Shown here: one piece after another, positions 1 to 64,000 of the stretch
How positions within the stretch are numbered: the first letter of the stretch is position 1
Layout: every line of letters starts with the position of its first letter
Source: Hexactinellida sp. DTS-2022
Taxonomy: Eukaryota > Porifera > Hexactinellida
DNA length: 64,000 nt
Direction: 5' to 3'
Assembly: GCA_028753945.1 (NCBI GenBank)
Contig: JAPNXP010000006.1
Location: 3,844,001-3,908,000, forward strand
Translations under genes and position numbers: made by a program
Notes under the pieces: generated by a model
Database searches by the model: none
Seen by the model: the letters and a program-made list of their open reading frames with translations, nothing else
What the model was told of the DNA's origin: nothing

Positions 1-1398
1 CTTTTCAAATGTTATGCCTGTTGTATTTAAATACTGTGGAGTGTAACGGAAATTTAACGAAAATTATACATTCCTTTCCTTACGTCAATTTTTTGCCATT
101 TTGTAATAAAAACTACGATCTGTGACATTCGTAATCCTTCTCCCCCTCGAAAGCGTTACGTAACGTTCGAAAGCCTCATACGCAGGTTAATTATATTACG
201 GGAAATCTTTTAGGAATTATAATAGCTGGCCGCTAGCCTAAGTACAAATGACCGTTGTATAGAGTAACCTTTAGCAGATTCTACTATACAGTATGTAGGT
301 AGCAGATCCCTACCTTATTGAGCTGTCCCCCCCTAAGCAGTATATTTAAGCTGATCGACCGCACTACGCGCGTTCTCACTCGAGCCTTCGGCCCTCGCGT
401 CTATTACAACAATTGGATTCCTTAATTAGATTAGACAAATTTGTTTCTTCAGAAAGATTGTAAACAGCTCAAACTTTTAGACTAATCATAATAATATATG
501 CTCACGATTCTCGGTAAATTAATACGTTAATTCTTGCTAAAAAAGTCATTGATACGAAAATTATTCTTAACTAACAAATATATCTTTTTTCGGGTTTATG
601 AGTAGCAAATCTGAAATCAAATTGATTAATTAATCAAAAGTTTGGAAATGAAGATTTTATAAGGTGGACTGAAAGGTTTTAGTTTAACTTTTACTAAATA
701 GACTATTTATGCGATTAATGGGACTATTAAAGTACTAACTTACAGGGCAAAATTTATTAGTTAAATGGATTGACCCAGAATTATTTGTGTTTATTTTTTC
801 AGCCAATTAAATTGCAGTCTCAGTTAAGGCTTTCTATAATGCATACTTAACAGCTGATAGTTTTGTCACCTTTTGAGAGGGAAGATATGAATATTTTTCT
901 TAGATATTAGAACTTGTTCCTAGATACACCATTTCCCAACTCCCTGCCAAATTTCAAGCCTGTAGCTCTTACCAGTTCCTCAATCAATTCTGAACAAACA
1001 AACAAACAAACAAAAAAAATCATTGTGATTTAATATATAAGATTCCTAGACGATAGTAGGGATTGTTTGTACCAGGCTTGTACCCAGAAAGTGATACTAG
1101 TGGGTGAATCTTATAGAGTATACTATGAAAAGTTGAAAACCCTAGGTATATTCAAAGAGATTTAATTGGACAGTAAGAATTATCAGGCCCAAAATTATCC
1201 AGGTGGGATCAGGCCCTAAATTAATTAATCTAGAATACTGTTAGTCACTATAAAATGATGGTGTCAACTTATGAGAAACTTTGCCAACTGCAACAGTATT
1301 CTGAATTTCTAGTTGGTGATTCACACATAACTAACTTACTGCTAAAAGGGCACATATAACATGGAAATAATCAAATTAATTATACTTGACATCCTTAC
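1..1398. other. Gene L intron, no exon seen; transposon debris
   Basis: No SRCR exon is recognisable here. At about 330-420 there is a GC-rich hairpin stretch resembling the 3' tails of the Helentron-like elements. At about 895-1035, in reverse, there is an (AAAC)n-containing 5' end of the same kind of element. At about 1060-1215 a repeat shares sequence with 7550-7745. Confidence 0.5.
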
Positions 1399-1698
1399 CT
1401 GCAATACAAGTAATATTGACGTGATAATTTGGAGAACAATATAGGTGATACTTGTACACTTCGCATTCGAATAATGTGGTTTCATTGCCAAGACATGATG
1501 CACCGTTTAGGCTTGGAATAAGATTCCCAGCGACGTACAAGTTTGTGTAATTAGTGTAAGCTCTTCTGAATCCAAGAGTCTGACATGCTATATCTGAAGC
1601 AGCTTGGTTCCATTCAAACGCACATACAAACCCCCAACCATTTCTGTAAATATCCAGAACACCTTGATGACCTTCACTCAAACGAACTTCTCCATTTA
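1399..1698 (-). CDS. Gene L SRCR domain 5 (type I), last exon in window
   Basis: This is a 300-nt phase 1-1 exon. It begins N-G-E-V-R-L and contains NGWGFVCAFEW, ACQTLGFRRA, SCLGNE, ECEVYK, YCSPN and ITCIAG. The six cysteines of type I are intact. A consensus donor follows, so the gene continues to the left. Confidence 0.85.
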
Positions 1699-4600
1699 CT
1701 AAATGTTAAAATTAAAATAAATAAACAATGATTAAGTTTTAGAATAATCCTCTTATATCTTTGCAAGTAAGCAAGCAAGCTCGCTAGTTATATATTATAA
1801 TCGGAATATTACCTGGTAAATCACATTGTACTTCAACTATTTCCATAGAAGAACAGGTTTGGCTAATACTTTCACAATCACAAAGAGTGGATTCTGTTCC
1901 ATTACATTGAAAACGAGAACCGTAGATTGGAAACGTGAGAGGTCCAAAACCCAAGGAAACTGATCTGTAGGCGCGTGCAGTAGTGTTTCCATTCTCCTTA
2001 CAAATTACATCGGCGACTTCTTGTGTCATTGTATTTCCACAGATATAATTCCAATGTCCATCATTGAAATAGTATGCAATTTGACTGGTGCCATCGATAT
2101 TGGGAAGTAGTGCTTCACATCCATCTGAAAACACAATATTTTAGCACTTGTATTTCCTTATTAAAAATTGCTCTTTACAATAGATTTTGCCATAAATATT
2201 CCTTATACAAATTCAATTATATATATTCGGACATCAGTAAGACTTCCAGAAATAAATATAAAACTAACACCTGATGAATTTATTTATAACAGTTTATTAT
2301 AATTATGCTCTGAAATAATCAATGATTGATATTAATTAATGAAGACTTTTCCTGTGCAGCATATACTTTAGTATAGTGGCCCTGAAATGAATCACTGCCT
2401 TTGTTACTATATTACTTGTCTAATTTCCTGAAACTTTGTGTACGTGACTTTTGAATTATTACATAACAATGACAAATTATGTGTTTTTCCAGTACCTTGA
2501 AAATTCAAAATTTACTTCATTTTCCAGTTAATTTTGACTTGCACGGTTCAGAACTTCAATAAACTTAGAATTATAGCAAATTAACTTTCGTTAGTCAATG
2601 ATAACCTAATACACATCAAAAACTGAGATATACACGCTTTATTGTAAAAGTACCAAGTAACATAAAAGCTGGATTGAAATAACAAATGCTCATCTTTGAA
2701 TTACTTAAATATTTTTATTTCCTTGATTTCAGCTGAACAACATGTATTTTTACCCAGAGTGGGGCGCGCGGTTATTACTATGCTCCTTACCCCATGTTTG
2801 TGTTTATGGAGTGTTACATACTAATATGTAATTATCACCATACATTTATGATTTGGTGATTTGAATGAAGGATTTTACTGATATAAGCAAGAAAATCAAA
2901 ATTAAACTTAACAATCGGGCCAAAGACGTCACCGGATCAGACTTTAGCGGATCTCCCGGGTCATTTGCATGAAATTAATTTAGCCCAAGAGGAGAAAAGA
3001 TCTGTAAACAGCTGTACTATAGAATTTCATTTTTGTAACATAATGAATCTGCCACCATATATAGTGCCATGAAAAGAATTACTGTCTGTTCAGATGAAAT
3101 TTATGCAGATATCATTTTATTGGTTCATTCGAGACGTTACCAGATTTATTTTGGAATAATAATGTTAATTATTAACTCCAGATTTCAAGTAAAGCTCATT
3201 TTGTAGACGTCATAAATTATATTATTTAAATAGATAACAATGTAGGTGCGATAAAAAATAAATTAATATATTTGATTAATTAGCACTCATATTACTTACT
3301 ACTTTTTATTAAATTTATATATTCTTAGATAAAATATTAAAATCAGTTACTAGTGGGAGTATTTTGTAAAATTAGCTAGCCCATCAAATTATTTGAACTA
3401 TTGCAGATTATACTTTAGCAACACGCTTAATTAATTACATAGTTATTTGAACCTTGCACATGGCCCGTAAATACTGTATATTTTGTCTTAAATTAGTAAT
3501 CGATCCTTCAAATAACGTATTTTAATAATAAGAGGATTAACTTTCTGTTTCTTCTAACTAGGTTTATTATATAATTTGAATCCAAATACATATTGGATAT
3601 CATTGATATTTTGTTTTCACAAACTATACGCAATAATGACAACAATTTGGGCGGTACAGTATTACCAGATTTGGTGGTAATTAATATATGGGCAGTTCAA
3701 ACATTCATGATCATGGGAGGTTAACCAATATTTGTAAATGCCTTCCTTTTTGTAATTAAAGTGGCTTCGCATATTTAGGGGTGTGTCTGATTTAATGAAT
3801 ATTGCGTGACTTAATGATTGAATGAACCCATACTAAAATAAATAATAATTTAAATATCTAATTAAAATATAATTTGTGAACTAATCTCTCCTGTATTTGT
3901 ATTCTTACCAGAATCACATTGAACTGCAAGATGTTCATATGAACCACAATTATGTGTTCTCTGAAAATCACAGTTATTGATTGAGAATTGATTCCCAAGG
4001 CATCGAATATTGTCCACTTCGAAGTTATAGTTGTTATGGTAGAGAGAATGAGAGTATACTTTAGCTGCTCTATATCCTAGCTGTCTACATACAGTATGTG
4101 CCGCTGCATGATCAAAATAGTCGTCACAGATATACCCCCAGTTACCAAAGTATGCCTCCAATAGTCCTGAGTAATAGTTGTGGCGAACTGTACCATTCAC
4201 TATTACAATTTACATATAAATTGAAACGTGAAAAATATTGTATTTTCATAAATGGAAAAATCAAATGCAATTGTATTAATAAACTGCACTCGAAAGGTTG
4301 TCCAAATGGCTCATTCGAATAACAATGCAATTACCTGGAGTTTGACATTGGATATGTGCTATTGTAGAACTGTTGCATTCACTTCCTGTCTGGCTGCATT
4401 CGCATAGAGAGTTCTCATATCCAGTACATTGATACTTGTATGGATATATTGGAAGAGTTTGATTTAGGGCACTTTGGTGAAGAGCTGAATGATTTTGAAG
4501 TGTTGTACCTACATTTTCACGACACACCACTTGACTATTAGATTCACTGAACTCATCAGCACAAACATAATACAAAGTTTGATTGTTGTAGTATTGTAGT

Positions 4601-6989
4601 GGGTTGGGATTTTCTTCAGCAGTTGGTGCAATGGATTCACAAACACCTAATCAAAATAATTTATTGACGATAAACTGTAATGCAATAGATTTCCGTTATA
4701 ACTAAGTCGGATAAAAAGAAACACCCACGTATATAGATTCAAATAACAAGATACCTTAAATTATGCTATAATAGGAGTTCATTGTAGCTATGTTGATGTA
4801 TAACTTATCGATATTCTTAACAAAAATAATTTTGTTTTAAACAGTTCATTTTTTTTATTAAAGTATTTCCCAAAACTGTTTCCGGGTACTAAAAGTGCAG
4901 TAGACTCTCGTTAATGTTTAACAACAGGGGATCTTTCGAAATTTGTCTTTGTTATCCACAATTCGCATTAAGCGGAGTCATTGCATGCATTTGTATAAAC
5001 TAGGGGAATTAAAATATGTTCTCCTTAACTGATATTTCCTTTATCCGTGTTCGTACTAACGAGAGTCCACTGTATATTTACCATTTAAAGCGTAATAGAG
5101 TAAAATTTTATTATACATATATGAATTATTATTAAACCTACTTACATCACATTTGACTGTTAACTTAACTAAATATTTGGGCAACTAACGACATACTGTC
5201 TTTTGAGAGCTAATTACATTTCCTAGTATGTATCAGGATAGTATCTAATAGCAGTTAATTTTTTTCATGGAAATTACGAATCACTTTAATTGTACTTAGG
5301 AGATTTAAATATACGAGCCCTTCGGTCTCGGTCGCTTTGCGACGGATCACTCTCTCACAAAAGTCGCCTCGCGACTTTTGTTCGTTCGTGTTAGGCACTA
5401 CGCGATACAATTAACGGCCGCTTCGCGGCCTTTCCCTCCCCAAAAGTAATCACATTAATACTGAGTTTTAATAGCTCAATAAATTTCAGTTGCACGATAA
5501 GAAAGCTCGAATCAAAATAATACTAAAAGAAAAACAGGCAATAGAATAGACAAATGATTGATTGGTTAAATGAATTAATTTTCAATCAATCAAATTGGAG
5601 CCTCAGAAAATATTTCTATTATGCACAATCTATTTATACTAATTGATGAAATCTGCTAATCTATACTAACAAACCCTCGAATTTAATTGGCTAACATATT
5701 TTGTCACCTTCAAATGTGAATATTTCTCTTCAAAAACCAATAGATCGTTGTCGCAGTATAAAATTACTCCTGTATACAAATTTTCAGCTTTCTGGGACTC
5801 GTAGTCTTTCCAATTAATCTGGACAAACAAACAAACAAACAAACAAACAAACAAACAAACAAACAAACAAACAAACAAACAAACAAACAAACAAACACAC
5901 AAACAGACAAACAAACACACTACAATTCCTCTTTTTATATATAGATAATATATTGAAGTAATGTAAACCGCAAATAATTCAAAAGTTAGCACAATTTTAA
6001 AAACTTACCAGGATTACAAATGATGTAAATATGTTCATAATAGTTGCAGTAATAATAGTAGTACTCTTCATACAGGCTATGGGAACAATTGAGTATGTTT
6101 GTTTCATTTCCGATGCAGTCTACGTGCAACAATTTGTAGTTTATATTTGCATCATAGTAATAGTAATTGGTAAATAAGGCAGAACGATAACCCAGTATTC
6201 TGCATGAGACGTTTGCATTTATATCAGTCCAACCATCGTCACACACTGGGCCCCATCCGTTATAATATACCTCCAAAACTCCTCTATCTCCATCAGTCAA
6301 TCGTATATCTCCATTACCTAAATACAAGAGTTAATAGGGTATACTAACCATACTTACTAACTCCTTCAAATAGAATTTTATTACTAAATCCAAGGATTTT
6401 TCTTTTGATTTAAGGATTTTCCTTGTATTCAACGACTAAATTTGACAAAAGATATACTATACATAGTTTCTATTACAATTTCGAGTTATTTTATTTAGTA
6501 TTACATTATTTTGTCGTAATGCGTATTAATCAAAGAACTCTACGTATATAAGCTGGCATGAAGAAGAATTCATGAAATTAAGTTATTAGTGAAAGAGGTT
6601 AGTGCAACGCATATATTGATTATCCTGATGAAATTTTAAAAATTAAATACTAACTACATAATACGCGGTTACTTACTAGCAAAATAGATAAATTAAGATG
6701 CCACTATCAGCCTAACAAACAATTCGATGTAGGTCAAGTCGAGACTTATGACTCTTTCACAAAATATATTCTGGATAAATTCTGGATAACACACGCATAT
6801 AAACAAACGAGCAATTAATACATAGATATGTATACTTTTGCTAAATAACACTTTTGCTATATAATATAACTTGTACTTTGGTGGAAAGAAAATTAACATA
6901 AATAACTTACTTTGAGCTTGTATTAGCGCATGAACAGATAACCATGCAAGTATAATACAAAACAAATAAACATTAGTTTTGTACTTCAT
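1399..6989 (-). CDS. Gene L: SRCR-repeat receptor, 5' part only (6 exons)
   Basis: This is the 5' part of a gene homologous to gene M. Exons in transcription order are 6989-6911 (signal peptide), 6317-6009 (SRCR type I), 4646-4335 (II), 4199-3909 (I), 2124-1813 (II) and 1698-1399 (I). All are flanked by GT-AG sites and joined in phase 1, giving an open frame. The signal exon is 79 nt, the same length as that of gene M, and ends in the same Q-A-Q. The remaining domains, and any 7TM part, would lie left of the window. By homology with M and R a membrane receptor is expected, but a soluble multi-SRCR protein cannot be excluded. Confidence 0.8.
1813..2124 (-). CDS. Gene L SRCR domain 4 (type II)
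   Basis: This 312-nt exon has the eight type-II cysteines: DGCEA, YICGN, VICKEN, FQCNG, LCDC, TCSS and VQCDLPG. It is almost identical to gene M domain 11 at 28677-28988, including flanking intron sequence. Confidence 0.88.
2125..3908. other. Gene L intron between SRCR domains 3 and 4
   Basis: About 2125-2774 matches the gene M intron at 28989-29635. The stretch of about 1.08 kb from 2775 to 3855 has no counterpart in gene M, where a 171-bp hairpin-element fragment sits instead. I see no exon in it. Confidence 0.55.
3909..4199 (-). CDS. Gene L SRCR domain 3 (type I)
   Basis: This is a 291-nt exon and the shortest type I in the window. It begins N-G-T-V-R-H and contains YICDDYF, VCRQLGYRAA, IRCLGN, NCDF, NCGS and VQCDSG. 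Its partner is gene M domain 10 at 29859-30149, which differs at a few residues. Confidence 0.87.
4335..4646 (-). CDS. Gene L SRCR domain 2 (type II)
   Basis: This 312-nt phase 1-1 exon encodes the eight-cysteine domain with YYVCADEF, VVCREN, LPIYPYKYQC and SLCEC, closing IQCQTPG. It is near-identical to gene M domain 9 at 30282-30593. Confidence 0.87.
4898..5072. mobile_element. pogo-like MITE, 175 bp
   Basis: The ends are CAGTAGACTCTCGTTAATG and TACTAACGAGAGTCCACTG. The right flank is TA; the left TA has mutated to TG. It is uninterrupted here, unlike the copy in gene M. Confidence 0.65.
5313..5946 (-). mobile_element. Helentron-like element, full-length, reverse
   Basis: On the plus strand it begins with the hairpin tail (ACGAGCCCTTCGGTCTCGGTCGC, then a CGGCCGCTTCGCGGCC palindrome) and ends with the GT-rich 5' end, seen as CAAACACAC and expanded to an (AAAC)n tract at 5822-5895. 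Gene M has no copy at this site. Confidence 0.6.
5822..5895. repeat. (AAAC)n microsatellite
   Basis: About 18 copies of AAAC lie inside the 5' end of the reverse element. They create the spurious CLFV-repeat open frame on the minus strand. Confidence 0.95.
6009..6317 (-). CDS. Gene L SRCR domain 1 (type I)
   Basis: This is a 103-residue, phase 1-1 exon with six cysteines: VCDD, SCRILG, DCIG, NCSH, YC and ICN. Loop 3 is tyrosine-rich (NYYYYD, then EEYYYYYC). It is closely similar to gene M domain 8 at 31695-32000, so it belongs to the duplicated block. Confidence 0.88.
6911..6989 (-). CDS. Gene L exon 1: start codon and signal peptide
   Basis: The start codon is at 6989-6987. The 26 residues begin MKYKTNVYLF, have a hydrophobic core (CIILAWLSV) and end QAQ before a phase-1 GTAAGT donor. 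The next exon supplies the rest of a Ser codon and then N-G-D-I-R-L of the first SRCR domain, so cleavage near Q-A-Q is plausible. The start is supported by the equivalent exon in gene M and by a shared upstream TATA-like sequence. Confidence 0.82.
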
Positions 6990-7083
6990 TGCGAAAGTTA
7001 ATATAAACTTCCGAAATTTGTTTATATAAAATTTTAACCTAATATATGTTATCAGTTAATGATATCAATTTGGTTAACTAGAG

Positions 7084-7093
7084 TATATATATA
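7084..7093 (-). promoter_or_regulatory. Candidate TATA box of gene L
   Basis: The minus strand reads TATATATATA about 95-105 nt upstream of the gene L start codon. The surrounding sequence, with a conserved ATGATATCAATTT-like stretch downstream of it, aligns with the gene M upstream region, where a TATATAAA lies at a similar distance. Confidence 0.45.
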
Positions 7094-8628
7094 GTAGATG
7101 CAGTGAAACTTACACGAGACTAATTTGAAACGAAATAGTATCGAATATCATAACTGTAATATTATACGTGTAGTATAAACATGTCTGTGATATTGATTAT
7201 AGATACGTAATCTTATTAATAGATAGAAAGTGTTTCGTATCCCACTTATTCTGTCTATGTTACAAATTTGATGCATTACAAATTGCTAGTCATTAGTATT
7301 TAAGTAGGAATAAGTAGACCTATGGCAAATTCTCATCACGCTAAGATGAATATTTCATTGGAAACCTCTAACTGTACATATAACTCTACCTGCCCAATTA
7401 ATTTTTGACTAAAAAATAGTTAGGTTTTCATTGTGAGATAATTTTGAGATTCCACTTTTTCAATAATTGATATTTGTTTACAGTAGTATTCTGAGATTTT
7501 CTATAGAATTATGAGATCTACTTAATTCTGATCAGGGATCTAGCAAGAAAGCGATAGGGAGTGAGGTTATTGGAATTACAGGGTGGGCTGAATCTTATTT
7601 ATACTGAAATCCTAGGTATTTTCATCGTAATTTAATTGTAAAGTAAGAATTCTCATGGAGGCCCAAATTACTCCAGGGGGGACTCATGTCCTCCATCCAT
7701 AGCTCCCCCTGGCTATAGGCCTGATCCAATTACTACCAACATAAATCTATATTAATAACATGAAGGTATTTTGACTTGAGCGTAAATTGTGTAAAGTATA
7801 AAGAACTCACTGAGTTTTTTACGATGAGGATTTAGCTGGGAGGCGTACACATTCTTAACAAAAATTGTGGAATTTCAAGAGGAATGCTAGCAAATTTATT
7901 CAAAAAAATCTGGTATAATTTACAAGGTAAATGTTTACTGTTTAGATTTGTAATATTATTGTTTAGCAGCTTGTTGTTAATGAGAAACGCACAATATATG
8001 TTTCATTTTAGATTTTAAGCGCGAATCAGAATTAATTAACTAGATAAACACATTTGTTTATTTAGTACACTTTGATGCACAGGAAATGAGGAGCGTAAAG
8101 TGAGCGCGATCCTTTTTATCGGAGGAGCGAAAACAGGAAATCCGTTCCTTTTTATAATTAGGAGCGTGGAGCGGGAGCGCGCTCCAAAAAATGAGGAGGG
8201 TTTAATGCTCTGTGTTTGGATTAATGAGGGTGACTGCATCACAATTGGTGTCTACATTGTAATAACAGAATCATTATCTCCAATTATTAAAAAATCCTGT
8301 TTCTTGTTAATACGTATTTTAATAAAAAATTTCAATCATTTTTATATTCTATTGCATGTTTTTCTTTTAGTATTATTGGATTCGAGCTATCCTTATTGTG
8401 CAACTGAAATTTATTGAGCTTTTAATATGAGATTTGAATTTCCCAAACAAATTACATTGTATAGCATTCTTATTAAAGGAAATTTTATAAAGAATATATT
8501 TAATACATCACAGAGATGTATATTTCTAAATGTTTAGTTTCAAGGCGTGAAGCGCTGAACCGTCGCAAAGCGACCGAGACCGAAGGGCTCGTATAACAAA
8601 AACTTAAATATTAATAATAACAAACACT

Positions 8629-8634
8629 TTTAAT
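8629..8634 (-). terminator. Candidate poly(A) signal of gene M (ATTAAA)
   Basis: ATTAAA on the minus strand lies about 165 nt after the gene M stop codon. The equivalent hexamer is conserved after the gene R stop at 44307-44312. No AATAAA was seen nearer the stop in either gene. Confidence 0.35.
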
Positions 8635-8797
8635 AAAACACATTTCAAAATAACGTAGAAGTATATACACCTGAATAATATGACTTCCAGTAACACACTT
8701 AGAGCAAACACTGTTGTTTTCATTAATATTTCAATATATAACTGAAATAATAGAAGCAGTGTCATGCATATATTGGGGAAGCTAGATATTTAGAAAG

Positions 8798-9156
8798 TTA
8801 GTTGTTTTCATATTCATTATTGTGCTGTGCAGGCGTCACATCAAGAATCTCTCCATAAATAGGATTCGTTATAAAATCATCAACATTGGGATTATAGTAC
8901 GATTCATATGTTCCAGATTCAAGCGGAAAATTGGAAAAGCCATAGACAGGATTTTTGCTTGATGTTGGAGATCCCGGATACTGATCTAAGTCCGAAATTC
9001 TCTTAGACTCTTTTGATCCTCCAAACAATGCTTCTGTTGCTCCCAAGAAACCTTTGCTATCTTTCTTTTGTCTTGGTTGCACATCTGGAGTAGCAACTTT
9101 ATCCATAGTTTCAATTGGATCCTCGTATATTGTCTGCTTTGTTTCGAACTTGAACT
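8798..9156 (-). CDS. Gene M last exon: cytoplasmic tail
   Basis: The stop codon is at 8800-8798. The tail of about 119 residues carries two NPxY motifs (NPVYGF and NPIYGE), a YESYYNPN cluster and a terminal NEYENN. NPxY is a known binding motif for PTB domains and endocytic adaptors, and Y-x-N is a known SH2 (Grb2-type) site. The exon joins the 7TM exon in phase 1 to give K-F-K-F-E. Confidence 0.8.
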
Positions 9157-12100
9157 CTAGAAGGAAATTATACAGAAATATAGTACATGTTTAGATTCAT
9201 ATTTTCCACAAGCTACAGGACCAGGCAATCAGTTCCCAATATAAATTAAAATAGGCAATTTTTTAAATTTCATAGAAAACAACATTAGCCAAAAAAGTAA
9301 GAATAGTAATTAAACCAAGTCGTCGGAGAATTTATACCTAATCCGATCAGAGTCCGGTAAACTATTATTTAGAATAGTAAATACTTACTGATTCTTGCTA
9401 CATCCTCAATTTCTACTTCTTTTGCTTGGATTCTATCAAGAGTATTCATCTCAGCACCTGTTTTCTTGAATCTGCTAGCCACAGTTGAGCTAGCAGTCGC
9501 AGAGGATGATAAAGTCCCACTTGTACCTGTCCCACTTCCTTCAACTACTTTCCTTCTCTTCAGAATAGCCTGCACTTCTCTATTCCTAATCACCACCACC
9601 AGCAAGAAAACTAATCCAACAAGACCATTCAACATGATGAATAAGTACTCGAGAACTGTGCTCTGAATTGTGACATTAAGAATGAGGATAAGCCAAGGAA
9701 TCCCTAATACTGGGGTTAACACCATTGCAGTGACCATTGCATCTTTAATTATATCTTTGTGAGGAGTATTATTGTTCCCCCATTTATTATGGATGATTTT
9801 TAAGATGGCTATTATGAGGAATACAACGTTGATCAAGATGATAACTAGCACAGGAATAATGAACGCCCAAATAACACCTCGTTCATAAGCGAGAAAACAA
9901 TGTTGGCTCGAGTCTACATAGTATTCTCTTGTGATGATGATTGTTATGAGTGGAATCACTAGTGGGAACATCCATCCGAATACAATGAGGTAGGGATATA
10001 TCTTTCTATTTGACATGACACCTGTAAATAAAATACTTATTAATTACTAGTATTTATAATTGGATGTCTTTTTATTTTAATTCACTGGTAAATAATCTAC
10101 ATTAAAATCAGGCTCAATCAAAAACTGTAACTAAGTTGATAGACTATTATAAGAGTTTTACTGTGCCGACTATTCTATAATATAGTGGCCCAGTATTGAA
10201 ACGACTGCCTTGGTTAGTTATTATTATATTTAGTCCGTATCTCCTCCATAGAACAGAGTTTATTATCTAAGAATTCAAATTTTCAGGATAGGTATCTCAT
10301 GCGTTACAGATGTGCACCTGGCGCCACGATTTTTGATAATTCACATTTTCATCCCAAAAGGTGACAAACTTTTACCAATTAAATTCAAGGGTTGTCCCAG
10401 TATGAATTATCGAGTAGCATTCAATTAGCATCAAATGATTTTCTATTAATTGTTAAGTGTGTATTATCTAATTCCTAAAATAGGCTGTAAATTAATTGAT
10501 CGAGAGTATATTCATGCATCCAATCATCATTTGTGTTCCATCAGTTATTTAAATCAGTTACTTTACAGCATTTTCTTTTGGTGGCACAAACAATTAATCA
10601 ACCAACGACCAAAATATAGTGCCACGAAAGAACATGCTGTCAGCACAGCTATAATTTTAGATTTTTCACCCTTTATATTTGGTATATATTTTATTTATTT
10701 ATTAACCAATCTTTCCTCTAATGAACGCCTTCGCGTATGTTGATCGACCAATGGCCGGTCCGTGCTGACCAATGAAAAAATAAAACTGTCAATAATCGGC
10801 CCCCTTTTGTTACATGCCACTGTTCCCAAGTCTGTTGCTCATGTATGGCCCTTTATTGTGTGTTTATATCTAGACCTATTATTTAATACTGTTTGAAATA
10901 ATTAATGATTACGTATGGAATACGAATCGTTCGGTGTCGGTCGCTTCGAACGGATAATTCAACCACCACGCTATCTCGCTTTTTTTTTAAATAGACAAAA
11001 CAACTACACCAATTGTTCACAACAAAATTTGTTGAATTTAATTCGGAATCAGCATACATGTTTCCTTCTAATTCCCGTTTAAAGCTAGCTTCTAGGTTCA
11101 TTTTGAATTTTCAAAACTTCTTCATCTATTTTTGTAAACTAAGAATATTCTTCTTATATATTAAATCACAAAGAATATTTGTGTGTTTGTTCGGAATTGA
11201 TTGAGGATCTAATATTTATTGGTCACCTATAAGTGTAGAATCATATATTATCTGAGGAATGTATAGATGCAAACCGCATATATAATTGAGATAGAAGCTA
11301 ACTTCCAAATGTTGTAATAGGTCAACAAGTATGCTGAATACAAATTTCGAACTTACAAATTTCTAATATGTATATTTATTGTTGTTGTTGTTGTTTAAAC
11401 AAATAGTTAAACAAATTAATAAAATTCAAAATGAACCATAAGCTAGCTTTCAACGGGTATTATAGGTAAACAGGATGCTGAACACGTATTTCGTAATTAT
11501 AAATTTATAATAAGAATATTTATTGTTGTTGTTTACAAAAATAGGGAAACAAATTTTTATTTTTTTAAAACCGATTTGAAAGGCCATTTGGCAGACTAAA
11601 CGGCCGGCAGGTCAAAACAATGGCTTATAGGGAACTTTGATATAAACGAAATATAAAATAATGAGCCCACAATAAGAATTTAAATTCTACATTTGCAGCC
11701 CACATAACTTATTCCCAAATGCATGGTTAATACTAAGTTAATGCTCAAATTTCCAGGGCGAATATTTATAGGAAAAATATCGAGAACGAAAGTAAGATCG
11801 AAAATACAATAAATATACTTACCAAACACAAGTTTGTACATGATGAGTATTCCAACGCACAGTGTCCAGGTGAATACAGCAAGCCATGCGTAGTGCAGTG
11901 CAAATGCTATAATCATGCAAATAACTTGATTGAATTTGCCAGACTCGACACCAAACAAGAACAAACCCACAGCTAACAACATTGAAATGCAGTAGTTGAA
12001 ATAGACAATGTTTGTTTCCACTTTGAAGAAAGCTTTGCCTGCAATACAGAATAGAATTAGTGCAATGATGAGGGAGATGAATGAGATTCCAAGCAGTATG

Positions 12101-15100
12101 TAAGTCAATGCAGATATTACTATTCTTTCAACATTGGAACCAGGAGGCTTATAGGGTGTAACGAAGACAGCGAAGCTTGTCAAATGAAGTGATTCACAAA
12201 CAACACTCGATGTCGTAGATGAAACTAATGTAAGTCCAGTACTGATCCAGCTAGTTTCTTCCAAATACACGCAAACGCTTTGGTATCCAGGGCTTGAGGT
12301 TAGTTCAAATTTGAATGATACCTAAATCATACCAAAGAGAATAAAATTTATTTATAATAAGTAATTGGGGGGGGGGGGAGGGGTATACCGACATTTTTAA
12401 ATGCGACAATTCAATTCAAACACAGTAGAACCTTGTAAGTCGAACACCTGGAGACTGTCAAATTGTGTTTTCCTTGGCCCTTGTACGGGATTCGTATTAA
12501 CCAATGCCATTTATATTGAAATGCTTTGAAGGGGACTGAAATAGTAATCGTGTTCAACTTAATTTTGTATTGAACGTATTCGTACTAACGAGATTCTACT
12601 GTATTTCCCAAGATACATTTTGATACACGGCATATGATAAATGAGAAGGGGTTGCTCATGTATACAAATGTCGTAATCCAATGTCGGTATAAGATTAGTG
12701 GGAAAAGTGTATATGAAAGTTATTACCGCTTCTGCTAGGTTGATCTTTCCAACTTTCCCGAAAATAGAAGTTGTCAGGATATCACTGGCTTGACTGAATC
12801 CTGATTCTCCAAGTGGTTTATTGACGTTCTTAATAAACGATGTTGCGATCTATAGGAATTGTGCATTAGTTATTCTAAATTAATTTTGAGTCGTTGACAC
12901 ACTAAAATATCGATTGCCTTCCATCCAATCGTGAAGTGGATCAACGCAATAAATCTTTTTGAAATCAAATCCGCATGCAAAGCGATTTTTCATTAAGTAA
13001 GGGGCCGTTCAATAGTTACATAACGTTCCAAGGGTGGAAGTTTAGATAATGTGTGACATATCACACTTTTTGTATTAAATTGGTCAAATCTTTGCGAATT
13101 TGCGTTACTTAATGTTTGAACTGCCTCAAATCTTATTTAATCAATCGCTTACGGCCAATCTGTTGTCATAAGTAGATAGAAATTTCGCGACACTCAATGA
13201 GATTGATATAGACACGGAGTATTCAGCTTGTGTAGCACTCGGTAAAGGTAACGTGAGATTGTAGCCGGTGTCATAATCGGAGAGTTCAATGACTTCAATT
13301 ATAATCGTAATTGTTTGGGATACCACAGTGCGAGAACTACTTCCTGGGTTGGCTAATAACTCCTCACTGAGACGACCTGAAAATGTTTCTAGTGTGCGTA
13401 ATGCAATAGTTAGAGCTGATGATACGTATCCAACTGAGCCCTCATTAGCTGCCTAAAGATATATGTAAACATAAAGACACTATTTATGTATTAAATGCAT
13501 GATAATAACTATCCATCGATTAAATTTTGCTAATTGCTTTAAACTCAGCCAACACTTTGTATTATATAATTCAGCTAATTGAAAGGTCATTATAACATAA
13601 ATTCATCTTAGCAAATCCGACTTTTTATTTTGAAAAGGTGCTGATCGATAAAAAGCAGATCCTTGATAAAATGACTGTAGTAACTTTTGTGTCATTAGTC
13701 CAATAATTTAGCATTTTTTTAGATTATTACACGAATCCTGAAACTACATAGTACGTATATACAAATTTACTGTATTTTACAACTTACTGTTTGGGGAACT
13801 ATTTCGTTGGTCTGATTTAAACTTCCACCAACAACAGTGCTCAGCAGATTTGTTACAGAGTTCGTTGTTTCGTTGCTAAATGTTCCATTCGTCTTGTTGA
13901 CAATTGATTCAACTCCAGTTGCAGCACTCTGAAGAACTTCATCAATTTGATCTGCTGTATTGTCTGAATTCGAAATTACTAAATTAACAGAGTTGTCGAT
14001 AGTATCTGATATTTGTCCAGCATTTCCATCACTGATCACATCTACATTGTTGAGATTCTGATGTATTTCCCCCAATAACTCGACAACTTCATCTGTAGTG
14101 ATTTCAATCAAATAGGTTACAGATACTGTAGCAGTTCCATAAGTATTTTCTGCTATGCATTGGAATTTATTATTAATGGTAAGAAGATTGGCTCCTGTTA
14201 TCACCAGGGTTGAGGAACTCACGATAATGCCATCGTCACGCAACCAGTAAATATATGGTGTAGGTATGCCATTAGCCTGACACACAATAGGTATATTAAC
14301 ATTAATATTGGTAAGTGTGTTGGTATAAGATGTACTTGGAGAAGTTATAACAGGAGGTATTTGTACGTAATAGGTCACAGAAAAGATATCTCTGCCAGCA
14401 GAATTCTCTGCTACACAATAGAAGACATTAGTTGAATTAGGTAGATCATCAGAAGTTATTTCTAGAAGTGAATTTTCCATTCGATCTATAAAGTTTTGTG
14501 TCCAGTATACATCTGGTTGTGGTATTCCTTCTACAATACAATGAAAGTTCTTTCCACTGAAAGTATCGAAAGTTGTCAGTGTGTAACTTTCATTAGCTGA
14601 AAAGGAGATTATATTGGCGATTTCTAAAATATAGTGTATTAATTAATTATAATAGTTTAAAGTACATTTAAATTAGATATAATGAAATGGAAAGTACCTT
14701 CATACGGCCCGCATGCTAGGGTAATATGTTCATTACTGGCGCAATTGTGTTTTGTTGTATATTCGCAATAAAGTATTCCTGGTTCATCTCCTGTGCATCT
14801 AACATCATCTATGAGATATGGATACAATCTGCTGTTGACAGTAACACCGGTTTCAGAGGTAAGCACTGCACCCAGGTCGAGCTGATGACAAGCTACTATT
14901 GCGGCATTCATATCCCAATGATCATCACATACATAACCCCATCCATGGATGTAAACCTCGAGAACACCTGTGTTATCATTATTATTCAATCTAATGTCTC
15001 CATTCACTATTGGAAAAACAGGGTATTAATAAATACAAAGAAACTTTCAACATCAATGGTTAAAATAGTTAAAGAATATGAAAAAGTCAGTCAAAGACAC

Positions 15101-18100
15101 AAAAACTATGTGGGTAACTCGGTCCAATAACTCCTGAATAAGAATAATCTAGACACAGTGTTTCATTCAAGGGCACGATATATCTATATTATTAAATCTC
15201 GATTGTTGTGTGTGTGTGTGTTTGTGTGTTTGTTTGTCCGGATTGTATTAAAGTGATGGGGGAATAGAAACCGCATTAATATATGAGATATAAACTAACT
15301 GTCAAATGTAAAAATTGGTAAACAAATGATATAATAGGTAAACAAGTATGCTGAACACGAATTTCGCATTTATACATTTATAATATGAATATTTGTTGTT
15401 GTTGTTTACACAAAATAGGTAAACAAATTAATGAAATTCAAAATCAACCTAGAAGTTAGCTTTCAACGGGTATTATAGGTAAACAAGTATGTTGAACACG
15501 AATTTCGCGTTTATAAATTTCTCATATTAATATTTGTTGTTGTTGTTTACACAAAATAGGTAAACAAATTAATTAAAATTCAAAATCAACCTAGAAGTTA
15601 GCTTTCAACGGGTATTATAGGTAAACAAGTATGCCGAACACGAATTTCGCGTTTATAAATTTATAATATGAATATTTGTTGTTGTTGTTTACACAAAATA
15701 GGTAAACAAATTATTTAAAATTCAAAATCAACCTAAAACTATGGAAATCTTATAAAGAGATGTATATAACGTCCCTTTCTATCATTTTACATGGCAGAAA
15801 GTGTAAGGAGTAAGGCCGCACAGCGGCCGTTAACTTGAGGTGCGTAGCACCGATCTGTCGCAAAGCGACCGAGACCGAAGGGCTCGTGTCTCATAAATTG
15901 GTATTTTGTTCCTATGGAGCTAAAGGATTGAACCTTGATAAATTTGATGAGAGCTTCCTTAGTAATATTATATTAACAAATCATGATGCCTAAATTATCC
16001 AACTGAACTAACTTGGTGGGTGGCATTGTATTTCAACAATATAGTCAGAAGAGCAGGTAGATTCATATGATGGACAGCTACACAATGAATCCTCATTTCC
16101 ATCACATGTAAATTTACTCTGCAAAATAGGGAGATGGGCAGTTAGGTAACTTCTGACTACAGCTCCAGAGATGTAGTAAGAAACCCCTCCATTTTCAATG
16201 CAAATAACATCGGCATTTTGGTCAGTAAAATCATCAGCACACAGATAATACCAACCGCCAGTGTAATAGCGAACAACTTGAGGAAAATTTACAGCATCAG
16301 GAGCATGTGATTCACAACCATCTAAATAATTGAGAAAATTATAATTTTTAGAAAGTTACTTTTTCTATACTATTATTTTAAATACATATACAATGAAAAT
16401 AGCCAATTTCGTTATAAAAATTCCTTAATTTCATACACTAGAGCTATTTGAATACATAGAATTCACACTTACCGGATACACAGTTCAGGTTGACAGGATT
16501 GTAATAATCACAGTAATATCCCAAGTCAAATTTACAGTCACTCAATCTAGATTCATTGCCAAAACAGACCACATTCTGGACCCAATAATCTGTGAGATCA
16601 TAGAAATAATACGTAGAGAAACCAACTTCCGCAGATGTTCGATATCCAAGCTGTCTACAGGCTACTGTACTATCATAAATATCCCAACGTGCGAAGCATA
16701 TGTCCCTCCAGATATCATAGAAATACATTTGAAGTACATCTCTGCCGTGGAATCTTAGTTGACCAGTTTCTATAGCGGAGGAAATAAATCGCAAGTTATA
16801 CACAATAAGAAATTTTATTTAAGGGCTAACTTGTATATCAGCCAAAAATATCCAATCTATAAAGCAGGTTCCGTATAATTAAATTTCCATGTAAAAATTA
16901 CATAGCCCGATATCTATACTATTAAAACACAAGCCTGGGTGGGTGTGTGTATATGTGCTATATTTGTTTGTATGTTACGAGTTGATTGAAGAATGTGGAC
17001 GGTTTCCAAATGTGATTTTTGGCATATAGGGGTAACCTTTGGCATCCGCCAATAAGGTGAGGTTTCCACTCAAAATTTCTCACACCTCGACAAGTTATGA
17101 CGTCATTGTCACATTTCGAGAACCCTGAAAATTCACTTAATCGCACATAATTCGCGCCATGTAAGAGAGAAAATTCTGATAATGATGCGGACACGTTAGT
17201 CATATCAGATTGCCACTATGCTTACTCATTATCGCATGATGACGTAATCACTAAATTTTACATTGTTAAATTCTACTATTTTGGGCCTATTTACGCTTTA
17301 TAATCAATACTAGGAGTATATATTCCGCACACCAACCACGAAGCGGTTGGTGTGTGGTTGTGTTCTGCCGCGAAGCGACCTAGCTAGCGAAGCGCGCTAG
17401 TATAAGTAATTACTTAAATTAAGAGTTATAAATAACTACTGTACCTGGTATCTCACATTGAACAACAGCTAGTTCATCATCCTCACAGTGATCTGTAGAA
17501 TATGAACAATCACAAAGAGATCGTCCGTTTCCAATGCAAGAGTATGTATCAGATGAAATGGCATAGTTATTTCCTGTACTATCTCGAGTAATACTACTGA
17601 TATTACTTGCTGATCCATAGCTTCCCTCACGACACACAACATTAGCTGTTTCCCAAGTCATTCCACTCGCACAGAGATAATAGTTAGAATGACCATCATA
17701 TAATCTTATAGGAGTAGGATAGGTTGCATTGTGGATGATTGATTCACAACTCCCTATTAAAACAATAATTTCAATTTTAGTATACTATTGATTGAAGAAA
17801 AATATTTAAAATAGCCCAAAATACTATTATAACGCCTGAAATGTGCATGCGTAAATAATTTTAATTTCCAATTTATAACTCTCTCTCTCTCTAATATCAA
17901 AATATTATCTCATTTAGATCAAGAGAATAAAACATACCAGATTCACAGACTACTCCAACTGTATAATAACATGTAGTCGCTGATGTGTAAGGACAATCTA
18001 ATAGATTAGCTTCTGTTCCTTCACACTCCAAATCACGTATCAGATAATCTTCATCTTCTGCAATGTAACTGTTGTAATTCCAGTGCCAATTATCGTATGT

Positions 18101-21100
18101 TGCATATCCCAGTTGTCTGCATGCAACTGTGGCATCATTATGAGTGAATGTATATGAACATACATACTTCCAAGCATCAGTGTACACTTCGAGTGAGCCA
18201 TCAGTGTTTGAGATTCGAATTGAACCATTTTCTATCAAGAATCATAAATTAGCACATCATTAATAAATTCTTAATTGTATAAAATATATAGCATAATTAT
18301 AATATAGGTACAAGTCATTTATAGAAATGAACAACATGGATCTTCCTTGTAAGGTTACATTCAATCTTTTGTTAAAACTTTAAATTATAAAATCCCAAAA
18401 TAAGTTAACGATCATTTTACATATTTTCAAACCAAGGTTTTGGGTGAGAATTGCATTAAAAATGATATTAAGAAGTCAATTTCCATAACCAAACCCCCCG
18501 AATCAAATGTTTCTGGAATATTTAATAATGTATTTTCTCATGTCAATCAAATATAGTCCTCTCTTCAACACATTGTCTTTACACTGTCGAACCTTACATT
18601 TCTTAAATAATGCAAGTATGAGGGACCACAATTATTTTGGTCACTTGTATCTTCCAACCCTAGAGCCACTGCTACTCAAGTGTATATCCGGCTTTGGCTA
18701 TATTCTGGGGGTTGGTTAACACTGTTTTATGGCGCTAACTCGGGTCACTGGCTAGTATATAATTATTACAGGATTGACTAACCTGGAATCCCACACAGAA
18801 CTTCCACAACAGATCCAGATGTGCATACCTCTTCAGATACTGAACAGTTGCAGAGAGATGATTCATTTCCGTAGCAATTATGTCTCAGTGGGTAAATACT
18901 TGCGAATGATTGCAGATTCAACTCACTGACATTCCTATACGAGACAGCTGATGTGTGCGCTGTCTCTCTGCACACAACGTCTGCATTCTCCGCAGTGAAT
19001 CCAGTAGCACATATATAATAACGCTTTTCATCCACAAAATATTCCACCAAGTGGTAATCCCCAGCCGTCAAAGGAGTGTGTACTTCACAATCTCCTAAAT
19101 AAATTAGAAAAACAATTTGGATCATTCCCTGATAATACTAGGTTTAAATATATTCAATTTTGCAATAAATAAGGTAAATATATACACTAACCTCGTGTGC
19201 AGTAGAGAAGGATCTTTTGATTGTAATATGTATAACTGTAATAGTAAGTATAGGTTAATGAACAGCCACCAATTGTGTGGTTACATTGTTCCAGGCTTTG
19301 CTCAAGACCATCACATTCTACGCCAGTGAATCCAGTTGGATAGATGCTGTTAAGGTGACTCAACGTACTGTAGGTAGAATATAGAACATTTGTGTAACCC
19401 AATTGTTTGCATGCAACAAGAGAATCTGTGTTGTCCCAACTGTAGCGGCATACAAAGTTCCAGGTATTATTGGCGTATACCTCAATCAGATCCTCATAAT
19501 AATCGCTGTAGCGAAGTGCTCCGTTATCTTAAAATACAGTTTAAAATTTGATTAAGTTAATCGACAATTTTATATGGTTAAATCATACCAGGAGGTGAAC
19601 ATTTGATTGTAGCAACTTCACTTCCACAAGTAATCTCAGTCTGAATACAGTCACACAAACTGGATTCACTACCTATACACACTACACTATATGGGTATAT
19701 CTCATAGATGGGATTCAATTCAGATCTGAGAGTAGAACTAATCGATTCCGCTCCATTGGTAAATCCATTCTCTCGGCAGATTACGTTTGCCTCATTAATC
19801 GTTATTGCGGTGGAGGAGAGATAGAACCATTCTTCATCTTTGTAGACACTAACAGGCTCTAACGCAGTATGTCCGTCGAAAATGTAGGATTGGCAACCCT
19901 CTAAAAATATAAAATTTACTAATATAGTAATTTAACCATCTATCTACAAAAAGTTTATTAGATGTCCATCCTATGTTAAATCTAAATTTATATTTATTGA
20001 GCAAGCAACAAATTGAGACATACAGTAGAACCTCGTTAATAAAACACTATATCAGTTCCCATTAAAGGCTTTTCAACACAAATGACACTGGTTAATACTA
20101 ATTCCGGATAATATGAACGCATTATTGTTGTCCTTTGGTGTTCGTACTAACGAGAGTCTACTGTAAACTATTTAGAAATTTACTACGGTAATTTACAATT
20201 TTTCCCTAAATCTCCATTTTTAGAAAAGTATATTTCTCTAATTTTTAACAAGGTTATTTTCCATAGCATCACTGTTCTTGAATTGTCCACCTGTGATCCG
20301 TTGCCCACTAGTGTACTATTAGTTATATAACACTAATAACAGACTGTACATAAAGATTTCAATTAGTCAAGTAGTTTAAATATTTATTTGGCTAGAAGCA
20401 TGTAATTTAAGTAGTGTATATTTTCTGTACGTTTTCATCAAAAAGGAGTACTATATTTTACATACCTGTTCTGCATGAAATTCTAATGTGGTAGTTGCAG
20501 TAATAAATATTATCATACTGACAATTTATGATATTAGTTTCGTTTCCCACACACACAACATTATTGATAAATCCAGAGCTTGAATAGGAATAGCCATAAT
20601 ATTCTCGGCTATATGATAGAGCGTCACGATAGCCTAGATATCTACAGACTAGATCGGAACTTGCTTGGTTCCAATAGTCATTGTTATTACAGACCCTCTT
20701 CCATCCATTTGTATAGCTTTCTAGTAATCCTGAAGTTCCATTGGTGAGGCGAATATGACCAAAAGCTATAGAAATATGTAAATATGAGGTGCATGAAATA
20801 TTGGGGGACAAAATGATTGACATTAGGGGGGGAAAGGCGAATGCCCAAGGTTGGTTGTGGTAAATGGGACCAGCACGGACCAAGCCCTCTTTGAAAGGGT
20901 CGGATAACAAACAGAACACAATTGTAATCGATCAATATAGTCGAGTAGTCACTTGTAGATTATAAAAAACTCGATTTTAGAATCCTCAATATTCAATCCA
21001 CTCCTTGTATCGTGCACCCCCAAGGAGTTCATACACCCCAAGTTGGGAACCACTGCCTTAGTACGTTGGTTTTCAACATGGGGTGCGAATGATTTTATGG

Positions 21101-24100
21101 GGTCCGCCGTTTAGCCTATCACGATAATAGTTTATAATAATTAGTACATGTTTTGGGTCACAAGATATTTTTAGTACTACCAGGGGTCCATAATATTGAA
21201 AAAGTTTTGATCCACTGCCTTAGTACACGTAGACCTTCGGAAAATGTGTTTTAATTCCTTGAGGTGTTGATGACATGACGAAAACAGCATACAACACGTT
21301 ACTTTGGAGGACCTATCAATCAACCAACTACCAAAATATAGTGCCTCCAAAGGAACATGAGATTGGCACAGTTGTAATTTTAGATTTTTCAATACTGGCC
21401 CATGCATAATAGTCGGCATAGTAATAACTCCGAAAAAAATTTGAGTTATAGAATCTCCCTTGGCAGCAGGCCCTAGTATCAGGACCCGCAAGGCTGAAAT
21501 GCTGAGACGATGGACCCAACCATTGTGCGACAACCGAGCCCTCATCCGTGATAATCGGGGCCTCAGATTATCTACCATCGGGCCCCTCCCTGGCAACACC
21601 ACTGTATCAGAAGCAGAATGGTATGCCAATTAATTTCGAGAGCTGCTTTTACGCATTCAAGGTATGCTACATGTTGTAATACCATAACAATTTCCCTTGA
21701 AAGTTAGTACGCATGTCATTGCATGATCGCAATAGTACATAATTCTGCCACTTTGGAATCAAATTACATGACATATTTTAAAATTCTAAATAGAATTGTG
21801 CATGAAAAAACTCCCACCATGGATATTCTTGATTTCATATTTTTTATAGCTGATACTATTTATCTGGAAATCAAATATGTATGTGACATTGGCTTACTAA
21901 CCTCCTATCGAAAAGTTAGAGTAGTATATCTGTATGTCGCTTACATAAGATCATTGTATGGAATTAATAACAGCAATGAAAACTTCAAAATCACGAATAC
22001 CAATAGTCGGTAGCTTTCTTTCATAGGGAGCATTTTTTCGTGCAAAAAGACTACATTACCTGGTTGTTGGCATTGAATGTGTACAATATTTCCAGAAGAA
22101 CAGCTAGATTGTACAGATTGGCAAGCACAGAGAGAGCTCTCATTGCCTTCGCAATTGTAAGATTGTGGAGAAATAGGGTAATCAGTTGAATTTCTTGCTA
22201 CAAATGTGTAATCAACTACATAACCATGATCCAACTCACGACACATTACATCTGCATCCTGTTGTCCGAAGCCATCAGCACATATTGTGTACCATTGATC
22301 GTTGTAGAGATTGATTGGACAGAGGAGCAATGGATCATTGGCATAAGTTTCGCAACCTCCTAAAAACACAATGTTATAAGATAAGGACATCCAAGTTGTA
22401 GGAACCCACTAAATACTTAAGTAACTAATGTTTGTTGAAGAATTCATTTTAGAAAAATAGTAAATATATTTAGAAACAGTCCAAGATTAATAATTAAATA
22501 CAGTTTCCACATCATAATTTATTCCCTCTTGCACTGAAGCAAAGGCATCAAAAAGTATATTCTACAGGGGCGGAGCCAGGATTTGTTATAAGGGGGGGGG
22601 TTCTATTTTCCCAATTTACACCACCTAGTGAGTGCGATACGTAGTAGATCATTCTGGACATTTAAAAATTTACGAGACCATATGCCATACTGTACTCCAA
22701 GGAGTGGAGACCAAATTCCCTGTAAGGGTTCTGGAGGACTGTGCAATATCCCACCATTTGGGTCGAGGAGGAGGGATTTATAATTTAAATGCAATATGTT
22801 ATCCTGAGATCAAATAACTCTAAAGCTCCATACTGCATTATGGAAGAGATCTTCTATATAGATCTGATATCTTAGATCTAAATCACCAAATAATATTTAA
22901 TTAATCACTTCAGAATGTAGCTACTTTAATTTATAACATTATCAGAAGCTAAGCAATTTATCTAGTAGAAATTATTATTTAATGAAGATATTATTAATTT
23001 TGGAAATTAATGAAGGTATTTATAGCATCTGGCACAACTGCACACTAATTTAGACAGAGCTAGTGAATAAAGTTGATTGAAATTAAAGGGGGTTTGCAAC
23101 CCCCCTAGAAATTCCCCAGTTCTAATTTGGGAATTAAATGCATTTATTGAAAAGATGATGACCTATTTATAAGATATACCTACCTTGTTCACATATCACA
23201 CCATTTTCATAGTAACAATAGATATCGGGAGTATATTCACACTCCAGAATATTGCCTTCTGACCCCTTACAAATAATGTCAGTAATAAAGTAATCATCAT
23301 TATATATGTATATCTCTATATACTCAGAGATGACAGATAATGCATTCCTGTAGCCTAAGCTTCTACAAGCAACATCAGCTGTGACATGATTAAAGTTGTA
23401 ACCACAAACTCTCCTCCAGCCATTTTGATATACTTGAAGATAGCCACTTGTTCCATTAGAGACACGAGTTGTTCCTTCAACTAGTATAAACAAAAATATA
23501 TAAACACTCTATGTTTGCACAAATTGCTCCGGCTATATTGCATTGCTTAATTGAGTATAGAATAAATTGAAATAATGGTCCAAATAAATTATTTCCGATA
23601 AAGTGGAGTCAATTATTATCCTAATTTTTATGGATTTATATTTACCTGGAGAGTTGCATTGCAGTAAAATTGCCATATCTGAGGTACATAGTTCAGTAAA
23701 TGTAGGACAGTCACATAACGAATCTTCTTCACCATTACAGTTGTGAATATTTGAATACATCAAAGTAATGTCGGACAGATTATGACCACTGACAAATGAA
23801 TATGTGAGAAGATCCCCAAACCCATTCTCATGACAGATAACATTACCAGTCTGCGTGGTAAATTGCTGAGAACAAATATAATGCCAAGCTCCATCAATGA
23901 AGAACTGAACTACCTGCTCTCTTTGGTCGGCGTCTCCAGCAAAAGACTCACATCCACCTTTGGATATGGAAAATAAATTACAGTTTCGATTAACACATTA
24001 AGTTCATAAGTAAATTAAGAGGATAATTTATTGGATCATCAGGATTTTAGGATTTACACTTGCTCTAAACAACTTAGGAAATATGTAGATTAGAGTTGTT

Positions 24101-27100
24101 GTATACCAGAATCTGAATATCTAAATGTCTAAATATAGAAATAATGAACATAGATATACATTCAGTCACCTCCGTAAAGTTGGACCACTCTATTCTATAT
24201 AACGGTCAAATACAAACGACTTCACAATGGTGAATTTTGATGTTTAAAATAATGACCTTTAAAGTGGCAGAAATTTCCATTAAAATATGTTAACCGATGT
24301 ATAAGTAATTTTTCTCTATATCCTCCAAAATTACTCATGTAAACTCACTTCTGTCACAAACAACAGTTGGTTTATAATGACAAGTTGGATCTTTGTAATA
24401 GTAACAATCAGTTAAACTAGATTCATCTCCCACACAAGACACATCTGTAATGTACCGAGAATATGAATAAGTAGGGTAAGTGTAGTAACTATCACCGAGA
24501 TCAGTGTATGAAATTGCTGCTCTAAATCCTGCACTTCTACAAGCCACGTATGCATTGTATTGATTGAATCGATAATACAAGTAGTTGTAGTAGTCAAATT
24601 GACAGACCACTCTCCACTGCCCAGTATATACCTCGATTTCACCATAATATCCGTTACTGAGACGTGTAGTCCCAATTTCTAATTAAAAGTAATATTTAAC
24701 AATTTAATGATGGAAATAGCTGTTCCATTTTATGAATGTGTAAAGCATATCTATAACTTGAATATTTTTAGTGTCAGTAAACTTTTAGAAACCTACGTAA
24801 AATCGATTAGGTGTACTTACAGTACTATAAGTCTATAATCTGTAAGAAGAGTACTAGACTATTTAGGTAAATATGTAATATATTCTTACTATACTATATA
24901 GAAATATATTTCAGAGGAATATAAATAATTATGTATATACCTGGCTCCTTGCATGCTACAGTTGTAACATCATTTGTTGAACATACTTCCATATCTATTG
25001 GGCATGTGCATAACGAATCCTCTGTGCCATTGCAATCATATTGGTATGGATAAATTGGGCGTTGTATTGTTAGACTCTCTAGGTTTGTAGATATATAATA
25101 AATTGCTAATGTTGTAGTAGTCTCTAAACAGAAGACATCTGCTTCTTCATCTGTAAAGCCATCAAAACAGAGGTAGAACCAAGATTTATCCGTATAAGTC
25201 TGTACGAGCTGTGTCAGTGACTGAGGGTCATCGGGAATAACATCACAACCCTCTAAAACGCATTTATTAAAATACCAATATACTAATTGTTGCAAACAAA
25301 TTTGTTAGGTCACTTTTATGTAATATCATTTACTCTAGTATTTGGTAAATATTTTTAGGGGAAATAAATTTTAAGATATTTATTGGTTTTCAATGATAGA
25401 AAGACTTTTTTTGGAGGAGGATGGATGATGGAAGTTCGTTACTTTTCTATGTAATATGGTATTACTATATACGATATGATATATCATTATTTATTATTCG
25501 TTTCTAACTTACCTGTTTGGCATTCCAATGAAAACCTGAATGAACAGTAGTCATTGACATAAGAGTAATCACACATTGTTACATTTGTTTCTGTCTCTGA
25601 GCATTCACCAATGTTGAAACTTGGCACAGGAGTAAAGGAATAAAAATATTCAGTTTTAAATGAAGTAGCCTTGAGGTAGCCAATCTGACGACATGCAAGG
25701 TCAGCAAGGTGTTCTTCATTATATGCGATAAAATTATTGTAGTAAGAGTAGTAATAGTCATCAATGCACACGTATCCCCAGTCATAACCCAGGTAAACTT
25801 CAAGGTAACCTCCAGTGACGCTTGACAGTCGAAGTGTACCATAATCTAATGAATAAAATTTAGATATTTTAAAGAGCGATTAGAATCGGTAAACTGACTC
25901 GAAATTTGTGAAATATACAAATTCAAATACATATATATTGGTTAGATACAAATATAAATTATAATAAATTATACATCGACTAACACCTTTTCATGTTGTA
26001 ATTTTCACCTTTACAAGGCTTATTATTGATAAAGTGTTGGTCAATAAAATTCTAACGAATTGAGTTGATATAATATCGATACCTAAATAATATCAAGTAC
26101 CCAATACTCATTCAAAGTTTTGAAACAGTCGAATGTATTCCAATTTATAAATAACGAGCCCTTCGGTTTTGGACGTTAGCCACAAAAACATACAACATTT
26201 ATTTTTAAAATATAAATATAAAGTACAGTTGACATCTATTATTAAGGAAGTTACAAACACCAAGTGGCCATTTGTATTATCCGAAATTTGCATTAACTGG
26301 AGTCATTTTCATACATTTGCATGGGTTAAACCTTGTAGTTTGTGCTCCTTAATTAATATTTCGTAATTATGTCTACGAGAGTCTATATAGTTTGAGAAAT
26401 TTATTAATTATCCAACAAGTCAACATCATGAATCACTTTATGATAAGGTATATCGTGGATTCATTGCATTCATTAATTCTTCATGTTAAATTGTTAAAAT
26501 ACAGAATAACTAACAAATGTATACCTGGTCTCTGGCATCTAATCGCCACTGCCTCATTTGAAGCACAGTTTCTATAGCTGATAGGACAGTAGCATAGAGA
26601 CGCTTCATTTCCTACGCAGTTGTGTAGAAATGGATAGAATGGGTATCCATAGGTGAGATTTATAAGAGGTATAAATTCATAGTTTATTGCTGAAGTGCCA
26701 AAGTTTTCATGACAGATAGTGTGTGAATTGTTTAGTGTAAAGTAATCACTGCACAAGTAATTCCAGTCCTGTCCATCATAATACTGAACTACGACACTTG
26801 AATCATCTGACTGTAGGGAAATAGCTTCACATCCATCTAATGTAGTGCACAATTCAATTTTGTTATTTACTTCAAATCACATTATAGAACACGTTTAACG
26901 GGAAACTTATAGTTATCAGTTATATTAATAGTACAGTTATAATATATGATCATTGAAGTCAATAAAACAATGTATCTTATATAGTATATATTTTGTATAT
27001 TAATTTTTAATAAAATTTGAAAATCTGATTAAATAGAAGAAAATAGACTTACCAACTTCACATGTCAAATAGACGAGTTCATATGTGTGGCAATCATGAT

Positions 27101-30100
27101 CATTACGATGGGAACATTCGAATAGACTTGATTCATTCCCATAGCAATGAACATCATCAAGGGTGAAGGTTGCAGTACTGTTAGGATGCACTTGGTAATC
27201 TTCAAAACTTGAAGCTCGCTTAAACCCAAGATTTCTACATGCAACATTGGAATCAAATATGTCCCAATAATCATCACACACATAACCCCATCCATTGTAA
27301 TAATATTCAAGTAGTCCTTCGTGTCCATGGTTAAGTCTAAGTGCACCAATCTCTAAATAAGCAATGATTGATCAAAAATTTAGGTGGTACCACTAAATTT
27401 TAGTAGTAGGTAAATATATAGATTTTTGGATGTTATTAATATTTTAGTTTAAACAAGAAATAACTATACCTGGAAGTTTGCATTGTATATTTATTATCAT
27501 ATCGCCTTCACAGATCTGAGTTATTTTCGGGCACTCGCAGAGAGAGGATTCAATACCAATACAATTGTATTGGACTCCTTCTATCGGGTAAAGATAGATT
27601 TGGTCGGTAATATTTGTATGAAAGTGAGAAATTAAGTCAGATTCTGCATTTTCACGACACACGACTTGTGCGTTCTCCTGAGTGAACCCATTTGCACATA
27701 AATAGTTCCATTTCATGTCCCTAAATACTCTTATTGGAGTAGGTGTTCTGCTGACTATTTCTGGATATGTCTCACAGTCGCCTATTAGGAATATTTTAGT
27801 GATAAGATATATTCCAATGAATCTACTAATCCAAATTCTATGAATCGATATTTTGAAAGGTTTTTATGACCATATAAACGAATTAAAATGAATCAATAAG
27901 AAAGTAGTACTTTCAAAATATTCTGCCAAATTGGCTGACTTCCTAAAAAAGAACTCAATTTACACAAATAATTCCTTACTCCAGAGAAAGTTAATTTCTA
28001 AGAGAAAGATAATCAAAGAGAAAGTTGGGCACGAAGGCCAGAGTTAAAATGGGGTACTTCCACCATATATATTACTTCGTTAATAATATATTATTATTTA
28101 CGCACTTGTATCACATGAAAGGGAAACATGCTCTGAATAGGAACAGCTGTATGTTGATGCAGAACTGTAGCTACATTCTAGAAGAGTTTGTTCTGATCCA
28201 CTACATCCGACATAGTTTATTCCTGGCTCCAGTGGATTATCAATATCAATCCCTGTCAAGTATAAAACAACACTTCTGAATCCAAGTTGTCTGCAAGCGA
28301 CTTGTGCATCATATTCGCCAAAGGAGCCATCACATACATAACTCCAGCGATAGTTATAAAATATCTCAAGGATTCCTTCACTTACATTAGAAAGTCTCAA
28401 GTCTCCGTTTTCTAAAGAACTGTTAAATTGCTACAGTCGAGTTACAACGTTACAACTAGCCTAATGATCTATGAGACTGAAATTATCAACAGAAAGTAAA
28501 ATGAACCTTTCAAAATTCACATAAGAATATAAATCTCAGAAATTACAATAAACTTTCAATAAATTCGAAACAGGGACTCCTTAATCAATATTTCGCCTTA
28601 AATTTATTCCTATTTATATCTAGCAAGCAAACAAGCAAACTCGCTTGCTAGTTATATATTATAATTGGAATATTACCTGGTAAATCACATTGTACTTCAA
28701 CTATTTTCATAGAAGAACAGGTTTGGCTAATACTTTCACAATCACAAAGGGTGGATTCTGTTCCATTACATTGAAAACGAGAACCGTAGATTGGAAACGT
28801 GTGAGGTCCAAAATCCAAGGAAACTGATCTGTAGGCGCGTGCAGTTGTGTTTCCATTCTCCTTACAAATCACATCGGCAACTTCTTGTGTCACTGTATTT
28901 CCACAAATATAATTCCAATGTCCATCATTGAAATAGTATGCAATTTGACTGGTGCCATCGATATTGGGAAGTAGTGCTTCGCATCCATCTGAAAACACAA
29001 TATTTTAGCACTTGTATTTCCTTATTAAAAATTGCTCTTTACAATAAATTTACTATAAATATTCAATATACAAATTAAATTTATATATATTCGGACATCA
29101 GTAAGACTTCCAGAAATAAACATAAAACTAACATCTGATGAATTTATTTAAAACAGTTTATTATCATTATGCTCTGAATATATTCAAATGATTCATATTA
29201 TAAATAAACACCTTTCCTGTGCGCATATACTTTAGTATAGAGGCCCTGAAATGAATCACTGCCTTTGATACTATTACTTGTCTAATTTTCCGAAACTTTG
29301 TGTACGTGACTTTTGAATTATTACATAACAATAACAAATTATGTGTTTTTCATTTACCTTGAAAATTCAAAATTTCACTTCATTTTCCAGTTAATTTTGA
29401 CTTGACACGGTTCAGAACTTCAATAAACTTAGAATTATAGCAAATTAACTTTCGTTAGTCAATGATATCCTAATACACATCAAAAACTTAGATATATACT
29501 CTTTATTGTAAAAGTATCAAGTAACATTAAACTGGATTGAAATAACAAATGATCATCATTGAATTACTTAAATATTTATATTTCCTTGATTTCAGCTGAG
29601 CATGTATTTTTATCCAGAGTGGGGAGCGCGGTTATAAATTCAAAATCAACACAGAAGTTAACTTTCAACTGGTATTGAGAGTATATAACTGTGACAAATA
29701 TTATTATTACTCAATAGTCTAATGAGAGGTAAGGCCGCGTAGTGCCGTTAACTTGAGGTGCGTAGCACCGATCTGTCGCAAAGCAACCGAGACCGAAGGG
29801 CTCGTATCTAATTAAAATAGAATTTGTGAACTAATCTCTCCTGCATTTGTATTCTTACCAGAATCACACTGAACTGCAAGATGTTCACCTGAACCACAAT
29901 TATGTATTCTCTCAAAATCACAGTTATTGATTGAGAATTGATTCCCCAGGCATCGAATATTGTCCACCTCGAAATTATAGTTGTTATGGTGGAGAGAATA
30001 AGAGTATACTGAAGCTGCTCTATATCCTAGCTGTCTACATACAGTATGTGCCGCTGCATAATCAAAATAGTTGTCACAGATATACCCCCAGGTACCAAAG

Positions 30101-33100
30101 TATGCCTCCAATAGTCCTGTGTAATAGTTGTGGCGAACTGTACCATTCACTATTACAATTTACATATAAATTCAAACGTGAAAAATATTGTATTTCCATA
30201 AATGGAAATCAAATGCAATTGTATTAGTAAACTGCACTCGAAAGGTGACCAAATGGCTCATTCGAATAACAATGCAATTACCTGGAGTTTGACATTGGAT
30301 ATGAGCTATTGTAGAACTGTTGCATTCACTTCCTGTCTGGTTGCATTCGCATAGAGAGTTCTCATATCCAGTACATTGATACTTGTATGGATATATTGGA
30401 AGAGTTTGATTTAGGGCACTTTGGTGAAGAGCTGAATGATTTTGAAGTGTTGTACCTATATTTTCACGACACACTACTTGACCATTAGATTTACTGAACT
30501 CATCAGCACAAACATAATACAAAGTTTGATTGTTGTAGTATTGCAGTGGGTTGGGATTTTCTTCAGCAGTTGGTGCAATGGATTCACAAATACCTAATAA
30601 AAATATTTTATTGACGATAAACCGTAATACAATAAATTTCCGTTATAACTAAGTCGGATAAAAAGAAATTCCCGCGCATATCGATTCAAATAACAAGATA
30701 CCTTAAATTATGCTACAACAGGAGTTCACTGTAGCTATGTTGATGTATAACTTATCGATATTCTTAACAAAAATAATTTTGTTTTAAACAGTTCAGTTTT
30801 TTAATTAAAGTATTTCCCAAAACTGTTTCCGGATACTAAAAGTGCAGTAGACTCTCGTTAATGTTTAACAACAGGGGGTCTTTCGAAATTTGTTTTTGTT
30901 ATCCACAGTTCGCATTAAGCGAAGTCATTGCATGCATTTGTATAAACTAGGGGAATTAAAATATGTTCTCCTTAACCAGGGCCGGCGGAAGAGGGCGTTT
31001 GGGGCGGCCTGGGCCGCCCCACTTTTTCTGTGATTTTTTACTACTCTGAAATTTCCCGGGCGTGTTTTCTAACTCTGCAATCCTCATAATTATCATCATA
31101 ATACAAGGCCGCCCCACCTCTTACTAGCTTCCGCCGGCCCTGTCCTTAACTGATATTTCTCTTTATCCGTGTTCGTACTAACGAGTGTATATTTACCATT
31201 TAAAGCGTATTAGAGTAATAATTTATTATATATGAATTATTATTAAACCTACTTACATCACATTTGACTGTTAACTTAACTAAATATTTGGGAAACTAAC
31301 GACATACTGTCTTTTGAGAGCTAATTGCATTTCCTAGTATGTATCAGGATAGTATTTAATAGCAGTTAATTTTTTTTGCCTCTAAATCTAATTCATATAA
31401 ATTACGAATTACTTAATTGTACTAAGGAGATTTAAATATATAATACAGTAGAGCCTCTGAACAACGGACACCTTGGGACCGGAACCGTTGTCCGTTATTT
31501 AGAGGTTGTCCGCTATTTAGAGGTTGCTTTTCTATTAAACATATGCTAAATAAATAAATCCGTGCCACGAGGGTTGTCCGTTATTTAGAGGTTGTCCGCT
31601 ATTTGGAGTGTCCGTTATGGGAGGCTCCACTGTATATTGAAATAATGTAAACCTCAATTAATTCAAATGTTAGCACAATTTTTTTTAAACTTACCAGGAT
31701 TACAAATGATGTAAACATGTTCATAAGAATAGCAGTAATGATAGTAATTTTCATACAGGGTATGGGAACAATTGAGTATGTTTGTTTCATTTCCGATGCA
31801 GTCTACGTTCACCAATTTGTAGTTTACATCTTCATCATAGTGATAGTAATCGGTAAATAAAGCAGAACGATAACCCAGTATTCTACATGAAACGTTTGCA
31901 TTTATATTAGTCCAACCATCGTCACACACTGGGCCCCATCCGTTATAGTATACCTCCAAAATTCCTCTATCTCCACCAGTCAATCTTATATCTCCATTAT
32001 CTAAATACGTACAAGAGTTAATATGGTATACTAACCATAATTAATAACTCCTTCAAATAGAATTTTATTACTAAACCCAAGGATTTTTCTTTTGATTTAA
32101 GGATTTTCCTTGGATTCAAACGACTAAATCTGTAAAAAATTCAAAATCAACCTTGAAGTTAGCTTTCAACGGATATTATAAGTAAACAAATATGCTGAAC
32201 ATAAATTTCGCACTCATAAATTTCTAATATGTAAACAAATTAAAACTTTGTAAATAGTATAAAGGGATGTATATAACTTCCCTTTCTACCATTTTCCATG
32301 GCAGAAAGGGTGAGAAGTAAGGCCGCACAGCGATGGTTAACTTGAGGTGCGTAGCACCGATCTGTCGAAATGCGACCGAGACCTTAGGGCTCGTTAATAA
32401 TAAAACTTAAATAAAATAATGCCAAGAAGCAGTTATAGCCATCCCACTCATGCTAACGTGCTAGTTGTAAGTATTATTATTATTATTTGTTCATAATCAT
32501 ATTAATGTTGTGCACTAATGTTTGCTAATTATGCAACCAGCAGACAGCTAATAAATTGTATGTTCAAGGCTACTTTTTTCCTTAACAAATGAAGGGGGAA
32601 ATCGGGTAGAGTGAACAGGCCAAAAGGGGAAATGACATAAAAAGGTTAAGAACCCCTGGTTTATATAATATGGTTTTTATAAATTCGTTATATCATTATT
32701 GAAATTCAACCTACCAGCTTGGCATACCAATGAAAACCTGTTATAACAGTAGTTTGTTACATATGAATTTTCACACAGTGTTATATTGGTATCTGTCCTT
32801 GAGCATTGACCTATGTTCAAATTAGATACAGGAGCCGCGTTAGAATAATAATCTAAACTGTATGAAGTAGCCTTGAGGTAGCCAAGCTGACGACAAGCAA
32901 TATCAGCAACGTATTCTATATTATAACTGTAGTAATAGCTATTGAAACACACATATCCCCAGTCAGAATCCAGATAAACTTCAAGATAACCTTCAGTGAC
33001 TTTTGATAGTCGAAGTGTACCGTATTCTAAATATAATAAGAAATTTAAAATAAACTAGGAAAATTGATATCCTCTCAATTTTTCCTATACATCCACTAAA

Positions 33101-36100
33101 ATCAGTCAACTTGCATACCTGCCAACCTTACAGGGATTCCCTGTACAGTACAGGGATTTTAACCATTTTGGCTGGTCCGTACAGGGATTTCTAAATTTGT
33201 ACAGGGTTTTTATTTAGGGAAAAATCATTGATTGTGAGTCTATTAATACCTAAACATGTAGGCACCATGTAAATATAGCATCTGTTCCTTATCGAGCATA
33301 CAGGGATTCCCAGTACAGTCTATATAACTAACGTTTTCACCTTTACAAGAAATATTCTTCTGGGTGTACAGGGATTTTGGCCAATGTACAGGGGGAAATA
33401 GGAGCCTCGTACAGGATTATGTATCAAATAGGTTGGCAGGTATGAACTTGGCTGGATTATAAATCTTTCCACGGAGTTTTGCATCGATTAATATTCAAAG
33501 ATAATCATAATATTGTAAATCATAACATTGTGATACATTTTTGAAACACTAATTCCCATATTTTTTGATGGAGAAAATGAATCACTATTGTATTCAAAGG
33601 TTTATTTGTCAAGGACTTCATGGATCACGATGTGATAATGTGTATTTACACTATAACTTGTGAATTGGATTATTTTAACAAGTGTATACCTGGTCTCTGA
33701 CATCTAATCTCTACAACTTCGAGTGATGAACAGTTCCTAGGGTTGATAGGACAGTAGCATAGAGAGGTTTCGTTTCCTACGCAGTTGTGTTGATGTGGAT
33801 AGAATGGGTATCCATAAGTGAGATTTGAAACTGGTATAAATTCATAGCTTTTTGCTAAAGTGCCAAAGTTTTCATGACAAATAGTGTGTGCATTGTTTAT
33901 TGTAAAGTCATCACTGCACAAATAATTCCAGTCCTGCCCATCATAGAACTGAACAAGAACATTTGTATCATCAGACTGTAATGCAATAGCGGTACATCCA
34001 TCTAACGAATTATAGAAATTAGCAAATTACATACATATTGTAACAAAATTTAACTATTCTTCATATAAACTAAATAAGAGAATATAAAACTTACCAACTT
34101 CACATGTCAAGTAGACGTGTTCATATGTGTGGCAATCATAATCATTACGATGGGAACATTCGAATAGACTTGATTCATTCCCATAGCAATGAACATCATC
34201 GAGGGTGAAGATTGTAGTCCTGTTAGGATGCACCTGGCGTGATTCAAAACTTGATGCTCGCTTAAACCCAAGATTTCTACATGCAACATTAGAATCCAAT
34301 ATGTCCCAATAATCATTACACACATAACCCCATCCATTGTAATAATATTCAAGTAATCCTTCGTGTCCATGGTTAAGTCTAAGCTCGCCGTTCACTGAGA
34401 GAGGAAATTGAGTTGAAATACATGTAAAAGAATACTCCATTATAAGAAACTTTTAGAATGTTAAATTTAAGAATTCTGTTAGTATAGAATCTGTAGTTCC
34501 TAAGATTTAAAACAAGATAGCTGTAGATCCTAAATGTAGATCCTAAATGTAGATCCTAAATGTAGATCCTAAATGTAGATCCTAAATGTAGATCCTAAAT
34601 GTAGATCCTAAACGCCCGCAAAGCGGCCGTTAATTGTGACGTATAAATTCTGACATAAATCAAGAAAGGTCACAAAGAAGCTTTTGTGAGAGATTGAAAC
34701 TTTATACTAGGTGAAAGGATGCTGAAAACGACTTTGAGATTAAATAATTCTGAAAATAATATTTACCAGCGCGCTTCGCTTGAAATGTCGCTTCGGGCAG
34801 AATACAACCTCACACCAACCGTTTCGCGGTTGTTGTGTGGTTTAATATTAGTACTTCTAACATCAGTTATCGCTTAAATTAAAAACACAATTGTTGTTTG
34901 TGTGTTTGTCCAGAATTAATAGGAAAGACCATAAGCTCTAGAAATCTGAAATTGGCATGCAGAGGTAGTTTTACACGTTGACAACGATCTATTAGTTTTC
35001 ATACGAAATAATGGGATTATGACGTCATAAAAGCACATATTTGGAATAGCTCTTTCAGTTTTTATCCGATTCGCCCACAATTTTGGATAGCAAGACAACA
35101 ATAATTGTGACTTAAATATACCGATTTATGGGGTTATGACGTCACATGAGAACTAATTGGGACTAAGCTGTTACAATTTTGATTCAATCGGCATAAATTT
35201 TGTCACATTATAAAATATATTATATTGCATGTCTCTTCAAATTTTTATAATTTTCACATTTTATCTGCGCCAGGCATTAACAAAAATGTAACCTCCAATT
35301 GCTACCTCTGCACATATTGAGGTTTGGTGATTTAATCTTCACCTACATTAATTCCGAAATTGCATTGTATTTTTAGCTTACATTAATCACATACGTAAGT
35401 ATGCATAATATTAATATCAAAGTTATTAAACAATTTATTGACCTATATTTTCTGCATAATAAATTACATTTGATGAGAGTAATGCAGAGAATGAATATTC
35501 AAATAATTTATTGTGAAGAAAGTAAAACTTGAGGTAGTAAATAGCATTAATTTAATTAATTGACAACCTTGGCTTGGCTCCCAAATATCAATAAACTGAA
35601 CAGGATCAACAACGTTAATTTACAATCCACAGGTTTTAACTTATATATTGGGAGTGGTATTGAGGAGGGCAAGGCCGCAATGCGGCCGTTAATGTGTTGC
35701 GTAGTGTCTAACACGAACGAACAAAGGTCGCGAAGCGACCGAGATCGAAGGGCTCGTAGCTTAAATAGGTCTAAAAGAGTCAAATTTAATAATGTGCAAT
35801 TTTATAATCTGGTGTGGCCAACGTATCCGCATCATTATTGCACATGTTTTATTAAATTTTCAGATTTATCTCGTAGAGGGTGCGAATTATGTGCTATTAA
35901 GCGAATTTTCACACTCTCAAAATGTGACAATGGCTAATTTGGCGAGGAGAAGGAAATGTTAAGTAGAAACCTTAATTTGTTGTCGGGTGCCAAATGTTAT
36001 CCCTATATGCCAAATCACATTTTAAAACCTTCCAATTTCTTCAATGATCTCGGAACATACAAACAAATATATACATCCTTGTGTTTTAAATATAAGAATG

Positions 36101-39100
36101 CTGCTATTTAAAAAATAAATGAAAGCCAAATTCGGAATCAATATATTTGTTTAGTTATTAGTTATTACATATTTAATTATTCTTAATTAAAACTTTAAAT
36201 ATTGTTTATATTCACTATCACTGTAATTATCAGGACATGCAAATATCCGTAAATACTATAAACACACACCGATTGTGTTTAAACGATATTATTACTATGA
36301 CCCTATAATTTGTAAAATAGAAAATGCGAAAAGGTCATTTGTAAATTGTATAATTGATTTATTTGCGATTTATTAATAACGAATTTACAACAATAGTGCA
36401 CCATTGTTGTTAGTTATAAATTAAAAAGGTATAAACATATCAGTGCCGTAGCCACCAATTAAAAGTGGTCAGGTTAGACCGGGCTGGATACAGTACCAAC
36501 AGGGCCAAGGGTTCAGGTTAACCTGTCCAACCAACTAAAAGTGGTCAGGTTGAAACCTGACCAACCTGACCAGTGGCTACGGCCCTGCATATACCCCAAC
36601 CAAAAATCTGAAATTACCTGGTCGGATACAATCTATTACAGCTATGGAATTTGAGCTACATGATTGTTGTGTTGTATTGCAGTCGCATAGAGAAGTTTCA
36701 TTTCCATCACAGACGAGGGCATAGGGATAGATTGGAAAGCTTTCAGTTGCTTCGTTGAGTATGATGCCGTTTTGGATAGAACGCAGTCCGTAATTACCTT
36801 GCTCTAGGCAAATCAAATTAGCCTCAATCTCGGTAAAGTTTTCAGAGCATACATAGTGCCATTGTTCGTTAATGAAGTACCTCACTTCTTGAGAAGATTC
36901 ATTTCTATTGTATAAGGCGGTGTCGCAACCCTCTATATAAAAGATTCATAAATATAAGGCATTTTGCTTAATTCGACTCAAGGAATCATCCGTCTCTGAA
37001 ATGGTTCGTTATCGTATTTTGAAACTGATTCTATGAAGGAACAAAATTTCATCGTGTTATACAAATGGGGATGATTCATAGATTCGATTCATTCATTAAA
37101 AATTGATAAATTTTGCGAAATATTTTACTACTGTTATTAATAGAAAATTTATTTATTTGATTCAATTGTGGCAAAAAATTTTAAGACAAGGAAAATATAA
37201 ACTGAAAAGAATAAAACTTACCAACATCACATGTTAAGTACACGTGCTCGTAGGTTCCACAATCGTGATTAGTATCATGAGAACAATTCAATAAACTCCA
37301 TTCATTACCGGTGCAGCGAACATTATCCAGGGTGAAGATTGCAGTCCTGTCGGGATGCACCTGGCATATCAAAAAACTTGATGCTTCCTTAAATCCGAGA
37401 TCTCTACATGCGACATTGGAATCAAATATGTCCCAATAGTCATCACACACATAACCCCATCCATTGTGATAATATTCAAGTAGTCCTTCGTGTCCATGGC
37501 TCAGACGAACAGCACCATTGTCTAAAAACGAAAATTTGGAATTAAATACATATGAGGTTCCTAGCTAACTTTAAGTATAAATTTGCAATTTTTTAATTCT
37601 CTTATTCGACATTAGAACAACTCTAATGTGACATCCGAAAAAATCAATTAAGTAAAAATAGTCCAAATACGACCTCTTGGTCGTGATCGCGTCACAACAG
37701 AAATTCAAAACCTCAGAATTTCGCTTTTTTGAATAGTAAATCACATCAATACAAATTTATACGACAAATTTGAAAATTTTAATTCATAATCAACATAGTT
37801 ATTCACTTATAAGACCATTTGGAAGCTAGCCTTTGATTTGATTTTGAATTTTATTTAATTTTATGCCTATTTTGGTAAATAAGAACAATAACAACAGTAA
37901 ATAAGTATTCATATTTTAAATTTATTAAATTCAAAATTACTATTTCGATTCTTGTTTACATATTATAGCATTTAGAAGTGAGTATTTATCTCAATTGTAA
38001 TATTTTATCTCCCTATCACTTTAATAATATCCGGACAAATAAACAAACACACAAACACTCGAAATAATCGAAATTCAATAATATAGAAAATTAGAAATTT
38101 ACTATGGCCCAATAACTTATAGGAACAGCTAAATATCTAAATGTTTTGTAACAATTAATTTGAGAAGTTACTATGTATTAAGCCTCAGTTCCTTTAATTT
38201 ATTAACCATGGTACTTACTAATATAGTTCTACTGTCTACTATTTGGTACAATATACGCACGCTATTAATTACTCGCTATTTACACGTGCTCGCAATTTTC
38301 AGTATCATGAAATCATTCGTGAGACTCCATTAATTTCATCACATTCAACATAATTAACTGCACAGATTTCAGGAATTTAGGATTTAATAGGTCCATGGCC
38401 GTAGCAACCTGTACGGCTAATATTGTTCTTGTTGAACAACATTTTTCATAATATTATATTATAACTGCGACTTTACAATCATACTTTAAAAATTTTAATC
38501 CTGTTTAGTCTAACATAAGGATATAGTAGTTCTAAAATTGAAAGTTAGTAACAGATAGCCAACTACAATATACTGCATATTGTCTATGCTGGCCATTTAG
38601 GTGCTTGTTATGGTCTTGACTTGGTCAACATGAAAATGTGATGCTCGCGTATTACTATAATGGAGAAACAAAATTTGTATTGTATACAATTAAGTTATTT
38701 AAATGTTCTAGGTTTGCATTGCTTTTTTGAAGGATCGTCCGTTAAACATATATAAATTGGTCTAGTATTATAACTTACTGGCCCAATTTATTGTAGCTAG
38801 AGGATTGTATAGATCCTGAAGAATCATCATTCAACTATCTACGTATATAGTATACGATATGTCGTTGGTTTCAAACATATACCCCAACCAAAAATCTGAA
38901 ATTACCTGGTAGGATACATTCTATTACAGCTATGGAATTTGAGATACATGATTGTTGAGTAGAATTGCAGTCGCATAGAGAAGTTTCATTTCCATCACAG
39001 ACGAGGGCATAGGGACAGATTGGAAAGCTTTCAATTCCTTCGTTGAGCATGATGCCGTTTTGGATAGAACGCACTCCGTAATTCCCTTGCTCTAGGCAAA

Positions 39101-40017
39101 TCAAATTAGCCTCAATCTTGGTAAAGTTTTCAGAGCATACATAGTGCCATTGTTCGTTAATGAAGTACCTCACTTCTTGAGAAGATTCATTTCTATTGTA
39201 TAAGGCGGTGTCGCAACCCTCTATATAAATGATTCATAAATATAAGGCATTTTGCTTAATTCGACTCATAGATTCATCCGTCTCTGAAATGGTTCGTTAT
39301 CGTATGTTGAAACTGTTTGGCATGAAGAAACAAAATATCATACGTGTTATACAAATGGCGATGATTCCTAGATTTAATTCATTTATTTTATGAAGACAAT
39401 GAATAATTACATATAATTTAGCTATTTAAATTCTTGCAATCATTTTCAAATTCTTTTTCAGCAAATTTAAACTGAATAGAATAAAACTTACCAACATCAC
39501 ATGTTAAGTACACGTCCTCGTAGTATCCACAATTATGATTAGTATCATGAGAACAATTCAATAAATGCCATTCATTTCCGGTGCAATGAACATCATCTAG
39601 GGTGAAGACAGCAGTCCCGTTAGGATGCAGCTGGCCTACCAAAAAACTTGATGCTTTCTTAAATCCGAGATCTCTACATGCGACATTGGAATCCAATATG
39701 TCCCAATAGTCATCACACACATAACCCCATCCATTGTGATAATATTCAAGTAGTCCTTCGTGTCCATGGCTCAGACGAACATCACCATTGACTAAAAACG
39801 ATATTTTCGAATACATACTTATACATACTACTTGAATACACTAATTTGACTTCGTACTTAAATAATTAAGACAGTCTAAATTGTTAACATTTTAATTTTT
39901 TCTATCATATAACTTTTAAATGCAACATAGGGACTTACTTTGAGCTTGTATCTGCTTGTGTACAGAAAACAATAAAAATATAATACAAATCAACTGAAAA
40001 TCGATTTTGCATCTCAT
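8798..40017 (-). CDS. Gene M: giant SRCR(30)-Ig(2)-GAIN-7TM adhesion GPCR
   Basis: This gene appears complete. It has 37 exons: signal 40017-39939, 30 SRCR exons from 39791 to 14698, Ig/GAIN 14623-13788, GAIN 13452-13153, GAIN 12849-12727, GPS/TM1-3 12321-11823, TM4-7 10021-9389 and tail 9156-8798. The lengths sum to 12,096 nt, in frame, for 4,031 residues. Approximate layout is signal 1-26, SRCR 27-3115, Ig and GAIN 3116-3582, GPS cleavage near 3582, 7TM to about 3870, then cytoplasmic tail. Known biology of the family: adhesion GPCRs self-cleave at HL/T and signal through a tethered agonist. The SRCR array probably binds ligands, but the ligand is unknown. A split into two genes at 32-33 kb was considered, but no second signal exon or stop was found there. 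Confidence 0.8.
9389..10021 (-). CDS. Gene M exon: TM4-TM7 of adhesion GPCR and juxtamembrane tail
   Basis: This 633-nt exon encodes TM4 (PYLIVFGWMFPLVIP), the ECL2 cysteine (HCFLAYE), TM5 (W-A-F-I-I-P ... N-V-V-F), TM6 (TPVLGIPWL) and TM7 (LNGLVGLVFLLVVVI). NREVQ follows TM7, as in adhesion GPCRs. A Ser/Thr-rich stretch comes next. The gene R copy at 45089-45721 is about 95% identical, so the membrane core is more constrained than the ectodomain. Confidence 0.92.
10022..11822. other. Gene M intron within the 7TM domain
   Basis: The intron splits TM3 from TM4 (phase 1) and is homologous to the gene R intron at 45722-47784. It holds dispersed repeats, including about 10600-10660, which recurs near 21310 and 46290, a degenerate hairpin tail near 10920, and Helentron-like 5' and internal sequence at about 11150-11560. 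No exon is seen. Confidence 0.6.
11823..12321 (-). CDS. Gene M exon: GPS motif, tethered agonist and TM1-TM3
   Basis: The exon starts in phase 0 (VSFKFELTSSPGYQSVC). The GPS reads C-V-Y-L-E-E-T-S-W, then VVCESLHLTSFAVFV, so the HL/T cleavage site and the TSFAVFV agonist are present. TM1-3 follow, with VYFNYCISMLLAVGLFLFG as TM2 and ALHYAWLAVFTWTLC as TM3. Two of the four usual GPS cysteines are missing: G-L replaces G-C, and C-E-S replaces C-x-C. Confidence 0.92.
12423..12601. mobile_element. pogo-like MITE, about 179 bp
   Basis: The ends are CAGTAGAACCTTGTAAGTC and TACTAACGAGATTCTACTG, with TA on the right. It lies in the gene M intron upstream of the GPS exon and is absent from the shorter gene R intron. 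Confidence 0.62.
12727..12849 (-). CDS. Gene M small GAIN exon (41 codons)
   Basis: This 123-nt, phase 0-0 exon encodes a segment from IATSFIKNVN to INLAEA. It links the GAIN body to the GPS exon, and the gene R copy is at 48344-48466. It is a typical position for a GAIN beta-strand exon just before the GPS. Confidence 0.82.
13153..13452 (-). CDS. Gene M GAIN exon (100 codons)
   Basis: This phase 0-0 exon runs from A-A-N-E-G-S-V-G to D-N-R-L-A. It includes ALRTLETFSGRLSEELL and the beta-rich segment TVVSQTITIIIEVIEL, consistent with the helical and strand parts of a GAIN domain. The gene R copy is 12 nt shorter, lacking T-G-Y-N after D-Y-D. Confidence 0.82.
13788..14623 (-). CDS. Gene M exon: two Ig-like domains and start of GAIN
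   Basis: This 836-nt exon has two Ig domains. The first has FHCIVEG, VYWTQN and FYCVAEN; the second has PIVCQANG, IYWLRD and FQCIAEN. The second half is Asn/Thr-rich with many N-x-S/T sites (NKTNGTFSNETTNS) and enters the GAIN helical region. It joins the last SRCR exon in phase 1 and the next exon in phase 0. The intron to its left (13453-13787) shows nothing notable. Confidence 0.87.
14698..15006 (-). CDS. Gene M SRCR domain 30 (type I, membrane-proximal)
   Basis: This 309-nt phase 1-1 exon contains NGDIRLNNNDNTGVL, YVCDDHW, ACHQLDLGAV (gene R has ACRQLGLGAV), VRCTGDE, YCEY, NCAS and ACGPYE. It is the SRCR copy next to the Ig domains in both M and R. Confidence 0.88.
15184..15887 (+). mobile_element. 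Helentron-like non-autonomous element, full-length, with 141-bp tandem repeats
   Basis: The 5' end is a GT-rich run followed by TTTGTTTGTCCGGATTG. The middle, about 15330-15735, has nearly three copies of a unit of about 141 bp containing GTTGTTGTTGTTTACAC. The 3' end is a chain of hairpins: a CGGCC palindrome, GTGCGTAGCAC, GTCGCAAAGCGAC and GACCGAAGGGCTCGT. Central tandem repeats plus a 3' hairpin resemble HINE/DINE-type elements; the class is inferred. Confidence 0.6.
16013..16321 (-). CDS. Gene M SRCR domain 29 (type II)
   Basis: This 309-nt exon contains GCESHAPDAV, YYLCADDFTDQNADVIC, FTCDGNEDSLCSC, STCSS and IQCHPP. All eight cysteines are present. The donor is A-A|GTTAGT in M, against A-G|GTTAGT in gene R. 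Confidence 0.86.
16473..16769 (-). CDS. Gene M SRCR domain 28 (type I)
   Basis: This 297-nt exon contains TGQLRFHGRDVLQMYFYD, ICFARWD, ACRQLGYRTS, VVCFGNESRLSDC, YCDYY and LNCVSG. Its copy in gene R at 52860-53165 is nine nt longer in the Tyr-rich loop. Confidence 0.87.
16910..17402 (+). mobile_element. Hairpin-tailed element, second family
   Basis: The 5' end is near TATACTATTAAAACACAAGC. The 3' end has a long hairpin CACACCAACC...GGTTGGTGTG around 17326-17352, then CGCGAAGCG and CTAGCGAAGCGCGCTAG. Reverse copies lie at about 34765-36097 and 62695-62955. The architecture is like the first hairpin family but the tail differs. Confidence 0.55.
17445..17753 (-). CDS. Gene M SRCR domain 27 (type II)
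   Basis: This 309-nt exon contains YYLCASGMTWETANVVCREG, TYSCIGNGRSLCDC, DHCEDDELAVVQCEIPG. It has eight cysteines. The P-I-Y-P-Y position is replaced by A-I-S-S-D, as in gene R. Confidence 0.86.
17938..18231 (-). CDS. Gene M SRCR domain 26 (type I)
   Basis: This 294-nt exon contains NGSIRISNTDGSLEVYTD, KYVCSYTF, ACRQLGYATY, LECEGTEANLLDC, TTCYYTVGVVCESG. It has six cysteines. Confidence 0.87.
18783..19094 (-). CDS. Gene M SRCR domain 25 (type II)
   Basis: This 312-nt exon contains DCEVHTPLTAGDYHLVEYF, YYICATGFTAENADVVCRET, PLRHNCYGNESSLCNC, EVCTSG and VLCGIPG. It has eight cysteines and is highly similar to gene R 54698-55009. Confidence 0.87.
19192..19527 (-). CDS. Gene M SRCR domain 24 (type I)
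   Basis: This is the longest type I exon of gene M at 336 nt. It contains NFVCRYSW, ACKQLGYTNV, VECDGLEQSLEQC, GCSLTYTYYYSYTYYNQ and LYCTRG. The extra length is a Tyr/Ser/Thr-rich loop before the last cysteine. Confidence 0.86.
19589..19900 (-). CDS. Gene M SRCR domain 23 (type II, one cysteine lost)
   Basis: This 312-nt exon contains GCQSYIFDGHTALEPV, WFYLSSTAITINEANVICREN, YPYSVVCIGSESSLCDC, TCGSE and IKCSPPG. The usual Y-L-C is Y-L-S here, while gene R keeps Y-L-C. This leaves seven cysteines and an unpaired partner. Confidence 0.85.
20023..20163. mobile_element. pogo-like MITE, 141 bp, TA target duplication
   Basis: The ends are CAGTAGAACCTCGTTAATA and TACTAACGAGAGTCTACTG inside a TA duplication. 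Relatives with the same termini recur across the window. Confidence 0.65.
20466..20765 (-). CDS. Gene M SRCR domain 22 (type I)
   Basis: This 300-nt exon contains GHIRLTNGTSGLLESYTNGW, RVCNNND, VCRYLGYRDALSYSREYYGYSYSSS, VVCVGNETNIINC, YYCNYH and SCRTG. It has six cysteines. Confidence 0.87.
20766..22059. other. Gene M intron with dispersed repeats
   Basis: Around 20990-21190 there is a repeat with TTGGGAACCACTGCCTTAG twice, resembling hAT-type element ends. About 21305-21400 matches repeats at 10600-10660 and 46290-46360. The open frame at 21177-21629 is accidental repeat coding. No exon is seen. Confidence 0.5.
22060..22359 (-). CDS. Gene M SRCR domain 21 (type II, extra cysteine)
   Basis: This 300-nt exon contains GCETYANDPLLLCPINLYNDQ, YTICADGFGQQDADVMCREL, YNCEGNESSLCACQS, SSCSSG and IQCQQPG. 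It has an additional Cys in LLLCPIN, where gene R has LVLSTVN, giving nine. Confidence 0.86.
22360..23183. other. Gene M intron
   Basis: It holds a start of CAGGGGCGGAGCCAGGA type at about 22564 followed by a G-run, typical of a hAT-like or SINE-like element end. A C-run lies near 23098. No exon is seen. Confidence 0.4.
23184..23480 (-). CDS. Gene M SRCR domain 20 (type I)
   Basis: This 297-nt exon contains GTTRVSNGTSGYLQVYQNGW, RVCGYNFNHVTADVACRSLGYRNAL, IICKGSEGNILEC, YCYYENGVICEQG. It has six cysteines. Confidence 0.87.
23646..23957 (-). CDS. Gene M SRCR domain 19 (type II)
   Basis: This 312-nt exon contains GCESFAGDADQREQVVQFF, YICSQQFTTQTGNVICHEN, HNCNGEEDSLCDC, LCTSD and LQCNSPG. It has eight cysteines. 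The gene R copy is 59012-59323. Confidence 0.86.
24349..24678 (-). CDS. Gene M SRCR domain 18 (type I, Tyr-rich)
   Basis: This 330-nt exon contains VVCQFDYYNYLYYRFNQYNAYVAC, RSAGFRAA, VSCVGDESSLTDC, PTCHYKPTVVCDR. The Tyr-rich loop after the first cysteine is nine residues shorter than in gene R (59733-60089). Confidence 0.86.
24941..25252 (-). CDS. Gene M SRCR domain 17 (type II)
   Basis: This 312-nt exon contains GCDVIPDDPQSLTQLVQTY, FYLCFDGFTDEEADVFCLET, RPIYPYQYDCNGTEDSLCTC, EVCSTN and ACKEPG. It has eight cysteines. Confidence 0.87.
25513..25845 (-). CDS. Gene M SRCR domain 16 (type I)
   Basis: This 333-nt exon contains YVCIDDYYYSYYNNFIAY, LACRQIGYLKATSF, GECSETETNVTMC, YCSFRFSLECQTG. 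It is the paralogue of gene M domain 7 and of gene R 61028-61345. Confidence 0.86.
26226..26390. mobile_element. Decayed pogo-like MITE
   Basis: The left end is TA-CAGTTGACATCTATTA and the right end is a degenerate CTACGAGAGTCTATATAG. Internal sequence matches the intact copies (CATTTGTATTATCCG and GGAGTCATTTTCATACATTTG). A short reverse hairpin tail (CGAGCCCTTCGG) precedes it at 26154. Confidence 0.45.
26525..26836 (-). CDS. Gene M SRCR domain 15 (type II)
   Basis: This 312-nt exon contains DGCEAISLQSDDSSVVVQYY, YLCSDYFTLNNSHTICHEN, HNCVGNEASLCYC, NCASN and IRCQRPG. It has eight cysteines and is paralogous to domain 6 of the same gene. Confidence 0.87.
27053..27352 (-). CDS. Gene M SRCR domain 14 (type I)
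   Basis: This 300-nt exon contains GALRLNHGHEGLLEYYYNGW, YVCDDYWDIFDSNVACRNLGFKRA, VHCYGNESSLFEC, DCHTYELVYLTCEVG. It is very close to domain 5 (34095-34394) and gene R 62061-62360. Confidence 0.88.
27470..27781 (-). CDS. Gene M SRCR domain 13 (type II)
   Basis: This 312-nt exon contains DCETYPEIVSRTPTPIRVF, YLCANGFTQENAQVVCREN, YNCIGIESSLCEC, ICEGD and IQCKLPG. It has eight cysteines. There is no close copy in the visible part of gene R. Confidence 0.86.
28106..28411 (-). CDS. Gene M SRCR domain 12 (type I, unusual donor)
   Basis: This 306-nt exon contains NGDLRLSNVSEGILEIFYNYRW, YVCDGSFGEYDAQVACRQLGFRSV, VGCSGSEQTLLEC, YSCSYSEHVSLSCDTS. Phase 1 requires the donor A|GTGCGTAA; the better-looking GTAAAT four bases downstream would break the frame. 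Confidence 0.8.
28677..28988 (-). CDS. Gene M SRCR domain 11 (type II)
   Basis: This 312-nt exon is nearly identical to gene L 1813-2124 (DGCEALLPNIDGTS, YICGNTVTQEVADVICKEN, FQCNGTESTLCDC). It marks the left part of the duplicated block, whose left edge lies near 28612. Confidence 0.88.
29635..29805 (+). mobile_element. Truncated Helentron-like element
   Basis: Only the end of the internal repeat (AAATTCAAAATCAACACAGA) and the hairpin tail to GACCGAAGGGCTCGT remain. It stands where gene L has about 1.08 kb of other sequence. Confidence 0.6.
29859..30149 (-). CDS. Gene M SRCR domain 10 (type I)
   Basis: This 291-nt exon is the counterpart of gene L 3909-4199 (NGTVRHNYYTGLLEAYFGTW, YICDNYF, VCRQLGYRAASVYSYS, IRCLGN, NCDF, NCGSGEHLAVQCDSG). 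Confidence 0.87.
30282..30593 (-). CDS. Gene M SRCR domain 9 (type II)
   Basis: This 312-nt exon is the counterpart of gene L 4335-4646 (CESIAPTAEENPNP, YYVCADEFSKSNGQVVCREN, LPIYPYKYQCTG, SLCEC, SECNSS, IQCQTPG). It has eight cysteines. Confidence 0.87.
30845..31187. mobile_element. pogo-like MITE interrupted by a nested hAT-like MITE
   Basis: The outer element starts CAGTAGACTCTCGTTAATG and ends TACTAACGAG, with its last bases deleted. It is the same insertion as gene L 4898-5072, so it predates the block duplication. Confidence 0.65.
30977..31142. mobile_element. Nested hAT-like MITE, 166 bp, 8-bp target duplication
   Basis: The ends are CAGGGCCGGCGGAAG and CTTCCGCCGGCCCTG, flanked by TCCTTAAC at 30969-30976 and 31143-31150. 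The same intron in gene L (about 5020-5030) shows a single TCCTTAAC, which is the empty site. Confidence 0.8.
31446..31632. mobile_element. pogo-like MITE, 187 bp, TA target duplication
   Basis: The ends are CAGTAGAGCCTCTGAACAA and GGGAGGCTCCACTG. Internal copies of TTGTCCGTTATTTAGAGG are repeated. It is absent from the homologous gene L intron, where a hairpin element sits within a few bases instead. Confidence 0.7.
31695..32000 (-). CDS. Gene M SRCR domain 8 (type I, follows another type I)
   Basis: This 306-nt exon contains NGDIRLTGGDRGILEVYYNGW, PVCDDGW, SCRILGYRSALFTDYYHY, VDCIGNETNILNC, YCYSYEHVYIICNPG. In gene L its twin is the first domain after the signal exon. Here it follows type I domain 7, the only I-I step in the gene. 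Confidence 0.88.
32133..32394 (+). mobile_element. Truncated Helentron-like element at block boundary
   Basis: It begins AAAAAATTCAAAATCAACC and ends with the hairpin tail GACCTTAGGGCTCGT. It directly abuts the right edge of the block shared with gene L. Confidence 0.6.
32715..33026 (-). CDS. Gene M SRCR domain 7 (type I)
   Basis: This 312-nt exon contains GTLRLSKVTEGYLEVYLDSDW, YVCFNSYYYSYNIEYVADIACRQLGYLKATSY, GQCSRTDTNITLC, YCYNRFSLVCQAG. It is nearly the same as gene R 61028-61345. Confidence 0.87.
33114..33444. mobile_element. MITE with CATACCTGCC termini, 331 bp
   Basis: The ends are CATACCTGCCAACCT and AGGTTGGCAGGTATG, with AACTTG duplicated at 33108-33113 and 33445-33450. Several internal copies of TACAGGGAT occur. 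Gene R has the uninterrupted site CAACTTGGCTGG at about 61418. Confidence 0.75.
33690..34001 (-). CDS. Gene M SRCR domain 6 (type II)
   Basis: This 312-nt exon contains DGCTAIALQSDDTNVLVQFY, YLCSDDFTINNAHTICHEN, HNCVGNETSLCYC, NCSS and IRCQRPG. It is close to gene R 61664-61975. Confidence 0.87.
34095..34394 (-). CDS. Gene M SRCR domain 5 (type I)
   Basis: This 300-nt exon contains NGELRLNHGHEGLLEYYYNGW, YVCNDYWDILDSNVACRNLGFKRA, VHCYGNESSLFEC, DCHTYEHVYLTCEVG. It is nearly identical to gene R 62061-62360. Confidence 0.88.
34522..34612. repeat. 13-bp tandem repeat, 7 units
   Basis: There are seven head-to-tail copies of TGTAGATCCTAAA (the last base-varied) in an intron. The homologous gene R intron has only two copies at about 62489-62514. 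Confidence 0.95.
34765..36097 (-). mobile_element. Second-family hairpin element, reverse, split by a nested element
   Basis: The left end carries GCGCGCTTCGC and the hairpin ACACCAACCG...CGGTTGTTGTGTGG. The right end matches 16910-17050 in reverse (GCATATAGGG, then CACAAGG near 36090). A first-family element lies inside. Confidence 0.5.
34875..35757 (+). mobile_element. Nested Helentron-like element
   Basis: It starts AAAACACAATTGTTGTTTGTG with GTCCAGAATTAAT and ends with AAGGCCGCAATGCGGCC, GTCGCGAAGCGAC and GAAGGGCTCGT. The remainder of the intron on either side belongs to the second-family element. Confidence 0.55.
36441..36587. mobile_element. MITE, 147 bp, CATAT duplication
   Basis: The ends are CAGTGCCGTAGCCAC and GTGGCTACGGCCCTG, flanked by CATAT at 36436-36440 and 36588-36592. 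The paralogous sites near 38876 and 63236 are uninterrupted. Confidence 0.72.
36618..36932 (-). CDS. Gene M SRCR domain 4 (type II)
   Basis: This 315-nt exon contains GCDTALYNRNESSQEVRYF, YVCSENFTEIEANLICLEQ, FPIYPYALVCDGNETSLCDC, SCSSN and IDCIRPG. It has eight cysteines and is highly similar to domain 2 and gene R 63267-63581. Confidence 0.87.
37222..37521 (-). CDS. Gene M SRCR domain 3 (type I)
   Basis: This 300-nt exon contains GAVRLSHGHEGLLEYYHNGW, YVCDDYWDIFDSNVACRDLGFKEA, VRCTGNEWSLLNC, DCGTYEHVYLTCDVG. It has six cysteines. Confidence 0.87.
37522..38905. other. Gene M intron between domains 2 and 3
   Basis: About 37800-38070 is a reverse Helentron-like 5' half (GTTGATTTTGAATTTT-like repeat, then AAACAAACACACAAACAC). 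The rest shows no exon or recognisable gene. Confidence 0.5.
38906..39220 (-). CDS. Gene M SRCR domain 2 (type II, extra cysteine)
   Basis: This 315-nt exon is as domain 4 but with FPICPYALVC, a Tyr-to-Cys change in the P-I-Y-P-Y motif, giving nine cysteines. Other motifs (YVCSENFTKIEANLICLEQ and SLCDCNS) are intact. Confidence 0.86.
39492..39791 (-). CDS. Gene M SRCR domain 1 (type I)
   Basis: This 300-nt exon contains NGDVRLSHGHEGLLEYYHNGW, YVCDDYWDILDSNVACRDLGFKKA, VHCTGNEWHLLNC, NCGYYEDVYLTCDVG. It joins the signal exon in phase 1. Confidence 0.87.
39939..40017 (-). CDS. Gene M exon 1: start codon and signal peptide
   Basis: The start is at 40017-40015; a second in-frame Met does not follow. 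The 26 residues begin MRCKIDFQL, with core ICIIFLLFSV and end IQAQ, matching gene L's exon in length and in the last three residues. The donor is A|GTAAGT, phase 1. Confidence 0.82.
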
Positions 40018-40102
40018 AGCGAAACTCTGTTGAATTATTATTTTGCTCTTTAGCTGAATTTTTTAGCTATCAACAAATGACATCAATTTCAATAACTATG
40101 CA

Positions 40103-40110
40103 TTTATATA
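40103..40110 (-). promoter_or_regulatory. Candidate TATA box of gene M
   Basis: The minus strand reads TATATAAA about 86-93 nt upstream of the start codon. Sequence between it and the ATG aligns with gene L (TGACATCAATTTC against TGATATCAATTTG). Confidence 0.5.
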
Positions 40111-40400
40111 ATAGGATTGAATGGACTTTTTAATGGACTTTTTGATGTACCTATACAAACCATTTATAAATCCTACCCTTTTATACTTGCACAGTTCACT
40201 TGCAAGGTCGTTCGTGATCTGTTGTGTACATATCCTTGGCACTTCATGGTAGTGGAGAAAAATAAATTCAAATTTTTTTAATTTGAGAACATCACTAATT
40301 CATGATGTCATGATAACTTGAGAATCAATTATCATTAAATTATAAGTTCTGGGATACAATGTGTTGATAACTAGTCTACATGATTAATTTGTATATGTAT

Positions 40401-40770
40401 TATTAAAACACGATTATTTCGTGTTTATTAGTTTATTTGTTTGTTTGTTTGTTCGTTTGTTTGTTTTGCAATTGAATATCAACCAGGTTCCAAATGTTTT
40501 AATAGTTAAATATATATACTGATGCAAATTTAATGTTTACAAATTTTGGAATATGAATATTTGTTGTTGTTATCAACAAAGTATAGACTTGAATTGGCCA
40601 AAATTCGAGATGAACTTGGAGCTAGTATTCGATAATTTAATTACGTATGTGCAAATGCTGAATATAATTTGTCTACTGGCAAAAACAATTTTGTTAAGTT
40701 GAGAAAACTAATCGAGACTATGAAGCAGTTGGATAATCTGTTACGAAACGACCGAGACCGAAGAGATCGT
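40401..40770 (+). mobile_element. Helentron-like element, short
   Basis: The 5' end is ATTAAAACACGATTATTTCG with a (TTTG)n tract. A single TTGTTGTTAT internal segment follows. The 3' end is degenerate: CGAAACGACCGAGACCGAAGAGATCGT. Confidence 0.5.
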
Positions 40771-42389
40771 ATATACATAAGAATATAGATAAATTGAGTT
40801 TTAATAATGCACATTTAATTAAATTTATACACTGGTTACTTAGAATTATCATTATTGCTGATTTTAATAAAATATTATGATTGAATATTTAAACATTTAC
40901 TTTCACATATCGTAATTATAATTTTGACTGTATCTATGTGTATACAATCCGCTTAATCGGGTACTTTTGTCCGGGCTTTTCTGACTTTTGTCCGACCCAA
41001 TTTACCAAAAACATTCGAGGGTTAAAACTATTTATTGTAAACTTATACATCAGGAATATGAATAAGTACATATACACAATTAATCGAATATTGAGGGATA
41101 ATCGAAAATTTTGGTTTACTTAAGCGAATACTGGGCCAAATAACGAAACCTTTAAATATTGCTTCCAATTCCCAGAGTAATCAGATATGGATTGGATAAT
41201 GAAAATTTACCCGGTTAGCCAAGTTTGACCAGATTTATCCGAAAAATGTTTCTATTAACTTTTCCGAGAACCCTGTAATTATGCACCCTAATTATAGGAC
41301 TTAGCCCTTTGGGCGGCTTAATGCTCGATTCTACAAGAATACTCTTGGACTTTAAATTGTTTTCTAGTACTAATAACAATTGATCAATTTTTAATTATGC
41401 CCAAAGTTCATATGGGATAGAATTATAAATTATGTATCAGAGGCTGTAATATTTACAACATGCGTACAGATCAGGAAAAGTATACTTAAACATTTATGAA
41501 ATGGTTTGAGTTTTGATATATTTCCATTGTATCTTTGTTGTCTCTGGTTTAGTTTTATCATCACAAACAAATAACAGTTTTGAACGAAACTAATTGAAGT
41601 ACATAAAAAATATGAAAATGTTTCGAATCATTAGCAAACTCGATAGTTTATAATAGCAAAGACAAATACAATGTAATTATTAAAATAGATAAAATAAAGT
41701 TTATTGTAATCAATTAGTTGAACAGACTTGACTTTGATCTATGACACTCACATCATTGAAATCGTCGTACCTTAAACTTATTATTGAGTCTAGTGCTCTG
41801 AATCTAATTAATTGCTCTTTATTCATTATATTGATTTTAAAATGATTAGAGTTGGAAATTGTTGTGGCTAGATGGCACACGTGGTGTTATAAAATAATTA
41901 TGTTATACGTTGTATTTCTGTAATCAAATTATGTAGTAAGCAAGATAGATCGTAGTTAAAAAAGGAGCAAATTAGGGAAATTTACTGACACTCTATTTAA
42001 ACTTAATATTTTATTGCTAATAAGTGCGTAGCATTACTTTAGCCATACCAGACCTGCCATACCTGCTCTCACACCAATGGCATACATTTCTAACATTCCA
42101 TTGTGTCTATTTGATTATTACCAATCAATTCAATAACTTCTCCACAGCCCAAAGTTAGGGGTCCACAGAGTTGAACAGTTCCTTAGTGATATTTAATTTT
42201 CTATTCGGAGTTAGTTTATTAATATACACTAGTGTTTCTCAAAGTGGGCCATACAGTAAGGGGGCGCTAGGAGGGCGCTATGTGGTTTTAGAACGCGAAA
42301 CAGACATTGATGGTAACAGGGGGATGTCTATAGTTTTTTTATGGAACGAGATGACCATATCTTTGTTTTGTCTGCATTAGTAATCATTT

Positions 42390-42960
42390 TGTTAGCGATC
42401 GACCAAATACAGGTTGGTCTGTATATGTCTGCAAAGGACTCACACACCCTTGCTGGAATTGCACCGTGGAATGGTAGGAATAGGGATAACATTGGCCGTT
42501 TTGCAAACTGCAGGTAGGTATCCCTCCCGAATTGATGCATTAAAAATAGCACAAATTCGATGCGACAGAGTGGAAGCATGGTCACGGAGCATTCAGCTAG
42601 GAATTACATTGGTCTTATGTCTTTATTTACTTTAAACTCTGTTAGCAATCTAAAAACGGTATCTGTGTTTATGGTGTAGTTAATAGGAACTGGACAATAA
42701 ATAGGGAGCACATCCAAATTTCAAATCGTTATAAACTGTTTCGAAGAATAAATTAATTTCCCCGCCATAACCTATGGATTCTCATCACATAACAAATTGG
42801 CCATCGATAGAGGTCGCAACAACTTTTCCCCAAGCCGGTTAACCCTTTAGTGTGTTTCCACCAACGATGGGAGTCACAGTTTCGCAACAAGCAAACTTGC
42901 TAGAACGGATTGAATTAGAAGTCTTAATCACTTTGTTACAAAGCCTTTCGACTCTAAGGT
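42390..42960 (-). pseudogene. Decayed non-LTR retrotransposon (LINE) reverse-transcriptase fragment
   Basis: Translating the minus strand in one broken frame gives RWWKHTKGLTG at about 42837-42870. Further on it gives IFNASIREGYLP and then KTANVIPIPTIP near 42490-42545. These match the known LINE order of a WW-x-x-x-K-x-L-T-G segment before fingers with SIREGxxPxxWKxANVxPIPK. Several stops and frameshifts interrupt it, and the YADD region is not visible. Confidence 0.55.
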
Positions 42961-43644
42961 ACTACCAGACTTGAAAGCACTTTGACTTCAAGTAAGAGTT
43001 GTCTGGAAAAGTCAGTGACCCATGGTTTGTCTGATTTATGGCTCTTAACCCTACTTGTTGGAAGATCTTTGTGTGTTAGCGGGGCCGGGGGACCAGTTAG
43101 AAAGTGGACAGGCCAACGTTTGACCTGCCTAACTAGTGAGATAAAGTGGTCAGGCTATTTGCCTGACTGCTTCCATGGCCAAAATTAGGTTTGTCAAATA
43201 ATTTTGAAAAGTTCAAAGTTTAGTTCGAAAGATGCCAGTAAGGACACTAGGTCCAAATATAGTCAGCTAAAGCACTAGATAATTTTCCCTTTGCTTTTTG
43301 GTTACTGACTCTGATAACTGCGTCCAAGTTTTCCCATCGTTAAACTTAATAAGAGAAGTATAGTAGCTGGTTCGAATAATATTAGCATCGTGATCAGAGA
43401 AGATAAATTGTGGCAAAACAACAGGGGTTTCTTCCAGGCGTGCTCGGTACGCCTTCAGGCGCGTGATTTTGAGAGGCGCGTAATTTTAAATTTTGCGTGG
43501 ATGAAATTATTTTTCTCAATTTTAACTGATAAGAAAATTTCTGAACAGATATTTACCTCAATATAATAATGAGGTAGCAGTTCACTAATAGTCAGGCTAT
43601 GGCTTGACTGGCCTGACCGCTTACGTCGCGTGTTATCTATCTAT

Positions 43645-44272
43645 ATATTGTAAGCGCAATTGTTGTGTGTTTGTTTGTGTGTTTGTTTGTGTGTGTGTTT
43701 GTGTGTGTTTGTCCAGAATTAATTGGAAAGACTACCAGTCCCAGAAAGCTGAAAATTTGTACACAGGGGTAATTTTGTAATGCAACAACGATCTATTGGT
43801 TTTTTAAGGTAAATATCCACATTTGAAGGTGACAAAATATATTTGCCAATTAATTTCGAGGGTTTGTTAGTATGAATTAATAGCCTGTGCCCAATAGAAA
43901 GATTTTCTGAGGCTGCAATTTGATTGAGTGAAAATAAATTCATATAACCAATCATTTGTGCCTGTATTTCATTGCATGTTTTTCTTTTATTATTATTTGG
44001 AAAATAGAATCGAGCTATCCTTATCGTGCAACTAAAATTAATTGAGCCATAGCCAACGATTGAGCTATTAATATTTGAATTTGAATTTCCAAACAAATTA
44101 CATTGTATAGCATTCTTATTAAAGGAGATTTTATAAAGAATAGATTTAGTACATCACAGAGATGTATAATTCTAAATGTTTAGTTTCAAGGCGTAGTAAG
44201 GCCGTGCAGCGGCCGTCAATTGTGGAGTGAAGTGCCGAACCGTCGCAAAGCGACCGAGACTAAAGGGCTCGT
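43645..44272 (+). mobile_element. Helentron-like element 3' of gene R
   Basis: The 5' end is GCAATTGTTGTGTGTTTG with a (GTTT)n run and GTCCAGAATTAATTGG. The 3' tail has AAGGCCGTGCAGCGGCC and GTCGCAAAGCGAC before GGGCTCGT. Gene M keeps only a shortened tail at 8544-8596. Confidence 0.6.
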
Positions 44273-44306
44273 ATAACAAAACTTAAATATTAATAATAAC
44301 AAACAC

Positions 44307-44312
44307 TTTAAT
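44307..44312 (-). terminator. Candidate poly(A) signal of gene R (ATTAAA)
   Basis: ATTAAA on the minus strand lies about 170 nt after the gene R stop codon and is conserved in position with gene M. Confidence 0.35.
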
Positions 44313-44481
44313 AAAATACATTTCAAAATAACTTAGAAGTATATACACTTGAATAATATGACTTCCAGTAACACACTTAGAGCAAACACTTTTGGCTAAA
44401 TTGTTCATTAATATTTCAATCTATAACTAAATAATAGAAGCAGTGTCATGCATATATAGGGGAAGCTAGATATTTAGAAAG

Positions 44482-44858
44482 TTAGTTGTTTTCATATTCA
44501 TTATTGTGCTGTGCAGGCGTCACATCAAGAATCTCTCCATAAATAGGATTCGTTATAAGATCATCTGCATTGGGATTAGAATACGATTCACATGTTCCAG
44601 ATTCAAGGGCAAAATTGGAAAAGCCATAGACAGGATTTTTGCTTGATGTTGGAGATCCCGGATACTGATCTAAGTCCGAACTTCTCTTAGACTCTTTTGA
44701 TCCTCCAAACAATGCTTTGGTTGCTCCCAAGAAACCTGTGCTAAGTTTCTTTTGTCTCGGTTGCACATCTGGAGTGGCAACTTTATCCATAGTTTCAATT
44801 GGATCCTCGTATATATTCTGCTTTGTTTCGAACTCAGATGTCATCTCAAAAGCGAGAT
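44482..44858 (-). CDS. Gene R last exon: cytoplasmic tail
   Basis: The stop is at 44484-44482. The exon starts six codons upstream of the gene M equivalent (LAFEMTSEFETKQ). NPVYGF, NPIYGE and NEYENN are conserved, but YESYYNPN of gene M is CESYSNPN, so two of its three tyrosines are lost here. Confidence 0.82.
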
Positions 44859-47800
44859 CTAGAAGGAATATAGAAATAAAGCACATGTTTAGATTCATAT
44901 TTTTCACAAGTTACAGGACCAGGCAACTCAGTTCCCAATATAAATTGAAAATAGGCATTTTTTTTTAATTTCATAGAAAATAACATTAGCCAAAAAGTAA
45001 GAATAGTAATTAAACCAAGTCGTCGGAGAATTTATGCCTAAACTGGTCAAAGTCTGGTAAACTATTATTTAGAATAGTAAAGACTTACTGATTCTTGCTG
45101 CATCCTCAATTTCTACTTCTTTTGCTTGGAATCTTTCAAGAGTATTCATCTCAGCACCTGCTTTCTTGAATCTGCTAGCCACAGTTGAGCTAGCAGTCGC
45201 AGAGGATGACAAAGTACCACTTGGACCTGTCCCACTTCCTTCAACTACTTTCCTTCTCTTCAGAATAGCCTGCACTTCTCTATTCCTAATCACCACCACC
45301 AGCAAGAAAACTAATCCAATAAGACCATTCAACATGATGAATAAGTACTCGAGAACTGTGCTCTGAATTGTGACATTAAGAATGAGGATAAGCCAAGGAA
45401 TCCCTAATACTGGGGTTAACACCATTGCAGTGACCATTGCATCTTTAATTATATCTTTGTGAGGAGTATTATTGTTCCCCCATTTATTATGGATGATTTT
45501 TAAGATGGCTATTATGAGGAATACAACGTTGATCAAGATGATAACTAGCACAGGAATAATGAACGCCCAAATAACACCTCGTTCATAAGCGAGAAAACAA
45601 TGTTTGCTCGAGTCTACATAATATTCTCTCGTGACGATGATTGTTATGAGTGGAATCACTAGTGGGAACATCCATCCGAATACAATGAGGTAGGGATATA
45701 TCTTCCTACTTGACATAACACCTATAAATAAATACTTTATGAAATACTAGTATATTATAATTTGATGTCTTTGTTATTTTAATCCACTGGTAAAGAATCT
45801 ACATTAAAATCAAGCTCAATCTAAAACTGTAACCATGTTGATAGACTATTATAAGAGTTTTACTGTGCCGACTATACTATAGATAGTGGTCCAGTATAGA
45901 AAAGACTGCCTTGGTTAGTTATTATTATATTTAGTCCGTATCCCCTCCAAAGAACAGAGTTTACTATCTAAGAATTCAAATTTTCAGGATAGGTATCTCA
46001 TGCGCTACAGATGTGCACCTGGCGTAACGATATTTGATAATTCACATTTCCATCCCAAAAGGTGACAAACTTTACCAATTAAATTCGAGGGTTGTCCCAG
46101 TATGGATTATCGAGTAGCATTCAATTAGTATCAAATGATTTTCTATCAATTGTTAAGTGTGCATTATTTAATTCCTAAAAGAGGCTGTAAATTAATTGGT
46201 CGAGAGTATATTAATGCATCCAATCATTATTTGTGTTCCAACAGTTATTTCAATCAGTTATTTTACAGCTTTTTCTTTGGTGGCACTATTAATCAACCAA
46301 CGACCATTATATAGTGCTACGATTAGACATGCTGTCAGCACAGCTAGAATTTTAGATTTTTCATCCTTTATATTTGGTATATTTTATTTATTTATTAACC
46401 AATGTTTCCTCTAATAAACGCCTTCGGGTATGTTGACCGGTCAATGGCCGGTTCGTGCTGACCAATTAAAAAATAATACTGTTAATAACCGGCCCCCTTT
46501 TGTTACATGCCACTGTTCCAAAGTCTGTTCTCATGTACGGCCCTTTATTGTGTGTTTATATCTGAACACATTATTTAATACTGATTGAAATAATTAACGA
46601 ATACGAATCGTTCGGTATCGGTCGCTTCGCGATGGATAATTCAACCACTACGCTATCTCGCTTTTTTAAATATACAAAACAACGACACCAATTGTTCACA
46701 TCAAAAATTTGTTGACTTTAATTCGTAATCAGCATACTTGTTTACCTATAATTCCCGTTTGAAGCTACCTTCTAGGTTCATTTTTAATTTTCAAAATTTA
46801 TTCATCAATTTTTGTAAACTAAAAATATTAATCTTATATATTAAATCACAAAGATTATTTGTGTATTGATCGGAATTGATTGAGGATCTAAAATTTATTG
46901 GTCACCTAGAATTGTAGAATCATATATTATCTGAGGAATGTATAGATGCATATATCTATACAGTCAACTCCGCTTAATAGAGCCACCTCGGGACCAAGTA
47001 GTTTTGACCCGATTAAGCGGAGAAATCGATTAACCGAAAATATTGTAAGCCAAACTGTTATTCTGTCCTATAAATCCTGTGAAAATTTGACACTATTAAG
47101 CGGATAAACCGATTAACCGGTGGCTATATTAAGCGGAGTTGACTGCATTATTAAACTCGATTGTTGTGTGTAATTGTGTGTGTGTTTGTCCGAATTGTAT
47201 TAAAGTGATGGGGGAATAGAAACCGCATTTATAATTGAGATAGAAGCTAACTTCCAAATGTTGTAATAGGTCAACAAGTATGCTGAATATAAATTTCGAA
47301 CTTACAAATTTCTAATATGTATATTTATTGTTGTTGTTGTTGTTTAAACAAATAGTTAAACAAATTAATAAAAATTCATAATGAACCTATAAGCTAGCTT
47401 TCAACGGCTTTTATAGGTAAAACAGGATGCTGGACACGTATTTCGTAATTATAAATTTACAATAAGAATATTTATTGTTGTTTTTCACAAAAATAGGGGA
47501 AAAGTTATTCAAAAAAAAAAACCAATTTGACCGGCCATTTGGCAGACTAAATAGAATTTTGAACGGCCGGACGGTCAAAAAATGGCTTATAGGGCACTTT
47601 GATATGAACGAAATATAAAATAATGAGCCCACAATAAGAATTTAAATTCTACATTTTCAGCCTACATAACTTATTTCCAAATGCATGGTTAATACTAAGT
47701 TTAATCCTCAAATTTCTAGGGCGAATATTTAAAGGAAAAATATTGAGAACTAAAGAACGAAAGAAATTCAATAGATACACTTACCAAACACAAGTTTGTA

Positions 47801-50800
47801 CATGATGAGTATTCCAATGCACAGTGTCCAGGTGAATACAGCAAGCCATGCGTAGTGGAGTGCAAATGCTATAATCATGCAAATAACTTCATTGAATTTG
47901 CCAGACTCGACACCAAACAAGAACAAACCCACAGCCAACAACATTGAAATGCAGTAGTTGAAATAGACAATGTTTGTTTCCACTTTGAAGAAAGCTTTGC
48001 CAGCAATACAGAATAGAATTAGTGAAATGATGAGGGAGATGAATGAGATTCCAAGCAGTATGTAAGTAAATACAGATAGTACTTTTCTTTCAACATTGGA
48101 ACCAGGAGGCTTATAGGGTGTAACGAAGACAGCGAAGCTTGTCAAATGAAGTGATTCACAAACAGCACTCGATGTCGTAGATGAAACTAATGTAAGTCCA
48201 GTACTGATCCAACTAGTTTCTTCCAAATACACGCAAACGCTTTGGTATCCAGGGCTTGAGGTTATTTCAAATTCGAATGATACCTATAAGAAAATTAAAT
48301 TTATTATCAAAAGTAAATGGGATGACCCAAACAAATCCATTACCTCTTCTGCTAGGATGATTTTTCCATCTTTTCCGGCAATGGAAGTAGTCAGAATATC
48401 ACTGGCTTGACTAAATCTTGATTCTCCAATTGGTCTATTGGGCCTCTTAATAAACGATGTTGCAATCTATATAAAACATGTGTCTTACATACAGAATTTC
48501 CGAGCCCTTGACAAGCTAAATTTGATTTTCAATGATATTTCGATTTAGAATAACATTAATTGTACTCACAATGCATATTATTCAGGCAAAACTAATCCAA
48601 TATGATAATTGCAAGAAATTTCTGGAATTGGAATGAAATTTTCAATCCATTGGAATTCATGGTTTAGCAAATATTAATTTCTATTTTAAATTAACTTAAT
48701 TTTAAGAAGTGTTTACCGCTAATCTGTTGTCAGAAGTAGAAAGTGACCTTGCGACAGTCAATGAGATTGATATAGACACGGAGTATTCAGCTTCTGTAGC
48801 ACTCGGTAAAGGTAACGTGAGATCATAATCGGAGAGTTCAATGACTTCAATTATAATCGTAATTGTTTGGGATACCACAGTGCGAGAACTACTTCCTGGG
48901 ATGGCTAATAACTCCTCACTGAGACGACCTGAAAATGTTTCTAGTGTGCGTAATGCAATAGCCAGAGCTGATGATACGGATCCAACTGAGCCCTCATTAG
49001 CTGCCTAAAGGTACATATATAGAATAATCAGGCTTTATTTCAGATATTAAGTGGATGAGAATATTCTTATGCAGCAATCATCGAGCTTTGAAGTTACTTA
49101 TGTTCCTATATACTCTTTTGCTTCTAAAAATGACTAGTATCTCTAAAGATTTACAGTATAATAATGCTAATGATCGGTGATGCCAATAAGTAATGGAATG
49201 ATTCGTTTAAAGGAATGGAATAATATATAAAAAATTTCAATAATCTTTTTCTATATTGCAATTGTAGTTACTACCGTATATACTCTAATAGTAGTCCCTA
49301 TTCGAATAATCGCCTACCTCCAATCATAGTCCCCCCAAATTAGCAAATAAAAATTTACTACTGGTACCCTGAGTAAATTTATTTGTCTAATATTAGTCGC
49401 AATACGATTATCAACCGACTATACTAAATAAATTGTATCAACATGTGATATTCTCGAAAAGTCACCAAAATTATTGGTCAGAAAATGGGCCAAAAAGAAT
49501 AATCGCCCAGGCTACTATTCGAATAAATACGGTATTTATCATTCACAGATCCTATAAAAATAAAGAAACTTAAATCATATTGAAACTTACTGTTTGGGGA
49601 TCTGTTTCGTTGGTCAGATTTAAACTTCCACCAACAACAGTGCTCAGCAGATTTGTAACAGAGTTTGTTGTTTCGTTGCTAAATGTTCCATTCGTTTTGT
49701 TGACAATCAATTCTATTGAAGTCGCAGCACTCTGAAGAATTGCGTTATTTTGCTCGATTGTGTTGTTAGGATTAGAAATTCCTAAATTAACAGAGTTGTC
49801 GAGAATAGTGGCCGTTTGTCCAGCATTCTCATCACTGATCGTTATTGCATTGGTAAGATTATTCCTTAATTCCTCTAAAGTCTCAGTTATTTCTTCTGTA
49901 GTGGTTTCAATTATAAACGTCGCAGTTACAATATCTTTGCCGAACATATTTTCTGCTACACATTGGAATGTGTTAGTATGACTATTAAGAACGGTTGCTG
50001 TAACAAAGAGGGTCGAACTCCCGATAGTATCATTGTCACGCGTCCAGTAAATATTTGGTGTAGGTGTGCCATTAGCCGTACACACAATTGGTATATTAAC
50101 ATTAATATTGGTAAGTGTGTTGGTGAAAGATGAATTTGGAGAAGTTATAACAGGAGGTATTTGTACGTAATAGGTCACAGAAAAGACATCTCTGCCAACA
50201 AAATTCTCTGCTACACAATAGAAGACATTAGTTGAATTAGGTAGATGATTGGAAGTTATTTCTAGAAGTGAATTTTCCATTCGATCTATAAAGTTTTGTG
50301 TCCAGTATACATCTGGTTGTGGTATTCCTTCAGCAATACATGAAAAGTTATTTCCAACGAAACTATCGAAAGTTGTCAGTGTGTAGGTTTCATTAGCGGA
50401 AAAGGAGATTATATGGGCGATTTCTATAAATAAAGTGTATTAAATATTTATATTTTCATTTTATAATAAGAATACAGTAGAATCTCTTTAGTACGAACAC
50501 CATGGGACCGCCAAATGACTTCGTCTTATTCGGAATTTGTATTAACCGGTGTCATTCGTTTTGAAAAAGCTTTTTTGTGGACTAAAATAATTTTCATATA
50601 AAACGTAATTTTGTATTAACCGTATTTGTACTAACAAGGTTCTACTGTATTTGCAAAATAAGTGAACATAACTAAATATATGGATATTAATTGTTGGTAC
50701 CTTGTTTTGGCTCGCATGATAGTCTAACATGTTCATTGTTACCACAGTTGTGCTTTGTTGTATATTCGCAATCAAATATTTCTTGTTCATCTCCTGTGCA

Positions 50801-53800
50801 TCTAACATCATCTATAAGATATGGATACAATCTGCTGTTGGCAGTAACACCGGTTTCAGAGGTAAGCACTGCACCCAGTCCGAGCTGACGACAAGCTACT
50901 ATTGCTGCATTCATATCCCAATGATCATCACACACATAACCCCATCCATGGAAGTAAATCTCGAGAACTCCTGTGTTATTATTATTATTCAATCGAATGT
51001 CTCCATTCACTATTGGAAAACAGGGAATAACAATAAATTCATACGTACAAGGGACTCTTTAGTGTCCATTGACAATATGCAGGAAATTATATGAAATATA
51101 GTCTCTTCATGAAAGATAATGTTGGGGTCAATGGAATTTTTCGATGCATATTATTAAATTCAATATTATTTACTATTGAGGTGATACTACTGTATTTCTC
51201 AGTCAATTATCCGATTGGGTCAACCAATCATCCGATTCAGTCAACCAATCATCCGATTCAGTAAACCAATTATCCGATTGGGTCAACCAATCATCCGATT
51301 GGGTCAACCAATTATCCGACTCATCCAATGAATATGAATACAGTTGTTTTTCATTTTGGTATACGGTTGGTGTATTTATATAAGCAGGTAAATATGAGGC
51401 ACAAACAAATAATTTGCTCAATAACTTTCAAGATACAAACTTTGATTCTTCAAAAAGAAAATAACAGGGAACCAACGCACACCACATATTACGATGCTTT
51501 GTGCAGTATCTCCAAACGTGGGACTGATTCATCACACCATCATCGTTGGAGGAGCTAAACAATCCCACTTCGATCAATTCATCCAAGAATTGTTCGTTTG
51601 CGATTTTGGACAACCGTTAGTTGAACATCAAGGACTTACCAAAACGCATGTCATTCTTGATAACGCTCCTTGTCATAGAGGTGTAGAAAACCGGTTAGGT
51701 GAAATTATCCCTCCGAACTTCGAGTTGGTCCGACTTCCACCTTATTCATGTGAATTAAACCCCATCGAATTCACCTTTAACAGCGTTATAGCTCACGTAA
51801 AACGAGCTCTCAGTCAACATGGACCATGTACACCTCCAGATGGGACTACATTTATATCAGCAAGAAGGCAATTGCTATTGAATATTTGCCCTGGAGCTTT
51901 ACAAAGTATTACACAAGCTGCCACACTCAATGCATTTTACCATGTATTGACTGTTACAGCCGCTAAAGCTATTAGACTCGAAGATCTATAGTACCTAATA
52001 TACTAATCTCTATCAACACTATTACCATTATATATCATTTATGTCTTATTACTATCATTATCTATATCGTTATCATCCTTAGAATGGATTCGGGTAATTG
52101 GTTGACTGAATCGGATGATTGGTTGACCCAATCGGATAATTGACTGAGAAATACAGTAGTATAAATCCAATTTCCTATCATTTAGGAGATAATTTATTGT
52201 AGAGACGATACTCCATCGGTCTTTTCATACCATTTAGGATCAAAAGAAATGTGAGAAAAACTAAAAATTAAAAAAAATCTTAAAAATGAATGTTAATGAA
52301 ATAATAAAGCCTTTGATACAGACCTTCTTACGTATCTTATTAGAAATTTGTATAGGAAAATCTAAGCCGAAATTAATACATTATAACTAACCTGGTGGGT
52401 TGCATTGTACTTCGACAATATGGTCAGAAGTGCAGGTAGATTCATATGATGAACAGTTACACAATGAATCCTCATTTCCAACACATGTAAATTTCCTTTG
52501 CAAAACTGGGAGAAAATCAGTTGAAGTATTTCGGTGAACAGCGATATTGTTGTGAGATAAAATTCCTCCATTTTCATTGCAAACGACATGGGAATTTTGG
52601 TCTGTAAAATCATCAGCACACAGATAATACCAACCAAAGGAATAATAACGAACAACTTGAGGGAAATATACAGCATCAGGGGCATATGATTCACATCCGT
52701 CTAAATAATTTGGGTAACAGTAATATTGTCTATTTGTCAAAAATTATGTAAGAAACTAATATGGTATAGAACAGTTACACCTAATTTTAAAATGAATTAA
52801 AGTTCACAGAAATTCTCATAAAGTTTCATGGATTTATTCAATAAAGGTATTTCACTTACCAGATACACAGTTCAGGTTGACTGAATAATAATAATAATTG
52901 CAATGATTTCCCAAATCATAACTACAGTCACTCAGTTTCGATTCATTGCCAAAACAGACAACATTTTGAATCCAATAACCATAGTAATCATTGTAATAAT
53001 AATTATAATAGTTTTCATTTACTTCACCAGCTCTTCTATACCCAAGCTGTCTACAAGCTACTGCACTGTCAGAAATATCCCAACGGGCGTAGCAGATACT
53101 TCTCCAGACACCATTGTAATACATCTGAAGTGCACGTTCCAAGTGGACTCTTAATTGACCAAATTCTAGATTAGGATTTATAATAAATGCAAATAGCCAA
53201 ATAGATTGAAAATTACACAAACATTTAATCCAATGTGTAATGGATAAATTCTCACCTGGTATCTCACATTGAACAACAGCTAGTTCATCATCCTCACAAT
53301 GATTTGTAGAATATGAACAGTTACAAAGAGATCGTTCGTTTCCAATGCAAGAGTATGTATTAGATGAAATGGCATAGTTATTTCCTGTACTATCTCGAGT
53401 AATATTACTGATTTCAATTGCTGGTCCATAGTTTCCCTCACGACATACAACATCAGCTGTTTCCCAAGTCATTCCACTCGCACAGAGATAATAGTTGGAA
53501 TGACCATCATATAATCTTATTGGTGTCGGATTGGTTGCATTGTGGATGATTGATTCACAACTCCCTATGAGGCATTAAAATTAACAATATTCATTGAAAA
53601 ATTACACTTGAACGAAAAGACATGTATATTTTCATTTAATTATTACGCCAATAATGAGCGTTTTACAATTTTCAGTTTTGTCACCTTCTGGGCTAAAACA
53701 TGTTTAGCTTTTTCTTATATAATATATATTTAAACTACTTTCTATAGGAACTATTTTCCAACTGCCAACCAAATTTAAGTCAGTAGCTCCTACCAGTTCG

Positions 53801-56800
53801 TCAATCAATTCTGACCTGCTAATCTTTTGGGGAAATTTTACAAAATTAATTTGTGTTTAAATCTATCAATTTTCTATATCTATCAATAGAAAAATCACCC
53901 ATTAGAAACATTTATCAATAAAGAGAGAAAAACATACCAGATTCACAGAACAAAACAACGGTATAACTACAACTAGTCGTTGTGGCGTAGTGACAATCCA
54001 AGAGATTTGCTTCAGTGCCTTCACATTGTAAATTTCGTAATAGATAATCTTCATAATCTGAAATGTAATTGTGGTATTTCCTGCTCCAATAATTAAATGT
54101 TCTATATCCCAGTTGTCTGCATGCAACTGTGGAATCATTATGATCGAAAGTATTCGAACATACATACTTCCAAGTGTCACTGTACACTTCGAGTGAACCA
54201 TCAACGCTTGAAATTCGAATTGAACCATTTTCTAACAAAAATCATAACTGTAAATACACTAACATTTGAAATTAAATTTTATAAATTATGTTATTTGATA
54301 AACGAATAATTAAAAAATTAAAAATGAAAGTTAGGAATATTTTATAATTTATACATTATCAAATTTTTATTTAAAGTCCCCTTCCGGAATGATACTAATA
54401 TACAGAAGGAAAGCACAAAATATCAAAATGGGATTTTGTAATACAGTCGACTCCGCTTAATAGAGTCACCTCGGGACCAGGTCGTTTTTATCCGATTAAG
54501 CGGAGAAATCTATTAGCCCATGGCTCTATTAAGCGGAGTCGACTGTAGGAAAAATTTTAAATGACATTCTCATAGTATGTAGAAGCTGTTGAATTTTGCA
54601 ATTTTGTTAAGAAAAGTGAAAGACTATTTATGCAAACACAATTTTTTGTCCCTCAGATAGTTCATTTTTTGTTTAGCTGGCGGCATCGCAAACTAACCTG
54701 GAATCCCGCACAGAACTTCCACCACCTTTCCAGATGTGCATACCTCTTCAGATACCGAACAGTTGCAGAGAGAAGATTCATTTCCGTAGCAATTATGTTT
54801 CAATGGGTAAATGTTTGCAAATGATTGCAGATCCAACTCACTAACATTCCTATACGAGACAGCTGATGTGTGGGCTGTCTCTCTACACACAACGTCTGCA
54901 TTCTCCGCAGTGAATCCAGCAGCACATATATAATAACGCTTTTCATCCACAAAATATTCCACCAAGTGGTAATCCCCAGCCGTCAAAGGAGCATGTACCT
55001 CACAATCTCCTAAAGGAAATTAGAAATAAATTCTACAGATCATTTCCTAAATTAGACTCTATTGGAAGTTAGGAAGTGCTATTTTGCAATATAATATAAA
55101 TACCGAATTTATAATTTTGGCCCACGAAAACAATAAGCGTCGGGGTGCTTATTCGGGAAAATAAGGTAAGTGAAAATTCATTCAATATCTAATATACGAG
55201 CCCTTCGGTCTCGGTCGCTTTGCGACGGTTCGGCGCTTCACGCTTCAATAGACAACCGCTGCGCGGCCTTACTACGCCTTGAAACTAATTATTTATACTC
55301 TATTAATCACGAGCCCTTCGGTTTCGGTCGCTTTGCGACAGATCGGTGATACACACCTCAAATTAACGGCCGCTGTGCGGCCTTACTCGTCACACTTTCT
55401 ATCATGGAAATGGTAGAAAGGGACGTTATGATTTTAAATTTTCATTAATTTGTTTACCTATTTGTGTAAACAACAACAACAAATACTCATATTAGAATTT
55501 TGTAAATGCGAAATTCGTGTTCAGCACACTTGTTTACTTATAATACCGTTGAAAGCTAACTTCTAGGTTGATTTTGAATTTTCATTAATTTGTTTACCTA
55601 TTTGTGTTGTTTTGACAAAAATGGTCCCTACAAAATTCCAATTAATTCTGGATAAACACACAAACAAACACACAACAATTTCGATTTTAATATATAGATA
55701 GATACACTAACCTCGTGTGCAGTAGAGAAGGATCTTTTGACCGTAAGATGTATGAGTGTGTTCATAATGCGGGTAGGTAAATGAACAGCTACCAATCGTG
55801 TAGTTACATTGTTCCAGGCTTTGCTCAAGACCATTACATTCTACGCCAGTGAATCCAGTCGGATAGATGCTGTTAAGGTGACTCAACGTACTGTAGGTAG
55901 AATATAGAACACTTTTGTAACCCAATTGTTTGCATGCAACAAGAGAAGCTGTGTTGTCCCAACTGTAGCTGCATACAAGGTTCCATGCATTATTGATGTA
56001 TATCTCTAGCAGATTTCCATAATAGTCACTGTAGCGAAGAGTTCCATTATCTTAAAAATGCAGATAATATAAAATTTAATTGGTAATATCTATTATTTAA
56101 TGACTAATACTTACCAGGAGGTGAACATTTGATCGTGGCAACTTCATTTTCACAAGTGCTATCAGTTTGAATACAGTTACTGTCACACAAACTGGATTCA
56201 TTACCTTTGCACACTATACTATATGGGTATATCTCATAGATGGGATTCAACTGAGATCTGAGAGTAGAACCAATCGATTCCGCTCCATTGGCAAATCCGT
56301 TCTCTCGGCAGATTACGTTTGCTTCATTGATAGTTATTGCGGTTGAGCAGAGATAGAACCATTCTTCATCTTTATAGAGTCTAGCAGGCTCTATCGCAGT
56401 ATGTCCGTTGAAAATGTAGGATTGACAACCCTCTAAAAATAGAATGGATATTATTATGGTTGTTACATTCAAATAGATAGTATTTTGTCGAATTTTTAGC
56501 ACTGCGGCCCAAAATCATATAGTATAGTTATTTACTATTCAATTTGTTTACTATTGTATGTATGTACGTGTGTATCTTTATTACAGTGGTAGTAATTATT
56601 TTTTATTAGTGATATTGAAATTTTATAGTTATTACCTGTCCGACATGAGATTTCAATGCTGTAGGAGCAGTATGAACTATTGTGATATTGACAATCTAAG
56701 AGATTAGTTTCGTTTCCCACACACACAACATTATTGATATGTCCAGAGCTCGAATACGAGTACCCAGAATATACTCCACTATATGATAGTGCGTCTAGAT

Positions 56801-59800
56801 AGCCTAGATATCTACAGACTAGATCGGAGCTTGCTTGGTTCCAATAATAAGAATTATAGCAGACTCTCTTCCATCCATTTGTATAACTCTCCAATAACCC
56901 TGAAGATCCATTGGTGAGGCGAATGTGACCAAAAGCTATAGAAAACGTGCAAAGGCTATAAATTTTTGCCTCAACAATATTAAAATATTAATTTGTAAAT
57001 ATAAAACATTTAAATTTAATCGGGGAAACAATAATGTGACTTAGCTCCAATTACTTAAATCTTTTCCATTTTTCAAATGCCAGCGTACTGCTATCTCTTG
57101 GTTGCAACGCCTCGTACTTCAAATGATTAATTTAATAGGTAATCTGGAAAGACTTTGTGGCCATAACGACGGAATTATGAGAGAGTTTACATAAATAGAT
57201 ATAGTTAGTCTTGTTACATACAGTAAATTCTACTTAAACGGATCGCTTTTGTCCGAGAAATGTTTGACACGATTAATCGTACATTCCAATTAACCGAAAA
57301 TGTGTTATTTTCAGGCTAAACCTCCATTAATTATTAAATACTAGCAAGTTTCCCGCCGCTTTGTTGAAGTAATATGGTAATATTTTCATAAATTTGATAC
57401 TGGATAATATACAGTATTGTGGGAATATACTAAGTGGTCAGTATGACAGGTAACTGATTATATACAGTCAATGTATTCACGGTTTTAAAATGCGAAATTT
57501 CAGTTATATATTATTGCCCAAGCCCGCTCCAAAAGTACCCTATTTGCCGAAAATAAAACCTGGATCCCTTCTGACGAATACAATCAATTCTGGAAATAGA
57601 AGAAAGTATACTTGTCATATGCTACGTTGATATAAATAATGTTTTTGTATCAGAGATTAACTGCACAGTCCCTGGCGGAAGCAGAATTAAGTGGTATATA
57701 AAATTATTATTGATGGATAACGATTTCAGTAGATAATACACTAAAGAAATGCACTGTTTTTACAACATGCATCCATACCATTGACAAAGTTATTACATTA
57801 TGCCATTGTAATTATAATATTTATAATAATTTGATCCCGTTCTACAGTATGCTTTAAGAGACATTTTAATATTCATTGGATATATTACCTGGTTGTTGGC
57901 ATTGAATGTGTACAATATTGCCAGAACTACAGCTGGATTGTACAGATTGACAAGCACAGAGAGAGTTCTCATTTCCTTCGCAATTATAAGATTGTGGAGA
58001 AATAAGGTAATCGGTTGAGTTCCTTGCAACAGATGTGAATTGGGATACTTTTCCATGATCCAACTCACGACACACTACATCTGCTTCCTGTTGTCCGAAG
58101 CCATCAGCACATATAGTGTACCATTGATCGTTGTAGAGATTGACTGTACTGAGAACCAACGGGTCATAGACATGCGCTTCGCAACCTCCTAAAACACAGA
58201 TAAACTTTAGAACCTGCTGACAAATTAAATTAACACACATCTAACAATACAGTCAGGTCTGCTTATTATGAACAAGATTTCGTCTGCTTAATATGAAGAT
58301 TTTTTATTATGAACAAGCCCTATGGTCCAAATTTAACAACTTGCATAGGGTTTGTATTAAGTTGAGTTCGCTTATTATGAAGTCTCTCTATTATGAACAT
58401 AATTTTTGGTCCCTTGAATGTTCATAATAAAAGAACTTGACCATGGGCGTAGGGAGGGGGGATCAGGGGGGGGGGCAGTTGCCCCCCCCCCCCCCTAGCT
58501 CAGCCATTTTCCGGGGGTTTAATCCCCAGACCCCCTTTAAGTCGCTCGCTACGCTCGCTGGTTGTACATGCCCCCCCCCCCCTAGATTTTTTACTGTATA
58601 TGGTTACCAGTTCTATGCAACAGAAAGATGCTTAAGTATTAAATAAAGAGTATTATACCTACCTCGGTTACATGTCACACTATTTTCATAATAACAATAA
58701 GTACTGCTGCGATAGTTACATTCCAAAATATTGCTCTCTGCCCCCGTACAAGACACGTCGGAAATGAAGTAATCGCCATTATATAAGTACGCCTCAGTAT
58801 ACAGATTAATGATGGATAATGCATTTCTATAACCAAAGCTTCTACAAGCAACATCAGCTGTGACATGATTAAAGTAGTAACCACAGACTCTTCTCCAGCC
58901 ATTCTGATATACTTGAAGAGATCCAGAAGTTTCATTCGAGTTCCGAACTGTTCCTTCAACTAGTACAAATAAATAAACACCAAATTTATCTGCTGAAGTA
59001 CACTTATTTACCTGGAGGATTACATTGAAGTACAACAACCGTATCGGAGGTACATTGTTCAGTTATTGTAGGACAGTCACATAACGAATCTTCTTCACCA
59101 GTACAGTTGTGAATCTTTGAATATATCAAAGTATTGCTGGACAGATTTTGACCACTGACAGACGAATATGTGAGAAAATCCCCAAAATCATTCTCATGAC
59201 AGATAACATTACCAGTCTGCATGGTAAATTGCTGAACACAAATATAATGCCAAGCTCCATCAATGAAGAACTGTACTACCTGCTCTCTCTGGTCGGCATC
59301 TCCAGCAAAAGACTCACAACCACCTTTTGGATATGGAATATAAATTACAGTTTCGATTAACATATTAAGCTCAGTAGTTAATTAGCAGGATAATTTATTT
59401 GATCATTAGGATCTTTAGGAATTACACTGGCTTTAAATAACTTGGGGAAATATGTAGATTATAATTATTGTTACCAGAAAGTCGGATATCGAAATATCGG
59501 TATTCAGTATTAATTGAATGTATACTGTATATATTCAGCCAACTCCGAATACTGGACGAGCCTACTCTATATATCGGCCAACACTATTCAATTTAAAACT
59601 TTGCTTATCAAAGGCGTATTTTTGACAAAATATGAATTTTCAACTGGCAGAAAATTTCAATTCAATAGATTTTTGACCGATATATAAGTAATTACTTCTT
59701 TCTATCCTCATAAATTACTCAGTTAAACTCACTTCTGTCACAAACAACAGTTGGTTTATAATGACAATATGAAGCGTTGTAATAGTCACAATCAGTTAAA

Positions 59801-62800
59801 CTAGATTCATCTCCCACACAAGACACATCTGTAATGTATCGAGAATATGAATAAGTGGGGTAAGTGTAGTAACTATCACCGAGATCAGTGTATGAAATTG
59901 CTGCTCTAAATCCTGCACTTCTACAAGCCACTTCTGCATTGTATTGATTGAATCGATAATAATAGTAGTAGTAGTAATAGTAATAGTAATAGTCATAGTA
60001 GTAGTTAAATTGACAGACCACTCTCCACTGCCCAGTATACACCTCGATTTCACCATAATATCCATCACTGAGACGTGTAGTTCCAAATTCTATTTTAAAG
60101 TAATTTTTAACAATTTAGTGATGTGAATAGATGTGTTCATTTACGAATGTGTAAAGCAAATCTATAACTGGAATATTTTTGAGTCGTCAAATTTTTGGAA
60201 ACATATATAAAATCGATTTAGGTGTACTTACTACTTACAGTGTACTCAGGGCCGGATTTACCATTAGGCTAAGTAGGCTATAGCCTTCGGCCCACTACAG
60301 GACACTACAGGACACTACAGGGCCACTATAGGACCACTACCGACCAATGTCGATCATGTTCGGGCCACTTGTGTGGTTCAGCCTTCAGGCCACTCAAGGG
60401 TAAATCCTGCCCTGAGTGTACTATAATATATTTGAAAATTACTTGACTATTTAGGTGAATGCGTAATACATTCTAACTATATAGAAAATATATTTCAGAG
60501 AAATTTAAATAGATAGTATGTATATACCTGGCTCCTTGCATGTAACATTTGCAACGTTATTTGTTGAACATACTTCCATATCTAATGGGCATGTGCATAA
60601 TGAATCCTCTGTGCCATTACAATCATATTGGTATGGATAGATTGGGCGTTGTATATCTAAGCTCTCTAGGTTTGTAGATGTATAATTATCTGCAGATGTT
60701 GTAGTAGTCTCTAAACAAAAAACATCTGCTTCTTCTTTTGTGAAGCCATCAAAACAGAGGTAGAACCAAGATTTATCCGTGTAAGTCTGTGCGAGCTGTG
60801 TCAGTGACTGAGGGTCATCGAGAATAACATCACAACCCTCTAGAAAATATAATAATGAATTAAATTCCATCTATAATGTTGAGCTGCTAAACTTTATACC
60901 ACAATGCCACAACTCTATTATAGTAATAGAAAAAATGCTAAATGCGCTTAATTACAAGAAAATTCGCTATGGTTTATATAATATGGTTCTTATAAATTCG
61001 TTTTATCATTATTGAAATTCAACCTACCAGCTTGGCATACCAATGAAAACCTGTTATAACAATAGTTTGTTACGTATGAATTTTCACACAGTGTTATATT
61101 GGTATCTGTCCTTGAGCATTGACCAATGTTCAAATAAGGTACAGAAGGTGCGTTAGAATAATAATCTGAACTGTATGAAGTAGCCTTGAGGTAGCCAAGC
61201 TGACGACAAGCAATATCAGCAAGGTATTCTATATTATCTGCATAGTAGTAGAAGAAGCCATGGTAACACACATATCCCCAGTCAGAATCCAGGTAAACTT
61301 CAAGATATCCTTCTGTGACTTCTGATAGTCGAAGTGTACCGTATTCTAAGTGTAATACAAATTTAAAATACACTGGAAAAACTCCTCAGTTTTCATATAC
61401 ATCCATTAAAATCAATCAACTTGGCTGGTTATAGGACACTTTCCACGGAGGTTTGTATCGAATTTATCGATTAATATTTAAATTAAGTAAATCATAACAT
61501 AGATATAAAATTTTGAAACACTTATTTACATCATTTTTGATGGAGAGAAAATGAGTCAAAAATGTATCCAAAGTAATTTTGTCCAAGCCTTCATGGATTA
61601 CAATGTGGTAATGTTTATATACACTTATAATCCGTGAATTGTATTATCATAACAAGTATTTACCTGGTTTCTGACATCTAATCGCTACAGCTGCGAGTGA
61701 TGAACAGTTCCTAGGGTTGATAGGACAGTAGCATAGAGAGGCTTCATTTCCTATACAGTTGTGTTGATATGGATAGAATGGGTATCCATAAGTGAGATTT
61801 GGAACTGGTATAAATTCATAGCTCATTGCTGAAGTGCCAAAGTTCTCATGACAAATAGTGTGTGAATTGTTTATTGTAAAGTCATCACTGCACAAATAAT
61901 TCCAGTCATGTCCATCATAGAACTGAACAAAAACATTTGTATCATCTGACTGCAATGCAATAGCGGTACATCCATCTAACGAATTTTAGAAATTACATAT
62001 TGTAACTAAATTTAACTATGTATTCTTCATATAAACTAAATAAGAGAATCTAAAACTTACCAACTTCACATGTCAAGTATACGTGTTCATTAGTACCGCA
62101 ATTATGATCATTACGATGGGAACATTCCAATAGACTTGATTCATTCCCGTAGCAGCGAACATCATCGAGGGTGAAGATTGTAGTCCTGTTAGGATGCACC
62201 TGGTAACTTTCAAAACTTGATGCTCGCTTAAACCCAAGATTTCTACATGCGACATTGGAATCCAATATGTCCCAATAGTCATCACACACATAACCCCATC
62301 CATTGTAATAGTATTCAAGTAGTCCTTCGTGTCCATGGTTAAGTCTAAGCTCGCCGTTCACTGAGAGAGGAAATTGAGTTGAAATAGATGTAATAACAAT
62401 TAGCCATTTAAGAAAATTTTAGAACGTTAATTTTAAGAATTATGTCACTATAGAATCTGTAGTTTCTAAGATTTAGAACAAGATAGCTGTAGATCCTAAA
62501 TGTAGATCCTAAATGCTGGTTTTAAGATGTACGCTCGTAAAGCGGCCGTTAATTGAGTCGTTTAAATCTGACATAAATCAATAAAGGTCACAAGCAGTCT
62601 TTGTGAGAGATTGAAATGTTATCTAGGTGAACAAGTATGCTGAAAAAACGACTTTGCAGTTAAAGATTTCTTAAAATAATATTTACTAGCGCGCTTCGCT
62701 TGCAAGGTCGCTTCACGGCAGTATACAACCACACACCAACCGTTTCGCGGTTGTTATTTGGATTAATAATTAGTACTATACTAACATTTGTTATCGCTTA

Positions 62801-64000
62801 AATTATAAACACAATTGTTATTTGTGTGTATGTGTGTATGTGTGTGTCTTCGTCCAAAATTAAAAGGAAAGAAAAGAAAATTTGACAGTGACTAACTTGG
62901 CGAGGGGTAGGAAATGTTGAGTAGAAACATAAATTTGTTGTCGGATGCCAAATGTAATATATGTATTTGTTTAGTTATTAACTTATTTCATATTTAATTA
63001 TTCTTGTATATTCACTATCACTATAATTATCAGGACATGCAAATATCCGAAATACTATAAACACACAACAATTGTGTTTTAACGTTATAGATTACTATGA
63101 CCCTATAATTTGTAAAATAAAAAATGCGAAAGGTCATTTGTTAATTGTAATAAGTGATTTATTTGCGATTTATTAATAACGAATTTAAAACAATAGTGGA
63201 CCATTGTTGTTGGTTATAAATTAAAAAGGTATAAACATATACTTCAATCGAAAAATTCAAAATTACCTGGTCGGATACAATCTATTACAGCTATGGAATT
63301 TGAGCTACATGATTGTTGAGTAGTATTGCAGTCGCATAGAGAAGTTTCATTTCCATCACAGACGAGGGCATTGAAATAGATTGGAAAGCTTTCAGTTGCT
63401 TCGTTGAGTATGATGCCGTTTTTGATAGAACGCAGTCCGTAATCACCTTGCTCTAGGCAAATTAAATTAGCCTCAATCTCGGTAAAGTTTTCAGAGCATA
63501 CATAGTGCCATTGTTCGTTAATGAAATACCTCACTTCTTGGGAAGATTCATCTCTATTGTATAAGGTTGTGTCGCAACCCTCTATATGAAACATTCATAA
63601 ATATAAGGCATTTTGCTTTATAATAATTCGACTCATGGAATCATCCGTTTCCGAAATGGTTCGATATCGTATGTTGAATGTTTGGCATGGAGAAACAAAA
63701 TATTATCGGTGTTATACAAATGGCGATGATTCATAGATTTATTCATCTATTTTATGAAGACAATGAATATTTACTTATAATTTAGCTATTTAGATTCTTG
63801 CAATAATTTTCCAAAGTAGTTTATTCAGCAAATTTAAACTGAATAGTATAAAACTTACCAACATCACATGTTAAGTACACATGTTCGTAGGTTCCACAAT
63901 CATGACTAGTTCTATGAGAACAATTCAATAAATGCCATTCATTTCCGATGCAGCGAACATCATCAAGGGTGAAGACAGCAGTCCTGTTAGGATGCACCTG
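44482..64000 (-). CDS. Gene R: SRCR-Ig-GAIN-7TM adhesion GPCR, 3' part
   Basis: This is a tandem paralogue of gene M, lacking only its 5' end beyond 64000. The window holds 19 SRCR exons (the first cut by the edge), then the Ig/GAIN exon 50423-49591, GAIN 49004-48717, GAIN 48466-48344, GPS/TM1-3 48283-47785, TM4-7 45721-45089 and tail 44858-44482. All exon joins match gene M in phase. SRCR exons from 61345 leftward pair one-to-one with gene M domains 16-30. The extracellular, membrane-embedded receptor role is inferred from family architecture. Confidence 0.82.
45089..45721 (-). CDS. Gene R exon: TM4-TM7
   Basis: This 633-nt exon is nearly identical to gene M 9389-10021. The few changes include MSSRKIYP, TREYYVDSSKHC and LDRIQ to LERFQ. 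The ECL2 cysteine and LNGLIGLVFLLVVVIRNREVQ are conserved. Confidence 0.92.
45722..47784. other. Gene R intron within the 7TM domain
   Basis: This is homologous to gene M 10022-11822, plus a pogo-like MITE at 46961-47145 followed by a hairpin-element 5' end (CGATTGTTGTGTGTAATTG) that gene M lacks. No exon is seen. Confidence 0.6.
46961..47145. mobile_element. pogo-like MITE, 185 bp
   Basis: The ends are CAGTCAACTCCGCTTAATAG and TATTAAGCGGAGTTGACTG. The left flank is TA; the right flank is CA. It is a relative of the 102-bp element at 54444-54545. Confidence 0.68.
47785..48283 (-). CDS. Gene R exon: GPS, tethered agonist, TM1-TM3
   Basis: This 499-nt exon, phase 0 to 1, has the same GPS (SSAVCESLHLTSFAVFV) and the same missing cysteine pair as gene M. 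TM1 differs slightly (VLSVFTYILLG); TM2 and TM3 are virtually unchanged. Confidence 0.92.
48344..48466 (-). CDS. Gene R small GAIN exon
   Basis: This 123-nt phase 0-0 exon encodes IATSFIKRPNRPIGESRF to IILAEE. It is paralogous to gene M 12727-12849 with about ten substitutions. Confidence 0.8.
48717..49004 (-). CDS. Gene R GAIN exon (96 codons)
   Basis: It is the same as gene M 13153-13452 but lacks four codons (T-G-Y-N) after L-S-D-Y-D. The frame is kept and phases are 0-0. The intron on its right, 49005-49590, has nothing recognised beyond AT-rich sequence. Confidence 0.82.
49591..50423 (-). CDS. Gene R exon: two Ig-like domains and start of GAIN
   Basis: This 833-nt exon has a first Ig with FSCIAEG, VYWTQN and FYCVAEN, and a second with PIVCTANG, IYWTRD and FQCVAEN. 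It is Asn-rich after the second Ig. The second Ig and linker differ from gene M far more than the 7TM part does. Confidence 0.86.
50475..50647. mobile_element. pogo-like MITE, 173 bp, TA target duplication
   Basis: The ends are CAGTAGAATCTCTTTAGTA and TACTAACAAGGTTCTACTG inside TA dinucleotides. It has no counterpart in the homologous gene M intron at 14624-14697. Confidence 0.68.
50701..51009 (-). CDS. Gene R SRCR exon nearest the Ig domains (type I)
   Basis: This 309-nt exon contains NGDIRLNNNNNTGVLEIYFHGW, YVCDDHW, ACRQLGLGAV, VRCTGDEQEIFDC, NCGNNEHVRLSCEPK. It pairs with gene M domain 30. Confidence 0.88.
51187..52159 (+). mobile_element. Tc1/IS630-superfamily DNA transposon, 973 bp, in a gene R intron
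   Basis: It is flanked by TA at 51185-51186 and 52160-52161. The terminal inverted repeats start CTACTGTATTTCTCAGTC and match perfectly for about 63 bp. Within them a 21-bp unit (CCGATTGGGTCAACCAATCAT-like) is repeated about five times on the left and two to three times on the right. It encodes a truncated transposase. Gene M lacks it. Confidence 0.85.
51494..51991 (+). pseudogene. DDE transposase C-terminal part (DDE_3-like)
   Basis: This 165-codon open frame contains HVILDNAPCH (second catalytic Asp) and CELNPIEFTF (catalytic Glu), separated as in Tc1/IS630-type DDE domains. MLCAVSPNVGLIHHTIIVGG matches the strand after the first Asp. The helix-turn-helix and first Asp are missing, so it is an internally deleted, presumably non-autonomous copy. 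The ATG is an internal Met. Confidence 0.8.
52392..52700 (-). CDS. Gene R SRCR exon (type II)
   Basis: This 309-nt exon contains GCESYAPDAVYFPQVVRYY, YYLCADDFTDQNSHVVCNEN, FTCVGNEDSLCNC, STCTS and VQCNPPG. It pairs with gene M domain 29. Confidence 0.87.
52860..53165 (-). CDS. Gene R SRCR exon (type I)
   Basis: This 306-nt exon contains GQLRVHLERALQMYYNGVW, ICYARWD, ACRQLGYRRAGEVNENYYNYYYND, VVCFGNESKLSDC, HCNYYYYSVNLNCVSG. It pairs with gene M domain 28 and has longer Tyr runs. Confidence 0.87.
53256..53564 (-). CDS. Gene R SRCR exon (type II)
   Basis: This 309-nt exon contains SCESIIHNATNPTPIRLY, YYLCASGMTWETADVVCREG, YSCIGNERSLCNC, HCEDDELAVVQCEIPG. It pairs with gene M domain 27. Only 90 bp of intron separate it from the next exon. 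Confidence 0.87.
53938..54231 (-). CDS. Gene R SRCR exon (type I)
   Basis: This 294-nt exon contains NGSIRISSVDGSLEVYSDTW, YVCSNTFDHNDSTVACRQLGYRTF, LQCEGTEANLLDC, SCSYTVVLFCESG. It pairs with gene M domain 26. Confidence 0.87.
54444..54545. mobile_element. pogo-like MITE, 102 bp, TA target duplication
   Basis: There is a perfect inverted repeat with outer arm CAGTCGACTCCGCTTAATAG (two more bases also match). It is flanked by TA on both sides. Confidence 0.8.
54698..55009 (-). CDS. Gene R SRCR exon (type II)
   Basis: This 312-nt exon contains DCEVHAPLTAGDYHLVEYF, YYICAAGFTAENADVVCRET, KHNCYGNESSLCNC, EVCTSG and VLCGIPG. It pairs with gene M domain 25. Confidence 0.87.
55196..55700 (-). mobile_element. 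Two stacked Helentron-like elements, reverse
   Basis: A first hairpin tail (ACGAGCCCTTCGGTCTCGG) occupies 55196 to about 55290. A second begins at 55309 and continues through one 141-bp-type repeat to a GT-rich 5' end (CAAACAAACACACAACAATT) near 55670-55700, close to the next SRCR exon. Confidence 0.58.
55712..56050 (-). CDS. Gene R SRCR exon (type I)
   Basis: This 339-nt exon contains NLVCSYSW, ACKQLGYKSV, VECNGLEQSLEQC, SCSFTYPHYEHTHTSYGQKILLYCTRG. It pairs with gene M domain 24. Confidence 0.86.
56115..56432 (-). CDS. Gene R SRCR exon (type II)
   Basis: This 318-nt exon contains GCQSYIFNGHTAIEP, WFYLCSTAITINEANVICREN, VVCKGNESSLCDSNC, TCENEVATIKCSPPG. The L-C-x-C motif is stretched to C-D-S-N-C by a two-residue insertion. 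It pairs with gene M domain 23, which has lost the Y-L-C cysteine. Confidence 0.86.
56636..56935 (-). CDS. Gene R SRCR exon (type I)
   Basis: This 300-nt exon contains GHIRLTNGSSGLLESYTNGW, RVCYNSYYW, VCRYLGYLDALSYSGVYSG, VVCVGNETNLLDC, YCSYSIEISCRTG. It pairs with gene M domain 22. Confidence 0.87.
56936..57888. other. Gene R intron
   Basis: The only recognisable item is a possible decayed pogo-like left end (CAGTAAATTCTACTTAAACG) at about 57231. No exon is seen. Confidence 0.45.
57889..58188 (-). CDS. Gene R SRCR exon (type II)
   Basis: This 300-nt exon contains GCEAHVYDPLVLSTVNLYNDQ, YTICADGFGQQEADVVCREL, YNCEGNENSLCACQS, SSCSSG and IQCQQPG. It has eight cysteines and pairs with gene M domain 21, which has a ninth. 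Confidence 0.87.
58250..58600. mobile_element. MITE remnant followed by a poly-G/poly-C element
   Basis: At 58250 a TA-CAGTCAGGTCTGCTTATTA end starts a repeat of TTATTATGAA motifs that runs to about 58440. It is followed by CATGGGCGTAGGG with long G and C runs up to about 58590. The class of the second part is uncertain. Confidence 0.45.
58663..58959 (-). CDS. Gene R SRCR exon (type I)
   Basis: This 297-nt exon contains GTVRNSNETSGSLQVYQNGW, RVCGYYFNHVTADVACRSFGYRNAL, VSCTGAESNILEC, YCYYENSVTCNRG. It pairs with gene M domain 20. Confidence 0.87.
59012..59323 (-). CDS. Gene R SRCR exon (type II)
   Basis: This 312-nt exon contains GCESFAGDADQREQVVQFF, YICVQQFTMQTGNVICHEN, HNCTGEEDSLCDC, QCTSD and LQCNPPG. 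It pairs with gene M domain 19; only 52 bp separate it from the next exon. Confidence 0.87.
59733..60089 (-). CDS. Gene R SRCR exon (type I, polytyrosine expansion)
   Basis: This 357-nt exon is the longest in the array. After VVCQFNYYYD it carries an almost uninterrupted run of tyrosines (12 in a row before R-F-N-Q). Gene M domain 18 has only YYNYLYY there. The other motifs (VACRSAGFRAA, SCVGDESSLTDC and VVCDR) are the same. Confidence 0.87.
60247..60414. mobile_element. hAT-like MITE, 168 bp, 8-bp target duplication
   Basis: The ends are CAGGGCCGGATTTACC and GGTAAATCCTGCCCTG, flanked by AGTGTACT at 60239-60246 and 60415-60422. GGACACTACA repeats lie inside. The homologous gene M intron near 24820 is uninterrupted. 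Confidence 0.78.
60528..60839 (-). CDS. Gene R SRCR exon (type II)
   Basis: This 312-nt exon contains GCDVILDDPQSLTQLAQTY, FYLCFDGFTKEEADVFCLET, YPYQYDCNGTEDSLCTC, EVCSTN and TCKEPG. It pairs with gene M domain 17. Confidence 0.87.
61028..61345 (-). CDS. Gene R SRCR exon (type I)
   Basis: This 318-nt exon contains GTLRLSEVTEGYLEVYLDSDW, YVCYHGFFYYYADNIEY, IACRQLGYLKATSY, GQCSRTDTNITLC, YCYNRFSLVCQAG. It is paralogous both to gene M domain 7 (closest) and to domain 16. Confidence 0.87.
61664..61975 (-). CDS. Gene R SRCR exon (type II)
   Basis: This 312-nt exon contains DGCTAIALQSDDTNVFVQFY, YLCSDDFTINNSHTICHEN, HNCIGNEASLCYC, NCSS and IRCQKPG. It is closest to gene M domain 6. Confidence 0.87.
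62061..62360 (-). CDS. Gene R SRCR exon (type I)
   Basis: This 300-nt exon contains NGELRLNHGHEGLLEYYYNGW, YVCDDYWDILDSNVACRNLGFKRA, VRCYGNESSLLEC, NCGTNEHVYLTCEVG. It is closest to gene M domain 5. Confidence 0.88.
62361..63266. other. Gene R intron with hairpin-element remains
   Basis: Two copies of the 13-bp TGTAGATCCTAAA unit lie near 62489-62514. A second-family hairpin tail (GCGCGCTTCGC, then ACACCAACCG) begins near 62695 and continues in reverse to about 62955. A GT-rich 5' end of a first-family element lies inside at about 62808-62870. It is the same arrangement as gene M 34395-36617, with the nested element mostly deleted. Confidence 0.55.
63267..63581 (-). CDS. Gene R SRCR exon (type II)
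   Basis: This 315-nt exon contains GCDTTLYNRDESSQEVRYF, YVCSENFTEIEANLICLEQ, LVCDGNETSLCDC, SCSSN and IDCIRPG. It is closest to gene M domain 4. Confidence 0.87.
63859..64000 (-). CDS. Gene R SRCR exon (type I), cut by the window edge
   Basis: Only the 3' part of the exon is visible: the segment from QVHPNRTAVFTLDD through VRCIGNEWHLLNC to TCDVG. It is closest to gene M domains 1 and 3. The gene continues beyond the window. Confidence 0.83.

Follow-up and report, generated by a model that had tools for sequence, protein, structure and literature searches.

Three tandem paralogous genes, which the sequence supports as adhesion GPCRs with large SRCR arrays, occupy the analysed stretch of 64,000 nucleotides (hereafter the window; C15:3844001-3908000, from a 112.4-Mb genome of 18 contigs) and its flanks, and the middle gene appears from sequence comparison to be a mosaic of the other two. 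The genes, designated U, M and D, lie head-to-tail on the minus strand, the whole cluster running from about -26,017 to 77,186 in window numbering, where coordinates outside 1-64000 refer to flanking stretches of the same contig. The domain order is identical in all three, i.e., signal peptide, SRCR array, Ig-Ig, GPS, 7TM and a long tail. The arrays of U, M and D comprise 31, 30 and 29 SRCR domains, respectively, and the spliced models encode 4,146, 4,031 and 3,958 aa without a single internal stop, those of U and D having been completed using flanking sequence. The first-pass annotation had proposed three head-to-tail SRCR-array paralogues, which is borne out by the 90 SRCR exons that U, M and D carry on the minus strand; the 30 SRCR exons and 4,031 residues which it gave for M are both returned exactly by the spliced model. 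Its coordinates proved right, although the cluster extends beyond both window ends, and an ending like the Ig-Ig-GAIN-7TM one that it ascribed to at least two genes is also seen in D, whose 3' end, located outside the window, encodes Ig-Ig, GPS, 7TM and tail. The analysis is based on one assembly.

Gene models and integrity of the cluster

The gene models were established using Pfam together with A/B profile HMMs made for this purpose and a gene finder that chains exons. The HMMs were trained on 34 A and 35 B exons which the first gene-finder run had produced, and the final models are domain-anchored, each domain being tied to splice sites. Within the 108-kb region the HMMs returned 89 SRCR matches (E<=1e-3, best per open frame), 89 of 89 on the minus strand, and the per-exon pass yielded 90 SRCR exons (47 A and 43 B), one open frame carrying two domains. 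All 90 are open; 53 lie wholly within the window and one more spans its end. Domain-anchored splice pairs were sought in phase 1, and a run with generic, untrained splice matrices in which the phase was left free served as an independent check, phase 1 providing the best acceptor for 88 of the 90 exons and the best donor for every one. Each gene possesses one signal-peptide exon; the three are related and end in phase 1, and no convincing signal-peptide exons were found besides those preceding the three arrays. Comparison of the window with Rfam returned no matches at the gathering thresholds.

The SRCR array and the 7TM region almost certainly belong to one gene, because the phase-1 intron between the final SRCR exon and the Ig exon measures 74 bp in both M and D (277 bp in U). 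A reading in which an SRCR-array gene is followed by a small Ig-GAIN-7TM gene might appeal to exon skipping or alternative ends, but it is highly improbable given this intron and its matching phase, the lack of any convincing second signal-peptide exon upstream of the Ig exon, and a plus-strand paralogue on contig C6 in which the order (A/B array, Ig, GAIN-region exons, GPS, 7TM and tail) is the same; it was rejected. Hardly credible is the proposition that the array is an assembly artefact or a row of pseudogenes. The region is indeed repeat-rich, and an SRCR array on contig C13, whose 7,663-bp units are 99.86% identical, could be a false duplication at that locus. Against this, the window contains no N, dS between corresponding array modules amounts to 0.10-0.33, all SRCR exons are open and three models of some 4,000 codons are free of internal stops; an artefact in the window was therefore judged unlikely.

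Domain anatomy

The SRCR exons are of two types, A and B, which are ordered A-B-A-B with a final A in each of the three genes, the sole break being M07A-M08A. Two A exons scored 71.8 and 74.3 bits and one B exon 37.4 bits against the Pfam SRCR profile (PF00530; cut-off 26.1), and many further SRCR exons exceeded this cut-off in the genome search. Exactly six Cys residues, the number that defines group A, are present in 46 of the 47 A exons (seven in the other), the first pair being 12-29 residues apart and the final pair 7-22 (46 modules). Eight Cys residues are found in 38 of the 43 B exons (6, 7 or 9 in the others), and the extra two, one N-terminal and one being the first Cys of LCxC, fall outside the usual six; the B exons thus depart from the classical group-B pattern, whose additional Cys pair we take to be at other places. 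Tyr accounts for 11.5% of residues in A domains versus 6.2% in B domains. The motifs CDDxW and D[DN][VI]xCxGxE, which presumably constitute the SRCR cation site, occur together in 14 of 47 A domains.

In the spliced 3' part of M, Pfam detected both GPS (PF01825; 26.7 bits, cut-off 22.5) and 7tm_2 (PF00002; 112.6 bits, cut-off 20.6, profile positions 5-249 of 250). A GAIN fold is proposed here from position and the presence of GPS, because no Pfam GAIN model matched the spliced 3' part of M at E<=0.01, or two of its exons alone at E<=0.1. The GPS of U, M and D reads HLT followed by SFAVFV, and two of the four Cys residues of what we take to be the classical GPS pattern look lost. Each of the four tails read (those of U, M, D and the C6 paralogue) contains two NPxY motifs; the D tail is 48% identical to that of U at the protein level. 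The features of the three genes are compiled in Table 1.

Table 1. Positions of the features of genes U, M and D, in window numbering
Feature	Position	Strand	Basis or remark
U signal-peptide exon	77186-77108	-	beyond window
U SRCR array beyond window	to 76963	-
U SRCR array in window, U14B-U31A (18 exons) and end of U13A	50701..64000	-	A/B profile HMMs, splice search
U19A SRCR exon	59733..60089	-	after first Cys, poly-Tyr run from a 3/6-bp microsatellite (59957-60005)
U Ig-Ig exon, GAIN-like stretch at its end	49591..50423	-	Pfam Ig_3 E 1.8e-11, two stretches of open frame; exon model
U GAIN-region exon a	48717..49004	-	exon model; similar to M, D and C6; M copy without Pfam match
U GAIN-region exon b	48344..48466	-	exon model
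U GPS (HLT about 48148-48140) and 7TM first part	47785..48283	-	PF01825 and PF00002 genome search; HLTSF
U 7TM second part	45089..45721	-	PF00002 75.0 bits on open frame
U C-tail exon and stop; NPVY about 44637-44626, NPIY about 44550-44539	44482..44858	-	motif positions hand-counted from exon start
M signal-peptide exon (MRCKIDFQLICIIFLLFSVHKQIQAQ), phase-1 donor	39939..40017	-	tblastn, D signal peptide as query, E 1.5e-6
M01A-M07A SRCR exons, U-like block	32715..39791	-	module identities; 500-bp tiles including introns
M07A/M08A A-A junction; U-like to D-like switch in intron	32000..32715	-	tiles; D01A upstream 6323-6450 = 32010-32139 at 93%
M08A-M30A SRCR exons, D-like block	14698..32000	-	matches D01-D04, then D11-D29; D05-D10 without close counterparts
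M Ig-Ig exon, 74-bp intron from last SRCR exon	13788..14623	-	Pfam Ig_3 E 3.2e-12, two stretches
M GAIN-region exon a	13153..13452	-	exon model
M GAIN-region exon b	12727..12849	-	exon model
M second switch, D-like to U-like	about 12727-11800	-	tiles, informative sites
M GPS (HLT about 12186-12178) and 7TM first part	11823..12321	-	PF01825 28.5 bits, PF00002 31 bits
M 7TM second part	9389..10021	-	PF00002 75.5 bits
M C-tail exon and stop; NPVY about 8953-8942, NPIY about 8866-8855	8798..9156	-	motif positions hand-counted from exon start
D signal-peptide exon (MKYKTNVYLFCIILAWLSVHALIQAQ)	6911..6989	-
D01A-D05A SRCR exons in window	1399..6317	-
D06B-D29A, Ig-Ig, GAIN region, GPS, 7TM, C-tail	to -26017	-	beyond window

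Mosaic relation of the three genes

Gene M, as judged from its sequence, mainly resembles U towards both ends and D in between. The modules U15-U31, M14-M30 and D13-D29 are collinear; M05-M07 represent a second match to U15-U17, M08-M11 correspond to D01-D04, and M12-M13 to D11-D12. When M was compared in 500-bp tiles, U was the best match from 40300 to about 32300, introns included, and from about 32300 to 12300 the alignments to D were much longer, again with introns included, with several tiles of this D-like block (e.g., 18801, 14801, 14301 and 13301) being higher in identity to U over shorter pieces. From 12300 to 9800 the introns match those of U (about 89-91%) and hardly those of D; the D target ended at -23,300, before the D tail exon, and the last two M tiles are uninformative on D, for which the comparison relies there on the 48% protein identity between the D and U tails. 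At coding sites informative for U versus D, M sides with U at 152 positions of the 17-module core and with D at 510, and 16 of the 17 modules favour D (U19A is reversed, 12 to 7). The respective M=U and M=D counts are 49 and 87 in the Ig exon, 7 and 29 in the GAIN exons, and 31 and 16 in GPS plus 7TM, and the core differs from the latter with a Fisher p of 2e-9, a value that is optimistic given that the sites are linked. Among the three genes M is the simplest choice for the recombinant, because the A-A break sits at the first switch.

The cluster had been described as rapidly reshuffled, a wording supported by the mosaicism that links U, M and D and by near-identical units at two other SRCR loci (one of them perhaps an assembly duplication). 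In the 5' portion of U, identity between repeat units is 90-98%. A short repeated element that might aid recombination was found by blastn near gene ends and in introns (8332-8595, 5310-5561, 44059-44194, 69955-70242 and 55193-55339). Corresponding introns of M and U contain a 13-bp perfect tandem repeat, TGTAGATCCTAAA, in 7 copies (34522-34612) and 2.2 copies (62488-62515), respectively, and the U30B/U31A intron of U harbours a DDE_3 transposase fragment on the plus strand (51446-51988; PF13358, E 3.9e-14).

Selection

The core SRCR domains and the second 7TM exon are under purifying selection. For A and B domains of the core, omega is 0.47 and 0.40 between U and M, 0.44 and 0.39 between U and D, and 0.59 and 0.49 between M and D; the second 7TM exon gave 0.46, 0.21 and 0.38 for the same pairs, with wide ranges. 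Positive selection at the level of the whole SRCR domain was not found. The Ig exon has omega values of 0.73, 0.56 and 0.69 across the three pairs, which are at least as high as those of whole SRCR domains, and the latter are therefore not outstanding. Between U and M, dS falls from 0.23-0.31 in the array to 0.03-0.04 in the 7TM part, a drop that exchange in the latter would lead one to expect.

Within SRCR domains, the loops evolve faster than the framework, an observation which falls short of proving positive selection and whose values are descriptive, because the classes were set after the regional values of both comparisons had been viewed. Only A modules with six and B modules with eight Cys residues entered this test. 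For A-type modules, omega between M and D is 1.36 in loops (95% range 0.92-2.23) versus 0.28 in framework (Fisher p 4e-7, 12 modules), and between U and D 0.62 versus 0.31 (p 0.009, 9 modules). The corresponding B-type values are 0.85 versus 0.23 (p 3e-4, 9 modules) and 0.51 versus 0.29, the latter not being significant (p 0.09, 8 modules).

Relatives elsewhere in the genome

A genome search with PF00530 gave at least 153 SRCR matches (150 of 247 candidates scored), many of them on the minus strand of the present locus, and among the matches listed for the genome are 27 to GPS and 71 to 7tm_2. Five of the 27 listed GPS matches fall in U, M and D, in the C6 gene (4669-4711 kb) and in a C15 gene on the plus strand (from 3804583). 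Outside the cluster there are two SRCR-GPS-7TM loci, and one partial locus on C13. The latter is a row made up of one SRCR exon, two exons judged FN3-like by eye, one Ig exon and a further exon resembling GPS-7TM; it may be incomplete, because its 7tm_2 match contains a stop and no second 7TM exon was found by profile within 10 kb. With two B-type queries, matches that covered the N-terminal Cys segment were confined to the C15 cluster and C6, and those on C5, C14 and elsewhere on C6 were devoid of this segment and scored at most 37.7 bits.

Near-identical repeats were observed on C6, where 5.6 kb is repeated at 99.6% identity, and at C13:1249625-1266500, where SRCR-exon units repeat over 9.2 kb at 99.86% identity with a shift of 7,663 bp (six copies by spacing); the C13 repeat could represent either a very recent expansion or an assembly duplication. 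The C6 paralogue also carries tandem Ig domains (C6:4706186-4708066; 261-bp shift, about 93% identical) in a single long open frame. The next adhesion GPCR upstream of the cluster (C15:3925682-3939053, same strand) has GPS and 7TM exons, and no SRCR or Ig exon of the U/M/D family was found in the 10 kb upstream of it. On the minus strand of C4 (404986-407695), a PIP5K open frame lies about 40 bp downstream of a 7TM open frame on the same strand, a GPCR-PIPK-like arrangement; GPCR-PIPK is, in the portion of a published account that treats it (PMC12716839), reported among animals only in sponges. Homeodomain matches in the genome number 16; taken with that arrangement, they make a sponge the likely source.

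Proposed function and alternative explanations

We consider it fairly probable that the cluster represents an adhesion-GPCR subfamily acting as a signalling scavenger/recognition receptor. The mechanism envisaged is derived from known adhesion-GPCR and scavenger-receptor biology. Variable loops of the SRCR array would bind repetitive, polyvalent ligands such as microbial surfaces, particles or self/non-self glycoconjugates, the long array offering a lever arm as well as avidity. A pull or a bound ligand would then strip the N-terminal fragment at the GPS and bare a tethered agonist, leading to G-protein signalling, while the NPxY tail would link the receptor to PTB-adaptor/clathrin uptake. With every SRCR exon in phase 1, unequal crossing-over in introns could alter the length and order of the array with the frame intact and the 7TM part conserved. 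Sensing of microbes or self/non-self recognition, which the first-pass annotation had offered, would fit the faster loops and the NPxY tail. Because one gene is a patchwork of its neighbours, the cluster may constitute a recognition system that changes fast, in a lineage which arose very early among animals.

The fuller form of this proposal, which we advance tentatively, is a germline-diversified, G-protein-coupled recognition system: in-phase SRCR exons would be recombined between neighbours, with fast loops set in a conserved framework, 7TM part and uptake tail, and arrays would differ between individuals and tell symbionts, food bacteria, pathogens and other sponges apart. A structural role in cell-cell or cell-matrix adhesion or in mechanosensing, with the array as spacer or homophilic rod and its diversity as a by-product of unstable repeats, seems rather unlikely, although it has several observations on its side: the adhesion-GPCR architecture with Ig domains, the rod-like, near-strict A-B periodicity, the whole-domain omega below 1, and the ability of repeats to expand by unequal exchange without selection, as the near-identical units on C6 and C13 illustrate. 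What speaks against it is that, with classes chosen post hoc, A-type loops outpace the framework in both comparisons, a pattern not predicted for a mere spacer under drift, and that SRCR domains commonly bind ligands. Allorecognition between sponge individuals, for which array content would serve as a polymorphic label, draws on the tandem mosaic paralogues and the variable loops; this reading overlaps with the recognition proposal, names one ligand class, and is improbable in that specific form.

Under the recognition proposal, a single molecule would combine a scavenger-receptor array with an adhesion-GPCR switch and with a tail of the uptake type. The mosaic genes illustrate how an array may change without loss of the reading frame. 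The cluster offers a concrete, clonable locus for the question of how filter-feeding sponges distinguish microbes or other sponges, and a handle on whether adhesion GPCRs were germline-diversified recognition receptors early in animal evolution. The passages of published sponge response studies that bear on this proposal are mixed: microbial products elicit a response of an SRCR gene and of an adhesion-GPCR gene in Aplysina aerophoba, GPCRs were down-regulated in Dysidea avara (both PMC6208332), and the part of the Halichondria panicea study that deals with LPS-responsive genes has no GPCR among them (PMC8242945).

Comparison with known systems

The first-pass annotation did not regard SRCR-array adhesion GPCRs as a standard architecture. 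SRCR-repeat adhesion GPCRs are, however, known from Amphimedon queenslandica, in which Krishnan et al. (2014; PMC4302439) described two adhesion GPCRs bearing several SRCR repeats, to the authors' knowledge a unique feature, and pointed to vertebrate immune roles of such repeats. Like these receptors (Aq712029 and Aq715659), U, M and D combine multiple N-terminal SRCR repeats with an adhesion-family 7TM region (7tm_2) in a sponge. This likeness is one of description, array size, exon structure, clustering and recombination lying outside the relevant passages of PMC4302439; measured against that description, the present genes stand out by 29-31 SRCR domains of two alternating types, Ig-Ig, a tandem cluster and mosaic genes. 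Within the open-licence literature searched, no description was found of arrays this large, of A/B alternation or of mosaic clusters.

Tandem SRCR clusters also occur in the sponge and sea-urchin SRCR expansions (PMC10855680), where duplication in Amphimedon proceeded, according to the passages on it, by units of one or two SRCR domains. Unlike the present genes, the members of that Amphimedon cluster are described there with two to six SRCR domains per gene, and in the main text of that article 'gpcr' and 'gps' are absent and '7tm' appears once.

The likeness to lectin receptors lies in recognition domains mounted on a secretin/adhesion-type 7TM region and expanded in an early animal lineage, those domains being of the C-type-lectin kind there and SRCR arrays here. 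CD163 (M130) is a single-pass receptor which shares a tandem SRCR ectodomain with U, M and D, and the B-type profile matches several of its repeats (E 2.6e-58); in contrast to CD163, the present genes encode a 7TM region and GPS, about three times as many SRCR domains, and eight-Cys B domains with a different Cys pattern. With SRCR-repeat adhesion GPCRs already known, array size, A/B alternation, clustering and mosaicism are what appears to be new in these predicted receptors.
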